Assembly: GCF_003627095.1 (NCBI RefSeq)
Contig: NZ_CP032627.1
Coordinates: forward strand, 2,232,001-2,296,000
Direction of reading: 5' to 3'
Source: Lactococcus allomyrinae
Lineage (GTDB): Bacteria; Bacillota; Bacilli; Lactobacillales; Streptococcaceae
Length of the DNA stretch: 64,000 bases
Below, piece after piece: positions 1 to 64,000 of the stretch (position 1 is its first letter; every line of letters begins with the position of its first letter). The notes under the pieces were generated by a model that was not told the DNA's origin, ran no database searches, and saw only the letters and a list, made by a program, of their open reading frames with translations. Made by a program: the position numbers and the translations under genes.

Positions 1-2
1 CT

Positions 3-446
3 GTCATTACTGACAAGATTTTACGACAACTTCCAGAGTGGTTTGGGATTCCGTCAGCACTGACAGAATATGTCAAGGGAGTGTCAGATAAGATTTTCTA
101 CGTAGCTTTTGACGGAGAGCACTATCTAGGCTTTCTTGCAGGTGAAATTCATTATGGACGGACGGGTGAAAGCTTTGTTTGCGGAGTGTTACCAGAATTT
201 CATTCTAAAGGGATTGGTATGGCACTTTATCATAATTTTGAGCAAAAACTTTTATCGCAAAATTGTGAGAGAGTTGTAGTTAAAACGTTAAGTAGTCAAC
301 GTAAAAATGAATATTATCATAAGACACGCCAGTTTTATAAAGCTCAAAAGTTTGATGAATGGCTAGATTTACCAGAGCTTTGGGGACAGGCAAATCCTTG
401 TTTGCTTATGGGAAAAATATTAAAAAATAGAAGAGAAATAAAATGA
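3..446 (+). CDS. GNAT family N-acetyltransferase, 5' end outside window
   Basis: The reading frame is open from the left edge, so the true start lies upstream; a GTG at 81 is possible but sequence homologous in character to the family continues before it. The visible 147 residues carry the acetyl-CoA-binding core of the GNAT fold: a strand with the segment GVLPEFHSKGIG (Q/RxxGxG/A-type loop) followed by a helix, and a C-terminal YHKTRQFYKAQKF segment typical of the last helix and strand. Substrate unknown. Two copies of the dispersed TGTCAG/CTGACA palindrome fall in the first 70 bases, inside the frame. Its stop ATGA overlaps the start of the ABC-F gene, so the two are translationally coupled. 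Confidence 0.8.
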   Translation, partial: VITDKILRQLPEWFGIPSALTEYVKGVSDKIFYVAFDGEHYLGFLAGEIHYGRTGESFVCGVLPEFHSKGIGMALYHNFEQKLLSQNCERVVVKTLSSQRKNEYYHKTRQFYKAQKFDEWLDLPELWGQANPCLLMGKILKNRREIK

Positions 447-2002
447 GTATTTTAGATGTTAAAAACCTGAGTCACGGCTTTGGTGACCGTGCGATTTTTG
501 AAGATGTGAGCTTTCGGTTGCTCAAAGGCGAGCATATTGGCTTTGTCGGAGCAAACGGCGAGGGTAAATCAACTTTCATGAGCATTATCACAGGCACGCT
601 GACCCCTGATGAGGGTAAGGTAACTTGGTCAAAAAAGCACCGCGTTGGCTACATGGACCAGCACGCAGCGCTTGGCAAAGGCAAAACCACTCGAGAAGCA
701 CTCTCTGAGGCTTTTCAGTATCTTTTTGATGTCGAAGCGGAAATCAATGACACTTATATGAAAATGGCGGAAATGTCAGAAGACGAGATGAATGCTGCCC
801 TCGAAAATGTCGGCGAGCTGCAAGAAGAACTGGACACAGGCGATTTTTATCTGATTGACTCAAAAGTCGAAGAAACCGCGCGTGGACTGGGTCTGACGAA
901 TTTGCTAGATAAGGATGTCGCAGATTTGTCAGGAGGGCAACGGACGAAAATCCTGCTCGGTAAGCTCCTGCTTGAAAAGCCAGATATTTTGCTCTTGGAC
1001 GAACCGACGAATTATCTGGATGAGGAGCATATTTTTTGGCTAAAAAATTATCTGAAAAACTATGAAAATGCCTTTATCTTGATTTCGCACGATGTGTCCT
1101 TCATGGATGAGGTCGTCAACGTCATTTACCATGTGCATGGGCAGGGCATTACGCGCTATTCAATGAGCTATCACGAGTTTGAGCGGGTTTTTGAGGAAAA
1201 GAAAAAGCAGCTTGAAAATCTGCATGATGCGCAAGTGGCGGAAGCAGCGAAATTAAAAGATTTCATTGCCCGTAAAAAAGCCAATGTTGCGACCTCTGGA
1301 CAGGCGAAAGCGCGTGAAAAAATGCTGGCGAAAATGGAAATTGTCGATACCATTCACGAGAAACCAAAACCGCATTTTGATTTCAAATTTAGCCGTAAAC
1401 CGAGCCGTTTGGTCTTTGAGGCGACTGATTTGGTCATCGGTTATGCTGCTGAAAATCCACTGTCTGCACCGATTAATCTCAAAGTCGAAAGCGGGCAAAA
1501 GATTGCCTTTGTCGGCTCAAATGGGATTGGGAAATCCACGCTGCTCAAGAGTCTCATGGGCTTAATTCCTGCACTTTCTGGCGACATTGAAAAAGGAAAT
1601 TTCCAAGACATCGCCTACTACGAGCAGGAAATCAAGGAGCCGTCGCAAAAAACAGTGCTAGACGACCTCTGGGACGAATATCCAAGCTGGAATCAGGCCG
1701 AATTGCGCGGTGCGCTGGCGCGCGTGGGACTCACAACGAAACAAATCGAAACGCGCGTCTATGTGCTGTCAGGCGGTGAGCAAGCCAAGTTGCGCTTTGC
1801 CAAGCTGATGAACACAGAGTCAAACATCTTGATTTTGGACGAACCGACCAATCACCTCGATGTTGATGCGAAAGAGGAGTTAAAACGTGCGCTGATCGAC
1901 TATCCTGGCACGATTTTGATGGTCAGCCACGAACCTGAGTTTTATGAAGGAGTTGTCTCTGATGTGGTCAATTGTGAGGAATGGACGACGAGGATTTTGT
2001 GA
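443..2002 (+). CDS. ABC-F family ATPase (YkpA/YbiT-like)
   Basis: Cytoplasmic protein of 519 residues with two ATP-binding cassettes and no membrane segment, so a ribosome-acting ABC-F protein rather than a transporter. Walker A motifs GANGEGKS near residue 36 and GSNGIGKS near 357; signatures LSGGQRTK near 162 and LSGGEQAK near 439; Walker B followed by DEPTNYLD and DEPTNHLD. The charged linker between cassettes (about 240-300) is the inter-domain arm of the family. Length and linker fit the housekeeping YkpA/YbiT branch; antibiotic target protection is less likely but cannot be excluded. Starts with ATG overlapping the upstream stop. GC is visibly higher than in many neighbours. Confidence 0.9.
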   Translation: MSILDVKNLSHGFGDRAIFEDVSFRLLKGEHIGFVGANGEGKSTFMSIITGTLTPDEGKVTWSKKHRVGYMDQHAALGKGKTTREALSEAFQYLFDVEAEINDTYMKMAEMSEDEMNAALENVGELQEELDTGDFYLIDSKVEETARGLGLTNLLDKDVADLSGGQRTKILLGKLLLEKPDILLLDEPTNYLDEEHIFWLKNYLKNYENAFILISHDVSFMDEVVNVIYHVHGQGITRYSMSYHEFERVFEEKKKQLENLHDAQVAEAAKLKDFIARKKANVATSGQAKAREKMLAKMEIVDTIHEKPKPHFDFKFSRKPSRLVFEATDLVIGYAAENPLSAPINLKVESGQKIAFVGSNGIGKSTLLKSLMGLIPALSGDIEKGNFQDIAYYEQEIKEPSQKTVLDDLWDEYPSWNQAELRGALARVGLTTKQIETRVYVLSGGEQAKLRFAKLMNTESNILILDEPTNHLDVDAKEELKRALIDYPGTILMVSHEPEFYEGVVSDVVNCEEWTTRIL

Positions 2003-2018
2003 GGAGGAGCTTAATAAA

Positions 2019-2483
2019 ATGAGCTGTTTTATTTGCGAGCGTATCGAAATGATTAAAAACGAAACGAATCTGTATTTTGTAAAGGAACTTGAAACAGGTT
2101 ATGTCGTTATCGGCGATTTCCAGTATTTCTATGGTAGAACGATTTTTCTCTGCAAAGAACACGTGACGGAGTTGCATTATCTGGAGTCTACATTCAAGCA
2201 AAAACATCTTGAAGAGATGGCGCTAGTTCAAGAAGCAGTTGCCAAGGCATTTAAAGCTGAGAAAATGAATATTGAAATGCTTGGAAATGCCGATAGTCAT
2301 GTCCATTGGCATCTTTTTCCTCGTCAACAAGGAGATTTACAGCCTTATGCTTCTAAAGGTCCCGTCTGGTGGGTGCCTTTAGAAGTCATGGAAGGCGAAG
2401 CAGCACGTCCAACAAATGAAAAATTAGCAGAAATGGTTGAAACGCTGAGAAAGACACTTGATGAAGTGTTGGAAAGCGAATAA
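2019..2483 (+). CDS. HIT family protein (histidine triad nucleotide hydrolase)
   Basis: 154 residues. The histidine triad appears as HVHWH near residues 94-98, preceded by the conserved N at the end of the core strand, which marks the HIT fold of nucleotide-binding hydrolases and transferases. The N-terminus MSCFICERI has two Cys in a CxxC that may bind a metal, as in some HIT proteins. The start at 2019 is chosen because GAGGAGG lies just upstream; the frame is open further upstream into the ABC-F gene but without support. The natural substrate is not evident. Part of the run from the acetyltransferase to prmA; the stop is followed after one base by the next ATG. Confidence 0.85.
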   Translation: MSCFICERIEMIKNETNLYFVKELETGYVVIGDFQYFYGRTIFLCKEHVTELHYLESTFKQKHLEEMALVQEAVAKAFKAEKMNIEMLGNADSHVHWHLFPRQQGDLQPYASKGPVWWVPLEVMEGEAARPTNEKLAEMVETLRKTLDEVLESE

Positions 2484-2484
2484 A

Positions 2485-2787
2485 ATGACAGAACACCATT
2501 TACCTTGGGAAAATCCCAATCAAGACTATAAACGAACCTTGATGAAACGTCGAAGCGAGCGGCGTTATCGGGTGCTGCAACTGGCAAAGACCTTGCGTGT
2601 GAGTTTGACGCGGCTCAAGCTGCTTGGCATTGATGAATACAATGTGGAAATTCTCACATGGATTGAGCAGATGGAAGATGGCTCTGCTGGTGATTTTGAC
2701 GATGAGGACTTTGCGCAAGCAAAGAGGTTTACGAAGCGAATTGTGAAATTGCTTGAAAAAATGGAAAATAAGAGTGGTCAAGGCTGA
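2485..2787 (+). CDS. conserved-looking small hypothetical protein
   Basis: 100 residues, highly charged, no signal peptide or membrane segment. The first third is strongly basic (KRRSERRYR), the middle a predicted helix-rich region with LLGIDEYNVEILTWIEQ, and the end acidic then basic. I do not recognise the family. Start chosen at 2485, one base after the HIT stop; the open frame upstream overlaps HIT and is not needed. Tight packing between HIT and prmA indicates cotranscription. The basic N-terminus would suit nucleic-acid or ribosome contact, but that is a guess. Confidence 0.7.
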   Translation: MTEHHLPWENPNQDYKRTLMKRRSERRYRVLQLAKTLRVSLTRLKLLGIDEYNVEILTWIEQMEDGSAGDFDDEDFAQAKRFTKRIVKLLEKMENKSGQG

Positions 2788-2807
2788 TAAGGATGGAGAA
2801 GTAAGAA

Positions 2808-3761
2808 ATGAACAACTGGAACAGTATTACGGTAAAAATCACACGAGCGGCTGAGGAGACGATTTCTGCTATTCTGATTGAGGTGGGCGCAGCGGGCGTG
2901 GAAATCAACGATAGCGCGGATTATTTGATGCATGAGGACCAATTTGGCGAAGTGTTGCCGTACGTGGAACAGTCAGATTTGGTGGAGGTAACGGCTTATT
3001 ATCCTGAAAATCTGCCGATTGTCGAGCTGAAAGCGGATATTGAGCATAAAATCAGCGGTTTGAGCGAATTTTTCGATTTGACAGACCTGTCAGTACTGAC
3101 AAATAACCTGTCAGAGACCAACTGGGCGGATGCCTGGAAGAAATATTTTGAGCCAGCACGCGTGACGCATGATTTGACGATTGTGCCGAGCTGGACGGAG
3201 GATTATCATGCGACTGATGGCGAAAAACTCATCAGGCTGGATCCTGGCATGGCGTTTGGCACGGGGACACACCCGACGACGAAGATGAGCCTGTATGCGC
3301 TGGAGCAGGTTTTGCGTGGCGGCGAGATGGTGCTTGATGTCGGGACGGGCTCAGGCGTGCTGTCCGTGGCGAGTGTGCTGCTGGGCGCTGCCGAGGTTCA
3401 TGCTTACGATATTGACGAAGTCGCGGTGCGCGTGGCGTTGGAGAATATCCAGCTCAATGCCGACTATGAGAAAATCTATGTTTCGGCGAATAATTTGCTG
3501 GAAAATGTCACGCAAGAAGCCGATGTCATCGTGGCAAATATTCTAGCGGACATTCTCGTGCTGATGACTGAGGATGCTTACCGACTGGTCAAACCTGAGG
3601 GTTATTTGATTATGAGCGGCATTATCGCTGAAAAAGCGGACATGGTCATTGCAAGTGCTGAAAATGCTGGATTTTTCCTTGAAACACGTATGACACAGGG
3701 AGAGTGGAATTGCGTGATTTTCAAGAAAACGGAAAACCGTGAAGGTGTAATTGGGGGATAA
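2808..3761 (+). CDS. prmA: ribosomal protein L11 methyltransferase PrmA
   Basis: 317 residues, the usual length. Trimethylates ribosomal protein L11 using S-adenosylmethionine. The N-terminal substrate domain (about 1-85, beginning [19 protein letters not shown]) is followed by a Rossmann methyltransferase domain with [14 protein letters not shown] before the SAM loop [12 protein letters not shown] near 174-185, and NILADIL near 244, all PrmA hallmarks. A 16-bp palindrome copy at 3087 encodes LSVLT in the linker between domains. Last gene of the left-hand run, ending in a terminator shared with the convergent exporter. In related genomes rsmE tends to follow directly; here an exporter cassette intervenes. 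Confidence 0.95.
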
Positions 3762-3785
3762 AAAAGCCTAAACTTAGGCTTTTTT
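3761..3785. terminator. bidirectional terminator between prmA and exporter permease
   Basis: Stem AAAAAGCCTAA (3761-3771) and TTAGGCTTTTT (3774-3784) with a two-base loop. The A and T runs on either side make it usable from both strands. It overlaps the stop codon of the minus-strand permease. Confidence 0.9.
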
Positions 3786-4583
3786 ATTGTAGACAAGAAT
3801 TGTAAGGGGAGCCATGACAACAACGATAGCTAGGCTGATGAGAATTACCATAAAAGCATCATGACCAAAGGTTCCGTGATTGACCATTTCTTTAAAAGCA
3901 TTGATTAAAAATGTAATTGGATTAGCATTGGCAAAGTGTTGCAACCATTTGGGTAAACTACTAATTGGTACAAAAGCAGAAGACAAGAAAGTTAACCCCA
4001 TTGTCAGTGGCATGGAAATCCCTGAGATTGTCGCTGCAGATTTAATCAAAAGTCCAACCATAGCAAAAATCCAGCTAAGTGCCCAAGTTGCAAAGATTAC
4101 AAGGAGGATGCCAGCAAATAGCCAACTATATCCAGCTGTGGGGCGCCAACCGAGTGCAAGTCCAGTTATTACCGATACAACTGCAGCAATGGCATATCGC
4201 AGTATGTCAGCTATTAAAAGTCCTGCAAATGGAGAAATTCTAGCAATTGGTAGTGACCGAAAGCGGTCGAATACACCTGTTTCCATGTCCTCACGAAGTT
4301 GTACCCCAGTACCAGATGAAGCGTTAATAAGAGTTTGGATAAGAATTCCAGGGACAATCGTGACAAGGTAAGTTTTGAAGTTACCTGCAATAGCGCCACC
4401 GAAAATATAAGTAAAAAGTACCATAAAGAAAATCGGCATACCGACAACATCAAAGAGTTGTTCGGGATTGTGTCGAGTCTTAGCAAAAGCACGTCCTGCC
4501 ATAATCCAACTGTCATGAATAATAGACGAGATATAACTTTTGCGTTTTTGAGTAGCTGGTATGAGTTTTGTGGTTACTTGCAT
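3774..4583 (-). CDS. ABC-2 type exporter permease (DrrB-like)
   Basis: 269 residues with a hydrophilic N-terminus (about 25 residues) and six predicted membrane segments, the layout of ABC-2 permeases such as DrrB. It would form the membrane channel for the ATPase encoded immediately upstream on the same strand (67 bp gap). The motif GTGVQLREDMETGVFDRFRSLPIAR after the second segment is characteristic of this class, which exports drugs, lipids or polysaccharides. Substrate unknown. Cotranscribed with the ATPase from the MarR-flanked promoter. Confidence 0.88.
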   Translation of the reverse strand: MQVTTKLIPATQKRKSYISSIIHDSWIMAGRAFAKTRHNPEQLFDVVGMPIFFMVLFTYIFGGAIAGNFKTYLVTIVPGILIQTLINASSGTGVQLREDMETGVFDRFRSLPIARISPFAGLLIADILRYAIAAVVSVITGLALGWRPTAGYSWLFAGILLVIFATWALSWIFAMVGLLIKSAATISGISMPLTMGLTFLSSAFVPISSLPKWLQHFANANPITFLINAFKEMVNHGTFGHDAFMVILISLAIVVVMAPLTILVYNKKA

Positions 4584-4649
4584 TTTAATTCTTCTTTCTA
4601 TTTGTATTAATCTTTGTCGTTAATTTTAAACGAGTTTCTCTATCCTATC

Positions 4650-5579
4650 TTAGTTTCCTGTTACTTCTAAAAATACCTCATCAAGCGTTGGCTTTCTTAC
4701 AGAGAAGGATGCTAAGCGTATGTGTGCTTCATCAAATGATGTGAGCAAGTCCGTCATAGCTGATGTATTTTTCATTGGGAGTGAGAGCGTGTTTTGTTCG
4801 GGGAGCATATTTGCTTCAAGGCCAAACTTACTGGTGATTAGACTTTGTGCATCAGGAATATCTTTGCTATCTTCTAAAGACAGCTCAAAGAGTGTTGGAG
4901 CGAGTGTTTCTTTGAGTTCATTTGGTGTACCCTCAGCAATGAGTTTACCACGGTCAATGATAGCAATCTTGTCAGCGAGTTGGTCCGCTTCCTCCAAATA
5001 TTGAGTCGTTAACAGCAGAGTAGAACCATTTGCAACAAGTTCACGAATCGTCGTCCACATTTCACCACGGGTGCGAGGGTCAAGTCCTGTGGTTGGTTCA
5101 TCAAGAAAGACAAGTTTTGGGCGTGCAATCAAACTGACGGCAAGGTCAAGTCGTCGTTTCATGCCACCAGAGAATGTTTTGAGTTGTTTGTGAGCGGCAG
5201 AGCTCAGAGAAAATTGCTCAAGAAGCTCTATACCACGAGCCTTAGCGGTCCTTTTATTTAAACCGTTGAGCCGACCGAAAATCGTTAGATTTTCAAAGGC
5301 AGTTAAATTTTCATCAACTGTGGCATCTTGCCCTGTCAAACCTATAATTTGACGGACAGACGCACTATTTGTTGCAACATTATGTCCGAAAATATGTGCA
5401 GAACCGCTAGAAATAGAGGTCAGTGTGGAAAGCATCCGCAGGAGAGTTGATTTTCCTGCACCATTGGGACCGAGAATGGCGAATATTTCGCCTTCATTGA
5501 CTGTGAGGGAGATTCCTTTCACAGCTGTCTTGCCTTTAAAGTCTTTGCGGATGTTTTGAGTTTGAATTGCTATAGTCAT
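4650..5579 (-). CDS. ABC exporter ATP-binding subunit (DrrA-like)
   Basis: 309 residues. Walker A GPNGAGKST at 37-45, signature FSGGMKRRLDLA near 140, Walker B LVFLDEPTTGLDP near 160, H-loop region with TTQYLEEADQLADKIAIIDRG. The combination of LDPRTR after Walker B and a C-terminal extension of roughly 80 residues is that of the daunorubicin-resistance DrrA class. Powers the adjacent permease. Divergent from a MarR gene and preceded by a consensus promoter with a large inverted repeat over its -10 box, so repression by that MarR protein is likely. Confidence 0.9.
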   Translation of the reverse strand: MTIAIQTQNIRKDFKGKTAVKGISLTVNEGEIFAILGPNGAGKSTLLRMLSTLTSISSGSAHIFGHNVATNSASVRQIIGLTGQDATVDENLTAFENLTIFGRLNGLNKRTAKARGIELLEQFSLSSAAHKQLKTFSGGMKRRLDLAVSLIARPKLVFLDEPTTGLDPRTRGEMWTTIRELVANGSTLLLTTQYLEEADQLADKIAIIDRGKLIAEGTPNELKETLAPTLFELSLEDSKDIPDAQSLITSKFGLEANMLPEQNTLSLPMKNTSAMTDLLTSFDEAHIRLASFSVRKPTLDEVFLEVTGN

Positions 5580-5642
5580 TGTTCAAAATAGGAGTTCGTT
5601 TGTCCGACTGATAAAATTTAGGAAATATCAAGTAGAGAAGAG

Positions 5643-5659
5643 CGAACTCAATTCCTTTC
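5643..5659 (-). repeat. 17-bp intergenic repeat, copy 1
   Basis: On the minus strand reads GAAAGGAATTGAGTTCG, identical to 55291-55307 and present with one extra A at 37276-37293. Here it lies in the 5' leader of the exporter transcript. Confidence 0.6.
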
Positions 5660-5670
5660 TTAAGTTAGTA

Positions 5671-5704
5671 AGGATACCTTACAAAAAATATTATAAGGTA
5701 TCCT
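5671..5704. promoter_or_regulatory. probable MarR operator (11-bp inverted repeat)
   Basis: AGGATACCTTA (5671-5681) and its exact reverse complement TAAGGTATCCT (5694-5704) flank the -10 box of the minus-strand exporter promoter. A related half site, GGTACCCTGAT at 5730-5740, occurs in front of marR, giving a direct repeat with GGTATCCTGAT at 5697-5707. Geometry fits repression of both genes. Confidence 0.7.
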
Positions 5705-5718
5705 GATTAAGTTGTCAA
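5690..5718 (-). promoter_or_regulatory. consensus promoter for the ABC exporter
   Basis: On the minus strand TTGACA (5718-5713) and TATAAT (5695-5690) are separated by exactly 17 bp. Both boxes are perfect, so the promoter should be strong unless the overlapping inverted repeat is occupied. Confidence 0.85.
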
Positions 5719-5757
5719 GAAAAAAGTTCGGTACCCTGATAATATTTTAAAAAAATA

Positions 5758-5772
5758 TGGTAAAATAAAGTT
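5758..5772 (+). promoter_or_regulatory. extended -10 promoter of marR, leaderless geometry
   Basis: TGG-TAAAAT (5758-5766) ends 6 nt before the ATG at 5773, so transcription is expected to begin at the start codon. No Shine-Dalgarno sequence is present. Confidence 0.6.
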
Positions 5773-6291
5773 ATGAATAAAATAGAAGAAAGAAATTTAA
5801 CAAAAAATTTTATGGAATATACCCAGCTTATGTACTGGGTTGCCCGTAAAAAAATGAGTTTCCGTAAGCAGGTCGGTACGCGTCTTAACCGAATGGTCGG
5901 TCAAGGGCAGATTTTGGGAATTTTAGAGGAGGAGTCACCGATTTCTCAAAGAGACCTTGTTGCTAGACTTGATATGAAACCTCAGTCAGCAAGTGAGATT
6001 ATCAGAAAACTTGAGAAAAAAGGACTGATTAGCCGATGGCAGTCTCCAGAAGATAAGCGAGTTTATATTGTGTCGTTGACTCCTGCGGGTGAGAAGGAAA
6101 TTGACCAGTTTGATGAGTTTGTTGATGTTAGTCCTATTTTGCTTGAGGGATTAGATGATGATGAAAAGGTGGAACTGATGCGATTGATTCAGAAGATGAG
6201 AACTTCGCTTGATGCTCAGGTTGAGAAAGAAGGGGGTAAGCTGCGGGGACAATATCAGCGGTTTGCTCGGAATCCAAAAGAGGCGGAATAA
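5773..6291 (+). CDS. MarR family transcriptional regulator
   Basis: 172 residues with the MarR winged helix-turn-helix at about 45-115: recognition-helix region LDMKPQSASEIIRKLEKKGLI followed by the wing SPEDKRVYIVSLT, both typical. Likely local repressor of the divergent ABC exporter and of itself. There is no Shine-Dalgarno site; the promoter geometry implies a leaderless mRNA. The stop TAA shares its last A with the ATG of rsmE, so the methyltransferase gene is translationally coupled to, and probably controlled with, the regulator. Confidence 0.88.
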   Translation: MNKIEERNLTKNFMEYTQLMYWVARKKMSFRKQVGTRLNRMVGQGQILGILEEESPISQRDLVARLDMKPQSASEIIRKLEKKGLISRWQSPEDKRVYIVSLTPAGEKEIDQFDEFVDVSPILLEGLDDDEKVELMRLIQKMRTSLDAQVEKEGGKLRGQYQRFARNPKEAE

Positions 6292-7043
6292 TGGCAAATC
6301 AATACTTTGTATTTCGTGAACTGCCTGAACTCAACACGACATTCACGATTGAAAATGAAGCAGTAGTGCATCATATTTTTACTGTCATGCGCGCACAGGC
6401 AGGAGAAAAGTTGCAGCTGGTCTTTGACGGTGGAAAAGTTGCTTTAGCGGAGGTTATTAGTCCTGAAGAGCGTTCGGTCAAACTAACAGAAATCCTGTCA
6501 GCACTGACGGAGTTGCCAATAGAAGTCACTGTTGCAGTTGGTTTTCCAAAAGCGGATAAGTTAGATTTTATTACAGAAAAAGCGACAGAGCTCGGTGCAG
6601 CAGCGATATGGGCGGCACCTTTCAAATGGTCGGTTGTCAAATATGACCACAAAAAATTGACGAAAAAGCAAGACAAGCTAGAAAAAATAACACTCGGAGC
6701 GGCGGAACAATCAAGGCGACAAATCTTGCCAGAAATCAAACTTTTTGATCAGCTGTCAGTACTGACAGAAAAGTTTTCTGAATTTGACAGCGTGCTGATT
6801 GCTTACGAAGAATCCGCTAAAGCTGGCGAAAAAGCAGCCTTTCATCAGGCGCTAACAGAGTTACCCAAAGGTCAAAAATTGCTCATTATTTTTGGACCAG
6901 AAGGTGGTATTGCCCCAGAAGAGATCGAAAAGTTTGAGCAGCTTGGCGCTCGCAAAATCGGTCTAGGCCCGCGTATCATGCGAGCCGAGACAGCACCGCT
7001 TTATGCGCTGTCAGTAATTTCTGCTTATTTTGAATTACTATAG
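6291..7043 (+). CDS. rsmE: 16S rRNA m3U1498 methyltransferase RsmE
   Basis: 250 residues, standard length. N-terminal PUA-like RNA-binding domain (about 1-70) and SPOUT methyltransferase domain; the knot shows FGPEGGIAPEEIEKF near 200-216 and LGPRIMRAETAPLYALS near the C-terminus, the two signature stretches of RsmE. Modifies U1498 of 16S rRNA with SAM. Two 16-bp palindrome copies (6495 and 6753) encode LSALT and LSVLT within the frame. One-base overlap with marR. Confidence 0.94.
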   Translation: MANQYFVFRELPELNTTFTIENEAVVHHIFTVMRAQAGEKLQLVFDGGKVALAEVISPEERSVKLTEILSALTELPIEVTVAVGFPKADKLDFITEKATELGAAAIWAAPFKWSVVKYDHKKLTKKQDKLEKITLGAAEQSRRQILPEIKLFDQLSVLTEKFSEFDSVLIAYEESAKAGEKAAFHQALTELPKGQKLLIIFGPEGGIAPEEIEKFEQLGARKIGLGPRIMRAETAPLYALSVISAYFELL

Positions 7044-7092
7044 GTAATCCGTTGTAAAAACTAACAATGGATTGCTGTTGCGGTCTAACTTC
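7039..7092 (-). repeat. BOX-like 55-bp repeat, inverted copy
   Basis: Read on the minus strand it matches the repeats at 49614-49668 and 60256-60310: GAAGTT, then CAATCCATTGTT, a run of T, ACAACGGATTA and TATA. It can fold as a hairpin between the AATCC and GGATT parts. It begins on the rsmE stop codon. Confidence 0.65.
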
Positions 7093-7522
7093 AAGAGGCC
7101 AGAATAGTGCCATGTGTATTGTATAGTTGAGGCATTATAAAAAGTCTCTATCCCATACTCGTTCTGACGATAAATCCTACCCGAACAAGATTTATCAACA
7201 TAAGTGTGTGCTATTTCTTATATTAAAATAAGCGTGGATTCTGATGTCGCTTGGTTTTTATAAGTTTCTTTTAGAAGCTAAAATTTGCGTAAACGCAAAC
7301 TACTTTTTGCGCTAGCACAAGGCAGTATAGTTGAAATAGTATAATTTTTAGTTTTAAAAGTTGAGAAATTTAGACTTTTTCTTGCACAAGACTTGTAAAT
7401 CTTTAGATTAAGCTTCAAATATGATAAAATGGTTTAAACAAAAATCAAGGAGGAAAGCTAGTCATCCCGAATCACGATGAAAAATAAGAAATCTAAGTGA
7501 AAAATAACTAGTATTTAAAATT
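7093..7522. other. rel upstream region
   Basis: No gene found. It holds a perfect hairpin TTTGCG-TAAA-CGCAAA near 7285-7300, a probable -10 (TATGATAAAAT, about 7421-7431) for rel, and an AAGGAGG at about 7448 that is too far from the rel start to serve it. The only short frame near that site, from ATG 7477, has seven codons (MKNKKSK). Confidence 0.5.
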
Positions 7523-9745
7523 ATGCCTTCAGAACCAGTCTTGACCGGTGCAGAAGTTGTTAATATCTGTGCTGAATATATGAATGAAAAAGACCTTTTG
7601 CTGGTGCAGAAGGCATTACAGTGCGCATCTATTGCTCACGCAGACCAATATCGTGCTTCTGGTGAGGCTTATTTTGTCCACCCTACACAAGTTGCAGGTA
7701 TTTTAGCGAAATTAAAACTTGATGCAGTAACGGTATCTTGTGGTTTTTTACATGACGTTGTGGAAGATACTAATTTTACTCAAGCTGACTTGCAGGAACT
7801 TTTTGGCGACGAAATTGCAGAAATTGTAGATGGTGTTACAAAACTTGGTAAAGTAGAGTATAAATCACACGAAGAACAATTAGCAGAGAACCATCGTAAG
7901 ATGTTGATGGCGATGAGCAAAGATATTCGTGTTATTCTTGTCAAGCTTGCTGACCGTCTGCATAATATGCGAACGCTTAAACATTTACGTCCAGATAAAC
8001 AAAAGCGCATTTCTCGTGAAACGATGGAAATTTATGCTCCGCTGGCTCATCGTTTAGGGATTGCCAGTATCAAATGGGAATTAGAAGATTTAGCTTTTCG
8101 TTATCTGGAAGAAGCGGAATTTTATCGTATCCGTGGTCTAATGAATGAAAAACGTGCAGCGCGTGAAGAATTGGTATCAGAAGTAATCAGAAAGCTCCAT
8201 GAACGTGTCGAAAAAGCAGGCGTTGATGCTGAGATTTATGGTCGTCCAAAACATATTTATAGCATTTATCGTAAAATGCACGATAAGAAAAAACGTTTTG
8301 ATGAAATTTATGATTTGATTGCAATCCGTTGTATTACTGAAACGACAAGTGATGTTTACACGACTCTAGGCTATATCCATGACCTCTGGAAACCTATGCC
8401 AGGACGTTTTAAAGACTACATTGCTAACCCTAAAGCAAATGGTTATCAGTCTGTCCATACAACGGTTTACGGACCAAAAGGTCCAATGGAATTTCAAATT
8501 AGAACACGCGAAATGCACCAAATCGCAGAATTTGGGGTTGCAGCTCACTGGGCTTACAAACAGGGGCGTAAAGCAAAAGTTGATGTCCATGAAATTTCTG
8601 AAACTTTAAATTGGATTCATGAACTCGTTGAGCTTCGTGAAGAAGCAGGCGATTCTGCTGAAGATTTTGTAAAAGCAGTGCAGGAAGATATTTTATCTGA
8701 TAAAATTTATGTTTTCACGCCAAATGGTGAAGTTCAAGAGCTTCCTCGTGGTTCTGGTCCGATTGACTTTGCCTATGCTATCCATACAAAAGTTGGCGAT
8801 CATGCCACTGGTGCAAAAGTGAATGGTCGAATGAAGCCTTTATCCGTGCAGTTGAAAACGGGTGACCGAGTTGAGATTATCACGAGTTCAAGCTCTTTTG
8901 GTCCAAGTCGTGACTGGATTAATCTTGTCAAAACAAATAAAGCGCGAAATAAAATCAAACAATTTTTCAAAAATCAAGATAAGGAACTTTCCGTCAATAA
9001 GGGGCGTGAGATGTTACAAGATGCACTATTAGAGAGTGGTTTTGTTCCTAATCAGTACCTAGATAAGAAACACTTTGATGAATTATTCAACAAGATGAGT
9101 TATCGTAACGCAGATGCACTCTATGCAGCAATTGGTTTTGGGGAACTTTCACCAATTACGGTTGCCAATCGTTTGACTGAGTCAGAACGGCGGCAAGCTG
9201 AACGAGCGAAGCAAAAAGCAGAAGCTGAAGAGTTGATGAAAGGCGAAGTCAAGCGCGAAACAAATAAAAATGTCATGAAAGTCCGTCATGATGGGGGTGT
9301 GAGTGTTTCTGGTATTGATAGCTTGCTTGTACGCATTGCCAAATGTTGTAATCCTGTTCCAGGCGATGATATTGTTGGTTATATCACGAAAGGACGAGGT
9401 GTTTCAGTCCATCGAGCGGATTGTCAAAATGTGCGGAACATGGAAGATTTTGAGCAACGTCTTGTTGAAGTTGAGTGGGATGAATCCGAAAATCTTACGA
9501 AAGAATATGTTGCAAATATTGATGTTTATGGTTTTAACCGTCCAGGTCTTTTGAATGATGTGATGCAAGTGTTGTCCAATTCAACAAAAAATCTAATTTC
9601 AATCAATGCCCAACCAACCAAAGATAAAAAAATGGCAAATATCCATATTGCTTTGGGTATCAAAAATTTATCTGAGCTTACAACAGTTGTAGATAAGATT
9701 AAGATGACACCAGATGTTTATTCTGTTAAACGTACAAACGCATAA
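7523..9745 (+). CDS. rel: bifunctional (p)ppGpp synthetase/hydrolase Rel
   Basis: 740 residues, the usual length. Domains in order: HD hydrolase (about 25-180; HD pair in GFLHDVVEDT near 78), synthetase (about 235-350; DLIAIRCI and KANGYQSVHTTV), TGS (about 395-455; IYVFTPNGEVQELPRGSGPIDFAYAIHT), a Cys-containing region (RIAKCCNPVPGDDI) and a C-terminal ACT domain. It makes and degrades the stringent-response alarmone at the ribosome. An in-frame stop at 7505 forces the start at or after it; ATG 7523 has no clear Shine-Dalgarno. Monocistronic, closed by a terminator. Confidence 0.95.
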   Translation: MPSEPVLTGAEVVNICAEYMNEKDLLLVQKALQCASIAHADQYRASGEAYFVHPTQVAGILAKLKLDAVTVSCGFLHDVVEDTNFTQADLQELFGDEIAEIVDGVTKLGKVEYKSHEEQLAENHRKMLMAMSKDIRVILVKLADRLHNMRTLKHLRPDKQKRISRETMEIYAPLAHRLGIASIKWELEDLAFRYLEEAEFYRIRGLMNEKRAAREELVSEVIRKLHERVEKAGVDAEIYGRPKHIYSIYRKMHDKKKRFDEIYDLIAIRCITETTSDVYTTLGYIHDLWKPMPGRFKDYIANPKANGYQSVHTTVYGPKGPMEFQIRTREMHQIAEFGVAAHWAYKQGRKAKVDVHEISETLNWIHELVELREEAGDSAEDFVKAVQEDILSDKIYVFTPNGEVQELPRGSGPIDFAYAIHTKVGDHATGAKVNGRMKPLSVQLKTGDRVEIITSSSSFGPSRDWINLVKTNKARNKIKQFFKNQDKELSVNKGREMLQDALLESGFVPNQYLDKKHFDELFNKMSYRNADALYAAIGFGELSPITVANRLTESERRQAERAKQKAEAEELMKGEVKRETNKNVMKVRHDGGVSVSGIDSLLVRIAKCCNPVPGDDIVGYITKGRGVSVHRADCQNVRNMEDFEQRLVEVEWDESENLTKEYVANIDVYGFNRPGLLNDVMQVLSNSTKNLISINAQPTKDKKMANIHIALGIKNLSELTTVVDKIKMTPDVYSVKRTNA

Positions 9746-9782
9746 ATAAAAGAGTTTAGGACTTCCTAAACTCTTTTATTTT
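9746..9782. terminator. bidirectional terminator after rel
   Basis: Perfect 13-bp stem: AAAAGAGTTTAGG (9748-9760), loop ACTT, and its complement to 9777, followed by TATTTTG. The leading A run makes it usable for the convergent glycosyltransferase gene. Confidence 0.9.
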
Positions 9783-9811
9783 GCTTATCTTAAAAGTAGT
9801 ACATTCGTAAA

Positions 9812-10738
9812 TTAGTATAAATTTGTTTCTTTAATGATATAGTTGGGACGTTTTTTAGTTTCGAGAAAAATTTTAGCAATATATTTTCCTATGATTCCCA
9901 AAGAAAGAAGTTGTAATCCACCTAAAAGCAGGATGAGTACGATTAAGGTGGGAAATCCTTGCACAGGGTCGCCGAAAATTAAAGTTTTTATAATGTAAAA
10001 AATACCTAAAACAAGGGAGATGAAGAAACTAAGGACTCCTACAAATGTGGCAATATTTAAAGGAGCTTCTGAAAAATTCATTAAACCATCGATGGAATAA
10101 CTGAGTAATTCTCGAAAAGTCCAAGAGGTTTTGCCGGCACTTCTTTCATGATTGGGATATTCAAGATAGGCCACATTGTAGCCTACCCAAGCAAAAAGAC
10201 CCTTGGAAAACCGATTATTTTCTTCCAATGTTAAAATACTGTTTACAACCTGACGTGTCATTAAGCGGAAGTCACGAACACCATCAACAATGGGTGTACT
10301 TGAAATTTTGTTGAATGTTTTATAAAACAAGCGAGATAAAGATGAGATAATAAAGGGTTCACCTTGACGAGAAATTCTGCGTGTGCCTACAACATCGTAT
10401 CCTTCAAGGATTTTATCATACATTTGAGTCAGGAGTTCAGGGGGATCCTGAAGGTCAACATCCATGATAGTAACAAAAGATTCGTGTGTAGCTTGCAAGC
10501 CTGCTAGTAGAGCGGCTTCTTTCCCAAAGTTTCTGGAAAAACTGATATAGTTGATATTTTTTTCTTGAAGCGCTAATTTCTTAATAATAGAAAGGGTATT
10601 GTCTTTAGAACCATCATTTACGAAGTAAAAAGTTTTCTTGAGCTGAAGGGAAGCCGTTTTTTTATTGACTGCTTTGATGAAAAGTTCAATGGTTTCTTCT
10701 TCATTGTATACTGGGACAATAATTGCTAGTTCTTCCAT
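9812..10738 (-). CDS. membrane glycosyltransferase family 2 (GtrB/CsbB-like)
   Basis: 308 residues. N-terminal GT-A domain with IIVPVYNEEETI at 6-17, a catalytic metal-binding DVDLQDPPELL near 95-105 and the YPNHERSAGKTSWTFRELL stretch, followed by two C-terminal membrane segments (about 235-290). This is the polyprenyl-phosphate glycosyltransferase class (GtrB, CsbB, YkcC) that loads undecaprenyl phosphate with a sugar for wall-polymer decoration. Partners of the GtrA or flippase type are not adjacent. It stands alone on the minus strand between rel and dtd, which are neighbours in many Firmicutes, so an insertion is plausible. Confidence 0.88.
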   Translation of the reverse strand: MEELAIIVPVYNEEETIELFIKAVNKKTASLQLKKTFYFVNDGSKDNTLSIIKKLALQEKNINYISFSRNFGKEAALLAGLQATHESFVTIMDVDLQDPPELLTQMYDKILEGYDVVGTRRISRQGEPFIISSLSRLFYKTFNKISSTPIVDGVRDFRLMTRQVVNSILTLEENNRFSKGLFAWVGYNVAYLEYPNHERSAGKTSWTFRELLSYSIDGLMNFSEAPLNIATFVGVLSFFISLVLGIFYIIKTLIFGDPVQGFPTLIVLILLLGGLQLLSLGIIGKYIAKIFLETKKRPNYIIKETNLY

Positions 10739-10872
10739 GAGCTTCTCCTTTAGAAGTTAAATCTACTACATATCAATATAAAAAAGTTATAGAATTTTGA
10801 TATAAAATGACGTACTCTTATTAATACGATATTACCTAAAGACAGTCCGTCTGTCAAGAATTCTTTGCACTA

Positions 10873-10887
10873 TGGTAAAATGAAAAT
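10873..10887 (+). promoter_or_regulatory. extended -10 promoter of dtd, leaderless geometry
   Basis: TGG-TAAAAT (10873-10881) ends 6 nt before the ATG at 10888, the same spacing as in front of marR. No Shine-Dalgarno sequence. Confidence 0.6.
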
Positions 10888-11340
10888 ATGAAAATTGTAA
10901 TTCAACGTGTAAAATCAGCTTCTGTCAGTATTGACAGAGATGTTGTCAGTAAAATTTCTCAAGGGTTGTTACTTTTGGTTGGCGTGGAAGATGCCGATAC
11001 CGAGTTTGATTTAGATTATGCGGTGCGCAAAATCACACAGATGAGGATTTTTTCTGATAGTAATGACAAGATGAATTTGTCAGTACAGGATATTAAAGGA
11101 GAGATTTTGTCTATCTCTCAATTCACCTTGTATGCTGAAACAAAAAAGGGAAATCGCCCGAGTTTTAGCGCTGCAGGGCAGCCAGATTTTGCTCAACAGA
11201 TGTACGAAAAATTTGATAAAAAGTTAACCCAAATTGTCCCCACGCAGGCAGGGGTTTTTGGAGCAGATATGCAAGTTGAGTTGATTAATGATGGACCTGT
11301 CACGATTATTTTAGATACGAAAGAGGCGCGTCATGGCTGA
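10888..11340 (+). CDS. dtd: D-aminoacyl-tRNA deacylase
   Basis: 150 residues, typical length. Removes D-amino acids mischarged onto tRNA. Family marks are [16 protein letters not shown] at the N-terminus, SISQFTLYA near 70 (active-site Ser-Gln stretch) and [11 protein letters not shown] with the Gly-Pro motif near the C-terminus. A palindrome copy at 10922 encodes SVSID, in the same frame and with nearly the same following residues as one in the VOC gene at 61107. The stop overlaps the start of the next gene. Confidence 0.94.
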
Positions 11341-12286
11341 TGAACAAAAGATTACTGATGAAAAGCTGTCAGCATCTGCTCAACATGAGAAAAATGCTGA
11401 CAAATCGTTTGATGAAGCTGAAAATGCCCAACATTTACTGACAGATGTGCAACAAGTTACTGACAGAAAGTTGTCAGTAAATAAAAAAGCAGAATTTGAC
11501 AATAAACGCCAAGCGGAAGCTTTCAAGAAGCTATCCAATAATGAAGAACTTCGTATTGCGAGGCAAGAACTGAAAGATGAGTTTTTGGATTCTCATCCGC
11601 GTTACGCCTCAATGTCTGAGGATGAACTTGGCAAGGAGATGCAAAAGCATAGCATTGAGGAAGACAAGATTCGTAAGCAGAAACTCCGTAATCATATTGA
11701 AACTTTTTCAGACGGAGTGATTGCGGTTATCATCACGATTATGCTACTAGAAATTCCGATGCCTACTACTGACGGTGGATATTGGAACTTTCTGTCAGCA
11801 GTTGGTATTTTCTTGGTCAGTTTTATTGTGATTGCAAATTTTTGGTTCAATCATCACAAAACTTTTGCGATTACTGAGCAGATTACTGAAGGGGTGATTG
11901 TTCAAGATTTTATTTTTATGGGCTTGCTTAGTCTTATTCCGCTGCTGACAAAGTGGATTATGGTACAGCCTACAAGTTTTTCGGCAATTAATTATGGGAT
12001 GATTGTGTTGTTTATTCTTGTTCAACAAGAACTTTTGAGTCGCTCAATCATGCGTGAGCATTTTCATCATATGCCGAAGACATTTCATTTTTGGCAGAAG
12101 ATTTGGGCAAGTCGGTTGATTTTTACTTTACTTGTTAATGTTGTAATTACAATCATTGCGGTTGCTTTTCCAGATTATGGGCATTGGCTATTTATTGTTG
12201 TCCCAATCTTTAACTTTTTCTTCAGAATGTGGGGAGATAAAGGTCAACAACTTCAACCTAACGGTGGATTGAGAGGTATTGAATAA
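11333..12286 (+). CDS. TMEM175-family (DUF1211) potassium channel-like protein
   Basis: 317 residues. The membrane part starts near 120 with the hallmark [17 protein letters not shown], where the FSD motif and isoleucines line the pore of bacterial TMEM175 channels, and continues with FWFNHHKTF and about five to six membrane segments. Bacterial relatives are usually near 200 residues; here a hydrophilic, highly charged extension of about 115 residues precedes the channel. That extension is rich in TGTCAG/CTGACA half sites (four or more between 11365 and 11480), suggesting it grew through or tolerates the repeat. Overlaps the dtd stop by eight bases. Confidence 0.8.
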
Positions 12287-12287
12287 A

Positions 12288-12920
12288 ATGATAAAAGCAA
12301 TTATATTTGATCTTGGTGGTGTAATTATTGACTTGGGATTTGAACGAATGACTAAGCGCTTTGAAGAGCTGGGTATTGAAGACTTTGGTCAATATTTTAC
12401 TCCTAAAAGTCAAGTTGATTTCTTTGAAGATTTAGAGCTTGGCTTGATTGAACCTGAGGAATTCTATGATAAGTTTCGTCAGCATACTGACAGTGAGCTA
12501 ACAGATGCTGTCATTGAAGAAACATGGAATCTTATTCTTAAAGACTTTGATAAACAGCGCATGGCTTTACTGACAGAGCTGTCAGCAAATTATTCACTCT
12601 ATCTTTTTTCAAATACCAATGCGATTCATGCGAAATGTTTTGAGAAAAGATGTTTAGAACAAACAGGTCATCATTTAGAGCACTATTTCACAACGCTTTA
12701 TTATTCTCATGAGTTGCACCTCAGAAAACCAACGGTAGAAAGTTTTAAAAAAGTGCTTCATCATGCAAATCTTGCTGCTCATGAAACACTTTTCATTGAT
12801 GATAATGAAGAAAATATCAAAGGTGCTCAAAAAACTGGCTTGAAAACTTATCATTTACAAACACCAGAACAGCTCACAGATATTGATTTTACAGAACTTC
12901 TATCTAAATACGATAATTGA
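12288..12920 (+). CDS. HAD superfamily hydrolase (YihX-like)
   Basis: 210 residues. Motif I IIFDLGGVI at 5-13 supplies the nucleophile Asp8; motif II appears in LFSNTN, motif III Lys in LRKPTVESF and motif IV in FIDDNEENI, the set seen in HAD IA variant 3 phosphatases such as YihX (alpha-glucose-1-phosphatase). Substrate unproven. ATG 12288 is preferred over the in-frame TTG at 12279 because all visible family residues follow it. It starts two bases after the channel gene stop and is cotranscribed from dtd. An inverted pair CTGACAG..CTGTCAG lies at 12570-12585. Confidence 0.85.
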   Translation: MIKAIIFDLGGVIIDLGFERMTKRFEELGIEDFGQYFTPKSQVDFFEDLELGLIEPEEFYDKFRQHTDSELTDAVIEETWNLILKDFDKQRMALLTELSANYSLYLFSNTNAIHAKCFEKRCLEQTGHHLEHYFTTLYYSHELHLRKPTVESFKKVLHHANLAAHETLFIDDNEENIKGAQKTGLKTYHLQTPEQLTDIDFTELLSKYDN

Positions 12921-12976
12921 TAAAAAGTAAAATATCTTACGGCATTAGCTACACCTTTTTTGCATACATTTAATTC

Positions 12977-13005
12977 TTGACAATTGTCTGACAATTCGAT
13001 AAAAT
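12977..13005 (+). promoter_or_regulatory. promoter of the APC permease with palindromic -35
   Basis: TTGACA (12977-12982) and TAAAAT (13000-13005) with a 17-bp spacer. The -35 overlaps the perfect palindrome GACAATTGTC, and GACAATT is repeated directly after it, so a regulator may bind here. Confidence 0.65.
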
Positions 13006-13055
13006 ATAATCTATTGAAATTATTTTATTAAAAATTCAGACAAAAGGGAGTTATC

Positions 13056-14504
13056 ATGGGTTTTATGAAAAAAGCTGATTTCCAGCTTTACCAAGATGCA
13101 GATAAACATTATGAACAGGTTCTCGGTACACGCGATTTTCTTGCGCTAGGTGTTGGGACGATTATTTCAACTTCAATTTTTACTTTACCAGGACAAGTCG
13201 CGGCGCAATTCGCTGGGCCTGGTGTTGTTTTCTCATATTTGATCGCAGCAGTAGTGGCAGGATTTGTGGCTTTTGCTTACGCTGAAATGTCAACAGTAAT
13301 GCCACTTGCAGGTTCAGCATATTCATGGATTTCAGTGTTGTTTGGAGAGGGCTTTGGTTGGATAGCAGGTTGGGCATTACTCGCCGAATACTTTATCGCC
13401 GTTGCTTTTGTTGGTGCAGGATTCTCTGCAAATTTCCAACAGTTGCTTGCACCGCTAGGCTTTCATTTGCCAGCGGTTCTAGCAAATCCTTTTGGGACAA
13501 ACGGTGGAGTTGTTGATATCATTTCTTTTCTTGTTATTTTGATTTCAGCTCTGATTGTTTTTAGAGGGGCTTCCGATGCGGGGAAAGTCAGTCAAGTTCT
13601 TGTTGTGCTTAAAGTTGCGGCTGTTATTGCTTTTATTATTGTTGGTATTACAGCAATTCACCCATCAAATTATCATCCATTTATTCCCCCTCATAATCCG
13701 AAAACAGGTTTTGGTGGTTTCTCAGGTATTTGGTCAGGGGTTTCAATGATTTTTCTTGCTTACATTGGTTTTGACTCTATTGCGGCGAATTCGGCTGAGG
13801 CGAAAAATCCGAAAAAGACGATGCCACGTGGAATTCTTGGTTCTCTCCTTATCGCGGTTGCTCTTTTTGCTGCTGTTACCCTAGTTCTTGTTGGAATGCA
13901 CCGTTATTCAGCCTATGAAGGCAATGCTGCACCAGTTGGTTGGGCGCTTCAACAGTCAGGATATTCAGTCCTTTCAGAAATTGTGACAATTATTGCTCTT
14001 GCAGGGATGTTTGTTGCATTGCTTGGTATGGTTCTTGCAGGTTCACGTTTAATTTATGCTTTTGGACGTGATGGTCTTTTACCTAAAGGACTGGGCAAAA
14101 TGAACAAAAAACATCTTCCAGCAAATGGAGTTTGGGCGTTGTCAATTGTTGCGATTATCATTGGTGCATTTTTCCCCTTTGCCTTTCTGGCTCAATTGAT
14201 TTCAGCGGGGACGCTTATCGCATTTATGTTTGTGTCGCTTGGTATTTATTCATTACGCCGTCGCGAGGGCAAAGATTTGCCTAAAGCAGCATACAAAATG
14301 CCACTTTATCCAGTTCTTCCAGCTCTTGGTTTCATTGGTTCAGCCTTTATCTTTTGGGATTTAGATGCTAATGCAAAAATTTATGCTGGTTTGTGGTTCT
14401 TAGTCGGTCTTGTAATCTACTTCTTTTACGGTCGAAGAAATAGTAAGAATTTGGAAACTGAAAAAAGTAAAGAAAATATTGAAGGCGTAGGAACATTAAA
14501 TTAA
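13056..14504 (+). CDS. APC superfamily amino acid permease
   Basis: 482 residues with 12 predicted membrane segments. The first segment contains LGVGTIISTSIFTLPG, the substrate-binding helix break of the APC fold; FAYAEMSTVMPLAGSAYSW and FDSIAANSAEAKNP are typical of the cationic amino acid/YfnA branch. Probably imports an amino acid by proton symport; which one is not readable. Start supported by GGGAG about 7 nt upstream. Transcribed alone between its own promoter and terminator. Confidence 0.9.
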   Translation: MGFMKKADFQLYQDADKHYEQVLGTRDFLALGVGTIISTSIFTLPGQVAAQFAGPGVVFSYLIAAVVAGFVAFAYAEMSTVMPLAGSAYSWISVLFGEGFGWIAGWALLAEYFIAVAFVGAGFSANFQQLLAPLGFHLPAVLANPFGTNGGVVDIISFLVILISALIVFRGASDAGKVSQVLVVLKVAAVIAFIIVGITAIHPSNYHPFIPPHNPKTGFGGFSGIWSGVSMIFLAYIGFDSIAANSAEAKNPKKTMPRGILGSLLIAVALFAAVTLVLVGMHRYSAYEGNAAPVGWALQQSGYSVLSEIVTIIALAGMFVALLGMVLAGSRLIYAFGRDGLLPKGLGKMNKKHLPANGVWALSIVAIIIGAFFPFAFLAQLISAGTLIAFMFVSLGIYSLRRREGKDLPKAAYKMPLYPVLPALGFIGSAFIFWDLDANAKIYAGLWFLVGLVIYFFYGRRNSKNLETEKSKENIEGVGTLN

Positions 14505-14522
14505 GTCCCTCTTTTAAAATAG

Positions 14523-14552
14523 TCTCTCAACTCACTAGTTGAGGGATTATTT
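14523..14552 (+). terminator. terminator of the APC permease
   Basis: Ten-base stem TCTCTCAACT (14523-14532) and AGTTGAGGGA (14537-14546) with one wobble, loop CACT, followed by TTATTTATT. Confidence 0.8.
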
Positions 14553-14622
14553 ATTGCCAAAATCGCCAAAATGAGTTAAAATAGGCAAGTCTTATCTTTA
14601 AAGAAATGGAAATATAAACTTT

Positions 14623-15267
14623 ATGAAAGAGTATGAAAAACAGCACCACGGCTTTTACGTTTTTTTGCGCAATCTAGTTGCGTTCTTGCTATTTATACTT
14701 AATGGTCGTAGTAAATATTACAACGTTGACAGAATTCCAAAGAACGAGAACTATATTTTGGTTGCTCCTCATCGCATGGCGTGGGAACCTGTATGGTTTG
14801 CTTTTGCGACACGACCAAAACAGTTCATCTTTATGGCAAAGAAAGAACTATTTGAACATAAATTTGGTGGTTGGTGGATTAAAATGTGTGGCGCATTCCC
14901 TGTTGACCGCAATAATCCAGGGACAAAACCGATTAAACACGCTGTGAAAATGCTTAAAGAATCAAATAAATCTATGATTATGTTTCCTTCGGGAAGTCGG
15001 CATAGTTCAGAAATGAAAGGTGGAGTGGCGCTCATTGCTAAGATGGCAAATGTTCGTATTGTACCTGCTGTCTACCAAGGACCTCTCACAATGAAAGGTG
15101 TTTTCAAGCGTCAGAAAGTTGCGATTAACTTCGGAGAGCCAATTGATATTTCTGATATAAAAAAAGCAAATGCAGAAGGAATTGAAGAAGTCAATCGTCG
15201 TATGGAAGAAGCGTTTGCTGCTCTTGATAAAGAACTTAATCCAAATTTCCACTATGAAGTGAAATAA
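14623..15267 (+). CDS. plsC: 1-acylglycerol-3-phosphate acyltransferase PlsC
   Basis: 214 residues, family length. Second acylation step of phosphatidic acid synthesis at the membrane. An N-terminal hydrophobic helix (about 12-30) precedes the acyltransferase block: APHRMAWEP (H-x4-E in place of the usual H-x4-D), FMAKKELF, and MFPSGSRHS as the glycerophosphate-binding motif. The Glu for Asp change is conservative and is also familiar from lactic acid bacterial homologues as far as I recall. Sits alone with a hairpin terminator before secA. Confidence 0.88.
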   Translation: MKEYEKQHHGFYVFLRNLVAFLLFILNGRSKYYNVDRIPKNENYILVAPHRMAWEPVWFAFATRPKQFIFMAKKELFEHKFGGWWIKMCGAFPVDRNNPGTKPIKHAVKMLKESNKSMIMFPSGSRHSSEMKGGVALIAKMANVRIVPAVYQGPLTMKGVFKRQKVAINFGEPIDISDIKKANAEGIEEVNRRMEEAFAALDKELNPNFHYEVK

Positions 15268-15327
15268 GCGATTGATGTTATATCATTCACTTGTGCATTA
15301 CTTTTTTATGAGAAAAATAAATAATAA

Positions 15328-15358
15328 AATCGAATTTTTTCAGAAATTCGATTTTTGA
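15328..15358 (+). terminator. terminator of plsC
   Basis: Eleven-base stem AAATCGAATTT and AAATTCGATTT around the loop TTTCAG, followed by a T run. Confidence 0.8.
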
Positions 15359-15464
15359 TTATTAATTGTGTTTAAGTACCCATAATAAAAGATTTCAATT
15401 TGTAAAAATTTGAGAAAAATGTTAAAATTAAAGGAAGTATCTACTTATTACTGAAAGAGAAAAT

Positions 15465-18053
15465 ATGCCAAATATCATTCGAAAATTTGTCGAAAATGAC
15501 AAAAAAGAGCTAAAAAAACTTAATAAAATGGCGCTCAAGGTTGAATCATTTGCTGATGAAATGGAGCATTTGACTGATGAGCAATTAAAAGCTAAAACTC
15601 AAGAATTTAAAGAACGTGTCGAAAAAGGTGAGGAGCTGGACGATTTACTTTATGAATCATTTGCTGTTTGTCGTGAAGCGGCACGGCGTGTTCTCGGTCT
15701 TTATCCATTCCATGTGCAAATCATGGGTGGGATTGTCCTTCACAATGGTGACGTTCCTGAAATGCGTACAGGTGAAGGTAAAACTTTGACGGCTACTATG
15801 CCAGTTTATCTCAACGCTTTGTCTGGCAAGGGAGTTCACGTTGTTACAGTCAATGAATACTTAGCAACACGTGACATGACTGAGATGGGAGAGCTTTATA
15901 GTTGGCTTGGGCTTACTGTAGGATTGAACTTAAATTCAAAATCTCCAGAAGAAAAGCGTGAAGCATATAATTGTGACATCACTTACTCAACTTCTGCTGA
16001 ACTTGGTTTTGATTACTTGCGTGACAATATGGTAACACGTGCGGAAGACATGGTTCAAAAACCGCTTAACTACGCCCTTGTCGATGAAGTTGACTCTATT
16101 TTGGTCGATGAAGCAAGGACGCCTTTGATTATTTCAGGTCAAGCGGAATCTTCATCTGCCCTTTATTATCGTGCAGACCAATTTGCAAAACAACTCAAAG
16201 GTCAAAACTTGAATATCGCTACTTCTGACTACGAAGAAGGAGATGATTACAAGATTGACTTACAATCTAAAACAATTTCTTTGACTGAAGAAGGGATTGA
16301 TAAAGCCGAGAAATTCTTTGTGATTGATAATCTTTATGATATGGAAAATGTTGCACTTACTCACTTTGTGGATAATGCGCTTCGTGCAAACTATATCATG
16401 CTTCATGATATTGATTATATGGTGGATGAAAATCAAGAAGTCTTGATTATTGATCAATTTACAGGACGGACTATGCCGGGACGTCGCTATTCTGATGGGC
16501 TTCATCAAGCAATCGAAGCAAAAGAGGCTGTTCCTATTCAGGATGAGTCTAAGACGATGGCATCAATCACGATTCAGAACTACTTCCGTATGTATAAGAA
16601 GTTGTCTGGTATGACAGGGACAGCAAAAACGGAAGAAGAAGAATTCCGTGAAATTTATAACATTCAAATTACGCCAATTCCAACGAACCGACCGGTCAAG
16701 CGTATGGACCACCCAGACTTACTTTATCCAACTTTAGAGTCTAAATTTAAAGCTGTTGTAGATGATATTAAACGTCGTCATGCCGAAGGTCAGCCTATTT
16801 TGATTGGTACAGTTGCGGTTGAAACTTCTGAATTAATTTCTAAGAAATTGGTTGAGGCAAAAATTCCGCATGAAGTGTTGAATGCAAAAAACCATTTCCG
16901 TGAAGCACAAATTATCATGAACGCTGGGCAACAAGGGGCTGTAACCATTGCAACTAATATGGCTGGTCGGGGAACTGATATTAAGCTTGGTCCTGGTGTA
17001 ATAGACCATGCAGACCCTGAATTTCAAGGTCTTGCAGTTATTGGTACGGAGCGTCATGAAAGTCGCCGTATTGATAATCAGTTGCGTGGACGTTCTGGTC
17101 GTCAAGGAGACCCTGGTGTTTCTCAGTTTTATCTTTCTCTTGAAGATGATTTGATGAAACGTTTTGGTTCTGAGCGTGTTTCGGCCTTCCTTGACCGCAT
17201 GAGAATTTCTGGTGAAGATGCTGTGATTAAGTCCGGCTTGATTACTCGTCAAATCGAGAGTTCGCAAAAACGTGTCGAAGGAAATAACTATGACAGTCGT
17301 AAGCAAGTTTTGCAATATGATGATGTGATTCGTGAGCAACGTGAAGTGATTTATGCGCAACGGTACAGCGTTATCATGGCGAAAGAAGATATGTCATCGG
17401 AATTGATGGGTATGTTTAAACGTGCAATTGAGCGACAAGTAGATGGTCATGCGATTGCCGGTAACCTAAAAGACGAAGAAACCTTGATGAATCTTCTCCA
17501 AACCGTACAAAATACCATGTTGCCAGAGGATGCAATTGAGTTGTCAGAACTGACAGGTTTGTCAGCGCAAGCTATGAAAGATTTGATTTTTGAGAAAGTC
17601 AAAGTTCGTTATGCCTCACAAATGGAGAAATTATCGGATGCTGATCGTCAACTAGAGTTTCAACGTGCAGTTATCTTACGTGTTGTTGATAACAATTGGT
17701 CGGAACATATTGACCAACTTGACCAAATGCGTCAATCTGTTGGTTTGCGTGGCTATGCTCAAAATAATCCGATTGTTGAATATCAAGAAGAATCTTATAA
17801 GATGTTCAACGATATGATTGGTGCGATTGAGTTTGAGATTACTCGTTTGATGATGAAAGCTCAAATTCAACCACAAACGGCAATACGTCAAGAGGCACCT
17901 CGTGCAATGACAACAGCATCACAAGGAAATATTACTTCTGTCAGCACTGACAATGGTGAAAACCCATTTGCAAATGTGGGGCGTAATGACCTTTGCCCTT
18001 GCGGTTCTGGTAAGAAATTTAAAAATTGTCATGGACGTGCACATATTGCTTAA
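15465..18053 (+). CDS. secA: preprotein translocase ATPase SecA
   Basis: 862 residues. Motor that drives proteins through SecYEG. Nucleotide-binding domain 1 has MRTGEGKT near 101-108 and [20 protein letters not shown] near 206-225; the preprotein crosslinking domain, second nucleotide domain ([12 protein letters not shown], and [13 protein letters not shown]) and helical wing follow; the C-terminus carries the zinc-binding [14 protein letters not shown] used for SecB or lipid contact. Two palindrome copies (17541, 17938) encode LSELT and SVSTD, the second in the flexible linker before the zinc motif. Confidence 0.97.
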
Positions 18054-18129
18054 AGGTTATTGACAGATTTTTTGTCAGTACTGACGATATTAGTTTTGCA
18101 GGTATTTTCAAAAATTTTGATACAATAAT

Positions 18130-18150
18130 AAGAAGCGCCCTTAGGGGCGC
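18130..18150 (+). promoter_or_regulatory. 5' hairpin of the DAHP synthase transcript
   Basis: Perfect stem AAGCGCCC/GGGCGCTT with loop TTAG, only a few bases downstream of a TACAAT -10 box (about 18120-18125). It has no T run behind it, so it is more likely a 5' stabilising stem or an attenuator part than a terminator. Confidence 0.5.
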
Positions 18151-18180
18151 TTGATTTGAATAAAGAGGATTTAGAAAATT

Positions 18181-19217
18181 ATGACTTTTAAAGAGATAAG
18201 TCCCAAAATAAATATTGATGCCATTAAAATGTTGGGTCATCTGAATAGTGAACAACAGGCAAAAAAAATTAAACGGGATAAGGAGTTGGAAGCTATCATC
18301 AAAGGAGATGATGAGCGCCTTCTCTTAATTATTGGCCCTTGTTCTTCAGATAATGAAGAAGCTGTTCTTGAATATGCACGTCGCCTTGCAAAGCTGCAAG
18401 AAGAAGTAAAAGATAAAATCTTTATGGTGATGCGTGTCTATACGGCAAAACCTCGGACAAATGGTGATGGTTATAAAGGGTTGATTCACGAACCTGATGC
18501 AGATGGGCATACTGACCTTATCAATGGAATTAAGATGGTGCGTGATTTGCACTATAAAGTCATTACAGAAACAGGTTTGACGACTGCAGATGAGATGCTT
18601 TATCCCGAAAATCTGAGAATGGTAGATGATTTGGTGAGCTACCATGCGGTAGGAGCACGTTCGGTGGAAAATCAACAGCACCGATTTGTCGCCAGTGGTA
18701 TTGATGCGCCAACGGGGATGAAAAATCCGACTTCTGGTAATTTAAAAGTGATGTTTAATGGTGTTTATGCTGCACAACAACCACAAGATTTTCTTTTTGG
18801 ACTTGCAGAAGTACAAACTCCAGGTAATCCATTAGCTCATATCATTCTTCGGGTGGACAAGATGAGAATGGAAAATATCATCCAAATTACTACACAGATA
18901 ATCTCTTGGAAACGATAGACTTATACGAAAAGATGGGACTAAAAAATCCATTTGTTGTGATTGATACAAACCATGACAACTCAGGGAAAAAATATATGGA
19001 ACAGATTCGTATTGTGCGTCAAACTTTGGTCAATCGCGATTGGGATGAAAAAATTCACAAATATGTTCGTGGTTTTATGATTGAGTCTTATCTTGAAGAT
19101 GGACGTCAAGATCGTCCGGATGTTTTTGGAAAGTCCATTACAGATCCATGTCTTGGTTGGGAAAAAACAGAAGACTTGGTTAAAGAAATTTATAATGCAG
19201 AATCGAATAACTACTAA
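18181..19217 (+). pseudogene. 3-deoxy-7-phosphoheptulonate (DAHP) synthase, frameshifted
   Basis: Class I DAHP synthase (AroF/G/H type), first step of the shikimate pathway, joining PEP and erythrose 4-phosphate. The frame from 18181 runs LLIIGPCSSDN, KPRTNGDGYKGL and GARSVENQQHRFVASG, then loses homology after HIILR near 18852 and stops at 18918. The rest (LLETIDLYEKMGLKNPFVVIDTNHDNSGKKY) continues in the next frame from about 18860 to 19217. Adding one G to the GGG at 18851-18853 restores RGGQDENGKYHPNY and a 345-residue protein of normal length. Position directly after secA matches streptococcal and lactococcal order. Either a recent pseudogene or a sequencing error. Confidence 0.9.
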
Positions 19218-19227
19218 ATGATTTAAA

Positions 19228-19264
19228 AAATAATTCTGTCAGTACTGATAGAATTATTTTTTTG
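19228..19264 (+). terminator. terminator built on a palindrome copy
   Basis: CTGTCAGTACTGATAG (19236-19251) with flanking AAT/ATT pairs forms the stem, followed by seven T. One base differs from the perfect palindrome (ACAG to ATAG). Confidence 0.75.
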
Positions 19265-19362
19265 TAAATAAAGTTTGTTAAATTTAACACATGATGAATG
19301 CTGATGTTGAGGGGAAAGACAGAGTAATTTATGAAAAAATCTTTGAAAACCATAAGCAGTTA

Positions 19363-19391
19363 TTGCAAACCCTTTCGTTTTATGGTACAAT
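19363..19391 (+). promoter_or_regulatory. ptsHI promoter
   Basis: TTGCAA (19363-19368), 17-bp spacer, TACAAT (19386-19391) with an extended TGG. About 65 nt of leader follow with a small hairpin (TGATAAATATC/GATATTATCA) and AAGGAG before ptsH. I find no convincing cre box. Confidence 0.8.
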
Positions 19392-19460
19392 TTTTAAAGT
19401 GATAAATATCCTCAGATATTATCAGTAAAAACGAAAAACAACCTAAGGAGAACCATAAAA

Positions 19461-19727
19461 ATGGCATCTAAAGAATTCCACATCGTTGCAGAAACTGGTA
19501 TCCACGCACGCCCAGCTACATTGCTCGTGCAAACAGCTTCAAAATTCACTTCAGAAATCACTTTGGAATACAAAGGTAAATCAGTAAACCTTAAATCAAT
19601 CATGGGTGTTATGTCACTCGGTGTTGGTCAAGGTGCTGACGTTACTATCTCAGCTGAAGGTGCAGACGCTGACGATGCTATCGCAACAATCACTGAAACA
19701 ATGACTAAAGAAGGACTTGCTGAATAA
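19461..19727 (+). CDS. ptsH: phosphocarrier protein HPr
   Basis: 88 residues, exact family length. Carries phosphate from Enzyme I to sugar-specific EIIs. Active His15 in TGIHARPAT and regulatory Ser46 in LKSIMGV, the site of HPr kinase, are both present, so it can act with CcpA in carbon catabolite repression. AAGGAG precedes the ATG. Codon choice is strongly optimised (many TTG/CTT Leu, AAA Lys, GGT Gly), as expected for a very abundant protein. Two bases before ptsI. Confidence 0.97.
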
Positions 19728-19729
19728 TC

Positions 19730-21457
19730 ATGACAACTATGCTTAAAGGTATCGCTGCATCATCAGGTGTAGCAGTAGCTAAGGCATACTTGCTTGTCCA
19801 ACCAGATTTGTCTTTTGAAACAAAGACAATCACTGATACAGCTAATGAAGAAGCTCGCCTTGATGCAGCACTTGCTACGTCGCAAAGCGAGCTTCAACTC
19901 ATTAAGGACAAAGCAGTAGAAAGCCTTGGAGAAGAAGCCGCAGCCGTATTTGATGCACATATGATGGTTCTTTCAGACCCAGATATGACTGCCCAAATCA
20001 AAGCGACAATTAATTCTAAATCTGTAAATGCTGAAGCTGCCCTCAAAGAAGTGACAGATATGTTTATCGCAATCTTTGAAGGCATGGAAGACAATGCTTA
20101 TATGCAAGAACGTGCAGCCGATATCAAGGATGTGACGAAACGCGTTTTAGCCCATCTTTTAGGAGTAAATCTGCCTAATCCAGCTTTGATTAATGAAGAA
20201 GTTATTATCGTTGCTGAAGACTTGACGCCATCAGACACAGCTCAACTTGATAAGAGATTCGTTAAAGCTTTTGTTACAAACATTGGTGGACGTACTTCTC
20301 ACTCAGCCATCATGGCGCGTACACTTGAAATTCCAGCTGTTCTTGGTACAAATAATATTACTGAACTTGTATCTGAAGGTCAGTTATTGGCTGTTTCAGG
20401 CTTGACTGGTGAGGTTATTCTTGATCCAACTCCTGAACAACAAGGTGAATTCCACAAAGCTGGTGAAGCTTATGCGGCTCAAAAAGCTGAATGGGCAGCA
20501 CTTAAAGATGCCGAAACTATAACAGCAGATGGACGTCATTTTGAACTTGCTGCAAATATTGGTACTCCAAAAGACGTTGAAGGTGTTAATGATAATGGTG
20601 CAGAAGCAATTGGACTTTATCGTACAGAATTCTTGTATATGGATGCACAAGATTTCCCAACAGAAGAAGACCAATATAAAGCATATAAGGCCGTGCTTGA
20701 AGGCATGAATGGTAAACCAGTCGTTGTCCGTACAATGGACATCGGTGGAGATAAAACTTTGCCTTACTTCGATCTTCCTAAAGAAATGAACCCATTCCTT
20801 GGATGGCGTGCACTTCGTATTAGTCTTTCAACAGCTGGTGACGGGATGTTCCGTACTCAACTTCGTGCTTTGCTTCGTGCTTCTGTTCATGGAAAACTTC
20901 GTATTATGTTCCCAATGGTTGCACTTGTGACTGAATTCCGTGCAGCTAAGAAAATTTATGATGAAGAAAAAGCTAAGTTGATTGCTGAAGGTGTTCCAGT
21001 TGCGGACGGCATTGAAGTAGGAATTATGATCGAAATTCCAGCAGCAGCAATGCTTGCAGATCAATTTGCAAAAGAAGTTGATTTCTTCTCGATTGGTACA
21101 AACGACCTCATCCAATACACAATGGCTGCAGACCGTATGAATGAACAAGTGTCATATCTTTACCAACCTTATAATCCATCTATCCTTCGTTTGATTAACA
21201 ATGTTATCAAAGCGGCCCACGCTGAAGGCAAATGGGCTGGTATGTGTGGTGAGATGGCAGGTGACCAAACAGCGGTACCGCTTCTTATGGGTATGGGACT
21301 TGATGAATTTTCAATGTCAGCAACTTCTGTGCTTCAAACACGTTCATTGATGAAACGTTTGGACTCTAAGAAAATGGAAGAGTTGTCTAATAAAGCTTTG
21401 ACAGAATGTGCAACTTTGGAAGAAGTTGTCACTCTTGTCGAAGAATATACAAAATAA
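19730..21457 (+). CDS. ptsI: phosphoenolpyruvate-protein phosphotransferase (Enzyme I)
   Basis: 575 residues, standard length. Transfers phosphate from PEP to HPr. N-terminal swivelling domain has the phospho-His in [12 protein letters not shown] near 190; the C-terminal PEP-binding barrel has [34 protein letters not shown] and the catalytic Cys in GMCGEMAGD near 502. Operon with ptsH. Followed by two hairpins, one formed by an 18-bp palindrome copy. Confidence 0.97.
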
Positions 21458-21476
21458 TATTTTTTTATCCAAACAG

Positions 21477-21502
21477 AAAGCTGTCAGTATACTGACAGCT
21501 TT
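21477..21502. repeat. 18-bp palindrome copy after ptsI
   Basis: CTGTCAGTATACTGACAG (21481-21498) is a perfect palindrome extended by AAAG/CTTT. The T run after it is short (TTT), so termination probably relies on the next hairpin. Confidence 0.8.
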
Positions 21503-21527
21503 CATCATGCTTTGGGTGGTCACTAAG

Positions 21528-21560
21528 AAAACTACCCATTGAGAACGGGTAGCTTTTTAT
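21528..21560. terminator. bidirectional terminator between ptsI and ybaB
   Basis: CTACCC (21532-21537) pairs with GGGTAG (21547-21552) and is followed by CTTTTTATT; AAGAAAA on the left serves the opposite strand. Confidence 0.75.
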
Positions 21561-21574
21561 TAAAATTTATAAGA

Positions 21575-21874
21575 TTAAAAAGGCAATCCTTTAGTAAATT
21601 TTCCGAGTTTTTGTTCAGTTACTTTTTCGATTTGTGAGAGCGCATCATTGACTGCGTCAGTTACCATATCTTGCAAAGTTTCAGGATCCTCAGGGTCAAT
21701 CACATCTGCTTTAATATTGAGCGTCTTCAGTACTTTATCGCCGGAGAATTCAGCAACAACAAGTTCTTGAGCTGATTTACCAACGAAGGTAGTATTTGTG
21801 ATTTCTTCTTGAGAAGCTTGCATTTGTTTTTGTAACTTTTGAGCTTGCTTCATCATGGATTGCATATTCATCAT
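21575..21874 (-). CDS. ybaB: YbaB/EbfC nucleoid-associated protein
   Basis: 99 residues. Small DNA-binding dimer. N-terminal Met-Gln-rich helix [16 protein letters not shown], then [41 protein letters not shown] with the core strands of the family. Usually next to dnaX/recR; here it is alone. A good GGAGG lies upstream on the minus strand at about 21927-21931, but the ATG at 21874 has GAGGTAAGATT as its nearer site. Confidence 0.93.
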
Positions 21875-21950
21875 GGGAATCTTACCTCATTTGGAATTTT
21901 TGTTAAAATAAAAGTTTTCAACACCCTCCTATTTTATCATAAAAAAGAGA

Positions 21951-21980
21951 ATAAAAAAACTCAGCCTTAGCTGAGTTATC
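21951..21980 (-). terminator. terminator of tRNA-Leu
   Basis: On the minus strand AACTCAGC, loop TAAG, GCTGAGTT and then a T run, immediately downstream of the tRNA. Confidence 0.9.
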
Positions 21981-21984
21981 CGAG

Positions 21985-22070
21985 TGCGGTGGGAGGGACT
22001 TGAACCCTCACGACCTAAAGCGGTCACAGGATCCTTAATCCTGCGCGTCTGCCAATTCCGCCACCACCGC
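21985..22070 (-). tRNA. tRNA-Leu (anticodon AAG)
   Basis: Long variable arm (class II), acceptor GCGGTGG/CCACCGC, anticodon stem CAGGA/TCCTG with loop TTAAGGA giving AAG. T-arm GGTTCAAGTCC. No encoded CCA. Confidence 0.92.
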
Positions 22071-22086
22071 AAAACAGTACCTTAAT

Positions 22087-22115
22087 ATAGTACCATTTTT
22101 GATATAAGCTGTCAA
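22087..22115 (-). promoter_or_regulatory. promoter of tRNA-Leu
   Basis: Minus strand TTGACA (22115-22110), 17-bp spacer ending in TGG, TACTAT (22092-22087). Confidence 0.8.
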
Positions 22116-22150
22116 GAATAAAGTGGAAAGTTACTGGCGATTATATTGTC

Positions 22151-23101
22151 TTATTGGCCAGTACTGATAGGATTGTATTCATTCATAAATTTAGAGATAG
22201 TAGAGCGATATAAAGTTGGATTTGTTTCAAAAGATTTTGCGTGAGCTGCTCCTTTTACAATAAGTAATTTTTTAGGAACATTACTTTTGACTGCTTTATA
22301 ATTATCATAAACCATGCGAGTAGGAACATAGGTGTCTTTACTTCCATGAATAAATAAGATAGGAAGTTTGTCTTTAGCTAGAGATTTTGTAGCGCTTGCC
22401 TCTTGGAAGAACCAACCTTGACGTATCTTACTTTCGAGTGAAACACTATAAACAAGTGGAAATGCTGGAACATTGTATCCAACTTTTCCTTGATAAGTAA
22501 TCTCGTCCCAAGCATTGTCATAACCACAGTCTTCAATGATACTTTTGACTGTTTTAGGTAGTGTTTTTTCACCAGAGGCCATCATAACAGTAGAAGCGCC
22601 CATTGATAGACCGTAGAGGGTTATATCGCTTTGAGGATTTTTATTTGTCAGATAGTTTGCCCATGCAATAACATCATATTTATCGTGAAATCCAAAGCTG
22701 ATAAAGTTTCCCTGAGATTGTCCAGCTCCTCGATTATCAGGCATTAAGACATTATAACCTAACTGATGGAAAAGTTCACCATACTGACGCATTGCTGTCT
22801 TATCTTGTCGAAATCCATGAACGACGATGACTGTTTTATCAGTGGCTTTATTAGCAGGTACATACCAAGCATCAAGTTTTAGTTTATCATTCTCAATCGT
22901 CACAGTTGTTTTGGGTAACATATTAAAGTTTTTAACTAGAGCATAGTTGGGACTTGTCGTTTTGACCTGACTGATAGGACTGTCGTTTCTTACACAAGCT
23001 ACTCGGTAGAAATATAAGGTTGCTCCGATGTCAGCGATGATAAGTAGAGCGAAAATCCCGATTAACCATTGCCATATCCGTTTTTTTGTCAATTTTTTCA
23101 T
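22151..23101 (-). CDS. alpha/beta hydrolase with N-terminal membrane anchor
   Basis: 316 residues. One hydrophobic segment at about 10-30 acts as an uncleaved anchor or signal, so the catalytic domain should be outside. Catalytic Ser in GLSMGAS near 165-171, preceded by VVHGFRQDK (oxyanion region) and DNRGAGQS; Asp probably in HGSKDTYVPT and His in GAAHAKSF. Resembles the YqkD group of extracellular serine hydrolases; substrate unknown. Monocistronic on the minus strand. Confidence 0.87.
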   Translation of the reverse strand: MKKLTKKRIWQWLIGIFALLIIADIGATLYFYRVACVRNDSPISQVKTTSPNYALVKNFNMLPKTTVTIENDKLKLDAWYVPANKATDKTVIVVHGFRQDKTAMRQYGELFHQLGYNVLMPDNRGAGQSQGNFISFGFHDKYDVIAWANYLTNKNPQSDITLYGLSMGASTVMMASGEKTLPKTVKSIIEDCGYDNAWDEITYQGKVGYNVPAFPLVYSVSLESKIRQGWFFQEASATKSLAKDKLPILFIHGSKDTYVPTRMVYDNYKAVKSNVPKKLLIVKGAAHAKSFETNPTLYRSTISKFMNEYNPISTGQ

Positions 23102-23206
23102 GAAACTTATTATACACGAAATTGGACATAAATACTATATTTGTCTAATTTTTATTTTACAAATCAGCTGAATAAATAGTGATTAGATATTTTAGATAAA
23201 ATGTGT

Positions 23207-23212
23207 TAGAAT
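23207..23212 (+). promoter_or_regulatory. -10 box of the SMR exporter gene
   Basis: TAGAAT with upstream TG (23205 region) sits about 18 nt before the structured leader; no good -35. Confidence 0.45.
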
Positions 23213-23227
23213 AATAGAAAATAAATA

Positions 23228-23310
23228 ATAACTCCACCGGGAGTAAATCGTAAAAGCGATTATTTGCATTTCAGTAGGTCTTGGAAGAAATGCAAATAGT
23301 CGTTTTTTCT
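23228..23310 (+). promoter_or_regulatory. riboswitch-like leader with terminator, probably guanidine-sensing
   Basis: A hairpin ACTCC-ACCG-GGAGT (23231-23244) is followed by AATCG (23246-23250) pairing with CGATT (23257-23261). The same CGATT region can instead join a long stem, ATTTGCATTTC (about 23262-23272) with GAAATGCAAAT (about 23287-23297), which ends in CGTTTTTTC and is a strong terminator. The ACC of the first loop can pair with GGT in the second loop (pseudoknot). The alternative pairings and the SMR gene behind it fit a transcriptional riboswitch. Guanidine class IV (mepA motif) is my best candidate because it is small, terminator-associated and found upstream of SMR genes; I cannot match a consensus from memory. 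Confidence 0.55.
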
Positions 23311-23328
23311 TATATGGAGGAAGAAAAA

Positions 23329-23649
23329 ATGACATGGTTATACTTACTATTAGCAGGTATTTTTGAAGTAGTGTGGGCAACCACAATGAAATTAAGTGAA
23401 GGTTTTTCTAATATAAAGTTTTCTGTTATGACTGTACTAGGAATGTTTGCGAGTTTTATTTTTCTAGCCCTTGCGTTAAAGAAACTCCCTTTAGGATTAG
23501 CTTACCCTCTGTGGACAGGGATTGGTGCAGTAGGGACAATTATAGTTGGGGTTTTATTATTTAAAGATGAAATACCGGCACTTACATGGGTTTTTGTTGG
23601 ATTGCTTATCATAGGTATTTTGGGAATCAAGATGACAAGTGGGCATTGA
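23329..23649 (+). CDS. SMR family exporter, Gdx/SugE-like (probable guanidinium exporter)
   Basis: 106 residues, four membrane segments, dual-topology proton antiporter class. Glu13 is the essential carboxylate; the stretch around it, FEVVWATTMKLSEGF, has the Trp and K-x-S-x-GF pattern of the Gdx branch (guanidinium exporters) rather than the EmrE multidrug branch. Start chosen at 23329 with GGAGG 8 nt before; the frame extends upstream into the terminator stem and is not coding there. The riboswitch-like leader supports a metabolite-response role. Confidence 0.85.
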   Translation: MTWLYLLLAGIFEVVWATTMKLSEGFSNIKFSVMTVLGMFASFIFLALALKKLPLGLAYPLWTGIGAVGTIIVGVLLFKDEIPALTWVFVGLLIIGILGIKMTSGH

Positions 23650-23696
23650 GGTGATGAATTGGGTGAATAAAATAATCGAGATTGGTTAATTTTAAA

Positions 23697-23774
23697 CAAA
23701 AAAACCTCCTGTTGAGGGTAAACAACAGGAGGAAAAGGAGTAAGTATGGTTAACCCAAAGTTTAGTATAGTTTA
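23697..23774 (+). other. hairpin and possible nine-residue ORF
   Basis: CCTCCTGTT (23704-23712) pairs with AACAGGAGG (23723-23731), after a run of A. Directly behind it AAGGAG precedes ATG 23745, which opens MVNPKFSIV and stops at 23774. The hairpin may be a terminator for the opposite strand or a translational control stem; the peptide may be chance. Confidence 0.3.
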
Positions 23775-23857
23775 GAAAACTGGTAACTTTTGGTAACTCA
23801 TAGAAATAAATTAAGAGTTTTTAATTAAATATAAATCTCATAATTCCGTGATATAGA

Positions 23858-23943
23858 AGGAGTCAAGGGATTTGAACCCCTGCGCCGCTTTACACGGTTC
23901 GCTGGATTTCGAGTCCAGTGCATTACCACTCTGCCATGGCTCC
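23858..23943 (-). tRNA. tRNA-Ser (anticodon CGA)
   Basis: Class II tRNA with long variable arm; anticodon stem CTGGA/TCCAG and loop CTCGAAA give CGA. T-arm GGTTCAAATCC. The acceptor pairs GGAGCCA with TGACTCC and so has one C-A mismatch at the fifth pair. No encoded CCA. Confidence 0.85.
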
Positions 23944-24010
23944 ACTCCTTTATTTAATTATATTATACCATAGTTAATTCGCTTCTTAAAGTAATACGAG
24001 ATAAGAAAAT

Positions 24011-24095
24011 ATGAAGTCAAGACTAAATTCAAGGCTTAGTGCTGCTGTATCTCCGACCTAAAAGGTCGGAGGATTAGCATGCACTTGTTTTGCTA
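24011..24095 (+). repeat. structured intergenic element A
   Basis: Begins GAAGTCAAGACT, contains the hairpin CTCCGACCT-AAA-AGGTCGGAG (24051-24071) and ends GCATGCACTTGTTTTG (24077-24092). Start is shared with element B (35206) and end with element C (47585). The hairpin plus flanks resemble right ends of IS200/IS605-type elements, so these may be relics. Confidence 0.45.
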
Positions 24096-24108
24096 AAAAT
24101 AAAAGCGT

Positions 24109-24170
24109 ATATTTATACAAAAATCTTGACAAATGAATAAATATGCCATATAATCGTATTTATATTAATT
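24109..24170 (+). promoter_or_regulatory. argG promoter with ArgR-like sites
   Basis: TTGACA (24126-24131), 17-bp spacer and TATAAT (24149-24154), all consensus. AT-rich ARG-box-like stretches lie around it: GTATATTTATAC upstream, AATGAATAAATATGC in the spacer and CGTATTTATATTA after the -10, the usual layout for ArgR/AhrC repression. Confidence 0.75.
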
Positions 24171-24188
24171 TTGAAAGAAGATGAGAAG

Positions 24189-25382
24189 ATGGGGAATAAA
24201 AAAGTTGTATTAGCCTACTCAGGTGGTTTGGATACAAGTGTTGCGGTAAAATGGCTGAGTGACAAAGGATTTGATGTTATTGCAGCTTGTATGGACGTTG
24301 GTGAGGGAAAAGATTTGAATTTTATCCACGATAAAGCACTCCAAGTTGGGGCTGTGGAATCTGTGGTTATAGATTGTAAGTCAGAATTTGCTGAAATTTT
24401 TGTTGGTGCAGCGCTTAAAGGAAATTTAATGTATGAAAATAAATATCCATTGGTTTCTGCCTTGAGTCGTCCTCTGATTGCTGAAAAATTGGTTGAAGTT
24501 GCAAAGGGAATGGGGGCAACAGCGATTGCACACGGTTGTACGGGTAAGGGGAATGACCAAGTTCGTTTTGAAGTGGCTATTCATTCATTAGCGCCCGAGC
24601 TTGAGGTGATTGCACCTGTCCGTGAATGGCACTGGGCGCGTGAAGAAGAAATAGAATATGCGAACCAAAACGGTGTACCTATTCCAGCTGATTTGGATAA
24701 TCCTTATTCTATTGATATGAATTTATGGGGCCGTGCAATTGAGGCAGGTGTGCTTGAAAATCCTTGGAATACCTGTCCAGAAGATGCCTTTTTCATGACG
24801 AATTCTATTGAAGATGCACCAAATGAAGCAGAATTCATCGAGATTGAATTTAAAGAAGGACTTCCCATTGCGCTCAATGACAAAAATATGCCATTGCATG
24901 AAATTATAAAAGAAGTGAATATTATTGCAGGAAAACATGGGATTGGACGGATTGATCATATTGAAAACCGGTTGGTTGGGATTAAATCACGTGAATTTTA
25001 TGAGTGTCCAGGTGCAATTACACTATTAAAAGCGCATAAAGATTTAGAAGATTTGACATTTGTTCGTGAATTATCACATTTTAAATCAGTTATTGAAAAC
25101 GAGTTATCTAACTTGATTTATAATGGTTTATGGTTTAACCCAGCGACAAAAGCTTTGATTGCTTATCTTGATGAAACTCAGAAGGTAGTTAACGGCGTGG
25201 TAAAAGTTAAATTATATAAAGGCTCTGCAACACCTATTGGTCGTAAGTCCTCTAACTCGCTTTATGATGAAAAATTGGCGACTTACACTGCTGCTGATGA
25301 ATTTGACCAAGCTGCTGCAGTTGGTTTCATCAAACTTTGGGGGCTGCCAACTCAAGTTAACGCTCAAGTCAATACAAAATGA
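24189..25382 (+). CDS. argG: argininosuccinate synthase
   Basis: 397 residues. Penultimate step of arginine synthesis: ATP-dependent joining of citrulline and aspartate in the cytoplasm. N-type PPi synthetase loop [10 protein letters not shown] at 9-18, [13 protein letters not shown] near 115, and the C-terminal [29 protein letters not shown]. Start taken at ATG 24189 ([13 protein letters not shown]); an in-frame TTG at 24171 would add six residues. Operon with argH. Confidence 0.95.
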
Positions 25383-25384
25383 TT

Positions 25385-25402
25385 CTGTCAGCATACTGAC
25401 AG
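25385..25402. repeat. 18-bp palindrome copy between argG and argH
   Basis: CTGTCAGCATACTGACAG followed by CTTTT. As a weak hairpin inside the operon it could reduce read-through or process the mRNA between the two genes. Confidence 0.8.
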
Positions 25403-25420
25403 CTTTTGGAAAGTGGAAAA

Positions 25421-26800
25421 ATGGTAGAAAAACTTTGGGGAGGACGTTTTGAAGCGTCTTTAAATAAACAAACTGAAGAATTTGGAGCATCAATTAAATT
25501 TGAACAAAGGCTTGCCCCTTTTGATTTACAAGGTTCACTCGCTCATGTGAAAATGTTGGGGGAAATGGGTATTATCTCTGCTGATGAAGCTGGAAAGATT
25601 GCAGATGGACTGACAGAAGTTGAGCAAAAGCTTATGAGTGGTCAAATCGAATTCAAAATTGAAAACGAAGATATCCATATGAACATGGAATCTTATCTTC
25701 ATGATGAGATAGGCACCATAGCAGGAAAACTTCATACCGCTCGTTCCAGAAATGACCAAGTGGCAACAGATATGCATTTGTATCTGAAAAGTGTGCTGAC
25801 AGAAGTTTTGTCAGTGCTGACAGAACTTCGTCAAACCATTGTCAATTTAGCTGTAAACCATGTTGACACTATCATGCCAGGTTATACCCATTTACAGCAC
25901 GCACAACCTATTTCTTTTGGGCAGCATTTGATGGCTTATTATCAGATGTTTACACGTGATTTTGAACGCTTTGAGTTCAACATAAAACACACGGATATGA
26001 ATCCTTTAGGAGCTGCAGCTCTTGCTGGAACAACTTTTCCAATTGATAGAGCACTGACAACTCAGTTGCTCGGTTTTGACAAAGTTTACACTAATTCAAT
26101 GGATGCTGTCAGCGACCGTGATTTTATTTTAGAATTTCTGTCAAATTCGAGTTTACTGATGATGCACTTATCACGGCTTTGTGAAGAAATTTTACTTTGG
26201 TGTAGTTTTGAGTTTCAATTTGTTACTTTATCAGATGCCTATTCAACAGGGTCTTCGATTATGCCGCAAAAGAAAAATCCTGACATGGCTGAGCTTATAC
26301 GTGGAAAAACAGGACGTGTTTATGGAAATCTGATGGGATTATTGACTGTCATGAAAGGCTTACCTCTTGCTTATAACAAAGATTTACAAGAAGACAAAGA
26401 GGGGATGTTTGACAGCTCAGATACTATCTTGACAGCTCTGTCGGTAATGACAGGAATGCTGTCAACAATGACTGTCAATGATGTAAACATGGAAAGTGCA
26501 ACACAGAAAGATTTTTCAAATGCAACAGAACTTGCAGACTATTTAGCTACAAAGGGAATTCCATTTCGAGAAGCGCATGAAATTGTTGGTAAGTTGGTAT
26601 TAGATTGCACTAAAAAAGGAATCTATCTTCAAGGTGTCAGTTTACAAGATTATCAGAAATTGTCAATGTTGATAGAACAAGATGTTTATGAAGTTCTGAA
26701 ATCAAGAACAGCTGTTGCCAGAAGAACATCACTTGGTGGAACAGCTTTTGATTCAGTAAAATCACAAATTGAACAAGCAAAAAAAGAACTTCAAATTTGA
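25421..26800 (+). CDS. argH: argininosuccinate lyase
   Basis: 459 residues. Cleaves argininosuccinate to arginine and fumarate. Fumarase/aspartase superfamily signature [12 protein letters not shown] near 278-289; [12 protein letters not shown] and [13 protein letters not shown] earlier are the other conserved blocks. ATG 25421 chosen because [11 protein letters not shown] is the family N-terminus. A palindrome copy at 25808 encodes LSVLT and further half sites lie at 26430-26480. Confidence 0.95.
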
Positions 26801-26813
26801 AGTTCTTTTACAA
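26786..26813 (+). terminator. terminator overlapping the argH stop
   Basis: GAACTTC and GAAGTTC pair around AAATTT, followed by TTTTAC; the stem lies on the last codons. Confidence 0.75.
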
Positions 26814-26858
26814 TTCAGATTGACAAACTTGCCAACTCCGTTGTGTTATATGCTGTGG

Positions 26859-28066
26859 TTAAGCATGGAGTTCTTTTTTTATTGGCAATTCTTTAGTATG
26901 TGTGAAGTAGTTAAGTAGATTGAAGATGACAAGAATTGCAGAGCCAATGAATACGTAGCGGTAGTCAATAAATCCAGCAATCGCGGAGCCTAAGAGTGGA
27001 CCAGCAAACGCACCAATTGATTGAGCAGATTGATTGTAAGAAAAGATTCGACCAGTGACCTCTTGGGGGATTCTTTTGCTAAGATAGCTTGTACAGAAGG
27101 CAAGATAGCTGCATCGGAAATACCGACTAACAAGCGCATTCCTATCAGGAACCAAACATTTGTAGTTGTAGCGGTCGCCAAGAAAACAACCATAGAAAAG
27201 ACCAACCCAAACCCAAGGATTCTTTTTTGACCAATTTGGTCCCCAAGCCTTCCCAAAAACGGTGCAATAACTAATGTTACGATACCTGGAGCAGCAGCGA
27301 CAATACCTGCCATAAGTGTGATGTTTCCATGTCCATGCATTAACTCTTGAACATAAAGTGATAATACAGGATTGATGGACTGATTCGTCATGTTGGTAAT
27401 GAGGGTAGTCAAGAACATCCCCCAAATAACAGCAGGGTGACTAATGACTTTCCAAACTTGTTTTGAAGTTAACATATTTTTCTTTTCGACAGGTTTGAAA
27501 GTTTCTTGGACGAAGAAAATAGTCATGATAAAGACAAGAAAATAGATAACTCCAGTTACAGTAAATACATGGCGATAGCCAGTAAAGCCAACTAAAATTC
27601 CGCCGAAAATTGGACCGATTAAGGTTCCTGCTACAGAGCCTGTAGTCAACAAAGACAAAACTGAACCAGATTTTTCCTTTGGAGTTGAACTTGCCATCAA
27701 TGCCATTGAGTTGGAAATGAAACCAGAGAAAGCGCCCAGTAGCATCCGTAAAACAAGCAGTTGCCAAGCAGCGGTGACAAAAGCCATCAGTGAAATGGAG
27801 ATCGCCATGCCTAGAGAAGCACGCAACAGCATGAGCTTTCTTCCCTTCTGGTCGGCTAATCTTCCCCATAAAGGTGAAACAATCGCTAAAACGACAAAAG
27901 TCGACGAAAAGATGAGTCCTGACCAAATGTTTAACTCAGTTTTTGAATAGTTTCCTAAAGTCCCAATATAGAGTGAGATAAATGGTGAGATGAGACTTGA
28001 GCCAATGCCGGTCATAAAAGTCCCGAACCACAAAACAATTAGATTTTTTTTCCATGCTTCTTTCAT
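26859..28066 (-). pseudogene. MFS multidrug-type transporter, frameshifted
   Basis: Reading from 28066 the protein is a typical 12-segment MFS drug exporter: FGTFMTGIGSSLISPFISLYIGTLG, the loop motif WGRLADQKGRKLMLLRA after segment 2, and a second LGRLGDQIGQKR. Homology ends at VQAILAKE near 27078, and the last two segments (GRIFSYNQSAQSIGAFAGPLLGSAIAGF) are in another frame down to 26859. One extra T in the TTTT at 27074-27077 would join them (QAILAKRIPQEVTGR) to a 402-residue protein. Divergent from a TetR gene whose operator lies in its promoter. Pseudogene or sequencing error. Confidence 0.88.
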
Positions 28067-28104
28067 TTTTAATATATACTTCCTTCTTGAGAATATCTAA
28101 TATT

Positions 28105-28134
28105 ATTATAAAACTATTATTCGTAGTTTGTCAA
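28105..28134 (-). promoter_or_regulatory. MFS promoter with TetR-type operator in the spacer
   Basis: Minus strand TTGACA (28134-28129), 18-bp spacer, TATAAT (28110-28105). The inverted repeat AAACTA-N7-TAGTTT (28111-28129) fills the spacer, where a bound TetR protein would block RNA polymerase. Confidence 0.75.
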
Positions 28135-28295
28135 TGATAGATAGTTGCTTGAAAAATAATTGAAATAGTTTTATACTAATATTGTTTAATGTTTCAGGCG
28201 TTAAACGTTTGTATACTGCAAATAAACTAAAAAAAACGATTAAAGACATTGAATTTTCATGATTATCAGATGAAAATATCTTGGAAGGACGAATC

Positions 28296-28868
28296 ATGGC
28301 GAGAATAGCACTAACACGAGAAAAAATTGTTCAAGCAACGATTGAATTAGCTGGAACGATTGGCTTAGGAAATGTAAGTTTCCCACGTCTAGCAGAATAT
28401 TTTGGAATTAAAGCTCCTTCACTTTATAATCATTTCAAGAATATGGAGGAAGTACGTGTTGCGACAGCAGTATATTTGCAAAGAGCTTTAAACTATGAAT
28501 TGACTCATGCGATGGTTGGACTAAATCCCTTGGATGCTCTGCGTGCTTATGCAGAAAGTTATAAAAAATTTGCAGAGCAATATGAATCCGTTTATGAGTT
28601 AGTTAATGTCATTCACCAGACTAACAATGCTGAGCTGGAGTTTCTGGCGAAAGAAAATATTCGTCTTGTTCGACGTAGCCTTGATAATTTTAATTTAACA
28701 GAGGATGAAAATTTTCATATCAGTCGGATGTTCAGATCTACTTTGCACGGTTTTATTACATTGACTCAGCTTGGTTATTTTCGAAACTCTGGTTCAATCT
28801 CAAAAGAGGAATCATTTGATTATATGGTAAACCAGTTGTTGGCGCCTTTAGCTTTACGTAAGCCATAA
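28296..28868 (+). CDS. TetR family transcriptional regulator
   Basis: 190 residues. N-terminal helix-turn-helix at about 12-50, with LAEYFGIKAPSLYNHFKNMEEV as the canonical recognition part; the remainder is a helical ligand domain (TetR_C WHG-like, ending LLAPLALRKP). ATG 28296 is used, with GGAAGGA upstream; the frame extends 15 bases back without support. Divergent from the MFS exporter, so it is the likely drug-responsive repressor of that gene. Confidence 0.88.
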   Translation: MARIALTREKIVQATIELAGTIGLGNVSFPRLAEYFGIKAPSLYNHFKNMEEVRVATAVYLQRALNYELTHAMVGLNPLDALRAYAESYKKFAEQYESVYELVNVIHQTNNAELEFLAKENIRLVRRSLDNFNLTEDENFHISRMFRSTLHGFITLTQLGYFRNSGSISKEESFDYMVNQLLAPLALRKP

Positions 28869-28889
28869 ATTGATAAGATTCAAAAACTC

Positions 28890-28905
28890 CTGTCATTATT
28901 GACAG
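28890..28905. repeat. 16-bp palindrome copy (variant) after tetR
   Basis: CTGTCATTATTGACAG followed by ATTTTTATTT. Stem of six to seven pairs with a T run, so it can act as the tetR terminator. Confidence 0.7.
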
Positions 28906-29027
28906 ATTTTTATTTCATAAAGATTAAAATAGTTAATGAAATTATAGCGTTTTCATACCAGAAAGTGACTTTTCATCAACTTTATGATAAAATTAAAACG
29001 GTAATTTCTAAGATGGGAGAGGGTGGC

Positions 29028-29381
29028 TTGGCTATTAAAAAAACATATCGCGTGAAACGCTCAAAAGATTTTGACCAGATTTTTTCAGCGAAACATAGCT
29101 TTGCCAATAAAAGATTCGTTATTTACAAACTAGATGCTAGTCAACCTCACTTTCGTGTGGGGTTTTCAGTAAGTAAAAAATTAGGGCATGCCGTTCAGCG
29201 TAATCGTGTTAAACGTCTGCTACGTCATGCTATTGCTGAATTTGCACCTTTTCTAACAGATGAAGATTTTGTAGTCATTGCAAGAAGTGGTGTTGAAAAT
29301 CTTAGCTTTGATGAGGTAAAGAAGAATCTAAAACACGTCCTGAAGTTATCAAAAATCTATGTAGATGGAGAAAACGATTGA
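29028..29381 (+). CDS. rnpA: ribonuclease P protein component
   Basis: 117 residues from a TTG start ([19 protein letters not shown]), preceded by GGGAGAGGG; an upstream ATG at 29013 would add five residues but lacks a ribosome site. Protein subunit of RNase P in tRNA 5' maturation. RNR-motif helix [12 protein letters not shown] near 58-69 and the [11 protein letters not shown] block are present. Four-base overlap with yidC; same order as around the origin region in other Firmicutes, though rpmH here follows rather than precedes. Confidence 0.92.
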
Positions 29382-30187
29382 AAAAGAAACTTACTTTGGT
29401 CGGAATAACGGGAGCTGCTCTTTTGTTACTCACAGCCTGTGGGACACAAGCGGTAACAAGTAGCTCAAGCGGATTATGGGACCAAGTTGTATATGGCTTT
29501 GCACAAGTCATTCGTTTCTTGTCTTTTGGCGGATTGACCGGTATCGGCATTATTCTATTCACAATTATCATTCGAGCGGCCTTGCTCCCATTGATGAATG
29601 TCCAAATCAAATCTAGCCAGCGTATGCAAGAAATTCAGCCTGAAATTAAAAAAATTCAGGCTAAATATCCAAGCAAAGATGTGGAATCTCGTCGTTTGAT
29701 GAACGAAGAAATTCAAAAACTTTATGCAGAAAATAAAGTTAATCCTTATATGGGATGTTTGCCCCTTTTGGTTCAAATGCCAGTGTTGTGGGCACTTTAT
29801 CAAGCATTATCTCGTGTGGATTTCTTAAAACACGGTACTTTTCTTTGGTTTGATATTGGTGCAAAGGATCCAACATTTATCTTACCTATATTAGCGGCAA
29901 TTTTTACTTTCTTAAGTTCTTATTTGATGATGAAATCTGCACCAGAAAAAAATGCAATGACAACATCAATGACTTATATTATGCCAATCTTTATCTTGAT
30001 TATGGGTGTTAATTTTGCGGCAGGTATTGCACTTTACTGGGTAATTTCAAATGCTTTCCAAGTATTCCAAACAATGTTGCTTGCTAATCCGTATAAAATT
30101 ATCGCGGCTCGTGAGGCAAAGGTAAAAGCCGAAAAAGATAAAGTAAGAGCTCGTGAAAAAGCAATGAAAAAGGCAAGAAAAAAATAA
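29378..30187 (+). CDS. yidC: membrane protein insertase YidC (lipoprotein type)
   Basis: 269 residues. Lipoprotein signal with lipobox LLTAC, Cys21, then the five-segment YidC/Oxa1 core: [13 protein letters not shown] with the groove Arg, [22 protein letters not shown], and a basic C-terminal tail (KKARKK) that contacts ribosomes. Inserts membrane proteins with or without SecYEG. TTG start overlapping rnpA. In Enterococcus faecalis the signal peptide of a YidC homologue (CcfA) yields the pheromone cCF10; whether a peptide is released here is unknown. Confidence 0.95.
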
Positions 30188-30314
30188 AAAGACCTGTGGC
30201 AATTTTTATTTTAATTGGAATTTTATCTGGTACTGCTTAACTTTTGGGAAATCATCTGAGAACAGAGCTTGTGCTTAATGATTAGCATGATTCTGTGAAC
30301 AAAGAAAATTTTGT

Positions 30315-30441
30315 TTTTCTCATTTTGAAACACGGTAGTATAGAAGCAGTTCGACTAATTATTTTATTGTATAAAATAATCAGTTGAACGAGTATAAAAA
30401 TTGTCAAGCGGGAATTATCATATTACAGGAGTAGTTTTAGT
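30315..30441 (+). promoter_or_regulatory. khpB leader with long hairpin
   Basis: A 19-base imperfect inverted repeat (30349-30367 with 30371-30389, two wobble positions) has no T run, so it is not a standard terminator. It lies 50 nt before the khpB ribosome site (AGGAG) and may be a processing or stability element. The rest of 30188-30441 has no gene. Confidence 0.4.
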
Positions 30442-31356
30442 ATGGCTATTTTTACTGGTGAAACGGTTGAGGACGCAATCGAGCGTGGTTTAAATCGATT
30501 AGGTGTCAAACGTGAAAATGTTCATATTCATATTGAACAAAAAGAAAAAAAAGGTTTCTTAGGTTTTGGAAAAAAACGTGCTCGCGTTAATATTGAGGCA
30601 ATCCAAGAAGAAACTGTTCGTAAGGCGGATCATTTGGCTCAGCGTGGAGTCGATGAGAGTATTAATCTTGGAGTGCCTAAAGCAAAATCTGCAATGGAGG
30701 CAACTCTTGAACTCAGCCAAGTTGTAAAGGCTGTACGTGCAGCTGAAAAAGAACAAGAAGGTGAAATCACTGAAGAAGAGCGTGATGCAATCATTGCAGC
30801 AGCCAAGAAAACAGTAGTACAAAATCGTCAATCGACAGCGAACTTATCAGATGTTGTAGAGGCGGTTAAAGATGAGGTTAAATCTAAAAAAGAGATTTCA
30901 GGAGAAGAAGAAAAAGTTGCTTCTAAAATCTCAAGTTATTTAACAACGATTACTCAAGAAATGGGAATTGCAACGCGTGTTTCAGTCTCACGAGATGGTA
31001 GTCTTACTGTATTCAACCTGACTTCAGATCATGATGCTTTACTAATCGGTAAGCATGGTAAAATTTTGCAAAGTTTGCAAATTCTTGCGAAAGCTTATGC
31101 TAACAGCATTCTCAATACTCGGATGAATATTGCTGTTAATGTTGGGGATTATCATGAGAAGCGTAAAGCTTATATCGTCAGCTTGGCTCATCGTGCAGCG
31201 GAACGCGCTCGTGGTGGGGAAACAGTTTATATCAATGACTTACAATCTAATGAGCGTAAAATTATTCATACAATCATTGCACAGGAGAATGGAGTTTCAA
31301 GCCACTCTGAAGGGCAAGAATATAATCGTTATATTGTTGTCGCTAAAGAGATTTAG
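30442..31356 (+). CDS. khpB: RNA-binding protein KhpB (Jag/EloR)
   Basis: 304 residues. Jag N-terminal domain (1-50) with KKGFLGFGKKRARV, a charged linker (about 50-150), KH domain (about 155-225; LLIGKHGKILQSLQILAKAYAN is the GxxG loop) and R3H domain (about 230-304; ERKIIHTIIAQENGVSSHSEGQEYNRYIVV). In streptococci it pairs with KhpA and controls cell elongation through RNA binding. Neighbour of yidC as usual. Confidence 0.93.
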   Translation: MAIFTGETVEDAIERGLNRLGVKRENVHIHIEQKEKKGFLGFGKKRARVNIEAIQEETVRKADHLAQRGVDESINLGVPKAKSAMEATLELSQVVKAVRAAEKEQEGEITEEERDAIIAAAKKTVVQNRQSTANLSDVVEAVKDEVKSKKEISGEEEKVASKISSYLTTITQEMGIATRVSVSRDGSLTVFNLTSDHDALLIGKHGKILQSLQILAKAYANSILNTRMNIAVNVGDYHEKRKAYIVSLAHRAAERARGGETVYINDLQSNERKIIHTIIAQENGVSSHSEGQEYNRYIVVAKEI

Positions 31357-31358
31357 CC

Positions 31359-31387
31359 TTGACAAAAAATCTCTCATAGTGTAGAAT
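31359..31387 (+). promoter_or_regulatory. rpmH promoter
   Basis: TTGACA (31359-31364), 17-bp spacer, TAGAAT (31382-31387), starting two bases after the khpB stop. Confidence 0.85.
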
Positions 31388-31393
31388 TGTAAG

Positions 31394-31590
31394 GTATGCT
31401 TTTTGAAGCGATAAACTAAGATGAAAGGAACACCGAAAAGGTGGAGCTACTTTCTACAAAATAAGTGGTGCAAAAGCGAGCGGTTTGAAATTTTGTTTAA
31501 ATAAAAAGAGTGTTTATAAAACTTTCTTGGAAAAACAATAAAAATCGTTGAGCTGCGCCTAATAAGTGAAGTAGCCCAGGGACTTATATA
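31394..31590 (+). promoter_or_regulatory. long leader of rpmH
   Basis: About 200 nt between the promoter and a 44-codon gene is unusual. It can form local stems, for example TAAGT (31563) with ACTTA (31582) closing a loop that holds the AGGG ribosome site. No terminator is visible. A self-regulatory leader for L34 is possible. Confidence 0.35.
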
Positions 31591-31725
31591 ATGAAACGTA
31601 CTTACCAACCACACAAAAAATCTCGTAAGACTACTCACGGATTCCGTAGCCGTATGGCAACTAAAAACGGACGTCGTGTCCTCGCAGCTCGTCGTCGTAA
31701 AGGACGTGCTTCACTTACAGTTTAA
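31591..31725 (+). CDS. rpmH: 50S ribosomal protein L34
   Basis: 44 residues, strongly basic, the exact L34 pattern: [22 protein letters not shown], then [23 protein letters not shown]. Too short for a typical ORF cutoff but unmistakable. AGGGAC precedes the ATG. Closed by a strong terminator. Confidence 0.98.
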
Positions 31726-31802
31726 TCAAAAGAATTCTGAGATTAAAGTTACGGATTGAGCTTTGTTTAACAAAATATCCGTTATTATTTGTAAATGAAA
31801 TT

Positions 31803-31830
31803 AAAGCCAGCGTTTGCTGGCTTTTTTGTT
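31803..31830 (+). terminator. terminator of rpmH
   Basis: AAAGCCAGC, loop GTTT, GCTGGCTTT followed by TTTG; nine perfect pairs. Confidence 0.93.
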
Positions 31831-32020
31831 TTTCAAATATCATAGGTTTAAGTTAAGCGATTTCAAAAATTATGATATAATGAGTTTATCATTAAAAATT
31901 TAATTGAGCTCGTCTTTTTGAAGTCAGAGATAGGTTTAGCGGTAAATAAACTGCTATGCCAGAATAACAAATTCATGATTTTAAAGAGGTAGAAACTCAT
32001 ATTTAAAGGAGTATTTTCTC

Positions 32021-32932
32021 ATGAAAAAGTTCAAAATTGGTGATTTAGAGGCTTCTCAAATTATTTTGGGTTGTATGCGCATTAATGAAGAAGGTAAAAA
32101 TCCTGTAGCTGTAATTGAGACAGCGGTAGAAAATGGGATTAACTTTTTTGACCATGCAGATATCTATGGTGGTGGAGAGTGTGAGTCTATCTTCGCAGGT
32201 GCGCTTGCTAAGTCGTCGGTAAAACGTGAGGATATCATCGTTCAAAGTAAATGTGGTATTGTTCCTGGAAAAATGTTTGATTTTTCAAAAGAACATATCA
32301 TTGACTCTGTTGAGGGAAGCTTGAAGCGTCTTGATATAGATTATTTGGATGCTTTGCTTTTGCATCGTCCAGATACACTAGTTGAGCCAGAGGAAGTAGC
32401 TGAGGCTTTTTATGAACTTGAAAAGGCAGGCAAAGTGCGTTATTTTGGGGTATCAAACCAAAATCCAGGACAGGTAGAACTTTTGAAGACGGCTGTGAAA
32501 CAACCTTTGTTGTTTAATCAACTACAATTTGGACTTAAACATACAGGGATGATTGACGCTGGGATTCATGTGAATATGTCAGATGAGGGTAGCTTTGTTC
32601 ATGATAATGGTGTGTTGGAGTATTCCCGTATTAATAATATGACAATTCAGGCTTGGTCACCTTTCCAATATGGATTCTTTGAAGGTGTGTTCGTTGGCAA
32701 TGAAAAATTCCCAGAATTAAATAAAAAGCTGGAATTTTATGCTGAAAAATATGGTGTAACACCGACTGGCATTGCTATTGCGTGGATTAATCGTCATCCA
32801 GCAAATATTCAAACGATTATTGGTACAATGACCTTGAGTCGTATTGAGGAAGTAGCTGCGGCTTCGGAAGTAGTGCTGAGTCGAGAAGAATGGTACGATT
32901 TGTATATGGCTGCTGGAAATATTTTGCCTTAA
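32021..32932 (+). CDS. aldo/keto reductase (YdhF-like)
   Basis: 303 residues, one TIM barrel. Catalytic tetrad visible: Asp and Tyr in FDHADIYGGGECE (about 45-55), Lys in IVQSKCGI near 80 and His in ALLLHRPD near 110. NADPH-binding end TIIGTMTLSRIEEVAAA. The physiological substrate is unknown. ATG start with AAAGGAG 9 nt before. Monocistronic. Confidence 0.9.
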   Translation: MKKFKIGDLEASQIILGCMRINEEGKNPVAVIETAVENGINFFDHADIYGGGECESIFAGALAKSSVKREDIIVQSKCGIVPGKMFDFSKEHIIDSVEGSLKRLDIDYLDALLLHRPDTLVEPEEVAEAFYELEKAGKVRYFGVSNQNPGQVELLKTAVKQPLLFNQLQFGLKHTGMIDAGIHVNMSDEGSFVHDNGVLEYSRINNMTIQAWSPFQYGFFEGVFVGNEKFPELNKKLEFYAEKYGVTPTGIAIAWINRHPANIQTIIGTMTLSRIEEVAAASEVVLSREEWYDLYMAAGNILP

Positions 32933-33356
32933 AAGAGAATTTTAGTGGGGATACCGACTAGAGAAAGCGGGCAACTAGTGGGTGTAATAAATGTAGACCG
33001 TTCGTAGAACGGCGCACGAAGTGCGTGCTGTGGCATCTTTTGTAGGGTAAATTAGCTACAGTGGAAATAATTGAATTTGCTTAAAAAATAACGTATAATT
33101 AACGTATATCTAAGAAATTTTTAATGATGGTTTTTGGTTTGCATAGATCGTCTGATTGTTGCACCTAAACATTTTAAAAATTTTCATACTGGCTTGTGAA
33201 AGTGGATATTCTTAGATTTTTAGAAGCTGGATATATAAGTTTTACCATAAAGCTGTAGAATGGTTTTATTGGTGTGGGCTGCGTTATGAATTAATTCGTT
33301 GTAATGGGCTTATAGTTGCATTTGGCTTTGCCAGATGATTTAAAAGGAGGTGTCTT
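32933..33356. other. 424-bp intergenic region before ireB
   Basis: No gene. It has two compact hairpins, CCGTTC-GTA-GAACGG (about 32999-33013) and GCAC-GAA-GTGC (about 33016-33026), followed by a stretch (TTTTGTAGGGTAAATTAGCTACAG) faintly like the end of the BOX-like repeat. AAAGGAGGTG at 33341 is the ireB ribosome site. Confidence 0.45.
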
Positions 33357-33623
33357 ATGGGCTTTACAGATGAAACAGTCCGTTTTGAATTTGGCGATTC
33401 GGACAAGAAAGAAATTGGCGAAACACTTGTCAATGTATATAACGTGCTTGAAGCAAAGGGTTACAATCCAATCAATCAAATCGTGGGTTATGTTTTGTCA
33501 GGAGACCCTGCTTACATCCCTCGTCATGATGATGCTAGAAACAAAATTCGTCGTTTTGATCGTGATGATATTGTTGAAGAGTTGATTAAGGATTATCTTA
33601 AAGCACATGGTGTGAATTTATAA
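33357..33623 (+). CDS. ireB: IreB family regulatory phosphoprotein (UPF0297)
   Basis: 88 residues, family length. In Enterococcus IreB is phosphorylated on N-terminal threonines by the PASTA kinase IreK and tunes cephalosporin tolerance; the matching Thr4 and Thr7 are present in [10 protein letters not shown]. Core [37 protein letters not shown] is highly typical. Shares one base with ruvX; the ireB-ruvX-DUF1292 trio is conserved across Firmicutes. Confidence 0.95.
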
Positions 33624-34054
33624 TGTTTGCACGAATTTTAGGACTTGATGTTGGTACAAAAACGGTTGGAGTGTCAGTGAGTGATTTGCTTGGTATGACT
33701 GCGCAACCTGTAGAAACGATTAAAATTGACAGTGAAGCTGGCAATCTTGGTTTTGTGCGTCTTGAAGCATTGATTAATGAGTACAAGCCGAATAAGATTG
33801 TGTTAGGGCTTCCTAAGCATATGAATGGTGATGAAGGAATTCGAGCGGAAGCTTCACGAGATTATGGAACTAAAATCACTGAAGAATTTGGGATTGAAGT
33901 TGATTATCAAGATGAACGACTAACAACTGTTCAAGCTGAAAAGGTGTTGATTGATGGCGGGGTGCGACGCAAAGACCGTAAAAAATCAATTGATAAGTTA
34001 GCAGCGGTACTGATTTTGCAGAATTATCTTGATGCACACGCTTTGAAAATGTAA
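33623..34054 (+). CDS. ruvX: Holliday junction resolvase-like RuvX (YqgF)
   Basis: 143 residues. RNase H-like fold: first Asp in [28 protein letters not shown] in the middle, [10 protein letters not shown] with the acidic pair, and the C-terminal [16 protein letters not shown]. Implicated in 16S pre-rRNA processing as well as junction cleavage. ATG overlaps the ireB stop. Confidence 0.94.
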
Positions 34055-34081
34055 GTTTTACACTGGTGAGTGTAGATTTTG

Positions 34082-34099
34082 CTGACAGATTTCTGTCAG
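34082..34099. repeat. inverted-order palindrome pair and half-site cluster
   Basis: CTGACAG-ATTT-CTGTCAG, followed by CTGACAG at about 34136 and TTGTCAG at about 34177. Four half sites in 100 bp between ruvX and the next gene. Confidence 0.7.
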
Positions 34100-34210
34100 T
34101 ACATTTGTGCTGTATTTTATCGGGAAAAGATTTGCTGACAGAAATTTGTTAGTTCATAGTGAGCTGATAGGGTTTTGTCAGTTAAAATGTCAAAGAAAAA
34201 GGGAAATAAA

Positions 34211-34534
34211 ATGACTCATACACATGACCACGAACATGAACATAATCATGAGGCTGATTACATTACATTAGTTGATGAGAATGGAAATGAAAGTCTTTTT
34301 CAAATTTTGATTACCATTGATGGGCAAGAGGAATTTGGTAAAAATTATGTTGTTCTTCAACCCACAGAGTTTGAAGAAGATGAAGATGGCTTGATTGATG
34401 TACTAGCTTACTCTTTCACTGAAAATGAAGATGGGACAGAAGGTGATTTGCAACCAATCCCAGAAGATGCTGAGGATGAGTGGGATATGATTGAAGAAGT
34501 TTTCAATAGTTTCATGGACGAACAGGAAGATTAA
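34211..34534 (+). CDS. DUF1292 (UPF0473) family protein
   Basis: 107 residues, acidic. The N-terminus [14 protein letters not shown] is a His run that could bind metal; the rest, [36 protein letters not shown], is the DUF1292 signature. Function unknown. ATG 34211 is preferred over in-frame starts at 34175 and 34187 because AAGGGAAA lies just before it. Third member of the conserved ireB trio. Confidence 0.88.
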
Positions 34535-34668
34535 TGGCTGACTGCAAATAAGCGGACTTGCAACGATTGGACAAAGCTTTGGGTGGTTGTCAGATGGTAC
34601 TAGAATGTAACGTTAATCCGTTGTTGCTTTTATGATGTGGTCATAATATCATTCTTGAATGAATAAAT

Positions 34669-34699
34669 AAAAGCTGTCAGCATACTGACAGCTTTTTTG
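34669..34699 (+). terminator. terminator built on the 18-bp palindrome
   Basis: AAAAGCTGTCAGCATACTGACAGCTTTTTT: the palindrome core is 34674-34691, extended by AAAAG/CTTTT and six T. A textbook terminator for the ireB operon. Confidence 0.88.
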
Positions 34700-34735
34700 A
34701 GCTTAAAATTGTATAATATTTTGTGAGGTGAGTGA

Positions 34736-35206
34736 ATGAAAATAAGAAAAGCAGAGATTAAAGATTGTCCTAAATTATTGGTGTTACTGACGGAGATTGG
34801 TCGGTTTCATTATGAGCGGAGACCAGATGTTTTTCGGGCTGATGCTGGGAAATATTCGCTGACGGATTTGTCGGAAATGCTGACAGATGCAACAAAACCA
34901 ATCTTTGTAGCTGTTTCTGATTGTGATGAGGTTTTGGGATATGCGATGTGTCAAGTCAAAGAAAATACAGAGCATACTGTGCTTGCTCCATATAAAGTTC
35001 TATATTTAGATGATTTATGTGTGGATGAGAATGCACGCAAATTGGGTGTAGGTGGTCGGTTGATGGATGTTTTGATTGATTTTGCACGCGAGAAGCATTG
35101 TTCTAGAGTTGAGCTGAATGTATGGGAAATGCCAGATTCCGCAAAGGAATTTTATGAACATCATGGTTTCAAGACACAGAGGCGAGAGATGGAGTTTTTG
35201 CTATAA
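34736..35206 (+). CDS. GNAT family N-acetyltransferase
   Basis: 156 residues, single GNAT domain. Motif A LYLDDLCVDENARKLGVGGRLMDVLIDFAREKHC (acetyl-CoA pyrophosphate loop R/KxxGxG near 106-112) and the C-terminal ELNVWEMPDSAKEFYEHHGF are clear. Substrate unknown. Own promoter (TATAAT near 34712-34717) and GAGGTGA ribosome site. Confidence 0.87.
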   Translation: MKIRKAEIKDCPKLLVLLTEIGRFHYERRPDVFRADAGKYSLTDLSEMLTDATKPIFVAVSDCDEVLGYAMCQVKENTEHTVLAPYKVLYLDDLCVDENARKLGVGGRLMDVLIDFAREKHCSRVELNVWEMPDSAKEFYEHHGFKTQRREMEFLL

Positions 35207-35425
35207 TGAAGTCAAGACTTATTCAGTGGGGGAGTCAACTCATCGCTGAATTTTAGGGTACAACCTCACATCAAAGGTATGAGGTTACCCTGTTTCTGAA
35301 GTCTAAGCGTTAAAATGCCAAGACTCTAGGGTAATCGGACGAAATTCGATGTGTTTCATCCCCTACCTATGAGGTAGAGGTGTTGCGACTGCAAGCACGC
35401 AAGGTGGAGAGCGTACGCATTTACT
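35206..35425 (+). repeat. structured intergenic element B
   Basis: Starts GAAGTCAAGACTT like element A; contains several stems (TTCAGTG/CGCTGAA, ACCTCA/TGAGGT, CTACCT-ATG-AGGTAG) and the 15-mer TCGGACGAAATTCGA (35335-35349) that is identical in element C. No protein coding sense. Possibly an IS200/IS605-type relic or a small non-autonomous element. Confidence 0.45.
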
Positions 35426-35434
35426 TCGATAAAT

Positions 35435-35460
35435 AAAAAATCGGAAAAATCCGATTTTTT
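35435..35460. terminator. bidirectional terminator after the SDR operon
   Basis: AAAAAATCGGA (35435-35445) pairs with TCCGATTTTTT (35450-35460). Confidence 0.85.
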
Positions 35461-35466
35461 ATTTAT

Positions 35467-36252
35467 TTATTTTTTACCAAACTTACGTTTTAAACCATTT
35501 TTTGCGATGTCTTTGAGATTTTTTCCCATCAGCCCAGGTTCATAGTTGTCAATGACAGTACCGTCAAAATTGATAAGTTCGGCATTATGATTTTTTCCAT
35601 CAAAGAGAAAGCTTGTGATGTTCTCTGCGGCTTCGTAAGGGGTTCTGACCATGCCGCCTTCGCCAGCTGTTGCTCCATTAAGGTCAGTGGCAATCGCGCC
35701 CGGCATGATGCCGAAGATTTGGCGCTTGGATTTGTCCTTTTCAAATTGATGACCGAACGCGAAAGTCATGGCATTTTGCGCGGCTTTGCTGGTCACATAA
35801 GCGAGCGGCATCCAGTATTTTTGCGAGACGGGGATGGTCACGTTGAGGATTTTTGCGTCGGCTGACAGGCTGTCAAGGAGGTTCGTGATGACCGCGTGCG
35901 TGCCGAGAAAGTTGGTGTTGAGCGTTTCTTGCAGATCGGCAGTCGTGTAGTCAAAGGGCGATTTGCTCATGTCGAGCGCGCCTTTTTCTGTCGCGATGTT
36001 ACCCGCAATCCCTGCGTTGTTGACAAGAATATCAATGTCTGACAAATCTGACAGACTTGCTAATCCCTCTAAGTCGTTCAAATCAACTTTGACAAAAGTT
36101 GCTGACAGCCCGTCAGCTTGTAATTTTGCGACGGCTTCTTGTCCGCGAGCTTCGTCGCGCGCGCCGAGCAAGATGTCGTAGCCACGCTTGCCAAGATTTT
36201 GTGCAATCGCAAAACCAATGCCTTTGTTTGCGCCAGTAATCAGTGCTTTCAT
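35467..36252 (-). CDS. short-chain dehydrogenase/reductase
   Basis: 261 residues, classical SDR. Cofactor loop TGANKGIGFA at 7-16 (TGxxxGxG), NNAG near 88, catalytic YVTSK with Lys. The residue 13 before the Tyr is Thr (NVTIPVS) where most members have Ser, a possible weakening of the catalytic triad. Noticeably GC-richer than neighbours. Two bases after the first SDR gene, so one operon under the TetR-flanked promoter. Substrate unknown. Confidence 0.87.
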   Translation of the reverse strand: MKALITGANKGIGFAIAQNLGKRGYDILLGARDEARGQEAVAKLQADGLSATFVKVDLNDLEGLASLSDLSDIDILVNNAGIAGNIATEKGALDMSKSPFDYTTADLQETLNTNFLGTHAVITNLLDSLSADAKILNVTIPVSQKYWMPLAYVTSKAAQNAMTFAFGHQFEKDKSKRQIFGIMPGAIATDLNGATAGEGGMVRTPYEAAENITSFLFDGKNHNAELINFDGTVIDNYEPGLMGKNLKDIAKNGLKRKFGKK

Positions 36253-36254
36253 TT

Positions 36255-37046
36255 CTATCTTTCTCCTTTTTCTTTTGGAAAATAATTTCCTAGCATTTGT
36301 GCAGAGAGTTTACTCGTGTTTTCTTCACTGTTAGATTTGCCCATTTGATGTAAAATCTTCGCAAATCCAGCATCAATGCGCTCTGCATCGTTTTCGAGAC
36401 CGACTAAAGCTTCGTTAATCAAATCGCTCAGTTTCATGTTGGTTGGGTTGTCGGTTGAAGCGTGTTCTTCAAGATTGGTCTCTGCGACAAGAGGTGGTAC
36501 AAGTTCGACAACGCGCAAGTTTTTACCAAAATATTTTGCTTGTTCACGTAGTGCATCACTGTAAAAGTGAACGCCAGCTTTTGTCAGGTTATAAATCGGA
36601 TGTGCACCATCTGCAAGGTTGGATAAACCAGATGAAACGTTGATGACAGTGCCGTGATTATCAGCCAAAAGAGGTAAGAATGCCTGAGTTACAGCGATTG
36701 TACCAAGTAAATTGGTATGAATTTCTTCTGTCAGCGCTGACAAATTACCGTCAGAATGCTCAAACAAATTGAGCGCGCGCATGATCCCTGCTGAGTTCAT
36801 GACAACATCAAGTTCTGGAAAATTCGTTTTGATAAAATTGACCAGTTCTAGCACAGAATTTTTGTCATCAATATCACTCGTAAAACCTGCAAAATCAGGA
36901 TTTTCAGCCAACACTGTATCTAGGCGCACTTGATTTCGCGCGGTAATGATTACCTTATTGCCCAACTCCGCAAATCGTTTGGCAAAGCCCAGTCCAATCC
37001 CAGATGTGCCACCAGTAATCAAAATCGTATGTTCTGTAAAAGTCAT
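36255..37046 (-). CDS. short-chain dehydrogenase (DltE-like)
   Basis: 263 residues. TGGTSGIGLG at 12-21, NSAG near 86, Ser of NVSSGLS and YNLTK as catalytic Tyr/Lys. The form of the C-terminus (VVELVPPLVAETNLEEH) matches the DltE group of SDRs, named after a dlt-linked gene, but no dlt genes are near. A palindrome copy (36728-36743) lies in the coding region. First gene of the two-gene SDR operon. Confidence 0.87.
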   Translation of the reverse strand: MTFTEHTILITGGTSGIGLGFAKRFAELGNKVIITARNQVRLDTVLAENPDFAGFTSDIDDKNSVLELVNFIKTNFPELDVVMNSAGIMRALNLFEHSDGNLSALTEEIHTNLLGTIAVTQAFLPLLADNHGTVINVSSGLSNLADGAHPIYNLTKAGVHFYSDALREQAKYFGKNLRVVELVPPLVAETNLEEHASTDNPTNMKLSDLINEALVGLENDAERIDAGFAKILHQMGKSNSEENTSKLSAQMLGNYFPKEKGER

Positions 37047-37091
37047 TGTTATCCTCCAAGAAATTAGTTCATTTGGTTTTTAAAATAAGGT

Positions 37092-37118
37092 TGTTCAGAA
37101 GTAATACGAGCTTCTGAA
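37092..37118. promoter_or_regulatory. 9-bp inverted repeat in the SDR leader
   Basis: GTTCAGAAG and CTTCTGAAC around a nine-base spacer, between the SDR promoter and the first SDR gene; could be an operator or an mRNA stem. Confidence 0.4.
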
Positions 37119-37179
37119 CAATCTAATGAACTTAATAATTATTTGGTTATAATTTTTTGTTTTTATAACTCATGAAAAG

Positions 37180-37220
37180 ATTATACTATCAGAAGTTATA
37201 TTTGTCAAGAATTATAACTT
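37180..37220 (-). promoter_or_regulatory. SDR operon promoter with operator
   Basis: Minus strand TTGACA (37208-37203), 17-bp spacer, TATAAT (37185-37180). The inverted repeat AAGTTATA-N12-TATAACTT (37193-37220) brackets the -35, consistent with TetR-type repression. Confidence 0.75.
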
Positions 37221-37275
37221 ATGTTAGAATGTTTTTATACTATTCTAAAAGTATTTTGGAAGTTAAACAATATTA

Positions 37276-37293
37276 GAAAGGAAATTGAGTTCG
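37276..37293 (+). repeat. 17-bp intergenic repeat, copy 2 (one base longer)
   Basis: GAAAGGAAATTGAGTTCG; same as the other two copies except for one extra A. Confidence 0.55.
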
Positions 37294-37494
37294 GACTCTT
37301 AAAAGTTAGGAAAATAGATGGCTCTACTGTCCATTTGCTAAAATAGAAAAGTCAAAGCAGTTAGCTGGAATAGTAAGAGTAAATGGAAGCCTCATTTTTC
37401 TAATTTTCTACGCTCTTACAAGTGAAATTTTGCGAAACAAAATCTCTTTGGTAGCTTTGACATAGTATTTCAAGTAGTCGTCCTCACATTTAAT

Positions 37495-38034
37495 ATGACA
37501 ACACGAGAAAAAATTCTCCAAGAAACTGAAAATTTTATCCTAAAAAATGGGATAGAGAAACTTACAATATCAAAAATTGCTAAAAAGTTGAATATCAGTC
37601 AACCCGCAATTTACAAGCATTTTAAAAATAAGGAAGAGTTGCTGACCGTCCTCGCTCTTCGATTTCTCAACGAACAGACATTATCTGCGATTTTTCCTTT
37701 TGATACGACGAACTATACGCAAAGAGCCGATATTATCCACGATTGGCTTTGGGCTGTCGCAAGTGCCAAATTTTATGCGCATCAGGAAACACCTGAGATG
37801 TTTGCACTTTACACTACTTATGTTAGTGAAAATCAAACGCTTAGTCAGGAACACATTTTAGAAATGGTTCAGAGCTTACAGCGTGCAGCCGCTCTTTCAA
37901 CACCAGAGCAAGCAGGAGCTTTGATTCAAGCATTTGCTTATTTTCATCATCCGAAAATATCCCCACAGTGGGATAACTTTTTTCAAGAACAATTTGAAAA
38001 TGTTTGGTCACTTATCAAAAAGAGTTTTGAGTAA
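37495..38034 (+). CDS. TetR family transcriptional regulator
   Basis: 179 residues. N-terminal HTH (about 7-50): ISKIAKKLNISQPAIYKHFKNKEELL, canonical. The C-terminal helical domain gives no clue to the ligand. Divergent from the SDR operon, whose promoter carries a perfect inverted repeat, so it probably controls those reductases. No clear Shine-Dalgarno before the ATG. Followed by an 18-bp palindrome terminator. Confidence 0.87.
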   Translation: MTTREKILQETENFILKNGIEKLTISKIAKKLNISQPAIYKHFKNKEELLTVLALRFLNEQTLSAIFPFDTTNYTQRADIIHDWLWAVASAKFYAHQETPEMFALYTTYVSENQTLSQEHILEMVQSLQRAAALSTPEQAGALIQAFAYFHHPKISPQWDNFFQEQFENVWSLIKKSFE

Positions 38035-38114
38035 GTCGGCTATACCCACTTTATAACTCACTCATGTTGACTTTTTATGATAAATGCGCCATAGTAATAA
38101 AAATATCAATAACA

Positions 38115-38145
38115 AAAACCTGTCAGTATGCTGACAGGTTTATTT
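38115..38145 (+). terminator. terminator built on the 18-bp palindrome
   Basis: AAACCTGTCAGTATGCTGACAGGTTT: core 38120-38137, then TATTTTATG. Confidence 0.8.
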
Positions 38146-38166
38146 TATGTGCTAATTGTACTATTT

Positions 38167-40110
38167 TCATTTGATTCTGAATACCATTGCACATCTAGGC
38201 TCAAGAATGATATTGAGTTTTCCTTTTGACCAACCGAAGCTACTTCTTGGTCCAAAACCACCGTATTTTCTATCATCAGTGTCAAAGATTAATTCGGGTT
38301 TTTCTGCAAAGTTAAGGTGGAGCTGTTGCTCATAACTTGGATGAAAATTAAATGCAAAAAGTAAATCCCCTTTTTGATAAGCTAATAGTTTATCAGAATT
38401 TTGCACCCATTGTTGCTTCAAGCTTGCACTGTTTTCCATAAACTTGAAGCGGTGTTCTAAGTTAATCATATCGTTATCAAATGCTAAGAGATATTTGAAA
38501 CGTAAATCTTGATTATCTGCCAAAGACCATTGTCTTCTGGCGTGCTGGTAGCTATCTCCATTGCCCTCACGAGGAAAATCCAGCCATTCTGGATGCCCAA
38601 ATTCGTTGCCCATGAAGTTCAGATAACCCTCTCCAGCAAGGCTGAAAGTTACGAGGCGAATCAGCTTGTGCAACGCAATTGCACGGTCAATAATCAGCGA
38701 TTCACTACCTGTATCCATTTTCCAGTAAATCTCACTATCCGCGAGCCACATCATGATGGTCTTGTCGCCAACAAGCGCCTGATCATGACTTTCTGCATAG
38801 CCAATGTTTTTCTCTCCAGGTCGTCTTGTTGTTAATTCCCACCAGAGTGCCATCAAGTCAAGGTCATCGTCAGATTTTTCTTTAAGTTGTTTAATCCAAA
38901 AATCAGGAATACCCATTGAGAGTCGGTAGTCAAAGCCGATGCCACCAGATGAGATAGGAAGTGCCATACCTGGCATCGCTGACATATCTTCAGCAATCGT
39001 CGTAGCATCAGGATTAACTTGACGGATGAGTTCGTTTGCTAACATCAAATAAGTGACTGCCTCAACATCAGTATTAAGTGAAAAATATTTACTATAATCA
39101 GTGAATGCAGTGCCCAGACCGTGGTCGTGATAAAGCATAGAAGTCACACCATCAAAGCGGAAACCATCAAATTTATAAACATCTATCCAGAATTTCAGAT
39201 TTGAAAGCAAGAAATGCAAGACTTCATCTTTGCCATAATTAAATAATTTCGTGTTCCAAGCAGAATGTTCGCCACGATTACCTTCATGGAAATACTGTGA
39301 AGTTGTGCCGTCAAAGAGATTTAGTCCGTCTCCAACATTTTTCACAGCGTGTGAATGAACAACATCAAGTAATACTCGTAAGCCCATACCATGCGCTGTA
39401 TCAATCAGTTCCATCAAATCCTCAGGTTTACCAAAGCGACTTGATATTGCAAAGAAATTGGATACTTGATAGCCAAAGCTAGCATAAAGTGGATGCTCCA
39501 TAATTGCCATTAATTGAATTGTATTGTAACCATCTTTTTTGATGCGAGGTAAGACATCGCGTGTAAATTCTTTGTAGCTATTAATCCGATAGTCTTCTGT
39601 GGAGATACCAATGTGTGCTTCATAAATTAAAGGTGCTTCTGTGAGGCTTGGTGCTTTGTGTTTCCATTCATACTGTGGGTGTGTAATCACACCATCCATC
39701 TCATAACGCTCATTTTGCACAGCATACATAATATAGCTCGGAACACGATAAACAGTTTGACCATCTTTCAAGAGTAATTTTACTTTAACTTTTGAACCGA
39801 TAGGGAGCATACCAGGAGTAGAAATTTCCCAAGTGCCACCATAGGCAGACCTGAGTTCAAAATTATTTTCCCAGTTATTAAAATCTCCAACTAGCCAAGC
39901 TTTAGTAGCAGCAGGTGCCCATTCACGAAAAGTCCAATGATTTTTTTCCTGTTGGAATCCGAAATATTTATATCCGTTTGCAAAGTCAGAGAGAGTACCG
40001 TCAGTACCCAATAAACGCTTTTTTGTACGTGCATACTCAAAAAGCCTTAAAGATAAATCCTCTTTGAAGGGTTCGAGGTAAGGGTCATAGTCTAAAATAC
40101 TTAAAGGCAT
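38167..40110 (-). CDS. glgB: 1,4-alpha-glucan branching enzyme, eukaryote-like (GH13_8 type)
   Basis: 647 residues. N-terminal carbohydrate-binding module 48 (about 55-150; FREWAPAATKAWLVGDFNNW), GH13 barrel and C-terminal beta domain. Nucleophile Asp near 320 in DGFRFDGVTSML, acid Glu near 374 in IAEDMS, third Asp near 442 in ESHDQ. The phrases GVTSMLYHDHG, YAESHDQALVGDKTI and GNEFGHPEWLDFPR are those of the eukaryotic GBE1/plant SBE type, not of the usual bacterial GlgB (GH13_9). It is not in a glg operon. Likely acquired by transfer; would add alpha-1,6 branches to glycogen-like glucans. Confidence 0.88.
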   Translation of the reverse strand: MPLSILDYDPYLEPFKEDLSLRLFEYARTKKRLLGTDGTLSDFANGYKYFGFQQEKNHWTFREWAPAATKAWLVGDFNNWENNFELRSAYGGTWEISTPGMLPIGSKVKVKLLLKDGQTVYRVPSYIMYAVQNERYEMDGVITHPQYEWKHKAPSLTEAPLIYEAHIGISTEDYRINSYKEFTRDVLPRIKKDGYNTIQLMAIMEHPLYASFGYQVSNFFAISSRFGKPEDLMELIDTAHGMGLRVLLDVVHSHAVKNVGDGLNLFDGTTSQYFHEGNRGEHSAWNTKLFNYGKDEVLHFLLSNLKFWIDVYKFDGFRFDGVTSMLYHDHGLGTAFTDYSKYFSLNTDVEAVTYLMLANELIRQVNPDATTIAEDMSAMPGMALPISSGGIGFDYRLSMGIPDFWIKQLKEKSDDDLDLMALWWELTTRRPGEKNIGYAESHDQALVGDKTIMMWLADSEIYWKMDTGSESLIIDRAIALHKLIRLVTFSLAGEGYLNFMGNEFGHPEWLDFPREGNGDSYQHARRQWSLADNQDLRFKYLLAFDNDMINLEHRFKFMENSASLKQQWVQNSDKLLAYQKGDLLFAFNFHPSYEQQLHLNFAEKPELIFDTDDRKYGGFGPRSSFGWSKGKLNIILEPRCAMVFRIK

Positions 40111-40174
40111 AATGTCCTCCTTTTTTAAGATAGAGTTGAAATTAATAATTATTTAAAGTCAATTTCATACTAGT

Positions 40175-40347
40175 CCATCTCTAAATCAAATCTGCGTTAG
40201 CAGATTTGGCAGTTTAACTGCGCTTATATTGTATTGAGAAAAGCGTTGCTTTTCTTATCCACAATATTTGACACGTTGCATCAAGCGCAAGAGATGGTTT
40301 ACATTTACGAAAACTTTAATTTCTAAAAGTTCCTTTTAGAAATTAAA
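40175..40347. repeat. multibranched inverted-repeat element upstream of glgB
   Basis: An outer stem CCATCTCT (40175-40182)/AGAGATGG (40290-40297) encloses CAAATCTGC-GTTA-GCAGATTTG (40187-40208), GCAGTT-T-AACTGC (40209-40221) and a nested pair ATATTGT (40226-40232)/ACAATAT (40261-40267) around AGAAAAGC-GTT-GCTTTTCT (40237-40255). Just outside is a perfect 15-base arm hairpin with loop TTC (40315-40347). It could fold in either strand and lies in the glgB leader. Confidence 0.65.
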
Positions 40348-40565
40348 CAGTATGGTACATTTTTGCGTTATTGGAGTTAAGCAACAGACCATGCTTGAGA
40401 AAAGTAAAGTTGACTTCATACATTTATTAAATGTCGCACTCAAATTTGTCCAATTATCCTAGACCTATTTTATCATTTTTGTAAAGGTTTTCATAACAAA
40501 AATATGATAAAAATGAAATAAACTATATTTTGTCAAAATTATGCGTAAAATTTTTATACTATCGA
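40348..40565. other. AT-rich spacer upstream of glgB
   Basis: No gene. A TTGACA-like box on the minus strand near 40538-40533 could drive glgB with a 400-nt leader; the same sequence reads TTGTCA on the plus strand. Confidence 0.3.
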
Positions 40566-40727
40566 AATTTGTAAGTTCTGATTAATTAATCCAATCAAGT
40601 CTCACTAACACGATCAGTGTGTATTGATATAAGAGTGCTAATCACTTGATGCAGTAGCCAAGGTTGAAACTCTGTGGATAAATAATGAAAGGGAAACGTT
40701 CTGTCAGCACTGACAGATTTTTTAAGA
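40566..40727 (+). ncRNA. possible small RNA ending in a palindrome terminator
   Basis: A plus-strand terminator, CTGTCAGCACTGACAG plus ATTTTTT (40701-40723), has no coding gene in front of it. Upstream, ATCAAGT (about 40592) pairs with ACTTGAT (about 40643) around the smaller stem ACAC-GATCA-GTGT, and a TATACT -10-like box is at about 40556-40561. This pattern suggests a short structured transcript. No known RNA family recognised. Confidence 0.35.
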
Positions 40728-40752
40728 ATCTTGTCAGCGTATATCTGAGCCT

Positions 40753-41178
40753 TTATTGACTAAAACCGAACCAAGGGTCTTCTTCGTCAGCGAGCATCTC
40801 TTGATTAGCAGCAAAAGGAGAAGTATCAGGAGCTTCAATAATAGGTGAAACAGCAGTAAAAAGTTGTTCAGGAAGATTACTGGTTGCAAAGTATTCAGTT
40901 TTAACATTATTATCTGTACTTGAAATCTCACTAAAGTGATTAGAAGTGTCAGTGAGTACTGACGGATTTTTGTCAGTATTTTTTGAGAGATTTGTCAGTG
41001 CACTTGAACCATCAGCGAAAAAATGACCCTCCAAATATTGAATATAATCATAAAACTCTGTCAGAAGTTCATGATAATAAATCATCTCACTCGTATTATC
41101 AATACTTTCAAAAGTACCTTGAGCTTCACCCCAACGCTCAGCAATGTGTTTACTCTTCATAAAATCATTATAGTTCAT
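40753..41178 (-). CDS. hypothetical protein, Ser/Thr/Asn-rich C-terminal half
   Basis: 141 residues, no membrane segment. N-terminal part (1-60) is aromatic and charged and may be folded (ERWGEAQGTFESIDNTSEMIYYHELLTEF); the rest is low complexity and ends in EEDPWFGFSQ. Four TGTCAG/CTGACA sites at 40946-41000 encode LTNLS and SVLTDT, so part of the tail derives from or tolerates the repeat. Family not recognised. Confidence 0.6.
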   Translation of the reverse strand: MNYNDFMKSKHIAERWGEAQGTFESIDNTSEMIYYHELLTEFYDYIQYLEGHFFADGSSALTNLSKNTDKNPSVLTDTSNHFSEISSTDNNVKTEYFATSNLPEQLFTAVSPIIEAPDTSPFAANQEMLADEEDPWFGFSQ

Positions 41179-41294
41179 TTGGTATCCTCACATTTTAAAT
41201 AGTATATAACCTTTACCAATCCATCCACTGTAAAAAGCAACAACAAATTGATACTACTAGACTATTTTTGATGGAACAAAATATAGTTTTGGTA

Positions 41295-41314
41295 TATAAT
41301 CCCGTGGGATTATA
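41295..41314. repeat. small perfect hairpin
   Basis: ATAATCC and GGATTAT around CGTG, in the gap between the hypothetical gene and tRNA-Thr. Purpose unknown. Confidence 0.35.
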
Positions 41315-41418
41315 GATGTGACTATCATAAACTTATTATAACGTAAACTTTATAGAAATATCGAAACTAGGCAAGAAGAAAACCACTTCTATCAAGAGAT
41401 AAAAGTGGTTTATTTTAA

Positions 41419-41491
41419 TGCCGACTATAGGAATCGAACCTACGACCCCTTCGTTACGAGTGAAGTGCTCTACCGACTGAGCTAAGTCGGC
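41419..41491 (-). tRNA. tRNA-Thr (anticodon CGT)
   Basis: 73 nt. Acceptor GCCGACT/AGTCGGC, D-arm AGCTCAGTCGGTAGAGC, anticodon loop CTCGTAA giving CGT, T-arm with GGTTCGATTCC. The anticodon stem CTTCA/CGAAG has one A-C mismatch next to the loop. No encoded CCA. Confidence 0.92.
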
Positions 41492-41524
41492 ATTATAGTG
41501 AAAGTGAAAAAATCCACTTCCATT

Positions 41525-41553
41525 ATGATACAACTTTTTATATTAAATTTCAA
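41525..41553 (-). promoter_or_regulatory. promoter of tRNA-Thr
   Basis: Minus strand TTGAAA (41553-41548), 17-bp spacer, TATCAT (41530-41525), just after tgt. Confidence 0.65.
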
Positions 41554-41556
41554 GAA

Positions 41557-42915
<1,359 letters not shown>

Positions 42916-43055
42916 TATAAGTATAACAAAAAATACCATGTTTTAATAGGGGAACTTTAATAAAAATCAGGCGAAAGTCTTAGTAAATTTTACAGTTTTA
43001 CTGGTATAATAATATTAAGATAAGAACAGGATAAGAAGATGAGGAGGAAAATTTT

Positions 43056-43751
43056 ATGCCAAGAAGAGTATTAAAGGAGCAAGCTAAAGAAGCACTAAGA
43101 GATAACTTTATGGCGAAGATGTTGCTATTTATCATCCCGATTGTTTTGGGGATTTTAGGTGGTGGAAATGGAATTCGTACGTCTTTAGAGCATGGAAATA
43201 TGCATGGAGATACACTTTCTAATGCCGCTTGGGTGGCGATAACATTCTTTGGGCTTTTGGGTGTGATTATTGGGATTGCAATCACTCTGTTTGTGACAGT
43301 AGTAACGACTGGAGCGATTTTTAATTATATTAAGATTTTCCGTGGAGAACGTGCTAATCCACAGTTTAACAATGTTTTTGTACCTTTTCATGATGGTTCT
43401 GCCGGCAAGATTATTTTGTTGAATGTTGTGAAAGGACTGATTTTAATTTTACTTGCTTTCATTCCAATAATTGGTTGGGCGATTGGGATTTATCTTTCTC
43501 TGGGCTGGTCGCAATCAACATATATTTTGTTTGACCAGTTGGAACATGACAAATATACAGGAGTGATGGATGTTCTGCGAGATTCAGCGACGATGATGAA
43601 AGGGCTGCGCGGCGATTACTTTGTGTTTAGTTTCAGCTTCTTCTGGTGGTACGTGCTGTACGGAATTTCTGGCGGACTCGCGGGATTTTGGACAATGCCT
43701 TATATTAATATGGCTCGTGTTGCTTATTATGAAAATATTGGTCGCTTATAA
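43056..43751 (+). CDS. DUF975 family membrane protein
   Basis: 231 residues with about five membrane segments and the opening RRVLKEQAKEALRDNFMAKML typical of DUF975. Function unknown. TATAAT (about 43005-43010) and GAGGAGGA upstream give promoter and ribosome site. Ends in an 18-bp palindrome terminator shared with the convergent MFS gene. Confidence 0.85.
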   Translation: MPRRVLKEQAKEALRDNFMAKMLLFIIPIVLGILGGGNGIRTSLEHGNMHGDTLSNAAWVAITFFGLLGVIIGIAITLFVTVVTTGAIFNYIKIFRGERANPQFNNVFVPFHDGSAGKIILLNVVKGLILILLAFIPIIGWAIGIYLSLGWSQSTYILFDQLEHDKYTGVMDVLRDSATMMKGLRGDYFVFSFSFFWWYVLYGISGGLAGFWTMPYINMARVAYYENIGRL

Positions 43752-43783
43752 AAAGTTCTGTCAGTATACTGACAGAACTTTTT
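43751..43783. terminator. bidirectional terminator built on the 18-bp palindrome
   Basis: AAAAGTT-CTGTCAGTATACTGACAG-AACTTTTTT; the core (43758-43775) is perfect and the flanks extend the stem by six pairs. Confidence 0.9.
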
Positions 43784-43818
43784 TGTAATGACTTCAATTT
43801 AAAAGTACTGATGAAAAA

Positions 43819-44997
43819 TTATCTATTCTTTTTGACGTGTCGTCCATGCAGTAAGTAATAAATAAATGCAATAATAATTGAGAAAATTGCAGAAGCAAAA
43901 TAAAGATTGCGATAGCCAAGTAAAGGCATGATTAGCCCAAGGATAAATGGACCAAATCCGACACCCATATCCATTAAACCAAAGAAAGTTGAAGTTGCGA
44001 CACCTAAACGTTCAAACCCAGAAGTACGAATCGCGATAGCCTGACCAAAAGGAGAGAATGAGCCATAGCCTAAACCGATAAAAATGGCGGCAACTAAGAG
44101 CATCCAACCAGAATGTGCTAGGCCAATCAAGAACAACCCGATCGCGAAGAATAAGTAGGTCGGATACATGACAAAGTTATCTCCGTGAGTGTCAAAAATT
44201 CGACCAGTCAATGGACGAGAAATAAGGACGGTGACAGCATAGACAAGAAAGAAGAAGGAAGCGGCTTGTGCAAGATGAATAGATGAAGCATAGGCATCCA
44301 TGAATGATAAAATACTCGAATATGCAATACCTATCAGAAAGGCGATGAGTGAAATAGGCAGAGCCTTCTTCTCAAAATAATTTGACCAAGCAAATTTTTT
44401 CTTTTTGTCAGTACTGACAGAAGTGTTAGTTGTTGTTTTAGGGATATGTAGGAGAAAAATCCCGATAAGAGCAACAAAAAGTAAAATAGCAGACAGAATA
44501 ATGAGGATGTTAAAACCAGAACTTGCATAAAGAAACATAGATAGAAATGGTCCAACGGCAGAAGACAATGTTACAGAAAGAGCATAATATCCAATCCCTT
44601 CACCGCGACGTGAAGCAGGGACGATGGCTCCAGCAAGTGTTCCTGAGGCAGTTGCGGCGATACCAAATCCGACACCATGAATTAATCGAAGAAGTAAGAG
44701 CAGACCAACGCTGTGAACAGCAAAATAACCAAAAGTAAGAATAAAATAAATAATTGTACCAATATAAAGAAGTTTTTTTGCTCCAAAACGTTTCATATTG
44801 TTCCCTGTCCAGAGTCTGGCAATGAAACCACCGACAATAAAAATACCAGATAAGATACCGGCAATACTGGCTGAGGCATGATATTCAGTCATTGCCATCG
44901 AACCGATGACAACGGTGGGTAAGTAGAAGACGAGATAAAAGATAAAGTTTAGTAGCATATTAATGACAAAGGTCATTGTCCATAATTTTTCTTTCAA
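43819..44997 (-). CDS. MFS transporter
   Basis: 392 residues, 12 membrane segments, with the loop-2/3 motif NMKRFGAKKLLYIG and a second LTGRIFDTHGDNFV in the middle. Resembles drug/metabolite exporters of the YdhP/YfkF kind, substrate unknown. A palindrome copy (44405-44420) encodes SVSTD in the central cytoplasmic loop, where an extra hydrophilic stretch would be harmless. Confidence 0.87.
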   Translation of the reverse strand: MKEKLWTMTFVINMLLNFIFYLVFYLPTVVIGSMAMTEYHASASIAGILSGIFIVGGFIARLWTGNNMKRFGAKKLLYIGTIIYFILTFGYFAVHSVGLLLLLRLIHGVGFGIAATASGTLAGAIVPASRRGEGIGYYALSVTLSSAVGPFLSMFLYASSGFNILIILSAILLFVALIGIFLLHIPKTTTNTSVSTDKKKKFAWSNYFEKKALPISLIAFLIGIAYSSILSFMDAYASSIHLAQAASFFFLVYAVTVLISRPLTGRIFDTHGDNFVMYPTYLFFAIGLFLIGLAHSGWMLLVAAIFIGLGYGSFSPFGQAIAIRTSGFERLGVATSTFFGLMDMGVGFGPFILGLIMPLLGYRNLYFASAIFSIIIAFIYYLLHGRHVKKNR

Positions 44998-45382
44998 GTG
45001 AAGAGAGTCCTTTCAAATAATAAATTTTTTATACCATGGTTTTTTGTTGTGAAAAAAGGCAACGTATCAACGTTGCTGCACAAGCTCACAACACAAAACG
45101 GCGCTATCCCTCATTAATCTGCTCATAAGATGCTTTTACAAGTTAGAAACACGGGGTTATTTTAATGTGAATGCGCAATCATTTTGTATGAAAACAGACA
45201 AAACTCTCGTACGTGGACGAGAGTTTTGTGTAATTCGACTTTTTTATTTTATCAAAAATCTGAGTAAATATGTTGTATAGACTACTTTGAGCTATTTGTG
45301 TATTGGCTTCCACGTTAAAGTTTATAGGGTATTATGAGTGTTGACTAGAGTGTCATGATATTGATTTTAAGCTAATTTACCA
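44998..45382. other. 385-bp gap with hairpin elements
   Basis: No gene. TGTTGTGA (about 45046) pairs with TCACAACA (about 45088) around the hairpin GCAACGT-ATCA-ACGTTGC (45059-45076), in the MFS leader. A separate perfect 13-bp stem ACAAAACTCTCGT (45198-45210)/ACGAGAGTTTTGT (45217-45229) is a likely terminator of the CoA-binding protein transcript. Confidence 0.55.
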
Positions 45383-45820
45383 TTACTTTTTTCCTAGTCC
45401 AGAATAGGCATACTCAATCTTGATGCAGCGGTTCATAACAATGTCATTTTTCCCTGCGGCACGCAGAATTTGTTCAGCTTCTTTTGATTGAAGACCAAGC
45501 TGTGCCCAAAAAACATCGGCATTCGTATCTACAAAGTCACGTGCAACATCTGCTAAAAATTCGCTTCGACGGAAAACATCAACAATGTCAATATGAATAG
45601 GAACATCCTTGATAGAGGCATAAACTTTTTCGCCGAGTAACTCTTGTCCTTCAAGAAGTGGGTTAACAGGAATGATTTTGTAACCATTTTTTTGCAGTCC
45701 TTGTGCGATAAGATAAGAAGAACGGTCAGTTTTGTTTGAAATACCGACAACTGCGATTGTTTTTGCTTTTTTGAGATAGTCAAAAAGTTGTTCCTGACTA
45801 GGATTTTCAAATTCGTACAT
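45383..45820 (-). CDS. CoA-binding protein (YccU-like)
   Basis: 145 residues, Rossmann CoA-binding domain: TIAVVGISNKTDRSSYLIAQGLQKNGYKIIPVNP at the N-terminus, then VDVFRRSE and the C-terminal NDIVMNRCIKIEY with the conserved Cys. Family length fits YccU/DUF-type single-domain members of unknown role. Monocistronic on the minus strand. Confidence 0.88.
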   Translation of the reverse strand: MYEFENPSQEQLFDYLKKAKTIAVVGISNKTDRSSYLIAQGLQKNGYKIIPVNPLLEGQELLGEKVYASIKDVPIHIDIVDVFRRSEFLADVARDFVDTNADVFWAQLGLQSKEAEQILRAAGKNDIVMNRCIKIEYAYSGLGKK

Positions 45821-45904
45821 GATGATTCCTCCAATAATTTATAGTGCAAATCATAATCAGCTAATCAAAGCTTTGTTATTTTTTCTATTTCTATTATAAC
45901 ACTA

Positions 45905-45919
45905 TGCTATAATTAAGCT
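45905..45919 (+). promoter_or_regulatory. extended -10 promoter of the nuclease gene, leaderless geometry
   Basis: TGC-TATAAT (45905-45913) ends 6 nt before ATG 45920; no Shine-Dalgarno. Confidence 0.65.
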
Positions 45920-46705
45920 ATGAAAAAGAAACAAATAAAAGCTCTTACTAGTCTAGTTGTTATTATTATTGCTTTGGCAGTAGGGTATTTTGGCTCTGGA
46001 CATTTGAATATTGGTCAAGCACCTACTCAAACAAGCACCGCAGCATCGTCAAGCGAGGTGCTTTCGACGAGTGTTAAGCAGCAGCCTTTAGATTTTAAAA
46101 ATAAAAGACAGATGGTAATGGCTAATACCGATGCGCTTGGTCGAGCGGTGGATTCGCATATACAACTTAAAAATTCACAAGAACCTCATGTGACACGTGA
46201 GCCGTTAAATTATAATCCTGTTGGTTGGCATAATTATGACTTTTATTATAAAAAATCTGATGGTTCAATCGGTAAAATGTGGTTGATGGCAAGAGGTCAT
46301 CTCGTGGGTTATCAATTTTCAGGATTAAATGATGAACCACGGAATTTAGTACCTGAAACAGCTTGGTTTAATGGTGGAAACTATACTGGGATGAATGATA
46401 GTAATACAGCTAGTATGTTATATTACGAAAATCGCTTAGATAGCTGGCTTGCAAATCATCCTAATTATTACCTTGATTATCAAGTCACTCCTCTTTACAA
46501 AGGCAATGAACTTTTGCCGAGACAAATTCGTTTGGCTTATGTAGGTATCGATAAAAACGGTCAGCCTTTAACGATTAAGTTGGGCGGAGGACGTGAAAAA
46601 ACAGGTAATGGTGGCGCAACGGTAGTCGTTCTTGATAATTACGCACCAAACGCTAAAATTAACTATGCTGATGGAACAGCAGTAAATACAGTCAGTCCTA
46701 AATAG
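45920..46705 (+). CDS. membrane-anchored DNA/RNA non-specific endonuclease (EndA-like)
   Basis: 261 residues. Signal anchor at about 7-27, Ser/Thr-rich linker, then a beta-beta-alpha metal nuclease domain. The EndA motif is present as ARGHLVGYQFSG with the catalytic His, followed by NLVPETAWFN and GMNDSNTASMLYYE that hold the metal Asn residues. The usual DRGH has Ala for Asp here. EndA degrades one strand of incoming DNA during pneumococcal transformation and acts as a surface DNase; either role is possible. Promoter geometry indicates a leaderless mRNA. Confidence 0.85.
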   Translation: MKKKQIKALTSLVVIIIALAVGYFGSGHLNIGQAPTQTSTAASSSEVLSTSVKQQPLDFKNKRQMVMANTDALGRAVDSHIQLKNSQEPHVTREPLNYNPVGWHNYDFYYKKSDGSIGKMWLMARGHLVGYQFSGLNDEPRNLVPETAWFNGGNYTGMNDSNTASMLYYENRLDSWLANHPNYYLDYQVTPLYKGNELLPRQIRLAYVGIDKNGQPLTIKLGGGREKTGNGGATVVVLDNYAPNAKINYADGTAVNTVSPK

Positions 46706-46817
46706 ATACTGACAGAAATTTGTCAGTTTCATCAGTGGATAAAAATCCTGTCAGTATGCTGACAGAATTGCCGTAATAAAAAATCAGTCAAAAGACCGAG
46801 TAAATCGGTCTTTTTTA
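46706..46817 (+). terminator. palindrome copies followed by a terminator
   Basis: CTGACAG-AAATT-TGTCAG at about 46710, then CTGTCAGTATGCTGACAG (46748-46765), then AAAGACCGA-GTAAA-TCGGTCTTTTTT (about 46792-46816) as the strong terminator. Confidence 0.8.
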
Positions 46818-46992
46818 CTGTTATAATAAAAATATAGTAAGAATAGTTAGGTAATGAATCATCTTAAATAACAAAAATTACATTAGAAATTTGATAAAAG
46901 AATAACTATTGAGTGATAGAAAGATAAGACTGATACTGTGAGCAGTATATAGAATTAAACTTTCTCACGACATACTCTAAAGGAGAAAATAA

Positions 46993-47208
46993 ATGTTTTT
47001 TGTACTGATTATCTTTTTGGCAGCCTTACTTTTTGTGAGAGGTTTGTTTCATTTTGTATTGCCAGCCTTGTTGATTTTATTGGTTTTGCGCGTGTTTCTG
47101 GGCGGATTAATGTTATTGTTTAGTCCACATTTTATTGGGACAGTGCTTATATTGGCGTTCATCATCTGGTTAGTTAAAGCTAGTCGCGGTGGACGACGTT
47201 ACTATTAG
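46993..47208 (+). CDS. small membrane protein, paralogue 1
   Basis: 71 residues, two to three hydrophobic segments, basic C-terminus (KASRGGRRYY). Unknown family. The middle, LPALLILLVLRVFLGGLMLLFSPHF, closely matches the next gene, so the two arose by duplication. AAAGGAG before the ATG. Confidence 0.65.
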   Translation: MFFVLIIFLAALLFVRGLFHFVLPALLILLVLRVFLGGLMLLFSPHFIGTVLILAFIIWLVKASRGGRRYY

Positions 47209-47241
47209 AAATAGAGCGCGTATGCGTTGGGAGGAAGAATA

Positions 47242-47481
47242 ATGTTTTTAGGCTTTTTATCAGGATTGATTGTTCTTGTAGCGGTTGTTTCTATACTGCT
47301 TGTTGTATTTGGCGTCATTGCCACACAGATTTTCTTTAGATATATTTTGCCAATCCTACTTGTTTTACTTGTCATTCGAATCATTTTTGCTGGGATTATG
47401 CTTCTTTTTAATCCACATTTTTGGATATTTATTGCGATAGTTGCACTTGTCATCTATTTAGTTGGTAAATTTAAAAAATGA
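47242..47481 (+). CDS. small membrane protein, paralogue 2
   Basis: 79 residues, about three membrane segments, with LPILLVLLVIRIIFAGIMLLFNPHF matching paralogue 1. ATG 47242 has GGGAGGAAG before it; an in-frame TTG at 47227 covers that site and is unlikely. Role unknown; such small paired membrane proteins can be envelope-stress components, but nothing here proves that. Confidence 0.65.
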   Translation: MFLGFLSGLIVLVAVVSILLVVFGVIATQIFFRYILPILLVLLVIRIIFAGIMLLFNPHFWIFIAIVALVIYLVGKFKK

Positions 47482-47600
47482 AATTAAGACTTATTTATTG
47501 AGAGTTGAAATTCCCAATAAATTTAGTCGGACGAAATTCGAAATGTAGAGTTGCTTCTCCTTCACTGTCTGGGTGAGGAGGTCAGCACGCACTTGTTTTG
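47480..47600 (+). repeat. structured intergenic element C
   Basis: Begins GAAATTAAGACTTATT, holds TCGGACGAAATTCGA (47527-47541, identical in element B), a CTCC..GGAG-type stem and ends GCACGCACTTGTTTTG (47585-47600, one base from element A). Confidence 0.45.
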
Positions 47601-47637
47601 ATAAAGTTACAATCAGATAAAATATAGAGAAAAATTA

Positions 47638-47671
47638 ATCACTGACAGTCTTTTGCCAGTGATTTTTTATG
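47638..47671 (+). terminator. terminator after the paralogue pair
   Basis: AATCACTG pairs with CAGTGATT, followed by TTTTATG; the loop contains a CTGACAG half site. The remaining 250 bp up to 47921 hold a GTGGTG/CACCAC stem (about 47778-47794) and no gene. Confidence 0.7.
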
Positions 47672-47921
47672 TATTTTATGTTTATAATTTTCCAAGTTTA
47701 TTGAGTGTTATCAAAAAATTTGATATAATTCATTTACTAATACTGTGTGAATGTTATAAAAGTTCAGCATTTACAGTGGTGTTTCCCACCACCTTTGATA
47801 TTAAAGCAGTCTCATGAAACTTGATAAATATTTTATAATCTTTAGAATTAAATGAGTACAATAGTTAGGGCTGCCTCTTTCAACGATTTATAAAAAGTTG
47901 AAAAAAGCAGTGGAGGACATC

Positions 47922-49502
47922 ATGTCAAACGAATATAGAGCACGCTCGTCTCGTCATGAGCGTAGATTATCGCGCCGAGCGAGGAAAGATTTTGATATTG
48001 TAGAAGCTACGGCAGATAAAGTAACTGAAAATTTAGGCGAGCTAGAAGGTCAAAGCCGTGAGAGAATTTCTAGACATACCACTGTAAGTCGTGAAAGTTC
48101 GGGCTTATCAGTGACAGCTATAGCTATTCAAGCTGTGGTATCCTTGCTTCTCGGGCTGAGCTTTTATGCTTTTCCGCTTTGGAATCAGCTTGCGACACCG
48201 CTTCAATCACAAAATCTTTATTCCGGTTTAGCCATGCAACATGGATTGGTTCCTTTTAATGATTTTTATGGTACGGGTGGAACGTTATTTTATGTTCTGA
48301 ACTGGCTTGGAAATTTTGCAGGAAGCACCCTTATTTTATGGATATTAGAAGTTGTCGCCCTGTTTATTAGTGGCATTATAACTTTCCAACTCGTGTTTAA
48401 TCAAACTAAAAGTCAAAATGCAGCTACAATTATCTCAAACTTCACATTGATTATTGTTGCTGGCTTGGCGAGAGGTGGAGATGCTCCGACATTATTTGCG
48501 CTTCCTTTTGCTCTTTGGGCAGTTAAATTCTTGAATGATTATTTCCGAGAAGATTCAACAGATAGAGGATTTATCCGTTTTGGAATGGCTGGTGCAGTAA
48601 CCTTAGTTATTTCACCGATTATGACAATGTTCTTCGTCTTTTCAGCAATTGCGTTGTTGATTTATAATGTTTCTCATCGACGCTTTTGGCACGGTTTCTA
48701 TCAGATGTTAGCAGTTGTTTTAGGGATTTCAATTATAGGCTATTCGGTAGCTTATTATGCACTTAATCAACAAACGCTCTATACTTCGATTGAGCAATCT
48801 GTTTTGATTCCTTTGACTCATTTTGGTCCAACGGATAGTCTTCTACTTACGATTGCTAAGGCACTTGTATTAACTCTGATTTTTGGAATTGTAACAGGTT
48901 TTGTCCAAGGGGTCATCCAAATAAAAAATGCAGGGCGTGCAACAATTTGGTATGCCACATTGTTGGTCGGTACAGTCATTGTGACAACGATGATTATCTT
49001 TGCTCAGACTTTTGATAGCTCTAATCTTCTTGCGGTGTTGCCTTTTACGGTTGTCTTCTCTGGACTCGGTGTTAAGGATGCAGAACAAGTTTTTCTTAAG
49101 TATCTACAAAATCGGTTGTTTGCACCAATTTTAGGGATACTATTTATCATCTCTGCACCATTTGCCTATCACCATTTGAATAACGCAATTTTTACAGAAG
49201 AAAAAGCTATTGCTCAATTTATTCAAGAAAACGGTCAATCAACAGACAGAGTCTATGTACTTGGTGCTGACAAAAACATCAATAATTTGACAAGAAAGGT
49301 TGCCACACTAGATAATGTCCCAGCAGATTATCCAATAAAATTTACTCAGAACTATGACTTAAAGGTTGCAAGTCTTAAAGATAAGTACATCATCATTGAA
49401 GCTGGGCGAGCTGTACCTAAAAATTTGTCTCAATTACTGTCATCAAATTACAAAATAGCACCTTATGCAGGAAAGCATTTCCTTATTTATCAGAAGAAAT
49501 AA
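47922..49502 (+). CDS. polytopic membrane protein, GT-C glycosyltransferase-like
   Basis: 526 residues: a basic cytoplasmic N-terminus (RSSRHERRLSRRARKDF), about ten to eleven membrane segments from residue 55 to 400, and a C-terminal soluble domain of about 110 residues. The first extracellular loop has NDFYGTGGTLFYVLNWLG, like the DFYxxPGPLFY loop of dolichyl-P-sugar dependent GT-C enzymes, so a wall-polymer glycosyltransferase is my best guess. Start at 47922 with GTGGAGGA before it. Confidence 0.6.
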   Translation: MSNEYRARSSRHERRLSRRARKDFDIVEATADKVTENLGELEGQSRERISRHTTVSRESSGLSVTAIAIQAVVSLLLGLSFYAFPLWNQLATPLQSQNLYSGLAMQHGLVPFNDFYGTGGTLFYVLNWLGNFAGSTLILWILEVVALFISGIITFQLVFNQTKSQNAATIISNFTLIIVAGLARGGDAPTLFALPFALWAVKFLNDYFREDSTDRGFIRFGMAGAVTLVISPIMTMFFVFSAIALLIYNVSHRRFWHGFYQMLAVVLGISIIGYSVAYYALNQQTLYTSIEQSVLIPLTHFGPTDSLLLTIAKALVLTLIFGIVTGFVQGVIQIKNAGRATIWYATLLVGTVIVTTMIIFAQTFDSSNLLAVLPFTVVFSGLGVKDAEQVFLKYLQNRLFAPILGILFIISAPFAYHHLNNAIFTEEKAIAQFIQENGQSTDRVYVLGADKNINNLTRKVATLDNVPADYPIKFTQNYDLKVASLKDKYIIIEAGRAVPKNLSQLLSSNYKIAPYAGKHFLIYQKK

Positions 49503-49613
49503 GAACTTGTCAGTACTACGAATCAACTTGCGACTTTAGTCGTTTAGCGAGAGCGTACATTCGAGCACCAAAGGTGCGAAAATGACAGAAAAATTTGTCA
49601 GAAACAGCGTCAT

Positions 49614-49668
49614 AAAGTTTGCATAGCAACATTAATTTGTTGTTGCTTTTTACAACGAATTAGCTATA
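49614..49668 (+). repeat. BOX-like 55-bp repeat, copy 2
   Basis: Matches 60256-60310 at 42 of 55 positions. Core AATTTGTTGTTG, T run, ACAACGAATTAG, TATA. The 110 bp before it also contain GCACC-AAA-GGTGC and two TGTCAG/TGACAG half sites. It ends 20 bp before the aminotransferase start. Confidence 0.65.
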
Positions 49669-49690
49669 GTATCTGGAATCGAGGTTAACC

Positions 49691-50905
49691 ATGAAAGAGT
49701 TCGAAAAATCACATAAGTTAGATAATGTTAGCTACGATATTCGTGGCCCAGTACTTGATGAGGCACAGAGAATGCGAGCCAATGGTGAAAAAATCTTGCG
49801 TCTAAATACGGGAAATCCCGCAGAATTTGGTTTTTTGGCACCTGATGAGGTGATTCGTGATTTAATTCAAAACGCAGTGGAGAGTGAGGGTTACTCTGAC
49901 TCAAAAGGAATTTTTTCTGCGCGTAAAGCTATTATGCAGTATTGTCAGATTAAAGGCTTTCCAAATGTTGATGTTGATGATATTTATACGGGAAATGGTG
50001 TTTCTGAACTCATTGTAATGAGTATGCAAGGTTTGCTTGACACAGGTGATGAAGTGCTTATTCCTATGCCTGATTATCCACTTTGGACAGCATCGGTTAG
50101 CTTAGCTGGTGGTAAAGCTGTGCATTATGTATGTGATGAGCAGGCAGGCTGGTTCCCAGATATTGATGATATTAAATCAAAAATCACAAACAATACAAAA
50201 GCGATTGTCCTAATCAATCCCAATAATCCGACAGGCGCGCTTTATTCTAAAGAATTATTACTAGAAATTGTGCAGATTGCTCGTGAACATGATTTGATTA
50301 TCTTTTCTGATGAAATCTACGACCGATTAGTGATGGATGGTGCTACTCATGTGCCGATTGCAAGTCTTGCTCCAGATGTTTTCGTGGTCACAATGAATGG
50401 TCTTTCAAAATCCCATCGAATTGCAGGTTTCCGTGTGGGCTGGATGGTTTTATCAGGTGATAAATCTCATGTTAAGGGTTATATTGAAGGGCTGAATATG
50501 CTTGCTTCAATGCGACTTTGTTCAAATGTTTTGGCACAGTCTGTTGTTCAGACTTCACTCGGAGGCACTCAGTCTGTTGATAAGTTACTTTTACCTGGTG
50601 GACGTATTTATGAACAGCGTGAATTTATTTATAACGCTATCAATGCTATTCCTGGACTATCGGCAGTCAAGCCACAAGCTGCATTCTATATCTTCCCAAA
50701 GATTGACCGTGAAATGTACCGAATTGACAATGACGAACAGTTTGTACTAGATTTTTTGAAACAAGAGAAAATTTTGTTAGTACACGGGCGAGGCTTCAAC
50801 TGGAATCAACCAGACCATTTCCGGATTGTTTATTTGCCTAGAGTTGATGAACTGGCAGAAATTCAAGAAAAAATGGAACGTTTTTTGCACCAATATAGAA
50901 GATGA
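49691..50905 (+). CDS. class I/II aminotransferase (AlaT/AlaA-like)
   Basis: 404 residues, fold-type I PLP enzyme. NPNNPTGALY near 175, Tyr of SDEIYDRLV, and the PLP Lys in MNGLSKSHRIAGFRVGW near 238. Sequence type and its place directly before codY match the alanine aminotransferase found at this position in lactococci and streptococci. Links alanine/pyruvate and glutamate pools. Ends in a terminator. Confidence 0.9.
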   Translation: MKEFEKSHKLDNVSYDIRGPVLDEAQRMRANGEKILRLNTGNPAEFGFLAPDEVIRDLIQNAVESEGYSDSKGIFSARKAIMQYCQIKGFPNVDVDDIYTGNGVSELIVMSMQGLLDTGDEVLIPMPDYPLWTASVSLAGGKAVHYVCDEQAGWFPDIDDIKSKITNNTKAIVLINPNNPTGALYSKELLLEIVQIAREHDLIIFSDEIYDRLVMDGATHVPIASLAPDVFVVTMNGLSKSHRIAGFRVGWMVLSGDKSHVKGYIEGLNMLASMRLCSNVLAQSVVQTSLGGTQSVDKLLLPGGRIYEQREFIYNAINAIPGLSAVKPQAAFYIFPKIDREMYRIDNDEQFVLDFLKQEKILLVHGRGFNWNQPDHFRIVYLPRVDELAEIQEKMERFLHQYRR

Positions 50906-50918
50906 AAGCCGATTATGA

Positions 50919-50949
50919 GATGTATGAAAGATTCATACGTCTTTTTTAT
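50919..50949 (+). terminator. terminator of the aminotransferase gene
   Basis: AGATGTATGAA and TTCATACGTCT pair (one wobble) around AGA, followed by seven T-rich bases. Confidence 0.85.
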
Positions 50950-50956
50950 TGATGAT

Positions 50957-51005
50957 AATTTTCTGACAAATTTTTATTGTTTTTATCTATGTTTTATGTT
51001 ATACT
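50957..51005 (+). promoter_or_regulatory. codY promoter with CodY box
   Basis: AATTTTCTGACAAAT (50957-50971) differs from the CodY consensus AATTTTCWGAAAATT at two positions and lies just before the -35 region TTGTTT, with TATACT 17 bp on. This fits the known autoregulation of codY in lactococci. Confidence 0.7.
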
Positions 51006-51059
51006 GATTATGAAAAATTTTGTATAAAGACAAGAATCTAAAAAAACTAGGAGAACAAA

Positions 51060-51848
51060 GTGGCTACATTACTTGAAAAAACACGTAAAATCACTGCGAT
51101 TTTGCAAGATGGAGTGACTGATTTGCAGCAGGAACTTCCATACAATAGCATGACTGAACGTTTAGCAAATGTCATTGACTGTAATGCCTGTGTGATTAAT
51201 ACGAAGGGCGAGTTACTTGGTTACTCACTACCTTACAATACTAATAACGAACGTGTTGACCAATTTTTCTATGACCGTAAGTTACCTGATGAATATGTTC
51301 GGGCTGCGGTTCGTATTTATGATACAATGGCAAATGTTCCAGTTGACAAGCCTTTAGCGATTTTCCCAGAAGAAGTGCTCAGTAATTTCCCTGATGGAGT
51401 GACAACTTTGGCACCAATCTATGGTTCTGGTATGCGTTTAGGTACGTTTATCATGTGGCGTGAAGATGGTGAGTTTACGGATGATGACCTTATTTTGGTT
51501 GAGTTGGCAACAACAGTTATTGGTGTTCAACTTTCAAATCTCAAACTTGAACAAATGGAAGAAAATATCCGTAAGGATACAATGGCTACAATGGCAGTCA
51601 ATACGCTTTCTTATTCAGAGATGAAAGCTGTTAAAGCGATTATTGAAGAGCTTGACGGTGAAGAAGGCCACGTTATTGCTTCTGTCATTGCTGACAAAAT
51701 TGGAATTACACGTTCTGTCATTGTCAACGCTTTGCGTAAGCTTGAATCTGCAGGTGTTATTGAATCTCGTTCGCTAGGTATGAAAGGAACTTACCTTAAA
51801 GTTCTCAACACAGGTTTATTTGATAAACTTGCTGGACGTAACTTCTAA
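51060..51848 (+). CDS. codY: global nutritional regulator CodY
   Basis: 262 residues from GTG, preceded by TAGGAG. N-terminal GAF domain (about 1-155) that senses branched-chain amino acids (GTP-independent in lactococci) and C-terminal winged helix (about 185-260; [42 protein letters not shown]). Represses amino acid and peptide uptake genes in rich medium. Located between the aminotransferase and gatCAB as in related genomes. Confidence 0.97.
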
Positions 51849-51865
51849 CTTAAAGCTTAAATCTG

Positions 51866-51898
51866 AAAACTCTGCCTTGAAATGGTCAGAGTTTTTTG
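51866..51898 (+). terminator. terminator of codY
   Basis: AAAACTCTG (51866-51874) and CAGAGTTTT (51887-51895) followed by more T. Confidence 0.85.
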
Positions 51899-51921
51899 TT
51901 ATTTGATTAAGAAGAATATCT

Positions 51922-51966
51922 CTGTCAGTGCTGACAGAAAATTTTACTTTGTCAGCATACTGACAA
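51922..51966. repeat. two palindrome copies before gatC
   Basis: CTGTCAGTGCTGACAG (51922-51937) and TTGTCAGCATACTGACAA (51949-51966) only 11 bp apart, followed by CTGTCAA. They lie between the codY terminator and the gatC promoter. Confidence 0.8.
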
Positions 51967-52034
51967 ACCTGTCAAACTGTGGATTTTTTGGTATAATTAA
52001 CAAGAATATACTCTTTGAAAATGGAGATTAAAAG

Positions 52035-52340
52035 ATGAGTCAAATTACAGAGGAGCAAGTCAAGCACGTGGCGCTTTTGTCAAAGCTTGAGTTCTCGGAA
52101 GAAGAAGTGTCAGATTTCACGGCAACTTTTGGAAAAATCATTGACATGGTTGAAATGCTGGATGAAGTAGATACTGCGGGTATTTCTTTTACTATGAATG
52201 TGGCAGATAATCTGAACTTTATGCGTGAAGATGTGGCAGAGGAAGGTGTTGATCGGGACAAATTAATGGCTGCTGTGCCTGAAAAACAAGACGGATTTAT
52301 CAAAGTCCCTGCCATGCTTTCTGACGGAGGTGATGCATAA
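52035..52340 (+). CDS. gatC: aspartyl/glutamyl-tRNA amidotransferase subunit C
   Basis: 101 residues. Small linker subunit that wraps GatA and Gat[50 protein letters not shown] is the family N-terminal half. GGAG before the ATG. Ten-base overlap region and a GGAGGTGA in its last codons serve gatA. The complex makes Gln-tRNA(Gln) and often Asn-tRNA(Asn) from mischarged tRNA. Confidence 0.95.
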
Positions 52341-52341
52341 A

Positions 52342-53808
52342 ATGTCATACAACAACAAAACAATCAAAGAATTACACCAACTTTTGCTCAATAAGGAATT
52401 GTCAGTCGTTGAGCTGACACAATCCGTACTGACAGACATCGAAAAACGTGAGCCTGTCATTGACGCATTTCTGTCAGTAAATATCGATGCAGCCTTGTCA
52501 CAAGCTGCGGCGATTGATGCACGTGGAGTAAATCCAGAAGTACTGACAGACGGTATTTCTATCGGTGTCAAAGATAATATCGTAACAGAAGGACTTGAGA
52601 CAACGGCTGCATCAAAAATTCTTGGTGGTTGGATTCCTCCGTATAATGCAACAGTGGCTGATAAATTAGCTGAAAATGGTTTAATCACTATTGGTAAGCT
52701 TAACATGGACGAATTTGCCATGGGTGGCTCAGGTGAAAATTCATCGGTAAAACCAACAAAAAATGCTTGGAATCAAACAAAAGTACCAGGTGGTTCTTCA
52801 TCAGGTTCAGCTGCGTCAGTAGCATCTGGAGAGGTTCGCTTATCGCTTGGTTCAGACACAGGTGGCTCAATTCGTCAGCCAGCCGCTTTCAACGGAATTG
52901 TTGGCTTGAAACCTACCTACGGTCGGGTCAGCCGTTTTGGACTCATTGCTTTTGCTTCATCTTTAGACCAAATCGGACCTCTTACGCCAACAGTCGAAGA
53001 AAATGCTCAGTTGCTAAATGTTATCTCTGGTTTTGATAAAAATGATGGTACCTCATCAAACATTGCAGTACCTGACTTTACAAGCAAGATTGGTCAAGAC
53101 ATAAAAGGCATGAAGATTGCTTTGCCAAGAGAATATTTTGGTGAAGGCATTGATGAAAAAGTCAAGGAACAAATTTTGGCAGCAGCTAAACATTTGGAAA
53201 AATTGGGCGCTATTGTTGAAGAAGTCAGTCTGCCACACAGTAAATATGGAGTCGCTGTATATTACATCATCGCTTCATCTGAAGCCAGCTCAAACTTGCA
53301 ACGCTTTGACGGGATTCGCTATGGCTATCGTGCGCAAGATATTAATAATCTTGAGGAACTTTATGTCAAGTCTCGCTCTGAAGGTTTTGGTCCGGAGGTT
53401 CAACGTCGGATTATGCTGGGGACGTTTAGTCTTTCTGCGGGTTCTTATGATAAGCATTTCAAGAAGGCAGGACAGGTTCGTACGCTGATCATCAATGATT
53501 TTGCTAAGGTTTTTGAGAATTATGATTTGATTTTAGGTCCTACTGCGCCAACACCTGCTTGGGATTTGGGGGCGCGCATCGACGACCCTATTGCTATGTA
53601 TCTAGCAGATTTATTGACTATTCCAGTTAATTTAGCTGGTTTACCTGGGATTTCGATTCCTGCTGGATTTGTGGACGGTTTACCTGTCGGTATGCAGTTG
53701 ATTGGTAAACGTTACGACGAAGAAACGATTTATCAAGTCGCTAGCGCATTTGAAGCCACGACAGACTTTCACAAACATCTGCCTGTGATTTTTGGAGGCA
53801 CGAAATAA
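52342..53808 (+). CDS. gatA: aspartyl/glutamyl-tRNA amidotransferase subunit A
   Basis: 488 residues from ATG 52342 ([15 protein letters not shown]). Amidase-signature subunit that releases ammonia from glutamine. Catalytic triad Lys in IGVKDNI, cis-Ser in [13 protein letters not shown] and nucleophile region [14 protein letters not shown] are all present. Contains several TGTCAG/CTGACA half sites in the first 200 bp, encoding [13 protein letters not shown]. Follows gatC by one base. Confidence 0.96.
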
Positions 53809-53809
53809 T

Positions 53810-55243
53810 ATGAACTTTGAAATAGTAATCGGACTTGAAGTCCACGTTGAATTGAATACAAACTCAAAAATCTTTAGTCCAGCTTCCACAAAATTCGGTG
53901 GCGACCCTAATACCAATACAAATGTGATTGATTGGTCATTACCGGGGGTATTGCCTGTCATGAATAAAGGTGTGATTGAGGCTGGGATTAAGGCGGCACT
54001 CGCTTTAAACATGGATATTCATAAGTCCATGCATTTTGACCGTAAGAACTACTTTTATCCAGATAACCCAAAAGCTTACCAAATTTCTCAGTTTGACGAG
54101 CCGATTGGCTATAATGGCTCGATTGAGATTGAGCTAGAAGACGGACATAAGGCAACTATCCGTATTGAACGCGCTCACCTCGAAGAAGATGCAGGTAAAA
54201 ACACGCACGGCACGGACGGCTATTCTTACGTTGACCTCAATCGTCAGGGTGTGCCTTTGATTGAGATCGTTTCTGAGGCGGATATGCGCACACCTGAAGA
54301 AGCTTATGCGTATCTAACGGCACTTAAAGAAGCTATCCTTTACACTGGTATTTCCGATGTCAAGATGGAGGAAGGCTCTATGCGCTGTGATGCCAATGTC
54401 AGCTTACGTCCTTACGGTCAAGAAGCTTTTGGTGTCAAGACTGAGGTCAAAAATATGAACTCATTTTCTAATGTAAAAAAAGCATTGGATTTTGAAGTGG
54501 CGAGACAAGAAAAAATCTTGCGCACCGGTGGTGAAATTCGCCAAGAAACGCGTCGTTTTAACGACAAGACGGGTGAAACTATCCTTATGCGAGTTAAAGA
54601 AGGAGCCTCTGATTATCGCTATTTCCCAGAGCCTGATGTACCACATTTTGAGATTTCTGACGAGTGGATTGCTGCTATGAAGGCTGAACTGCCTTTGACC
54701 GCAAAGGCACGTCGTACCCATTATATCAATGATTTGGGCTTGTCAGATTATGATGCGCGCCAGTTAACTGCGACCAAAGAAGTCTCTGACTTCTTTGATG
54801 AAGCCGTAAAATTTGACACCGATGCTAAATTAGTATCCAACTGGCTTCAGGGTGAAGTAGCGCAATATCTTAATAGTGAGAAAAAAGAATTGCATGAGAT
54901 TGCTTTGACTCCAGAAAATCTTACTGAAATGATTCGGTTGATAGCTGACGGGACAATTTCATCAAAAATTGCCAAAAAAGTCTTTATTGAATTGGCGAAA
55001 AATGGTGGTTCAGCGGAAGAATTTGTTAAAAAAGCGGGACTTGTGCAGATTTCTGATCCAGCTATTTTGATTCCAATTATCCAAGAAGTTTTTGCAAATA
55101 ATGAAAAATCTGTTGGTGATTATAGAGCTGGAAAACAAAATGCTGCTAAAGCACTTGTCGGACAGCTCATGAAAGCAACAAAAGGCCAAGCTAATCCAAG
55201 TGTGGCACAAAAATTACTTTACGAAGAGTTAGATAATTTTTGA
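53810..55243 (+). CDS. gatB: aspartyl/glutamyl-tRNA amidotransferase subunit B
   Basis: 477 residues from ATG 53810 ([24 protein letters not shown]). Kinase-like subunit that activates the mischarged amino acid: [29 protein letters not shown] and [11 protein letters not shown] are typical. C-terminal YqeY-like tail domain ([17 protein letters not shown]...[14 protein letters not shown]) binds tRNA. One base after gatA. Confidence 0.96.
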
Positions 55244-55251
55244 CAAAAAAT

Positions 55252-55277
55252 AAAAGTGGGCTGATGCCTGCTTTTTT
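55252..55277 (+). terminator. terminator of gatCAB
   Basis: AAAAGTGGGC and GCCTGCTTTT pair (two wobbles) around TGAT, followed by TTC. Confidence 0.75.
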
Positions 55278-55290
55278 CTCAAAGGAGATA

Positions 55291-55307
55291 GAAAGGAATT
55301 GAGTTCG
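55291..55307 (+). repeat. 17-bp intergenic repeat, copy 3
   Basis: GAAAGGAATTGAGTTCG, identical to the copy at 5643-5659 on the other strand. Confidence 0.6.
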
Positions 55308-55455
55308 TCCCCCTTGAAGGGAGTGAAGAAAGATAAAATGGAGCCTGAGCTATGCTCAGAATCTGTGTCGATTATTTATTGGCTTATTTATACGCTAATA
55401 CGTAAAGAGTCAAATGGCATTTTTCATCTCTTCAGAACAGTCGGGCTCATATCTT

Positions 55456-56925
55456 ATGATTAAAGACGCAACTTATTGGGCGGAGCGGATTCGCATAGGA
55501 GAAATCTCAGCAGCAGATTTACTCTCTAAGACTAAAGATAAAATTGAACAACTCAATCCACTTTATAATGCCGTGGTTGCTGACAATATTGATTTAGCAA
55601 AGTCAGACTTGTCAGTCACTCAATCGGGTTTCTTTGCGGGTGTACCATTCGCACTTAAAATGCTTGGACAAAATCATGCTGGGCTGCCGTCTACAGCAAG
55701 TTCTTGTCTATTTGTAGATTCAGTAGCTAGTAGCGATGATAACTATGTGGAAGCTCTGATGAAAGCAGGACTAACACCTTTTGGTCAGACAAATTCACCA
55801 GAGTTTGGCTTTAAAAACATTTCGGACTCTAGGCTTTATGGTGATACGCGTAATGTATGGAATCCAGCTTATTATTCGGGAGGCTCATCTGGTGGTGCAG
55901 CATCCGCAGTAGCTTCTGGAATGTTCCCGATGGCTGGAGCTTCTGATGGTGGTGGTTCAATTAGAATTCCAGCTTCTTTTTCTGGTTTGATTGGACTGAA
56001 AATGACACGAGGACGTATGCCACAAGGCCCATCGGGCTATCGTGGTTGGCAAGGAGCTTCTATTTCGGGTAGTCTGGCAGTTTCTGTGCGTGATGTGGCA
56101 AATTTTGTTGCAGAAATGCAAACTTTACAAGAAGCGCAGCCTTATCCAGCACAATTACTTGATGAAAAGGTACTGACAGAATTATCAGTACCACCAAGAA
56201 GATTAAAAATTGCTATTTCCTTTGGTAGCCCTATTAAGGGGATAAAAATCTCAGAAACTTCAAAGAATGCCTTAAAAAAATCAATTAATTTTTTAGAAAA
56301 GCAAGGGCATGAAGTGACAGAAATTAATTTTCCGCTTGATGCGCGCGGCTTGATACAGTCGTATTATCGCATGAATGCAGCTGAAACGATTGCTATGCTT
56401 GAACCATGGGAAAAAGCATCTGGACGAAAAATCACAAAAAATGATGTTGAATTGCTTACCTATGCACTTTTAGAAGCTGGTCGAAAAGCACCTGTATCCA
56501 GTTATATCAATGCTTTGGACGAATGGGATTTGGCGGCAGCAACTTTTGAAGAAAAGATTTTTAATCAATTTGACCTTTTTATTACACCGACAACAGCCAA
56601 AACAGCTCCCAAAATTGGTGAAGCGTTGATGTCGACAGAAATCTTAGAAAAAATGACACACATTGCGCAATATGATTTTGAACAACAGATAAAAATCATT
56701 GAAGAAGCATTTGAGAGGTCACTGACCTTTACACCTTACAATTTTATCAGTAATCTGACAGGTCAACCCGCACTTTCTCTGCCTGTCTATGTAGAAGAAA
56801 CCACGAATTTACCACAGGGAGTGCAACTTTGGGGGCCTAAAAATTCAGAGCTTTTACTTTTACAATTAGCGTTGGAATTTGAAAAACATGGACAATTCAT
56901 ACTTCCAGAAGCTTATAAAATATAA
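55456..56925 (+). CDS. amidase-signature family protein (second GatA-like amidase)
   Basis: 489 residues from ATG 55456; an in-frame ATG at 55414 would add 14 residues and has a weak AAAGAG. Triad: Lys in [23 protein letters not shown] and [13 protein letters not shown]. Differs from GatA in the middle and lacks its tRNA context, so a free amidase on small amides or wall fragments is likely. Placed right after gatCAB, possibly by an old duplication. Own leader with the 17-bp repeat. Confidence 0.87.
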
Positions 56926-56927
56926 AA

Positions 56928-56956
56928 AACTCTGAAAATTTTCAGAGTTTTTTAAT
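56928..56956. terminator. bidirectional terminator between amidase and MATE genes
   Basis: AAAAAACTCTGAAA and TTTCAGAGTTTTTT are perfectly complementary around AT; it overlaps the MATE stop. Confidence 0.9.
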
Positions 56957-58346
56957 GATGAAAGACGTTACGCAAGGTTTTACGTTTTGGTATGAGCTTC
57001 GCTTTTTCATACAAATCTTGGTTGTTTCTGAAGCGTTTAACCATCTGAATGGTGGTGGGAATTAAAATAGAGGTTGAACCAATCCAAGCCGCTGGATTAC
57101 TTGAGATAATGACGGTGTAATTCAGCAAGAGAACGCCGACAATTGCAACTCCAGCACGCATGAATAACTCAGCAAAACCGCAGAGTGTCGGGATTTTAGC
57201 ATTTCCTAAACCTTGAATCGTCGAGCGGGTCACAAAGAGAATCGCAAGTAGCCAATAGAAGCTACCATTCACAAGATAATAATGGCTAGCCATCTTGATG
57301 ACAGCAGTCTGACTTGCAGAAATGAATGCTGTGGTGAAGTAAAAGTGAGCGAGATTAAGAAGAAGGGCAAAGCCAATAGACCAACCCACTGCGATAGCAA
57401 TTGAGCGCGAAAGTCCTTGATTAATCCGTTTGTATTGTTTGGCGCCATAGTTCTGAGCGCCAAAAGTTGCCATCGCGAGTCCAATAGACATCATCGGAAG
57501 CATAGCGAGCTGGTCTATTTTGGACACGATGGCTTGGGTAGCGACGGCATTTGTTCCCATCTTATTAAGTGCGATTTGTAAAGTGATTGAGCCAATGGCA
57601 ATAATGCTGGATTGAAAACCCATTGGTACAGCGAGTCTTGCATGATGTAGAACCTCTTTTGGGTCATAGCCCAATAAATCCTTAGTAAGATGAAAATCTG
57701 GCACTTTCTTTTTGATATGCCAAAAAAGATAGATAACTGAGATGGCTTGCGCCAGAATGGTTGCGGCACTTGAACCGAGTAGCCCAAGATGGAGGACAAG
57801 AATAGCAAAATACTCCAAACCAATATTTAAAATACTAGCGACAACAAGAGCATACAATGGTGTTTTGGAATCTCCAAGTGCGCGTAAGGCATTGGAGAGG
57901 TAGGCATAGAGATTGGTTGCAATCATACCACCAAGCATGATGGTTAAAAATGTCTTTGCACCAGCAAAAATTTCACTAGGAGTTTGCATCAACTCAAGAA
58001 GAGAGCCGACAAAAATAACAGAGACGATACTCAATAAAATAGAAATCGCAATTGTAAAATAAAGCCCTGTAATATATGATTTTTTGACTGAGTTTTTATC
58101 CTTAGCCCCGAAGCGCTGAGCGGTCAGAATTGTTAGTCCGGCAGTCATGCCTTGAGCAAAGCCGACAATGAGGAAATTGATTGAGCCAGTTGCTCCGACG
58201 GAAGCTAAGGCATCTTTTCCGAGTGTTTGCCCAACAATCAACGTATCAGCGGTATTATAGAGGACCTGGAAGAAGTTTCCTAAAAGTAGTGGCAAGGTAA
58301 AGGCAATGAGCCCTTTGAGGATATTTCCTTTTGTTAAATCTTTCAT
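56952..58346 (-). CDS. MATE family efflux transporter
   Basis: 464 residues, 12 membrane segments in two six-helix halves. LPLLLGNFFQVLYNTADTLIVGQTLG in helix 1 and GFAQGMTAGLTILTAQRFGAKD are typical of the NorM/DinF superfamily; the second half repeats the pattern. Exports cationic drugs or metabolites using proton or sodium gradients; substrate unknown. Monocistronic. Confidence 0.9.
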   Translation of the reverse strand: MKDLTKGNILKGLIAFTLPLLLGNFFQVLYNTADTLIVGQTLGKDALASVGATGSINFLIVGFAQGMTAGLTILTAQRFGAKDKNSVKKSYITGLYFTIAISILLSIVSVIFVGSLLELMQTPSEIFAGAKTFLTIMLGGMIATNLYAYLSNALRALGDSKTPLYALVVASILNIGLEYFAILVLHLGLLGSSAATILAQAISVIYLFWHIKKKVPDFHLTKDLLGYDPKEVLHHARLAVPMGFQSSIIAIGSITLQIALNKMGTNAVATQAIVSKIDQLAMLPMMSIGLAMATFGAQNYGAKQYKRINQGLSRSIAIAVGWSIGFALLLNLAHFYFTTAFISASQTAVIKMASHYYLVNGSFYWLLAILFVTRSTIQGLGNAKIPTLCGFAELFMRAGVAIVGVLLLNYTVIISSNPAAWIGSTSILIPTTIQMVKRFRNNQDLYEKAKLIPKRKTLRNVFHH

Positions 58347-58490
58347 TTTTCCCTAATTACTAATTTCTCGTATCCACCGAGAAAGCGTTTAAATATGATT
58401 TCTTTATTTTAGACCATTTTGTTTGCTTTTACAAGGGCTTATCTTGATAAAAGCTGAGAAATTAGGGTTTAGTCATAAATATTACAACAA

Positions 58491-58530
58491 AAAAAGCCAG
58501 ACTTCATTATTTGAAGTCTGAGCTTTTACT
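58491..58530 (-). terminator. terminator of the cold-shock gene
   Basis: On the minus strand CAGACTTCA and TGAAGTCTG pair around AATAA, followed by GCTTTTTTTG. Confidence 0.85.
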
Positions 58531-58540
58531 TATATCAGAA

Positions 58541-58738
58541 TTATTTTTCGATATTTACAGCTTGAGGTCCGCGAGGGCCGTCTTCGATATCAAAAGTTAC
58601 TTTTTGACCTTCGTCGAGGGTTTTGAATCCGTCGCCTTGGATAGCTGAGAAGTGTGCAAATACGTCTTTTCCGTCTTCAGCAGTGATGAATCCGAAACCT
58701 TTAGTTGCGTTAAACCATTTTACAGTTCCTTGTGCCAT
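58541..58738 (-). CDS. CspA-family cold-shock protein
   Basis: 65 residues, one cold-shock domain with both RNA-binding motifs, KGFGFI (RNP1) and VFAHF (RNP2). RNA chaperone. Start at 58738 ([10 protein letters not shown]) with AAAGGATG upstream; the open frame further upstream is leader. Codon use is optimised, suggesting high expression. Divergent from the 5-FCL gene. Confidence 0.96.
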
Positions 58739-58835
58739 TTTGTTACATCCTTTCTGTAAATTATAAATCTTATTTTGGGAAAAGAATGGAACAAATGTTA
58801 CAATCATGATTCTAAAACAAAAACTTACAGCTTTA

Positions 58836-58851
58836 TGATACCATAGTTAGT
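58836..58851 (+). promoter_or_regulatory. extended -10 promoter of the 5-FCL gene, near-leaderless
   Basis: TGA-TACCAT (58836-58844) ends 7 nt before ATG 58852; no Shine-Dalgarno. Confidence 0.45.
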
Positions 58852-59376
58852 ATGGAAAATAAAGTGTTAATTCGCAAAAAAATGATAAATTTACTAAATA
58901 ATTTTTCTATTGACGAAAAAAAGCGGCAAACTGATGAGATTTTATCAGTATTGATGGCTTCAAAAACATGGCAAAATGCTGATAAAATCGCACTTTACAT
59001 GGCAACATCGATGGAATTTGATTTGTCAAGACTGTTTGAGGTAACTGACAAGGAAATTTTGATTCCTAAATGTTTGCCTAAACGCCAGATGATTTTTGCA
59101 AAGTATGACACGGAACATTTGGTTCACTCAAATTTTGGACTAATGGAGCCAGATTCAATGGACGAAGTTATTCCAGACCTGATTGTTGTTCCTGGTTTGG
59201 CATGGAACGAGCAGGGGTATCGTATTGGATTTGGTGGAGGTTACTATGACCGTTATTTGTCAAGATTTGAGGGCTCAACAGTGTCTGTGATTTATGATTT
59301 TCAAAAAGTAGATTTTACACCAGAAGTGCATGATATTGCAGTTCATGAAGTTTTTACCGCTGCAAGAAAGGATTAG
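58852..59376 (+). CDS. 5-formyltetrahydrofolate cyclo-ligase
   Basis: 174 residues, standard length. Converts 5-formyl-THF to 5,10-methenyl-THF with ATP. Basic N-terminus (LIRKKMINLLNNFSIDEKKRQ), VVPGLAWNEQGYRIGFGGGYYDRYLSR as the ATP/substrate loop. Followed by the rhomboid gene, the usual pairing in lactic acid bacteria (YgfA/YqgN with YqgP-like protease). Confidence 0.93.
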   Translation: MENKVLIRKKMINLLNNFSIDEKKRQTDEILSVLMASKTWQNADKIALYMATSMEFDLSRLFEVTDKEILIPKCLPKRQMIFAKYDTEHLVHSNFGLMEPDSMDEVIPDLIVVPGLAWNEQGYRIGFGGGYYDRYLSRFEGSTVSVIYDFQKVDFTPEVHDIAVHEVFTAARKD

Positions 59377-59388
59377 AATACAAAAATA

Positions 59389-60081
59389 ATGAATTTAAAT
59401 GACTTTAAACGCGATGTAACTCGCTATAAAGCGACCTATATTCTCGCTTTATTTACGACAATTGTTTGGCTTTGGCAATTTATAAGCTTTGACTCAGCGG
59501 CAACTTCTGGGATTAATTTATTTAATGCTGGCGCTTTATTTGGACCTGCAATTGTGCAAGACCCGACTCAATTGTGGCGACTAGTGACACCAATTTTTGT
59601 TCATATTGGTTGGATGCATTTTCTGATGAATATGTTGACACTTATCTTTATTGGTCGGCAGATTGAGACAATTTTTGGCTCTTTACGATTTACTGCGATT
59701 TACATTTTGGCAGGTGTGTTCGGAAATGCGATGACTTTTTTACTCACACCAAATACTTTATCAGCAGGTGCATCAACCTCTCTTTTTGGCTTGTTCGCTG
59801 CTGTGGCAGGGTTAGGCTTTTTTACAGGGCATCCTTTTCTTAGACAAATCGGGAAAACTTTCGCTGTGTTGATTGTGGCAAATTTACTTTTTAATACTTT
59901 TGATTTGAGCACTATCAATATCTGGGGGCATATTGGCGGAGCGCTGGGTGGGGCTCTTCTTTCTGCTATATTTCCTCCAAAAGCATTCAGACCTTCAATT
60001 CCAGAGCATTATCGCTGGTTTTCGGTGATTGCCTTTGCTTTCTTGCTTATTGCCTTTGTTGGTCTTCCTTTTGTAAGATAA
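59389..60081 (+). CDS. rhomboid family intramembrane serine protease
   Basis: 230 residues, six to seven membrane segments. Catalytic Ser in GASTSLFG (GxSx) and His in WGHIGGALGGAL two helices later; HIGWMHFLMNMLTLIFIGR carries the conserved HxxxN. Cleaves substrates within the membrane. Thirteen bases after 5-FCL, so cotranscribed. Confidence 0.93.
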   Translation: MNLNDFKRDVTRYKATYILALFTTIVWLWQFISFDSAATSGINLFNAGALFGPAIVQDPTQLWRLVTPIFVHIGWMHFLMNMLTLIFIGRQIETIFGSLRFTAIYILAGVFGNAMTFLLTPNTLSAGASTSLFGLFAAVAGLGFFTGHPFLRQIGKTFAVLIVANLLFNTFDLSTINIWGHIGGALGGALLSAIFPPKAFRPSIPEHYRWFSVIAFAFLLIAFVGLPFVR

Positions 60082-60255
60082 GGGGATATTACTGAGGCTG
60101 AATGATATATGAGTTCTGCTTTAACATCCGTTAGGATTTTGTTAGTGGCGATTTTAATAAGTATGACTTTTACTCTTGGAGGAGCTGCAGTAAACGGATA
60201 GTGTAGCGAGTGTAAAGCGTAGAAATTGTTCATCATGGTGCTGTTTCTGCACTGT

Positions 60256-60310
60256 GAAGTTTGCGAAGCGACGTCAATCCATTGTTGATTTTTACAAGGG
60301 ATTAGTTATA
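60256..60310 (+). repeat. BOX-like 55-bp repeat, copy 3
   Basis: GAAGTTTGCGAAGCGACGTC, then AATCCATTGTTG, T run, ACAAGGGATTAG, TATA. The rest of the gap 60082-60481 has no gene; a partial copy (CAATTTCATTGTTGC) is at about 60446. Confidence 0.65.
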
Positions 60311-60481
60311 AAAAACTTATTTCGATGAGGAAAACATGAAAGTGCTTGCAATGCGATTCTAATCTTGCTAAAATTATTCTATAAAACGCAGTAAGTATAA
60401 TGAGTGCTAACTAACATATTGTGACGTTAGCTTTGCATCATGACAGCAATTTCATTGTTGCTTAAAAGTATGGAGAAAGTT

Positions 60482-60913
60482 ATGAAAATTAATAAAACAG
60501 TAGATGCACCACGAGAATTTATTTTTGAAAAAATCATTGATTCTTGTCTTTATGATATTGAAAAAAATACGGGGAAACGTCCAAAAGTTCGCAGCCTAAG
60601 TGGTTATGAATATACGAAAACCTTCGGAAAAAATCAAAAGGGAACGATTAAAATCAATGAATTAACTGACCCAAGTATCTATGAATTTACGACAAAAACG
60701 AATCGTAATACTTTTAAAACACGTTGGGAACTGCACAAGATTGATGACCGTAGCACAGATATTATCATTGAGGAAACTCAAAGCTCAAACGGTACAATAC
60801 AGATGATAAATGATAAATTTGTTGGACTAATTCTTGGACGATTGAAAAAGCGTCAAATGTTGGCGGTTTTGGATAATATCAATCGGGCTTACAATGGAGG
60901 AACAACACGGTAA
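60482..60913 (+). CDS. DUF3284 family protein
   Basis: 143 residues, no membrane segment; the opening VDAPREFIFEKIIDSCLYDIEKNTGK resembles the START-like DUF3284 proteins of lactic acid bacteria. Function unknown; a lipid- or ligand-binding pocket is typical of the fold. ATG 60482 with GGAGAAAG before it; upstream in-frame starts cover that site. Fifteen bases before the VOC gene. Confidence 0.75.
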   Translation: MKINKTVDAPREFIFEKIIDSCLYDIEKNTGKRPKVRSLSGYEYTKTFGKNQKGTIKINELTDPSIYEFTTKTNRNTFKTRWELHKIDDRSTDIIIEETQSSNGTIQMINDKFVGLILGRLKKRQMLAVLDNINRAYNGGTTR

Positions 60914-60928
60914 AGGGGTTTTGAATCA

Positions 60929-61312
60929 ATGAAAATAGAACATATTGGATTAATGGTTCAGGATTTGGAAAAGATGCGTCAGTTTTATGAGCATTATTTT
61001 GAGGCGAGCGCAGGCGAAAAATATCATAATCCTAAAACTACTTTTCAATCTTACTTTTTGAGTTTTGCTGATGGAGCAAGATTGGAAATTGGTACAAAAG
61101 AGAATTCTGTCAGTACTGACAGAAATGTTGTCAGCACGGGTTATGCACATTTGGCTATTTCTGTGGGGTCAAAAGATCGTGTCAATCAACTTGCCCAGCA
61201 GTTTCAAACAGATGGTTTTACGATAAAATCAGGTCCGAGAACAACAGGTGATGGTTATTATGAAGCGGTAGTGCTTGATCCAGAAAAAAATGAAATCGAA
61301 ATTACAATTTAA
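60929..61312 (+). CDS. VOC family (glyoxalase/bleomycin resistance fold) protein
   Basis: 127 residues, two beta-alpha-beta-beta-beta modules. Metal-ligand candidates are His in MKIEHIGLMV, Glu in RLEIGTKE, His in GYAHLAISV and Glu in DPEKNEIEIT, so probably an active metalloenzyme such as a lactoylglutathione lyase-like protein. A perfect 16-bp palindrome (61107-61122) encodes SVSTD in a loop between the modules, an insertion-tolerant place. Confidence 0.88.
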   Translation: MKIEHIGLMVQDLEKMRQFYEHYFEASAGEKYHNPKTTFQSYFLSFADGARLEIGTKENSVSTDRNVVSTGYAHLAISVGSKDRVNQLAQQFQTDGFTIKSGPRTTGDGYYEAVVLDPEKNEIEITI

Positions 61313-61332
61313 AATTATACCTGTATAGAAAT

Positions 61333-61376
61333 GACCAGTCCAAAGATTATTTTTGGAACTGGTTATTATTTTTTAG
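61333..61376 (+). terminator. terminator of the VOC gene
   Basis: ACCAGTCCAAA and TTTGGAACTGGT pair with one bulge, followed by TATTATTTTTT. Confidence 0.75.
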
Positions 61377-61412
61377 CTATACCGAGGAAGAGTTTTAATC
61401 GGCAAAATATTG

Positions 61413-61427
61413 TGTTAAAATGAATTT
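61413..61427 (+). promoter_or_regulatory. extended -10 promoter of the Eis-like gene, leaderless geometry
   Basis: TGT-TAAAAT (61413-61421) ends 6 nt before ATG 61428. Confidence 0.6.
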
Positions 61428-62464
61428 ATGAATACGAATACAAAAGAAAAAAAAGAACTGTTAGATTTGACGATTTATGCTTTCCATAAGCCTTTGACAG
61501 CAGCACGTGAGGCAGCATTCTACAAACTCCTAGAATTTTCAAAAGCTTATCAGCACCGTGAAAGTGAACGACTGACCTCAATGGTCATTGACACGCACTT
61601 TGAAGTTTTTTGGAAAAAGCAACAACTCAAAATGTCAGGAGTTGGTTATGTCGCAAGTTATCCAGAAGCTAGGGGAATGGGGCTATTCGTCAGTTAATGA
61701 CCCAACTTTTGCAGGAAAATTATGAAGCTGGCACGGCTCTTTCTTATCTTGCACCATTTTCTTATCAATTTTATGGTAAATTCGGTTATTCATATGCTTT
61801 TGACCAAAAATCTTATATGATGAAAGCAGTAGATTTTCCTAAAGGTCAAAAAACAAAAGGTGAAATGAAGAGAGAAATGCTGACAGAGTCTGCTATTAGT
61901 GATGATTCTGCTGATTCGCTTTTGTCAGTACTGACAGAAATTCATCAGCAAGCTTACAATCAAGGCTCACTCATTCGTCCACCGCATTTATGGGATTATT
62001 ATTTCAACCACAAGTCTCAGCCGTATTTTGCAATCTATCGTGAAGAGGGGAAGGCTATGGGCTACCTTATTTATGAGTTTTCAGAAATGACTTTTGTTAT
62101 TCGTGAATTGATTTTTTTGACAGAATCCGCAAAGCAAGGCTTATACCATTTTGTTTATAGTCATGCAGGAAGTTTTGATAAGGTGTCGTGGGTTGCTACC
62201 AGCGATACTCAACTTGAGTACGATATGCCAGAGCCAGCGCGTGCAACAATCCAGCTTATTCCTTATATGCAGGCGCGTATCGTAAATTTGCATGAATTTT
62301 TGAAGATAAATGGTCAGCCAAATTTTGCCGCAGAAATCGTAGATGAACTTATCCCAGAAAATAATCAAGTTGTAGGAACAGGACACCCAGAGAAAATGAC
62401 AATAGGTGAATTTACAGCAAAAGTATTACGCGAAAATCATGCCATTCTTCGTGAATATTTTTAA
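61428..62464 (+). pseudogene. Eis-like GNAT acetyltransferase, frameshifted
   Basis: The frame from 61428 gives 82 residues of a GNAT domain ending GVGYVASYPEARG, then shifts and stops at 61697. The continuation from 61697 (QLMTQLLQENYEAGTALSYLAPFSYQFYGKFGYSYAF) has the second half of motif A, a second GNAT-like part and an SCP2-like tail (MQARIVNLHEFLKING), the Eis layout. One more A in GGGGAATGG (61674-61682) restores EARGNGAIRQLM and 345 residues. A perfect palindrome copy lies at 61922. Pseudogene or sequencing error. Confidence 0.87.
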
Positions 62465-62518
62465 TTAGCAACTATCAACTTTTTTATTGACAAATTCAGG
62501 ATTTTAATTAATTTCGAA

Positions 62519-62557
62519 AATTGAAAAATTCTTTGCTGTTTGAGCGAAGAATTTTTT
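62519..62557 (+). terminator. terminator after the Eis-like gene
   Basis: AAAAATTCTT and AAGAATTTTT pair around a 13-base loop, followed by TTAATT. Confidence 0.75.
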
Positions 62558-62985
62558 TAATTGGCGAGCGAGAAAAATAAGAAACTGATTTTATTGAAAA
62601 GTGTCTAATTTTACATTATTACAAGTATATTACCAAACGATATTGGTATAGTCAGATTTTCGTTGAAGATTAGGAAGCTCAAGAAGAAAGCGCTAAACCT
62701 ATATAAAAATAAGATTTTTGCTGTATTGTTTCAATTTGAGAAACATGTTTTTTTGGCATGGATAACGCTTGCAATTTTGCTTTGAAAACCTTATCATAGA
62801 ATTAAGATTTATTTCAGGTTAAAAATGAAATAAAAAATACATTAGATTTTATAATTGATTTCAGGGTGTTTGAGGTCGAAAAAAAGATAAATTTTAGACT
62901 TTTGTTGGAAGTATGAGTTTACGGTTTTCTATTTTTCATGACGTTAGGGCAAACGCTCTTTACAGCTTAAAGAAAAGGAGAAAAA
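62558..62985 (+). promoter_or_regulatory. mupG upstream region with possible cre sites
   Basis: No gene. TGGATAACGCTTGCAA (62759-62774) and CAAACGCTCTTTA (about 62950-62962) keep the AACGCT core of CcpA cre boxes with mismatches outside it. AAAGGAG at 62974-62980 is the mupG ribosome site. Confidence 0.35.
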
Positions 62986-64000
62986 ATGGGAAAATTAGGA
63001 GTTTCCGTTTATCCAGAACGTTCAACCTTTGAAGCAGATAAAGCCTATCTTGATCTTGCTCATAAATATGGCTTCAAGCGTGTTTTTACTTCATTACTTG
63101 AGATTGATGGTGATAAAGATACTGTCCTTGCAAGTTTTAAAAAAGTTGTAGATTACGCGAATGGACTTGATATGGAAGTGATGGTTGACATCAATCCGAG
63201 TCTATTTAAACAGCTTGATATCAGCTATGATGACCTGAGCTTTTTCCATGAGATGGGGGCAGACGGTGTTCGTCTTGACATCGGATTTACAGGAGCTGAG
63301 GAAGCGCGCATGACACGTAATCCTTATGGCATCAAGATTGAAATCAATATGAGTCAAGGAACAACTTATGTTGATAGTATTATGGATTATTCTCCTGATA
63401 CAGAAAAACTTCTTGGCAGTCACAACTTCTACCCACATCGTTACACAGGACTTGAGTTTAATCACTATGTGAAATGTACAGAGAAGTTTAATGGCTACAA
63501 TCTCAATACAATGGCATTTGTTAATTCTCACGCAGCAACATTTGGACCGTGGCCAACTCAAGATGGACTATGTACCCTTGAAGATCACCGCGACCTTGAC
63601 ATTGCAACACAAGTGAAGCATTACAAACTTCTCGGAGGGATTAATGACGTCACTATCGCTAATGCTTATGCAAGTGAAGAAGAACTGAGAGCAATGAGCG
63701 AAGCATTTAATGCTGCCATGCCAGAACTTAAAGTTGTTCCACGTGAAACGATTACTGAAGCAGAACGTAAATGTCTTTACGAAGCGACTCACAGCTACCG
63801 TGGTGATAAATCAGCCTATATGCTTCGCTCCACCATGACACGTGTTATTTATAAAGACCTTGATTTTCCACCACATGATAATTACACCATTCAACGAGGC
63901 GATGTTATTGTTGACAACAATGGTTATGGGCAATATAAAGGTGAAACCCAAATTGCTCTACGTGAAATGGAAAATGATGGACGTGTGAATGTTGTGGGAC
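62986..64000 (+). CDS. mupG: MupG family 6-phospho-N-acetylmuramidase (DUF871), 3' end outside window
   Basis: 338 codons visible, open to the right edge. MGKLGVSVYPERSTFEADKAYLDLAHKYGFKRVFTSLLE is the family start; a TIM barrel follows with VMVDINPS, GVRLDIGFTG, NFYPHRYTGLE and FVNSHAATFGPWPTQDGLCTLEDHR, then a C-terminal cyclophilin-like domain (VIVDNNGYGQYKGETQIAL). In Staphylococcus MupG hydrolyses MurNAc-6-phosphate disaccharide during cell-wall recycling. Usually next to a PTS EIIBC and MurQ genes, which would lie beyond the edge. ATG with AAAGGAG 5 nt upstream. Confidence 0.92.
   Translation, partial: MGKLGVSVYPERSTFEADKAYLDLAHKYGFKRVFTSLLEIDGDKDTVLASFKKVVDYANGLDMEVMVDINPSLFKQLDISYDDLSFFHEMGADGVRLDIGFTGAEEARMTRNPYGIKIEINMSQGTTYVDSIMDYSPDTEKLLGSHNFYPHRYTGLEFNHYVKCTEKFNGYNLNTMAFVNSHAATFGPWPTQDGLCTLEDHRDLDIATQVKHYKLLGGINDVTIANAYASEEELRAMSEAFNAAMPELKVVPRETITEAERKCLYEATHSYRGDKSAYMLRSTMTRVIYKDLDFPPHDNYTIQRGDVIVDNNGYGQYKGETQIALREMENDGRVNVVG

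Follow-up and report, generated by a model that had tools for sequence, protein, structure and literature searches.

Half-sites of a dispersed inverted repeat in the genome of Lactococcus allomyrinae are phased at about 10.33 bp per turn, coherently to about 300 bp, which places adjacent half-sites on a common side of the helix. This helical phasing is a new observation here. Two copies of the half-site TACTGACAG(AA), arranged as a dyad, form the unit of the repeat, and we read the dyads as actively maintained putative binding sites. The same-face placement of neighbouring copies suggests that a protein reads resident DNA from one face.

Abundance and placement of the dyads

The window, i.e. 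the whole analysed stretch of 64,000 nucleotides, contains 18 exact TGTCAG-N2/4-CTGACA dyads (11 with a spacer of 2 bp and 7 with a spacer of 4 bp) and one additional TGTCAG/CTGACA dyad with a spacer of 8 bp; 0.005 dyads per spacing are expected under an order-2 Markov model and 0.054 from the observed hexamer frequencies. An earlier note on this DNA had described a palindrome family across the window, and this family is real. Of the 23 paired sites named there, 18 are exact, each starting one base further to the right than had been given, and five are imperfect (6495, 10922, 18072, 19236 and 28890). The named variants comprise two exact pairs in divergent order, at 12570 and 34082, and three imperfect ones, at 1, 51 and 40946. 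The sites are listed below without strand assignment; A2 and A4 denote inverted dyads with 2-bp and 4-bp spacers, E6 and E7 divergent CTGACA-N6-TGTCAG and CTGACA-N7-TGTCAG pairs.

3088..3101, A2 dyad TGTCAG-TA-CTGACA, inside ORF 2808-3761
3096..3114, E7 divergent pair
6754..6767, A2 dyad, inside ORF 6291-7043; A2 also in L. hircilactis and dk101, same codons
11460..11477, E6 divergent pair, inside ORF 11333-12286
12570..12585, dialect-B pair CTGACA-N4-TGTCAG, inside ORF 12279-12920; B also in G007, L. cremoris and L. taiwanensis
17542..17555, A2 dyad, inside secA; A2 also in L. hircilactis
17550..17565, dialect-B pair, secA, overlapping the A2 dyad 17542..17555
17939..17952, A2 dyad, inside secA
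21482..21497, A4 dyad, spacer TATA, 3' of the ptsI ORF 19730-21457, terminator-like
25386..25401, A4 dyad, between an ORF end at 25382 and an ORF start at 25406, overlapped by a 93-aa antisense ORF
25796..25814, E7 divergent pair
25809..25822, A2 dyad, inside ORF 25406-26800
34082..34099, E6 divergent pair, between an ORF end at 34054 and an ORF start at 34175
34675..34690, A4 dyad, between an ORF end at 34534 and an ORF start at 34736, A-rich on the 5' side and T-rich on the 3' side
36729..36742, A2 dyad, inside ORF 36255-37046 (minus strand)
38121..38136, A4 dyad, convergent ORFs on both sides
40702..40715, A2 dyad, outside ORFs, between two
43759..43774, A4 dyad, convergent ORFs on both sides, terminator-like stem
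44406..44419, A2 dyad, inside ORF 43819-44997 (minus strand)
46709..46726, E6 divergent pair, 3' of ORF 45920-46705
46749..46764, A4 dyad, 3' of ORF 45920-46705
51923..51936, A2 dyad, outside ORFs, between two
51950..51965, A4 dyad, outside ORFs, between two
61108..61121, A2 dyad, inside ORF 60929-61312
61116..61134, E7 divergent pair
61923..61936, A2 dyad, inside ORF 61697-62464

In the complete genome (2.76 Mb) the A2 form TGTCAGNNCTGACA was found 349 times and the reversed-pattern control 0 times. Chance and composition were ruled out as the source of the dyads by the Markov and hexamer expectations and the empty control. Copy numbers differ between species, with 705, 494 and 376 A2 copies in three congeners and essentially none in the L. 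garvieae group, where no other convincing palindrome was detected in 200 kb of G003. Exact A2 copies exceed one-mismatch copies by 60:20 in 344 kb of the L. allomyrinae genome, and the corresponding ratios are 29:9 for dialect C in G009, 10:2 for dialect B in G007 and 0:0 for A2 in 200 kb of the motif-free G003; the strict dialect-B pattern shows no such excess in two genomes, with ratios of 3:6 in G016 and 3:4 in L. taiwanensis.

The spacing within pairs is discrete. Inverted TGTCAG/CTGACA pairs in 744 kb number 95 with a spacer of 2 bp, 1 with 3 bp, 62 with 4 bp and 0 with 5-7 bp, and divergent CTGACA/TGTCAG pairs number 18 with 6 bp and 41 with 7 bp. The many single half-sites mentioned earlier were partly resolved into pairs: about half of all TGTCAG half-sites in 344 kb (265 of 568, six spacings tested) sit in exact pairs, and the 183 lacking even a two-mismatch partner are modestly enriched, their density of 0.53 per kb being only 2.5 times that of a motif-free relative (0.21 per kb). 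Around the dyads, sequence conservation ends within a few bases, and the dyads are not evenly but about randomly spaced (CV 1.05 over 98 gaps).

A2 sites lie mostly inside ORFs (43/60) and A4 sites outside them (33/35), mostly near gene 3' ends; judged by position and sequence, the A4 form probably doubles as an intrinsic terminator. Only 6 of 71 non-ORF sites are located in divergent (promoter) intergenic regions (A2 2/17, A4 2/33, E 2/21). Tandem intergenic regions are ambiguous. With ori and ter positions set by GC skew, no ori-ter gradient of dyads was detected in 37 pieces of 20 kb (Spearman 0.20, p 0.24); a gradient apparent by eye in the first 14 stretches was gone after 20 more. In the mobile DNA examined the dyads are scarce: 1 was counted in 117 kb of a putative conjugative island, called from the ORFs of one 20-kb stretch, and 0 in two plasmids (63 kb), while ten phages (384 kb) contain 0 dialect-B sites.

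Dialects among relatives

The relatives carry variants on one half-site, referred to as dialects: A is TGTCAG-N2-CTGACA, B is CTGAC-N6-GTCAG (L. cremoris, L. taiwanensis) and C is TTGAC-N6-GTCAA (L. nasutitermitis). Along the species tree, sister species differ in dialect genome-wide, and the alignment of six window sites revealed dialect switching in place, in the same codons, with the sites differing via substitutions and not insertions. At the codons of the dyad 3088..3101, G007, L. cremoris and L. taiwanensis have dialect B and L. nasutitermitis has dialect C; L. hircilactis and dk101, both of dialect A, have no site there. At the secA site 17542..17555, G007 carries dialect B with the residues ELSELTGLS unchanged, and at the codons of 17939..17952 no dyad is present in 9 of 9 relatives aligning there.

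Helical phasing of the half-sites

The fitted period of half-site pairs is 10.32 bp (1159 pairs; bootstrap 10.328, sd 0.014). Permutation by unit jitter strongly supports the phasing in the L. allomyrinae genome, with z 11.1 at 15-105 bp and z 8.8 at 105-305 bp (0/200 each), and supports it at short range in other genomes of dialects A and B: with parameters fixed from L. allomyrinae, phasing at 15-105 bp recurs in G011, in the pooled dialect-A set (G005, G013, L. hircilactis, dk101), in the second-genus genome G045 and in the pooled dialect-B genomes. Long-range phasing was not significant in dialect B (90/300 permutations) or G011 (35/300). Weak phasing was also obtained for the island and plasmids taken together (z 2.1 on 11 pairs, z 2.4 on 24 pairs) and for Streptococcus at short range (z 2.7, 37 pairs; long range z -1.0, 84 pairs).

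Phasing of about 10.33 bp per turn was seen in coding, intergenic and mixed pairs, with best periods of 10.34 bp in coding vs. 10.24 bp in intergenic pairs; because intergenic pairs are phased too, codon or alpha-helix periodicity was rejected as its source. Of 206 similarly abundant hexamers, none unrelated to the motif reaches a period score above 11, and hexamers outside the motif score at most 10.4 once similar flanks are filtered out. GTAGAC, AATCAC and GAGGTA, which had high period scores, were discarded, as all peak in one tandem array (L211). The sequence of this array also contains TCACTC, the reverse of GAGTGA. The A-tract periodicity of prokaryotic genomes (the topic of PMC3431218 and PMC7537859) is likewise a helical-period sequence signal; the lactococcal signal differs from it in that a specific six-base half-site is phased, at 10.33 bp. 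For A or T runs in the same DNA, none of the top three peaks fell within 10.1-10.6 bp. The periodicity of HIP1 is reportedly the subject of a 2018 paper in NAR. Among the open-licence PMC matches listed, no genome-wide report of the lactococcal dyad signal was found, and earlier publication elsewhere is possible.

Candidate readers of the sites

A multivalent or surface-bound protein probably contacts several half-sites on one face of nearly straight, relaxed DNA. In the mechanism we favour, which is quite possible, this reader would be part of the competence DNA-uptake apparatus and would prefer conspecific DNA. A component of the apparatus would read several half-sites along one DNA face, uptake-biased recombination would multiply exact copies and leave newly arrived mobile DNA unmarked, and a change in reader specificity would change the dialect. 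The well-known uptake sequences, DUS of Neisseriaceae and USS of Pasteurellaceae, are Gram-negative. According to the accessible parts of PMC3630211, PMC7371117 and PMC7811141, they occur in many copies, form inverted pairs at terminators, are atypically distributed in ICEs and have species dialects. The likeness to such sequences drawn in the earlier note holds for abundance, coding and inverted terminator-like placement, depletion in the mobile DNA examined, exact-copy excess in the own genome and dialects, but not for the unit, which in this Gram-positive host, where an uptake role is only proposed, is a two-orientation dyad phased with other dyads and not a single oriented non-palindromic motif, 265 of 568 half-sites being in exact pairs.

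Several observations speak against an uptake role. Known uptake motifs are single and oriented, and here singles are just modestly enriched; dyads are about randomly spaced; the exact-copy excess is missing in G016 and L. taiwanensis; phasing at long range lacks significance in dialect B and G011, and weak phasing appears in mobile DNA and Streptococcus as well. Any signal that builds up slowly would be scarce in mobile DNA. Two USS less than 100 bp apart did not raise uptake in H. influenzae, as given in the available part of PMC7811141, and phasing is therefore not predicted by the USS model. ComEC matches were found in 17 of 18 genomes, motif-bearing and motif-free alike; since full-length frames also occur in genomes with no or few copies (G004, G006, G008, G010, G017), and the frame is short in both the motif-bearing L. 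cremoris (G001) and the motif-free G003, ComEC does not separate species by motif and is uninformative. ParB was rejected as reader for the same kind of reason, a strong homologue being present in all 18 genus genomes, and pilin N-methyl domains (1-2 per genome in 18/18) are uninformative. The LexA-like HdiR may be a further candidate reader.

The main rival, possible although somewhat doubtful, is a protein of the nucleoid or of chromosome architecture, either in the cytoplasm or tethered to the membrane, which would bind cooperatively on one face and organise the chromosome. Oligomeric DNA-binding proteins typically have sites with dyad symmetry, discrete spacings and helical phasing, and the sites here are spread chromosome-wide with no ori-ter gradient. 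However, dialect differences between sister species and the motif-poor L. garvieae group would imply turnover that is fast for a core chromosome protein, and intracellular DNA is underwound, with a pitch usually expected to differ from 10.33 bp. MatS, Noc boxes and SlmA sites are dispersed dyads for a dimeric protein; in contrast to these, the lactococcal dyads show no ori/ter domain restriction in the 37 pieces, occur in many more copies and undergo dialect turnover.

A Chi-like or anti-nuclease self-marker for recombination, repair or defence, with an enzyme inside the cell as its reader, is improbable: it would fit the near-absence from the plasmids, island and phages examined, but Chi sites are oriented and non-palindromic, whereas the dyads are symmetric and phased. 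Still less probable is a palindrome kept via DNA methylation and repair bias, in which each dialect would reflect a different methyltransferase. The accessible part of PMC4390886 describes cyanobacterial HIP1 as a dispersed palindrome that likewise has alternate forms in relatives, with matching methyltransferases; HIP1 is, however, a contiguous 8-mer, phasing between sites plays no role in the model as given there, and the lactococcal sites are gapped half-sites. Because spacing (2 and 4 bp) and orientation of the dyads vary, unlike a fixed methylase target, this reading is disfavoured.

Transcription-factor operators or purely intrinsic terminators are very unlikely to account for the family. 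The 3'-end placement of A4 would agree with them, and the candidate regulatory motifs reported for L. lactis MG1363 include CTGACAGWTCTRTCA, upstream of every PyrR regulon member, and variably spaced TGTCAGT repeats (PMC3547956); to our reading these look like dialect-B pieces, and genome-wide intragenic copies are not mentioned in the available part of that paper. Against them, most A2 sites are intragenic and not upstream of genes, few non-ORF sites are in divergent regions, and coding pairs are phased as well. A mobile palindromic element (REP, MITE or BOX-like) is hardly credible, the repeated, often hairpin form notwithstanding, as conservation ends a few bases from the core and the six aligned sites differ by substitutions and not by empty-site insertion.

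In its most specific form, which is tentative and rather unlikely, the uptake proposal would make the sites a species-specific self code, with half-sites locked to one helix face over about 30 turns. A multivalent surface, namely a pilus tip, a lattice of membrane receptors or a filament, would gauge many of them together on DNA that is relaxed and torsionally rigid. If true, this would be, to our knowledge, the first sequence-specific DNA-uptake code in a Gram-positive organism and the first helically phased one. Whatever the reader is, the phasing of a specific half-site across 300 bp provides direct evidence, from sequence, of a protein surface reading one DNA face at long range. The dialects offer a natural experiment for finding this reader, and scarcity in mobile DNA gives a simple tool to spot recent acquisitions. 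A comparable uptake system in the lactococci, a genus with food model species, would change the view of transformation specificity in Gram-positive bacteria and would guide strain engineering.

Dyads in the window and the genome

The TGTCAG/CTGACA palindrome family that the earlier note claimed across the window is real. Within its 64 kb (C1:2232001-2296000 of the 2.76-Mb genome, 38.4% GC) 11 copies of TGTCAG-N2-CTGACA and 7 of TGTCAG-N4-CTGACA were found, and genome-wide 349 N2 dyads were counted vs 0 for the reversed control. Spacing was surveyed in 744 kb of the chromosome (the window and 34 further stretches), where inverted half-sites occurred 95 times at a spacing of 2, 62 times at 4, once at 3, 0-3 times at each of 8-20 and never at 0, 1 or 5-7. 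Divergent pairs were found mainly at spacings of 6 (18) and 7 (41) and more rarely at 3-5 (3, 7 and 2) and 8 (6). Since the commonest spacers were TA, CA and TG in the N2 form and TATA, CATA and TATG in the N4 form, the half-site is read as TGTCAGYA (reverse TRCTGACA). It is usually directly preceded by TC or TTC, and further out the dyad flanks showed no conservation apart from A/T runs around the N4 form.

Placement relative to genes was determined in 344 kb with a simple ORF caller (at least 90 aa). Predicted ORFs contained 43 of 60 N2 dyads. N4 dyads (33 of 35) and divergent pairs of spacing 6-7 (21 of 33) lay outside ORFs for the most part, usually near gene 3′ ends. Six of the 71 non-ORF sites fell in divergent intergenic regions; by this measure, sites in same-direction intergenic regions may belong to promoters or terminators alike. 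The window starts near oriC, as judged from GC skew, whose sign changes within about 2.12-2.23 Mb, and from parB at C1:2228434, about 3.3 kb before the window. L030:17363-17665 and L033 of genome G011 hold stretches of about 190-290 bp that match several loci of the window genome at 70-89%, possibly another dispersed repeat.

Dialects in relatives and near-absence from mobile DNA

Whole-genome counts in 18 genomes of the genus gave 705, 494, 376, 349 and 71 N2 dyads (dialect A; rest 0-20), 189, 115, 98, 39 and 33 copies of CTGACA-N4-TGTCAG (dialect B; rest 0-19), and 540 and 101 of TTGACA-N4-TGTCAA (dialect C; rest 0-12). Among species sampled at named loci of 17-22 kb, L. hircilactis and Lactococcus sp. 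dk101 have A, L. cremoris and L. taiwanensis have B and L. nasutitermitis has C; four L. garvieae-group species had no dialect at such loci, and two of them have one relaxed-B match (CTGAC-N6-GTCAG) each genome-wide. A fourth form, CTGAC-N9/10-GTCAG, was present in genome G012 (22 copies in 200 kb). Among 295 family genomes, G045 alone had a comparable number of N2 dyads outside the genus (440), followed by two of its own congeners with 36 and 19, and all remaining non-genus genomes had 0-5. Besides the window genome, none of 118 genomes of the order had more than 2, and 1182 kb of Streptococcus loci contained no N2, N4 or relaxed-B site.

In a RelA tree the window genome (A) was placed beside the B species L. 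cremoris and L. taiwanensis and genome G007 (94-95% identity, support 100/99), and L. hircilactis and dk101 (A) formed a separate clade; dialect and phylogeny are thus not simply coincident. Dialect-B density in the L. cremoris relA region (9 in 22 kb) exceeds that of the whole genome (160 in 2.3 Mb) several-fold. At window position 3088 the same codons, over a conserved LTxLS peptide, carry A in the window genome, B in three relatives and C in L. nasutitermitis, so sites can change by substitution in place; these codons hold no dyad in the L. garvieae group or in the two other A species, L. hircilactis and dk101. Site sharing varies: of the relatives that align at site 17939, none has a dyad there.

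Elsewhere in the chromosome the five dyad classes together amount to 0.30 per kb, so that about 35 would be expected in the 117 kb read of a 120-kb stretch without N2 sites (C1:177.6-297.9 kb), where one N4 dyad was found. Of six stretches of this region, ORFs were read in one (L004); they include a TraG/TraD-type coupling protein and an AAA_10 ATPase, along with a weak Replic_Relax match (below cut-off), and the region is therefore regarded as a putative integrative conjugative element. Neither of the plasmids, 63 kb together and the smaller with a Rep3 initiator, contained a dyad. Ten lactococcal phage records (384 kb) had no copy of the dialect-B pattern, the sole pattern counted there; L. 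cremoris has 160 and L. taiwanensis 562 (reversed controls 5 and 4). An island helicase (L004:6671-10084, C1 about 246.7-250.1 kb; ResIII, SNF2, DEAD and Helicase_C matches) is interrupted at its likely P-loop by Hint and LAGLIDADG homing-endonuclease domains, apparently an intein, and the 8.3-kb plasmid of the window genome encodes a C-5 cytosine DNA methylase (L173:1212-2216).

Helical phasing

Half-site distances between neighbouring dyads track the DNA helix. One period and one offset, fitted for all three relative orientations, gave 10.32 bp with a mean cosine of 0.39 (1159 pairs, 14-305 bp); bootstrapping of loci gave 10.328 (sd 0.014). Phasing strength was 0.50 at 14-60 bp, 0.29 at 255-305, -0.02 at 305-355, 0.16 at 355-405, 0.22 at 405-505 and near 0 at greater distances, and coding, intergenic and mixed pairs were all phased (best periods 10.34, 10.24 and 10.34). 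Permutations in which each dyad was shifted as a unit by up to 10 bp yielded z 11.1 at 15-105 bp and z 8.8 at 105-305 bp (0/200 each), and 0/300 at both ranges for the window by itself, which belongs to the fitted set. Among 206 hexamers of like abundance the top three period scores (60, 44 and 36) were those of the motif, the next being 10 and the median 1.4. A long tandem array in the first 5 kb of L211 (C1:1580001-1600000) was the source of some control hexamers' high scores; a similar-looking array lies in L069 of genome G010.

With parameters fixed from the window genome, 15-105 bp phasing recurred in G011 (0/300), a pooled A set (0/300), G045 (2/300) and pooled B genomes (0/300). The pooled A set took non-overlapping loci from L. 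hircilactis and dk101 and from G005 and G013, which may be the same two species. At 105-305 bp the pooled A set gave 4/300 and G045 1/300, and phasing was not significant in G011 (35/300) and pooled B (90/300). In dialect C a fit with its own offset peaked at 10.36-10.38 bp. Motif-free genomes offered just 3 and 12 pairs, too few for a phasing test. The contrast is imperfectly clean, since z was 2.1 and 2.4 in the island-plus-plasmid set (on 11 and 24 pairs). In Streptococcus, short-range pairs (37, from loci that are largely orthologous) gave z 2.7 and long-range ones (84) -1.0.

Maintenance and possible function

Exact N2 copies outnumbered one-mismatch copies 60:20 in the window genome, and exact copies were likewise in excess for dialect C (29:9, G009) and B (10:2, G007); this excess was absent for strict B in G016 (3:6) and L. 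taiwanensis (3:4), and 200 kb of a motif-free relative held neither kind of N2 dyad. Exact pairs contained 265 of 568 half-sites, and half-sites without even a two-mismatch partner amounted to 0.53 per kb vs 0.21 in a motif-free relative.

Because phasing holds despite variable distance and orientation, what a reader protein would require is a shared helix face for its sites and not a fixed distance between them; it is probably a multivalent structure (complex, filament or receptor lattice) that touches several half-sites along that face. A reach of about 300 bp lies near the torsional persistence length of DNA, and 10.33 bp is close to, though slightly below, the 10.5 bp of relaxed B-DNA. This reach and pitch suit straight, unconstrained DNA, e.g. 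linear extracellular DNA; a twist set by a protein would do as well. A nucleoid protein is the main alternative, which we rate somewhat less likely than DNA uptake. Uptake-biased recombination is a recognised route to multiply exact copies inside genes, and we therefore lean, tentatively, towards self-recognition during DNA uptake. Against uptake, motif-bearing and motif-free species are not told apart by ComEC, and paired USS are reported to add no uptake in H. influenzae (PMC7811141). ComEC frames are short in L. cremoris (G001:C20:35889, 473 aa) and a motif-free relative (G003:C1:457573, 386 aa) compared with 733-758 aa in 15 other genomes with a match, which suggests broken competence genes. 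In pneumococcus DNA binding was placed on the minor pilins ComGD/ComGF, with key residues retained in L. lactis (PMC12040237); these pilins are reader candidates, nothing more. The likeness to uptake sequences proposed in the earlier note holds for several aspects of behaviour, but the signal is not classed as one because unit (dyad) and geometry differ.

Candidate regulatory motifs reported for L. lactis MG1363 (PMC3547956) include CTGACAGWTCTRTCA, which precedes every member of the PyrR regulon, and variably spaced TGTCAGT repeats; in our reading both are pieces of dialect B. Neither an uptake sequence nor the hexamers are mentioned in the main text of a 2024 study of how competence is regulated in lactococci (PMC11244767). 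With a function proposed from sequence, the signal is real and maintained, follows the helix and runs through the genus, although some species lack it.
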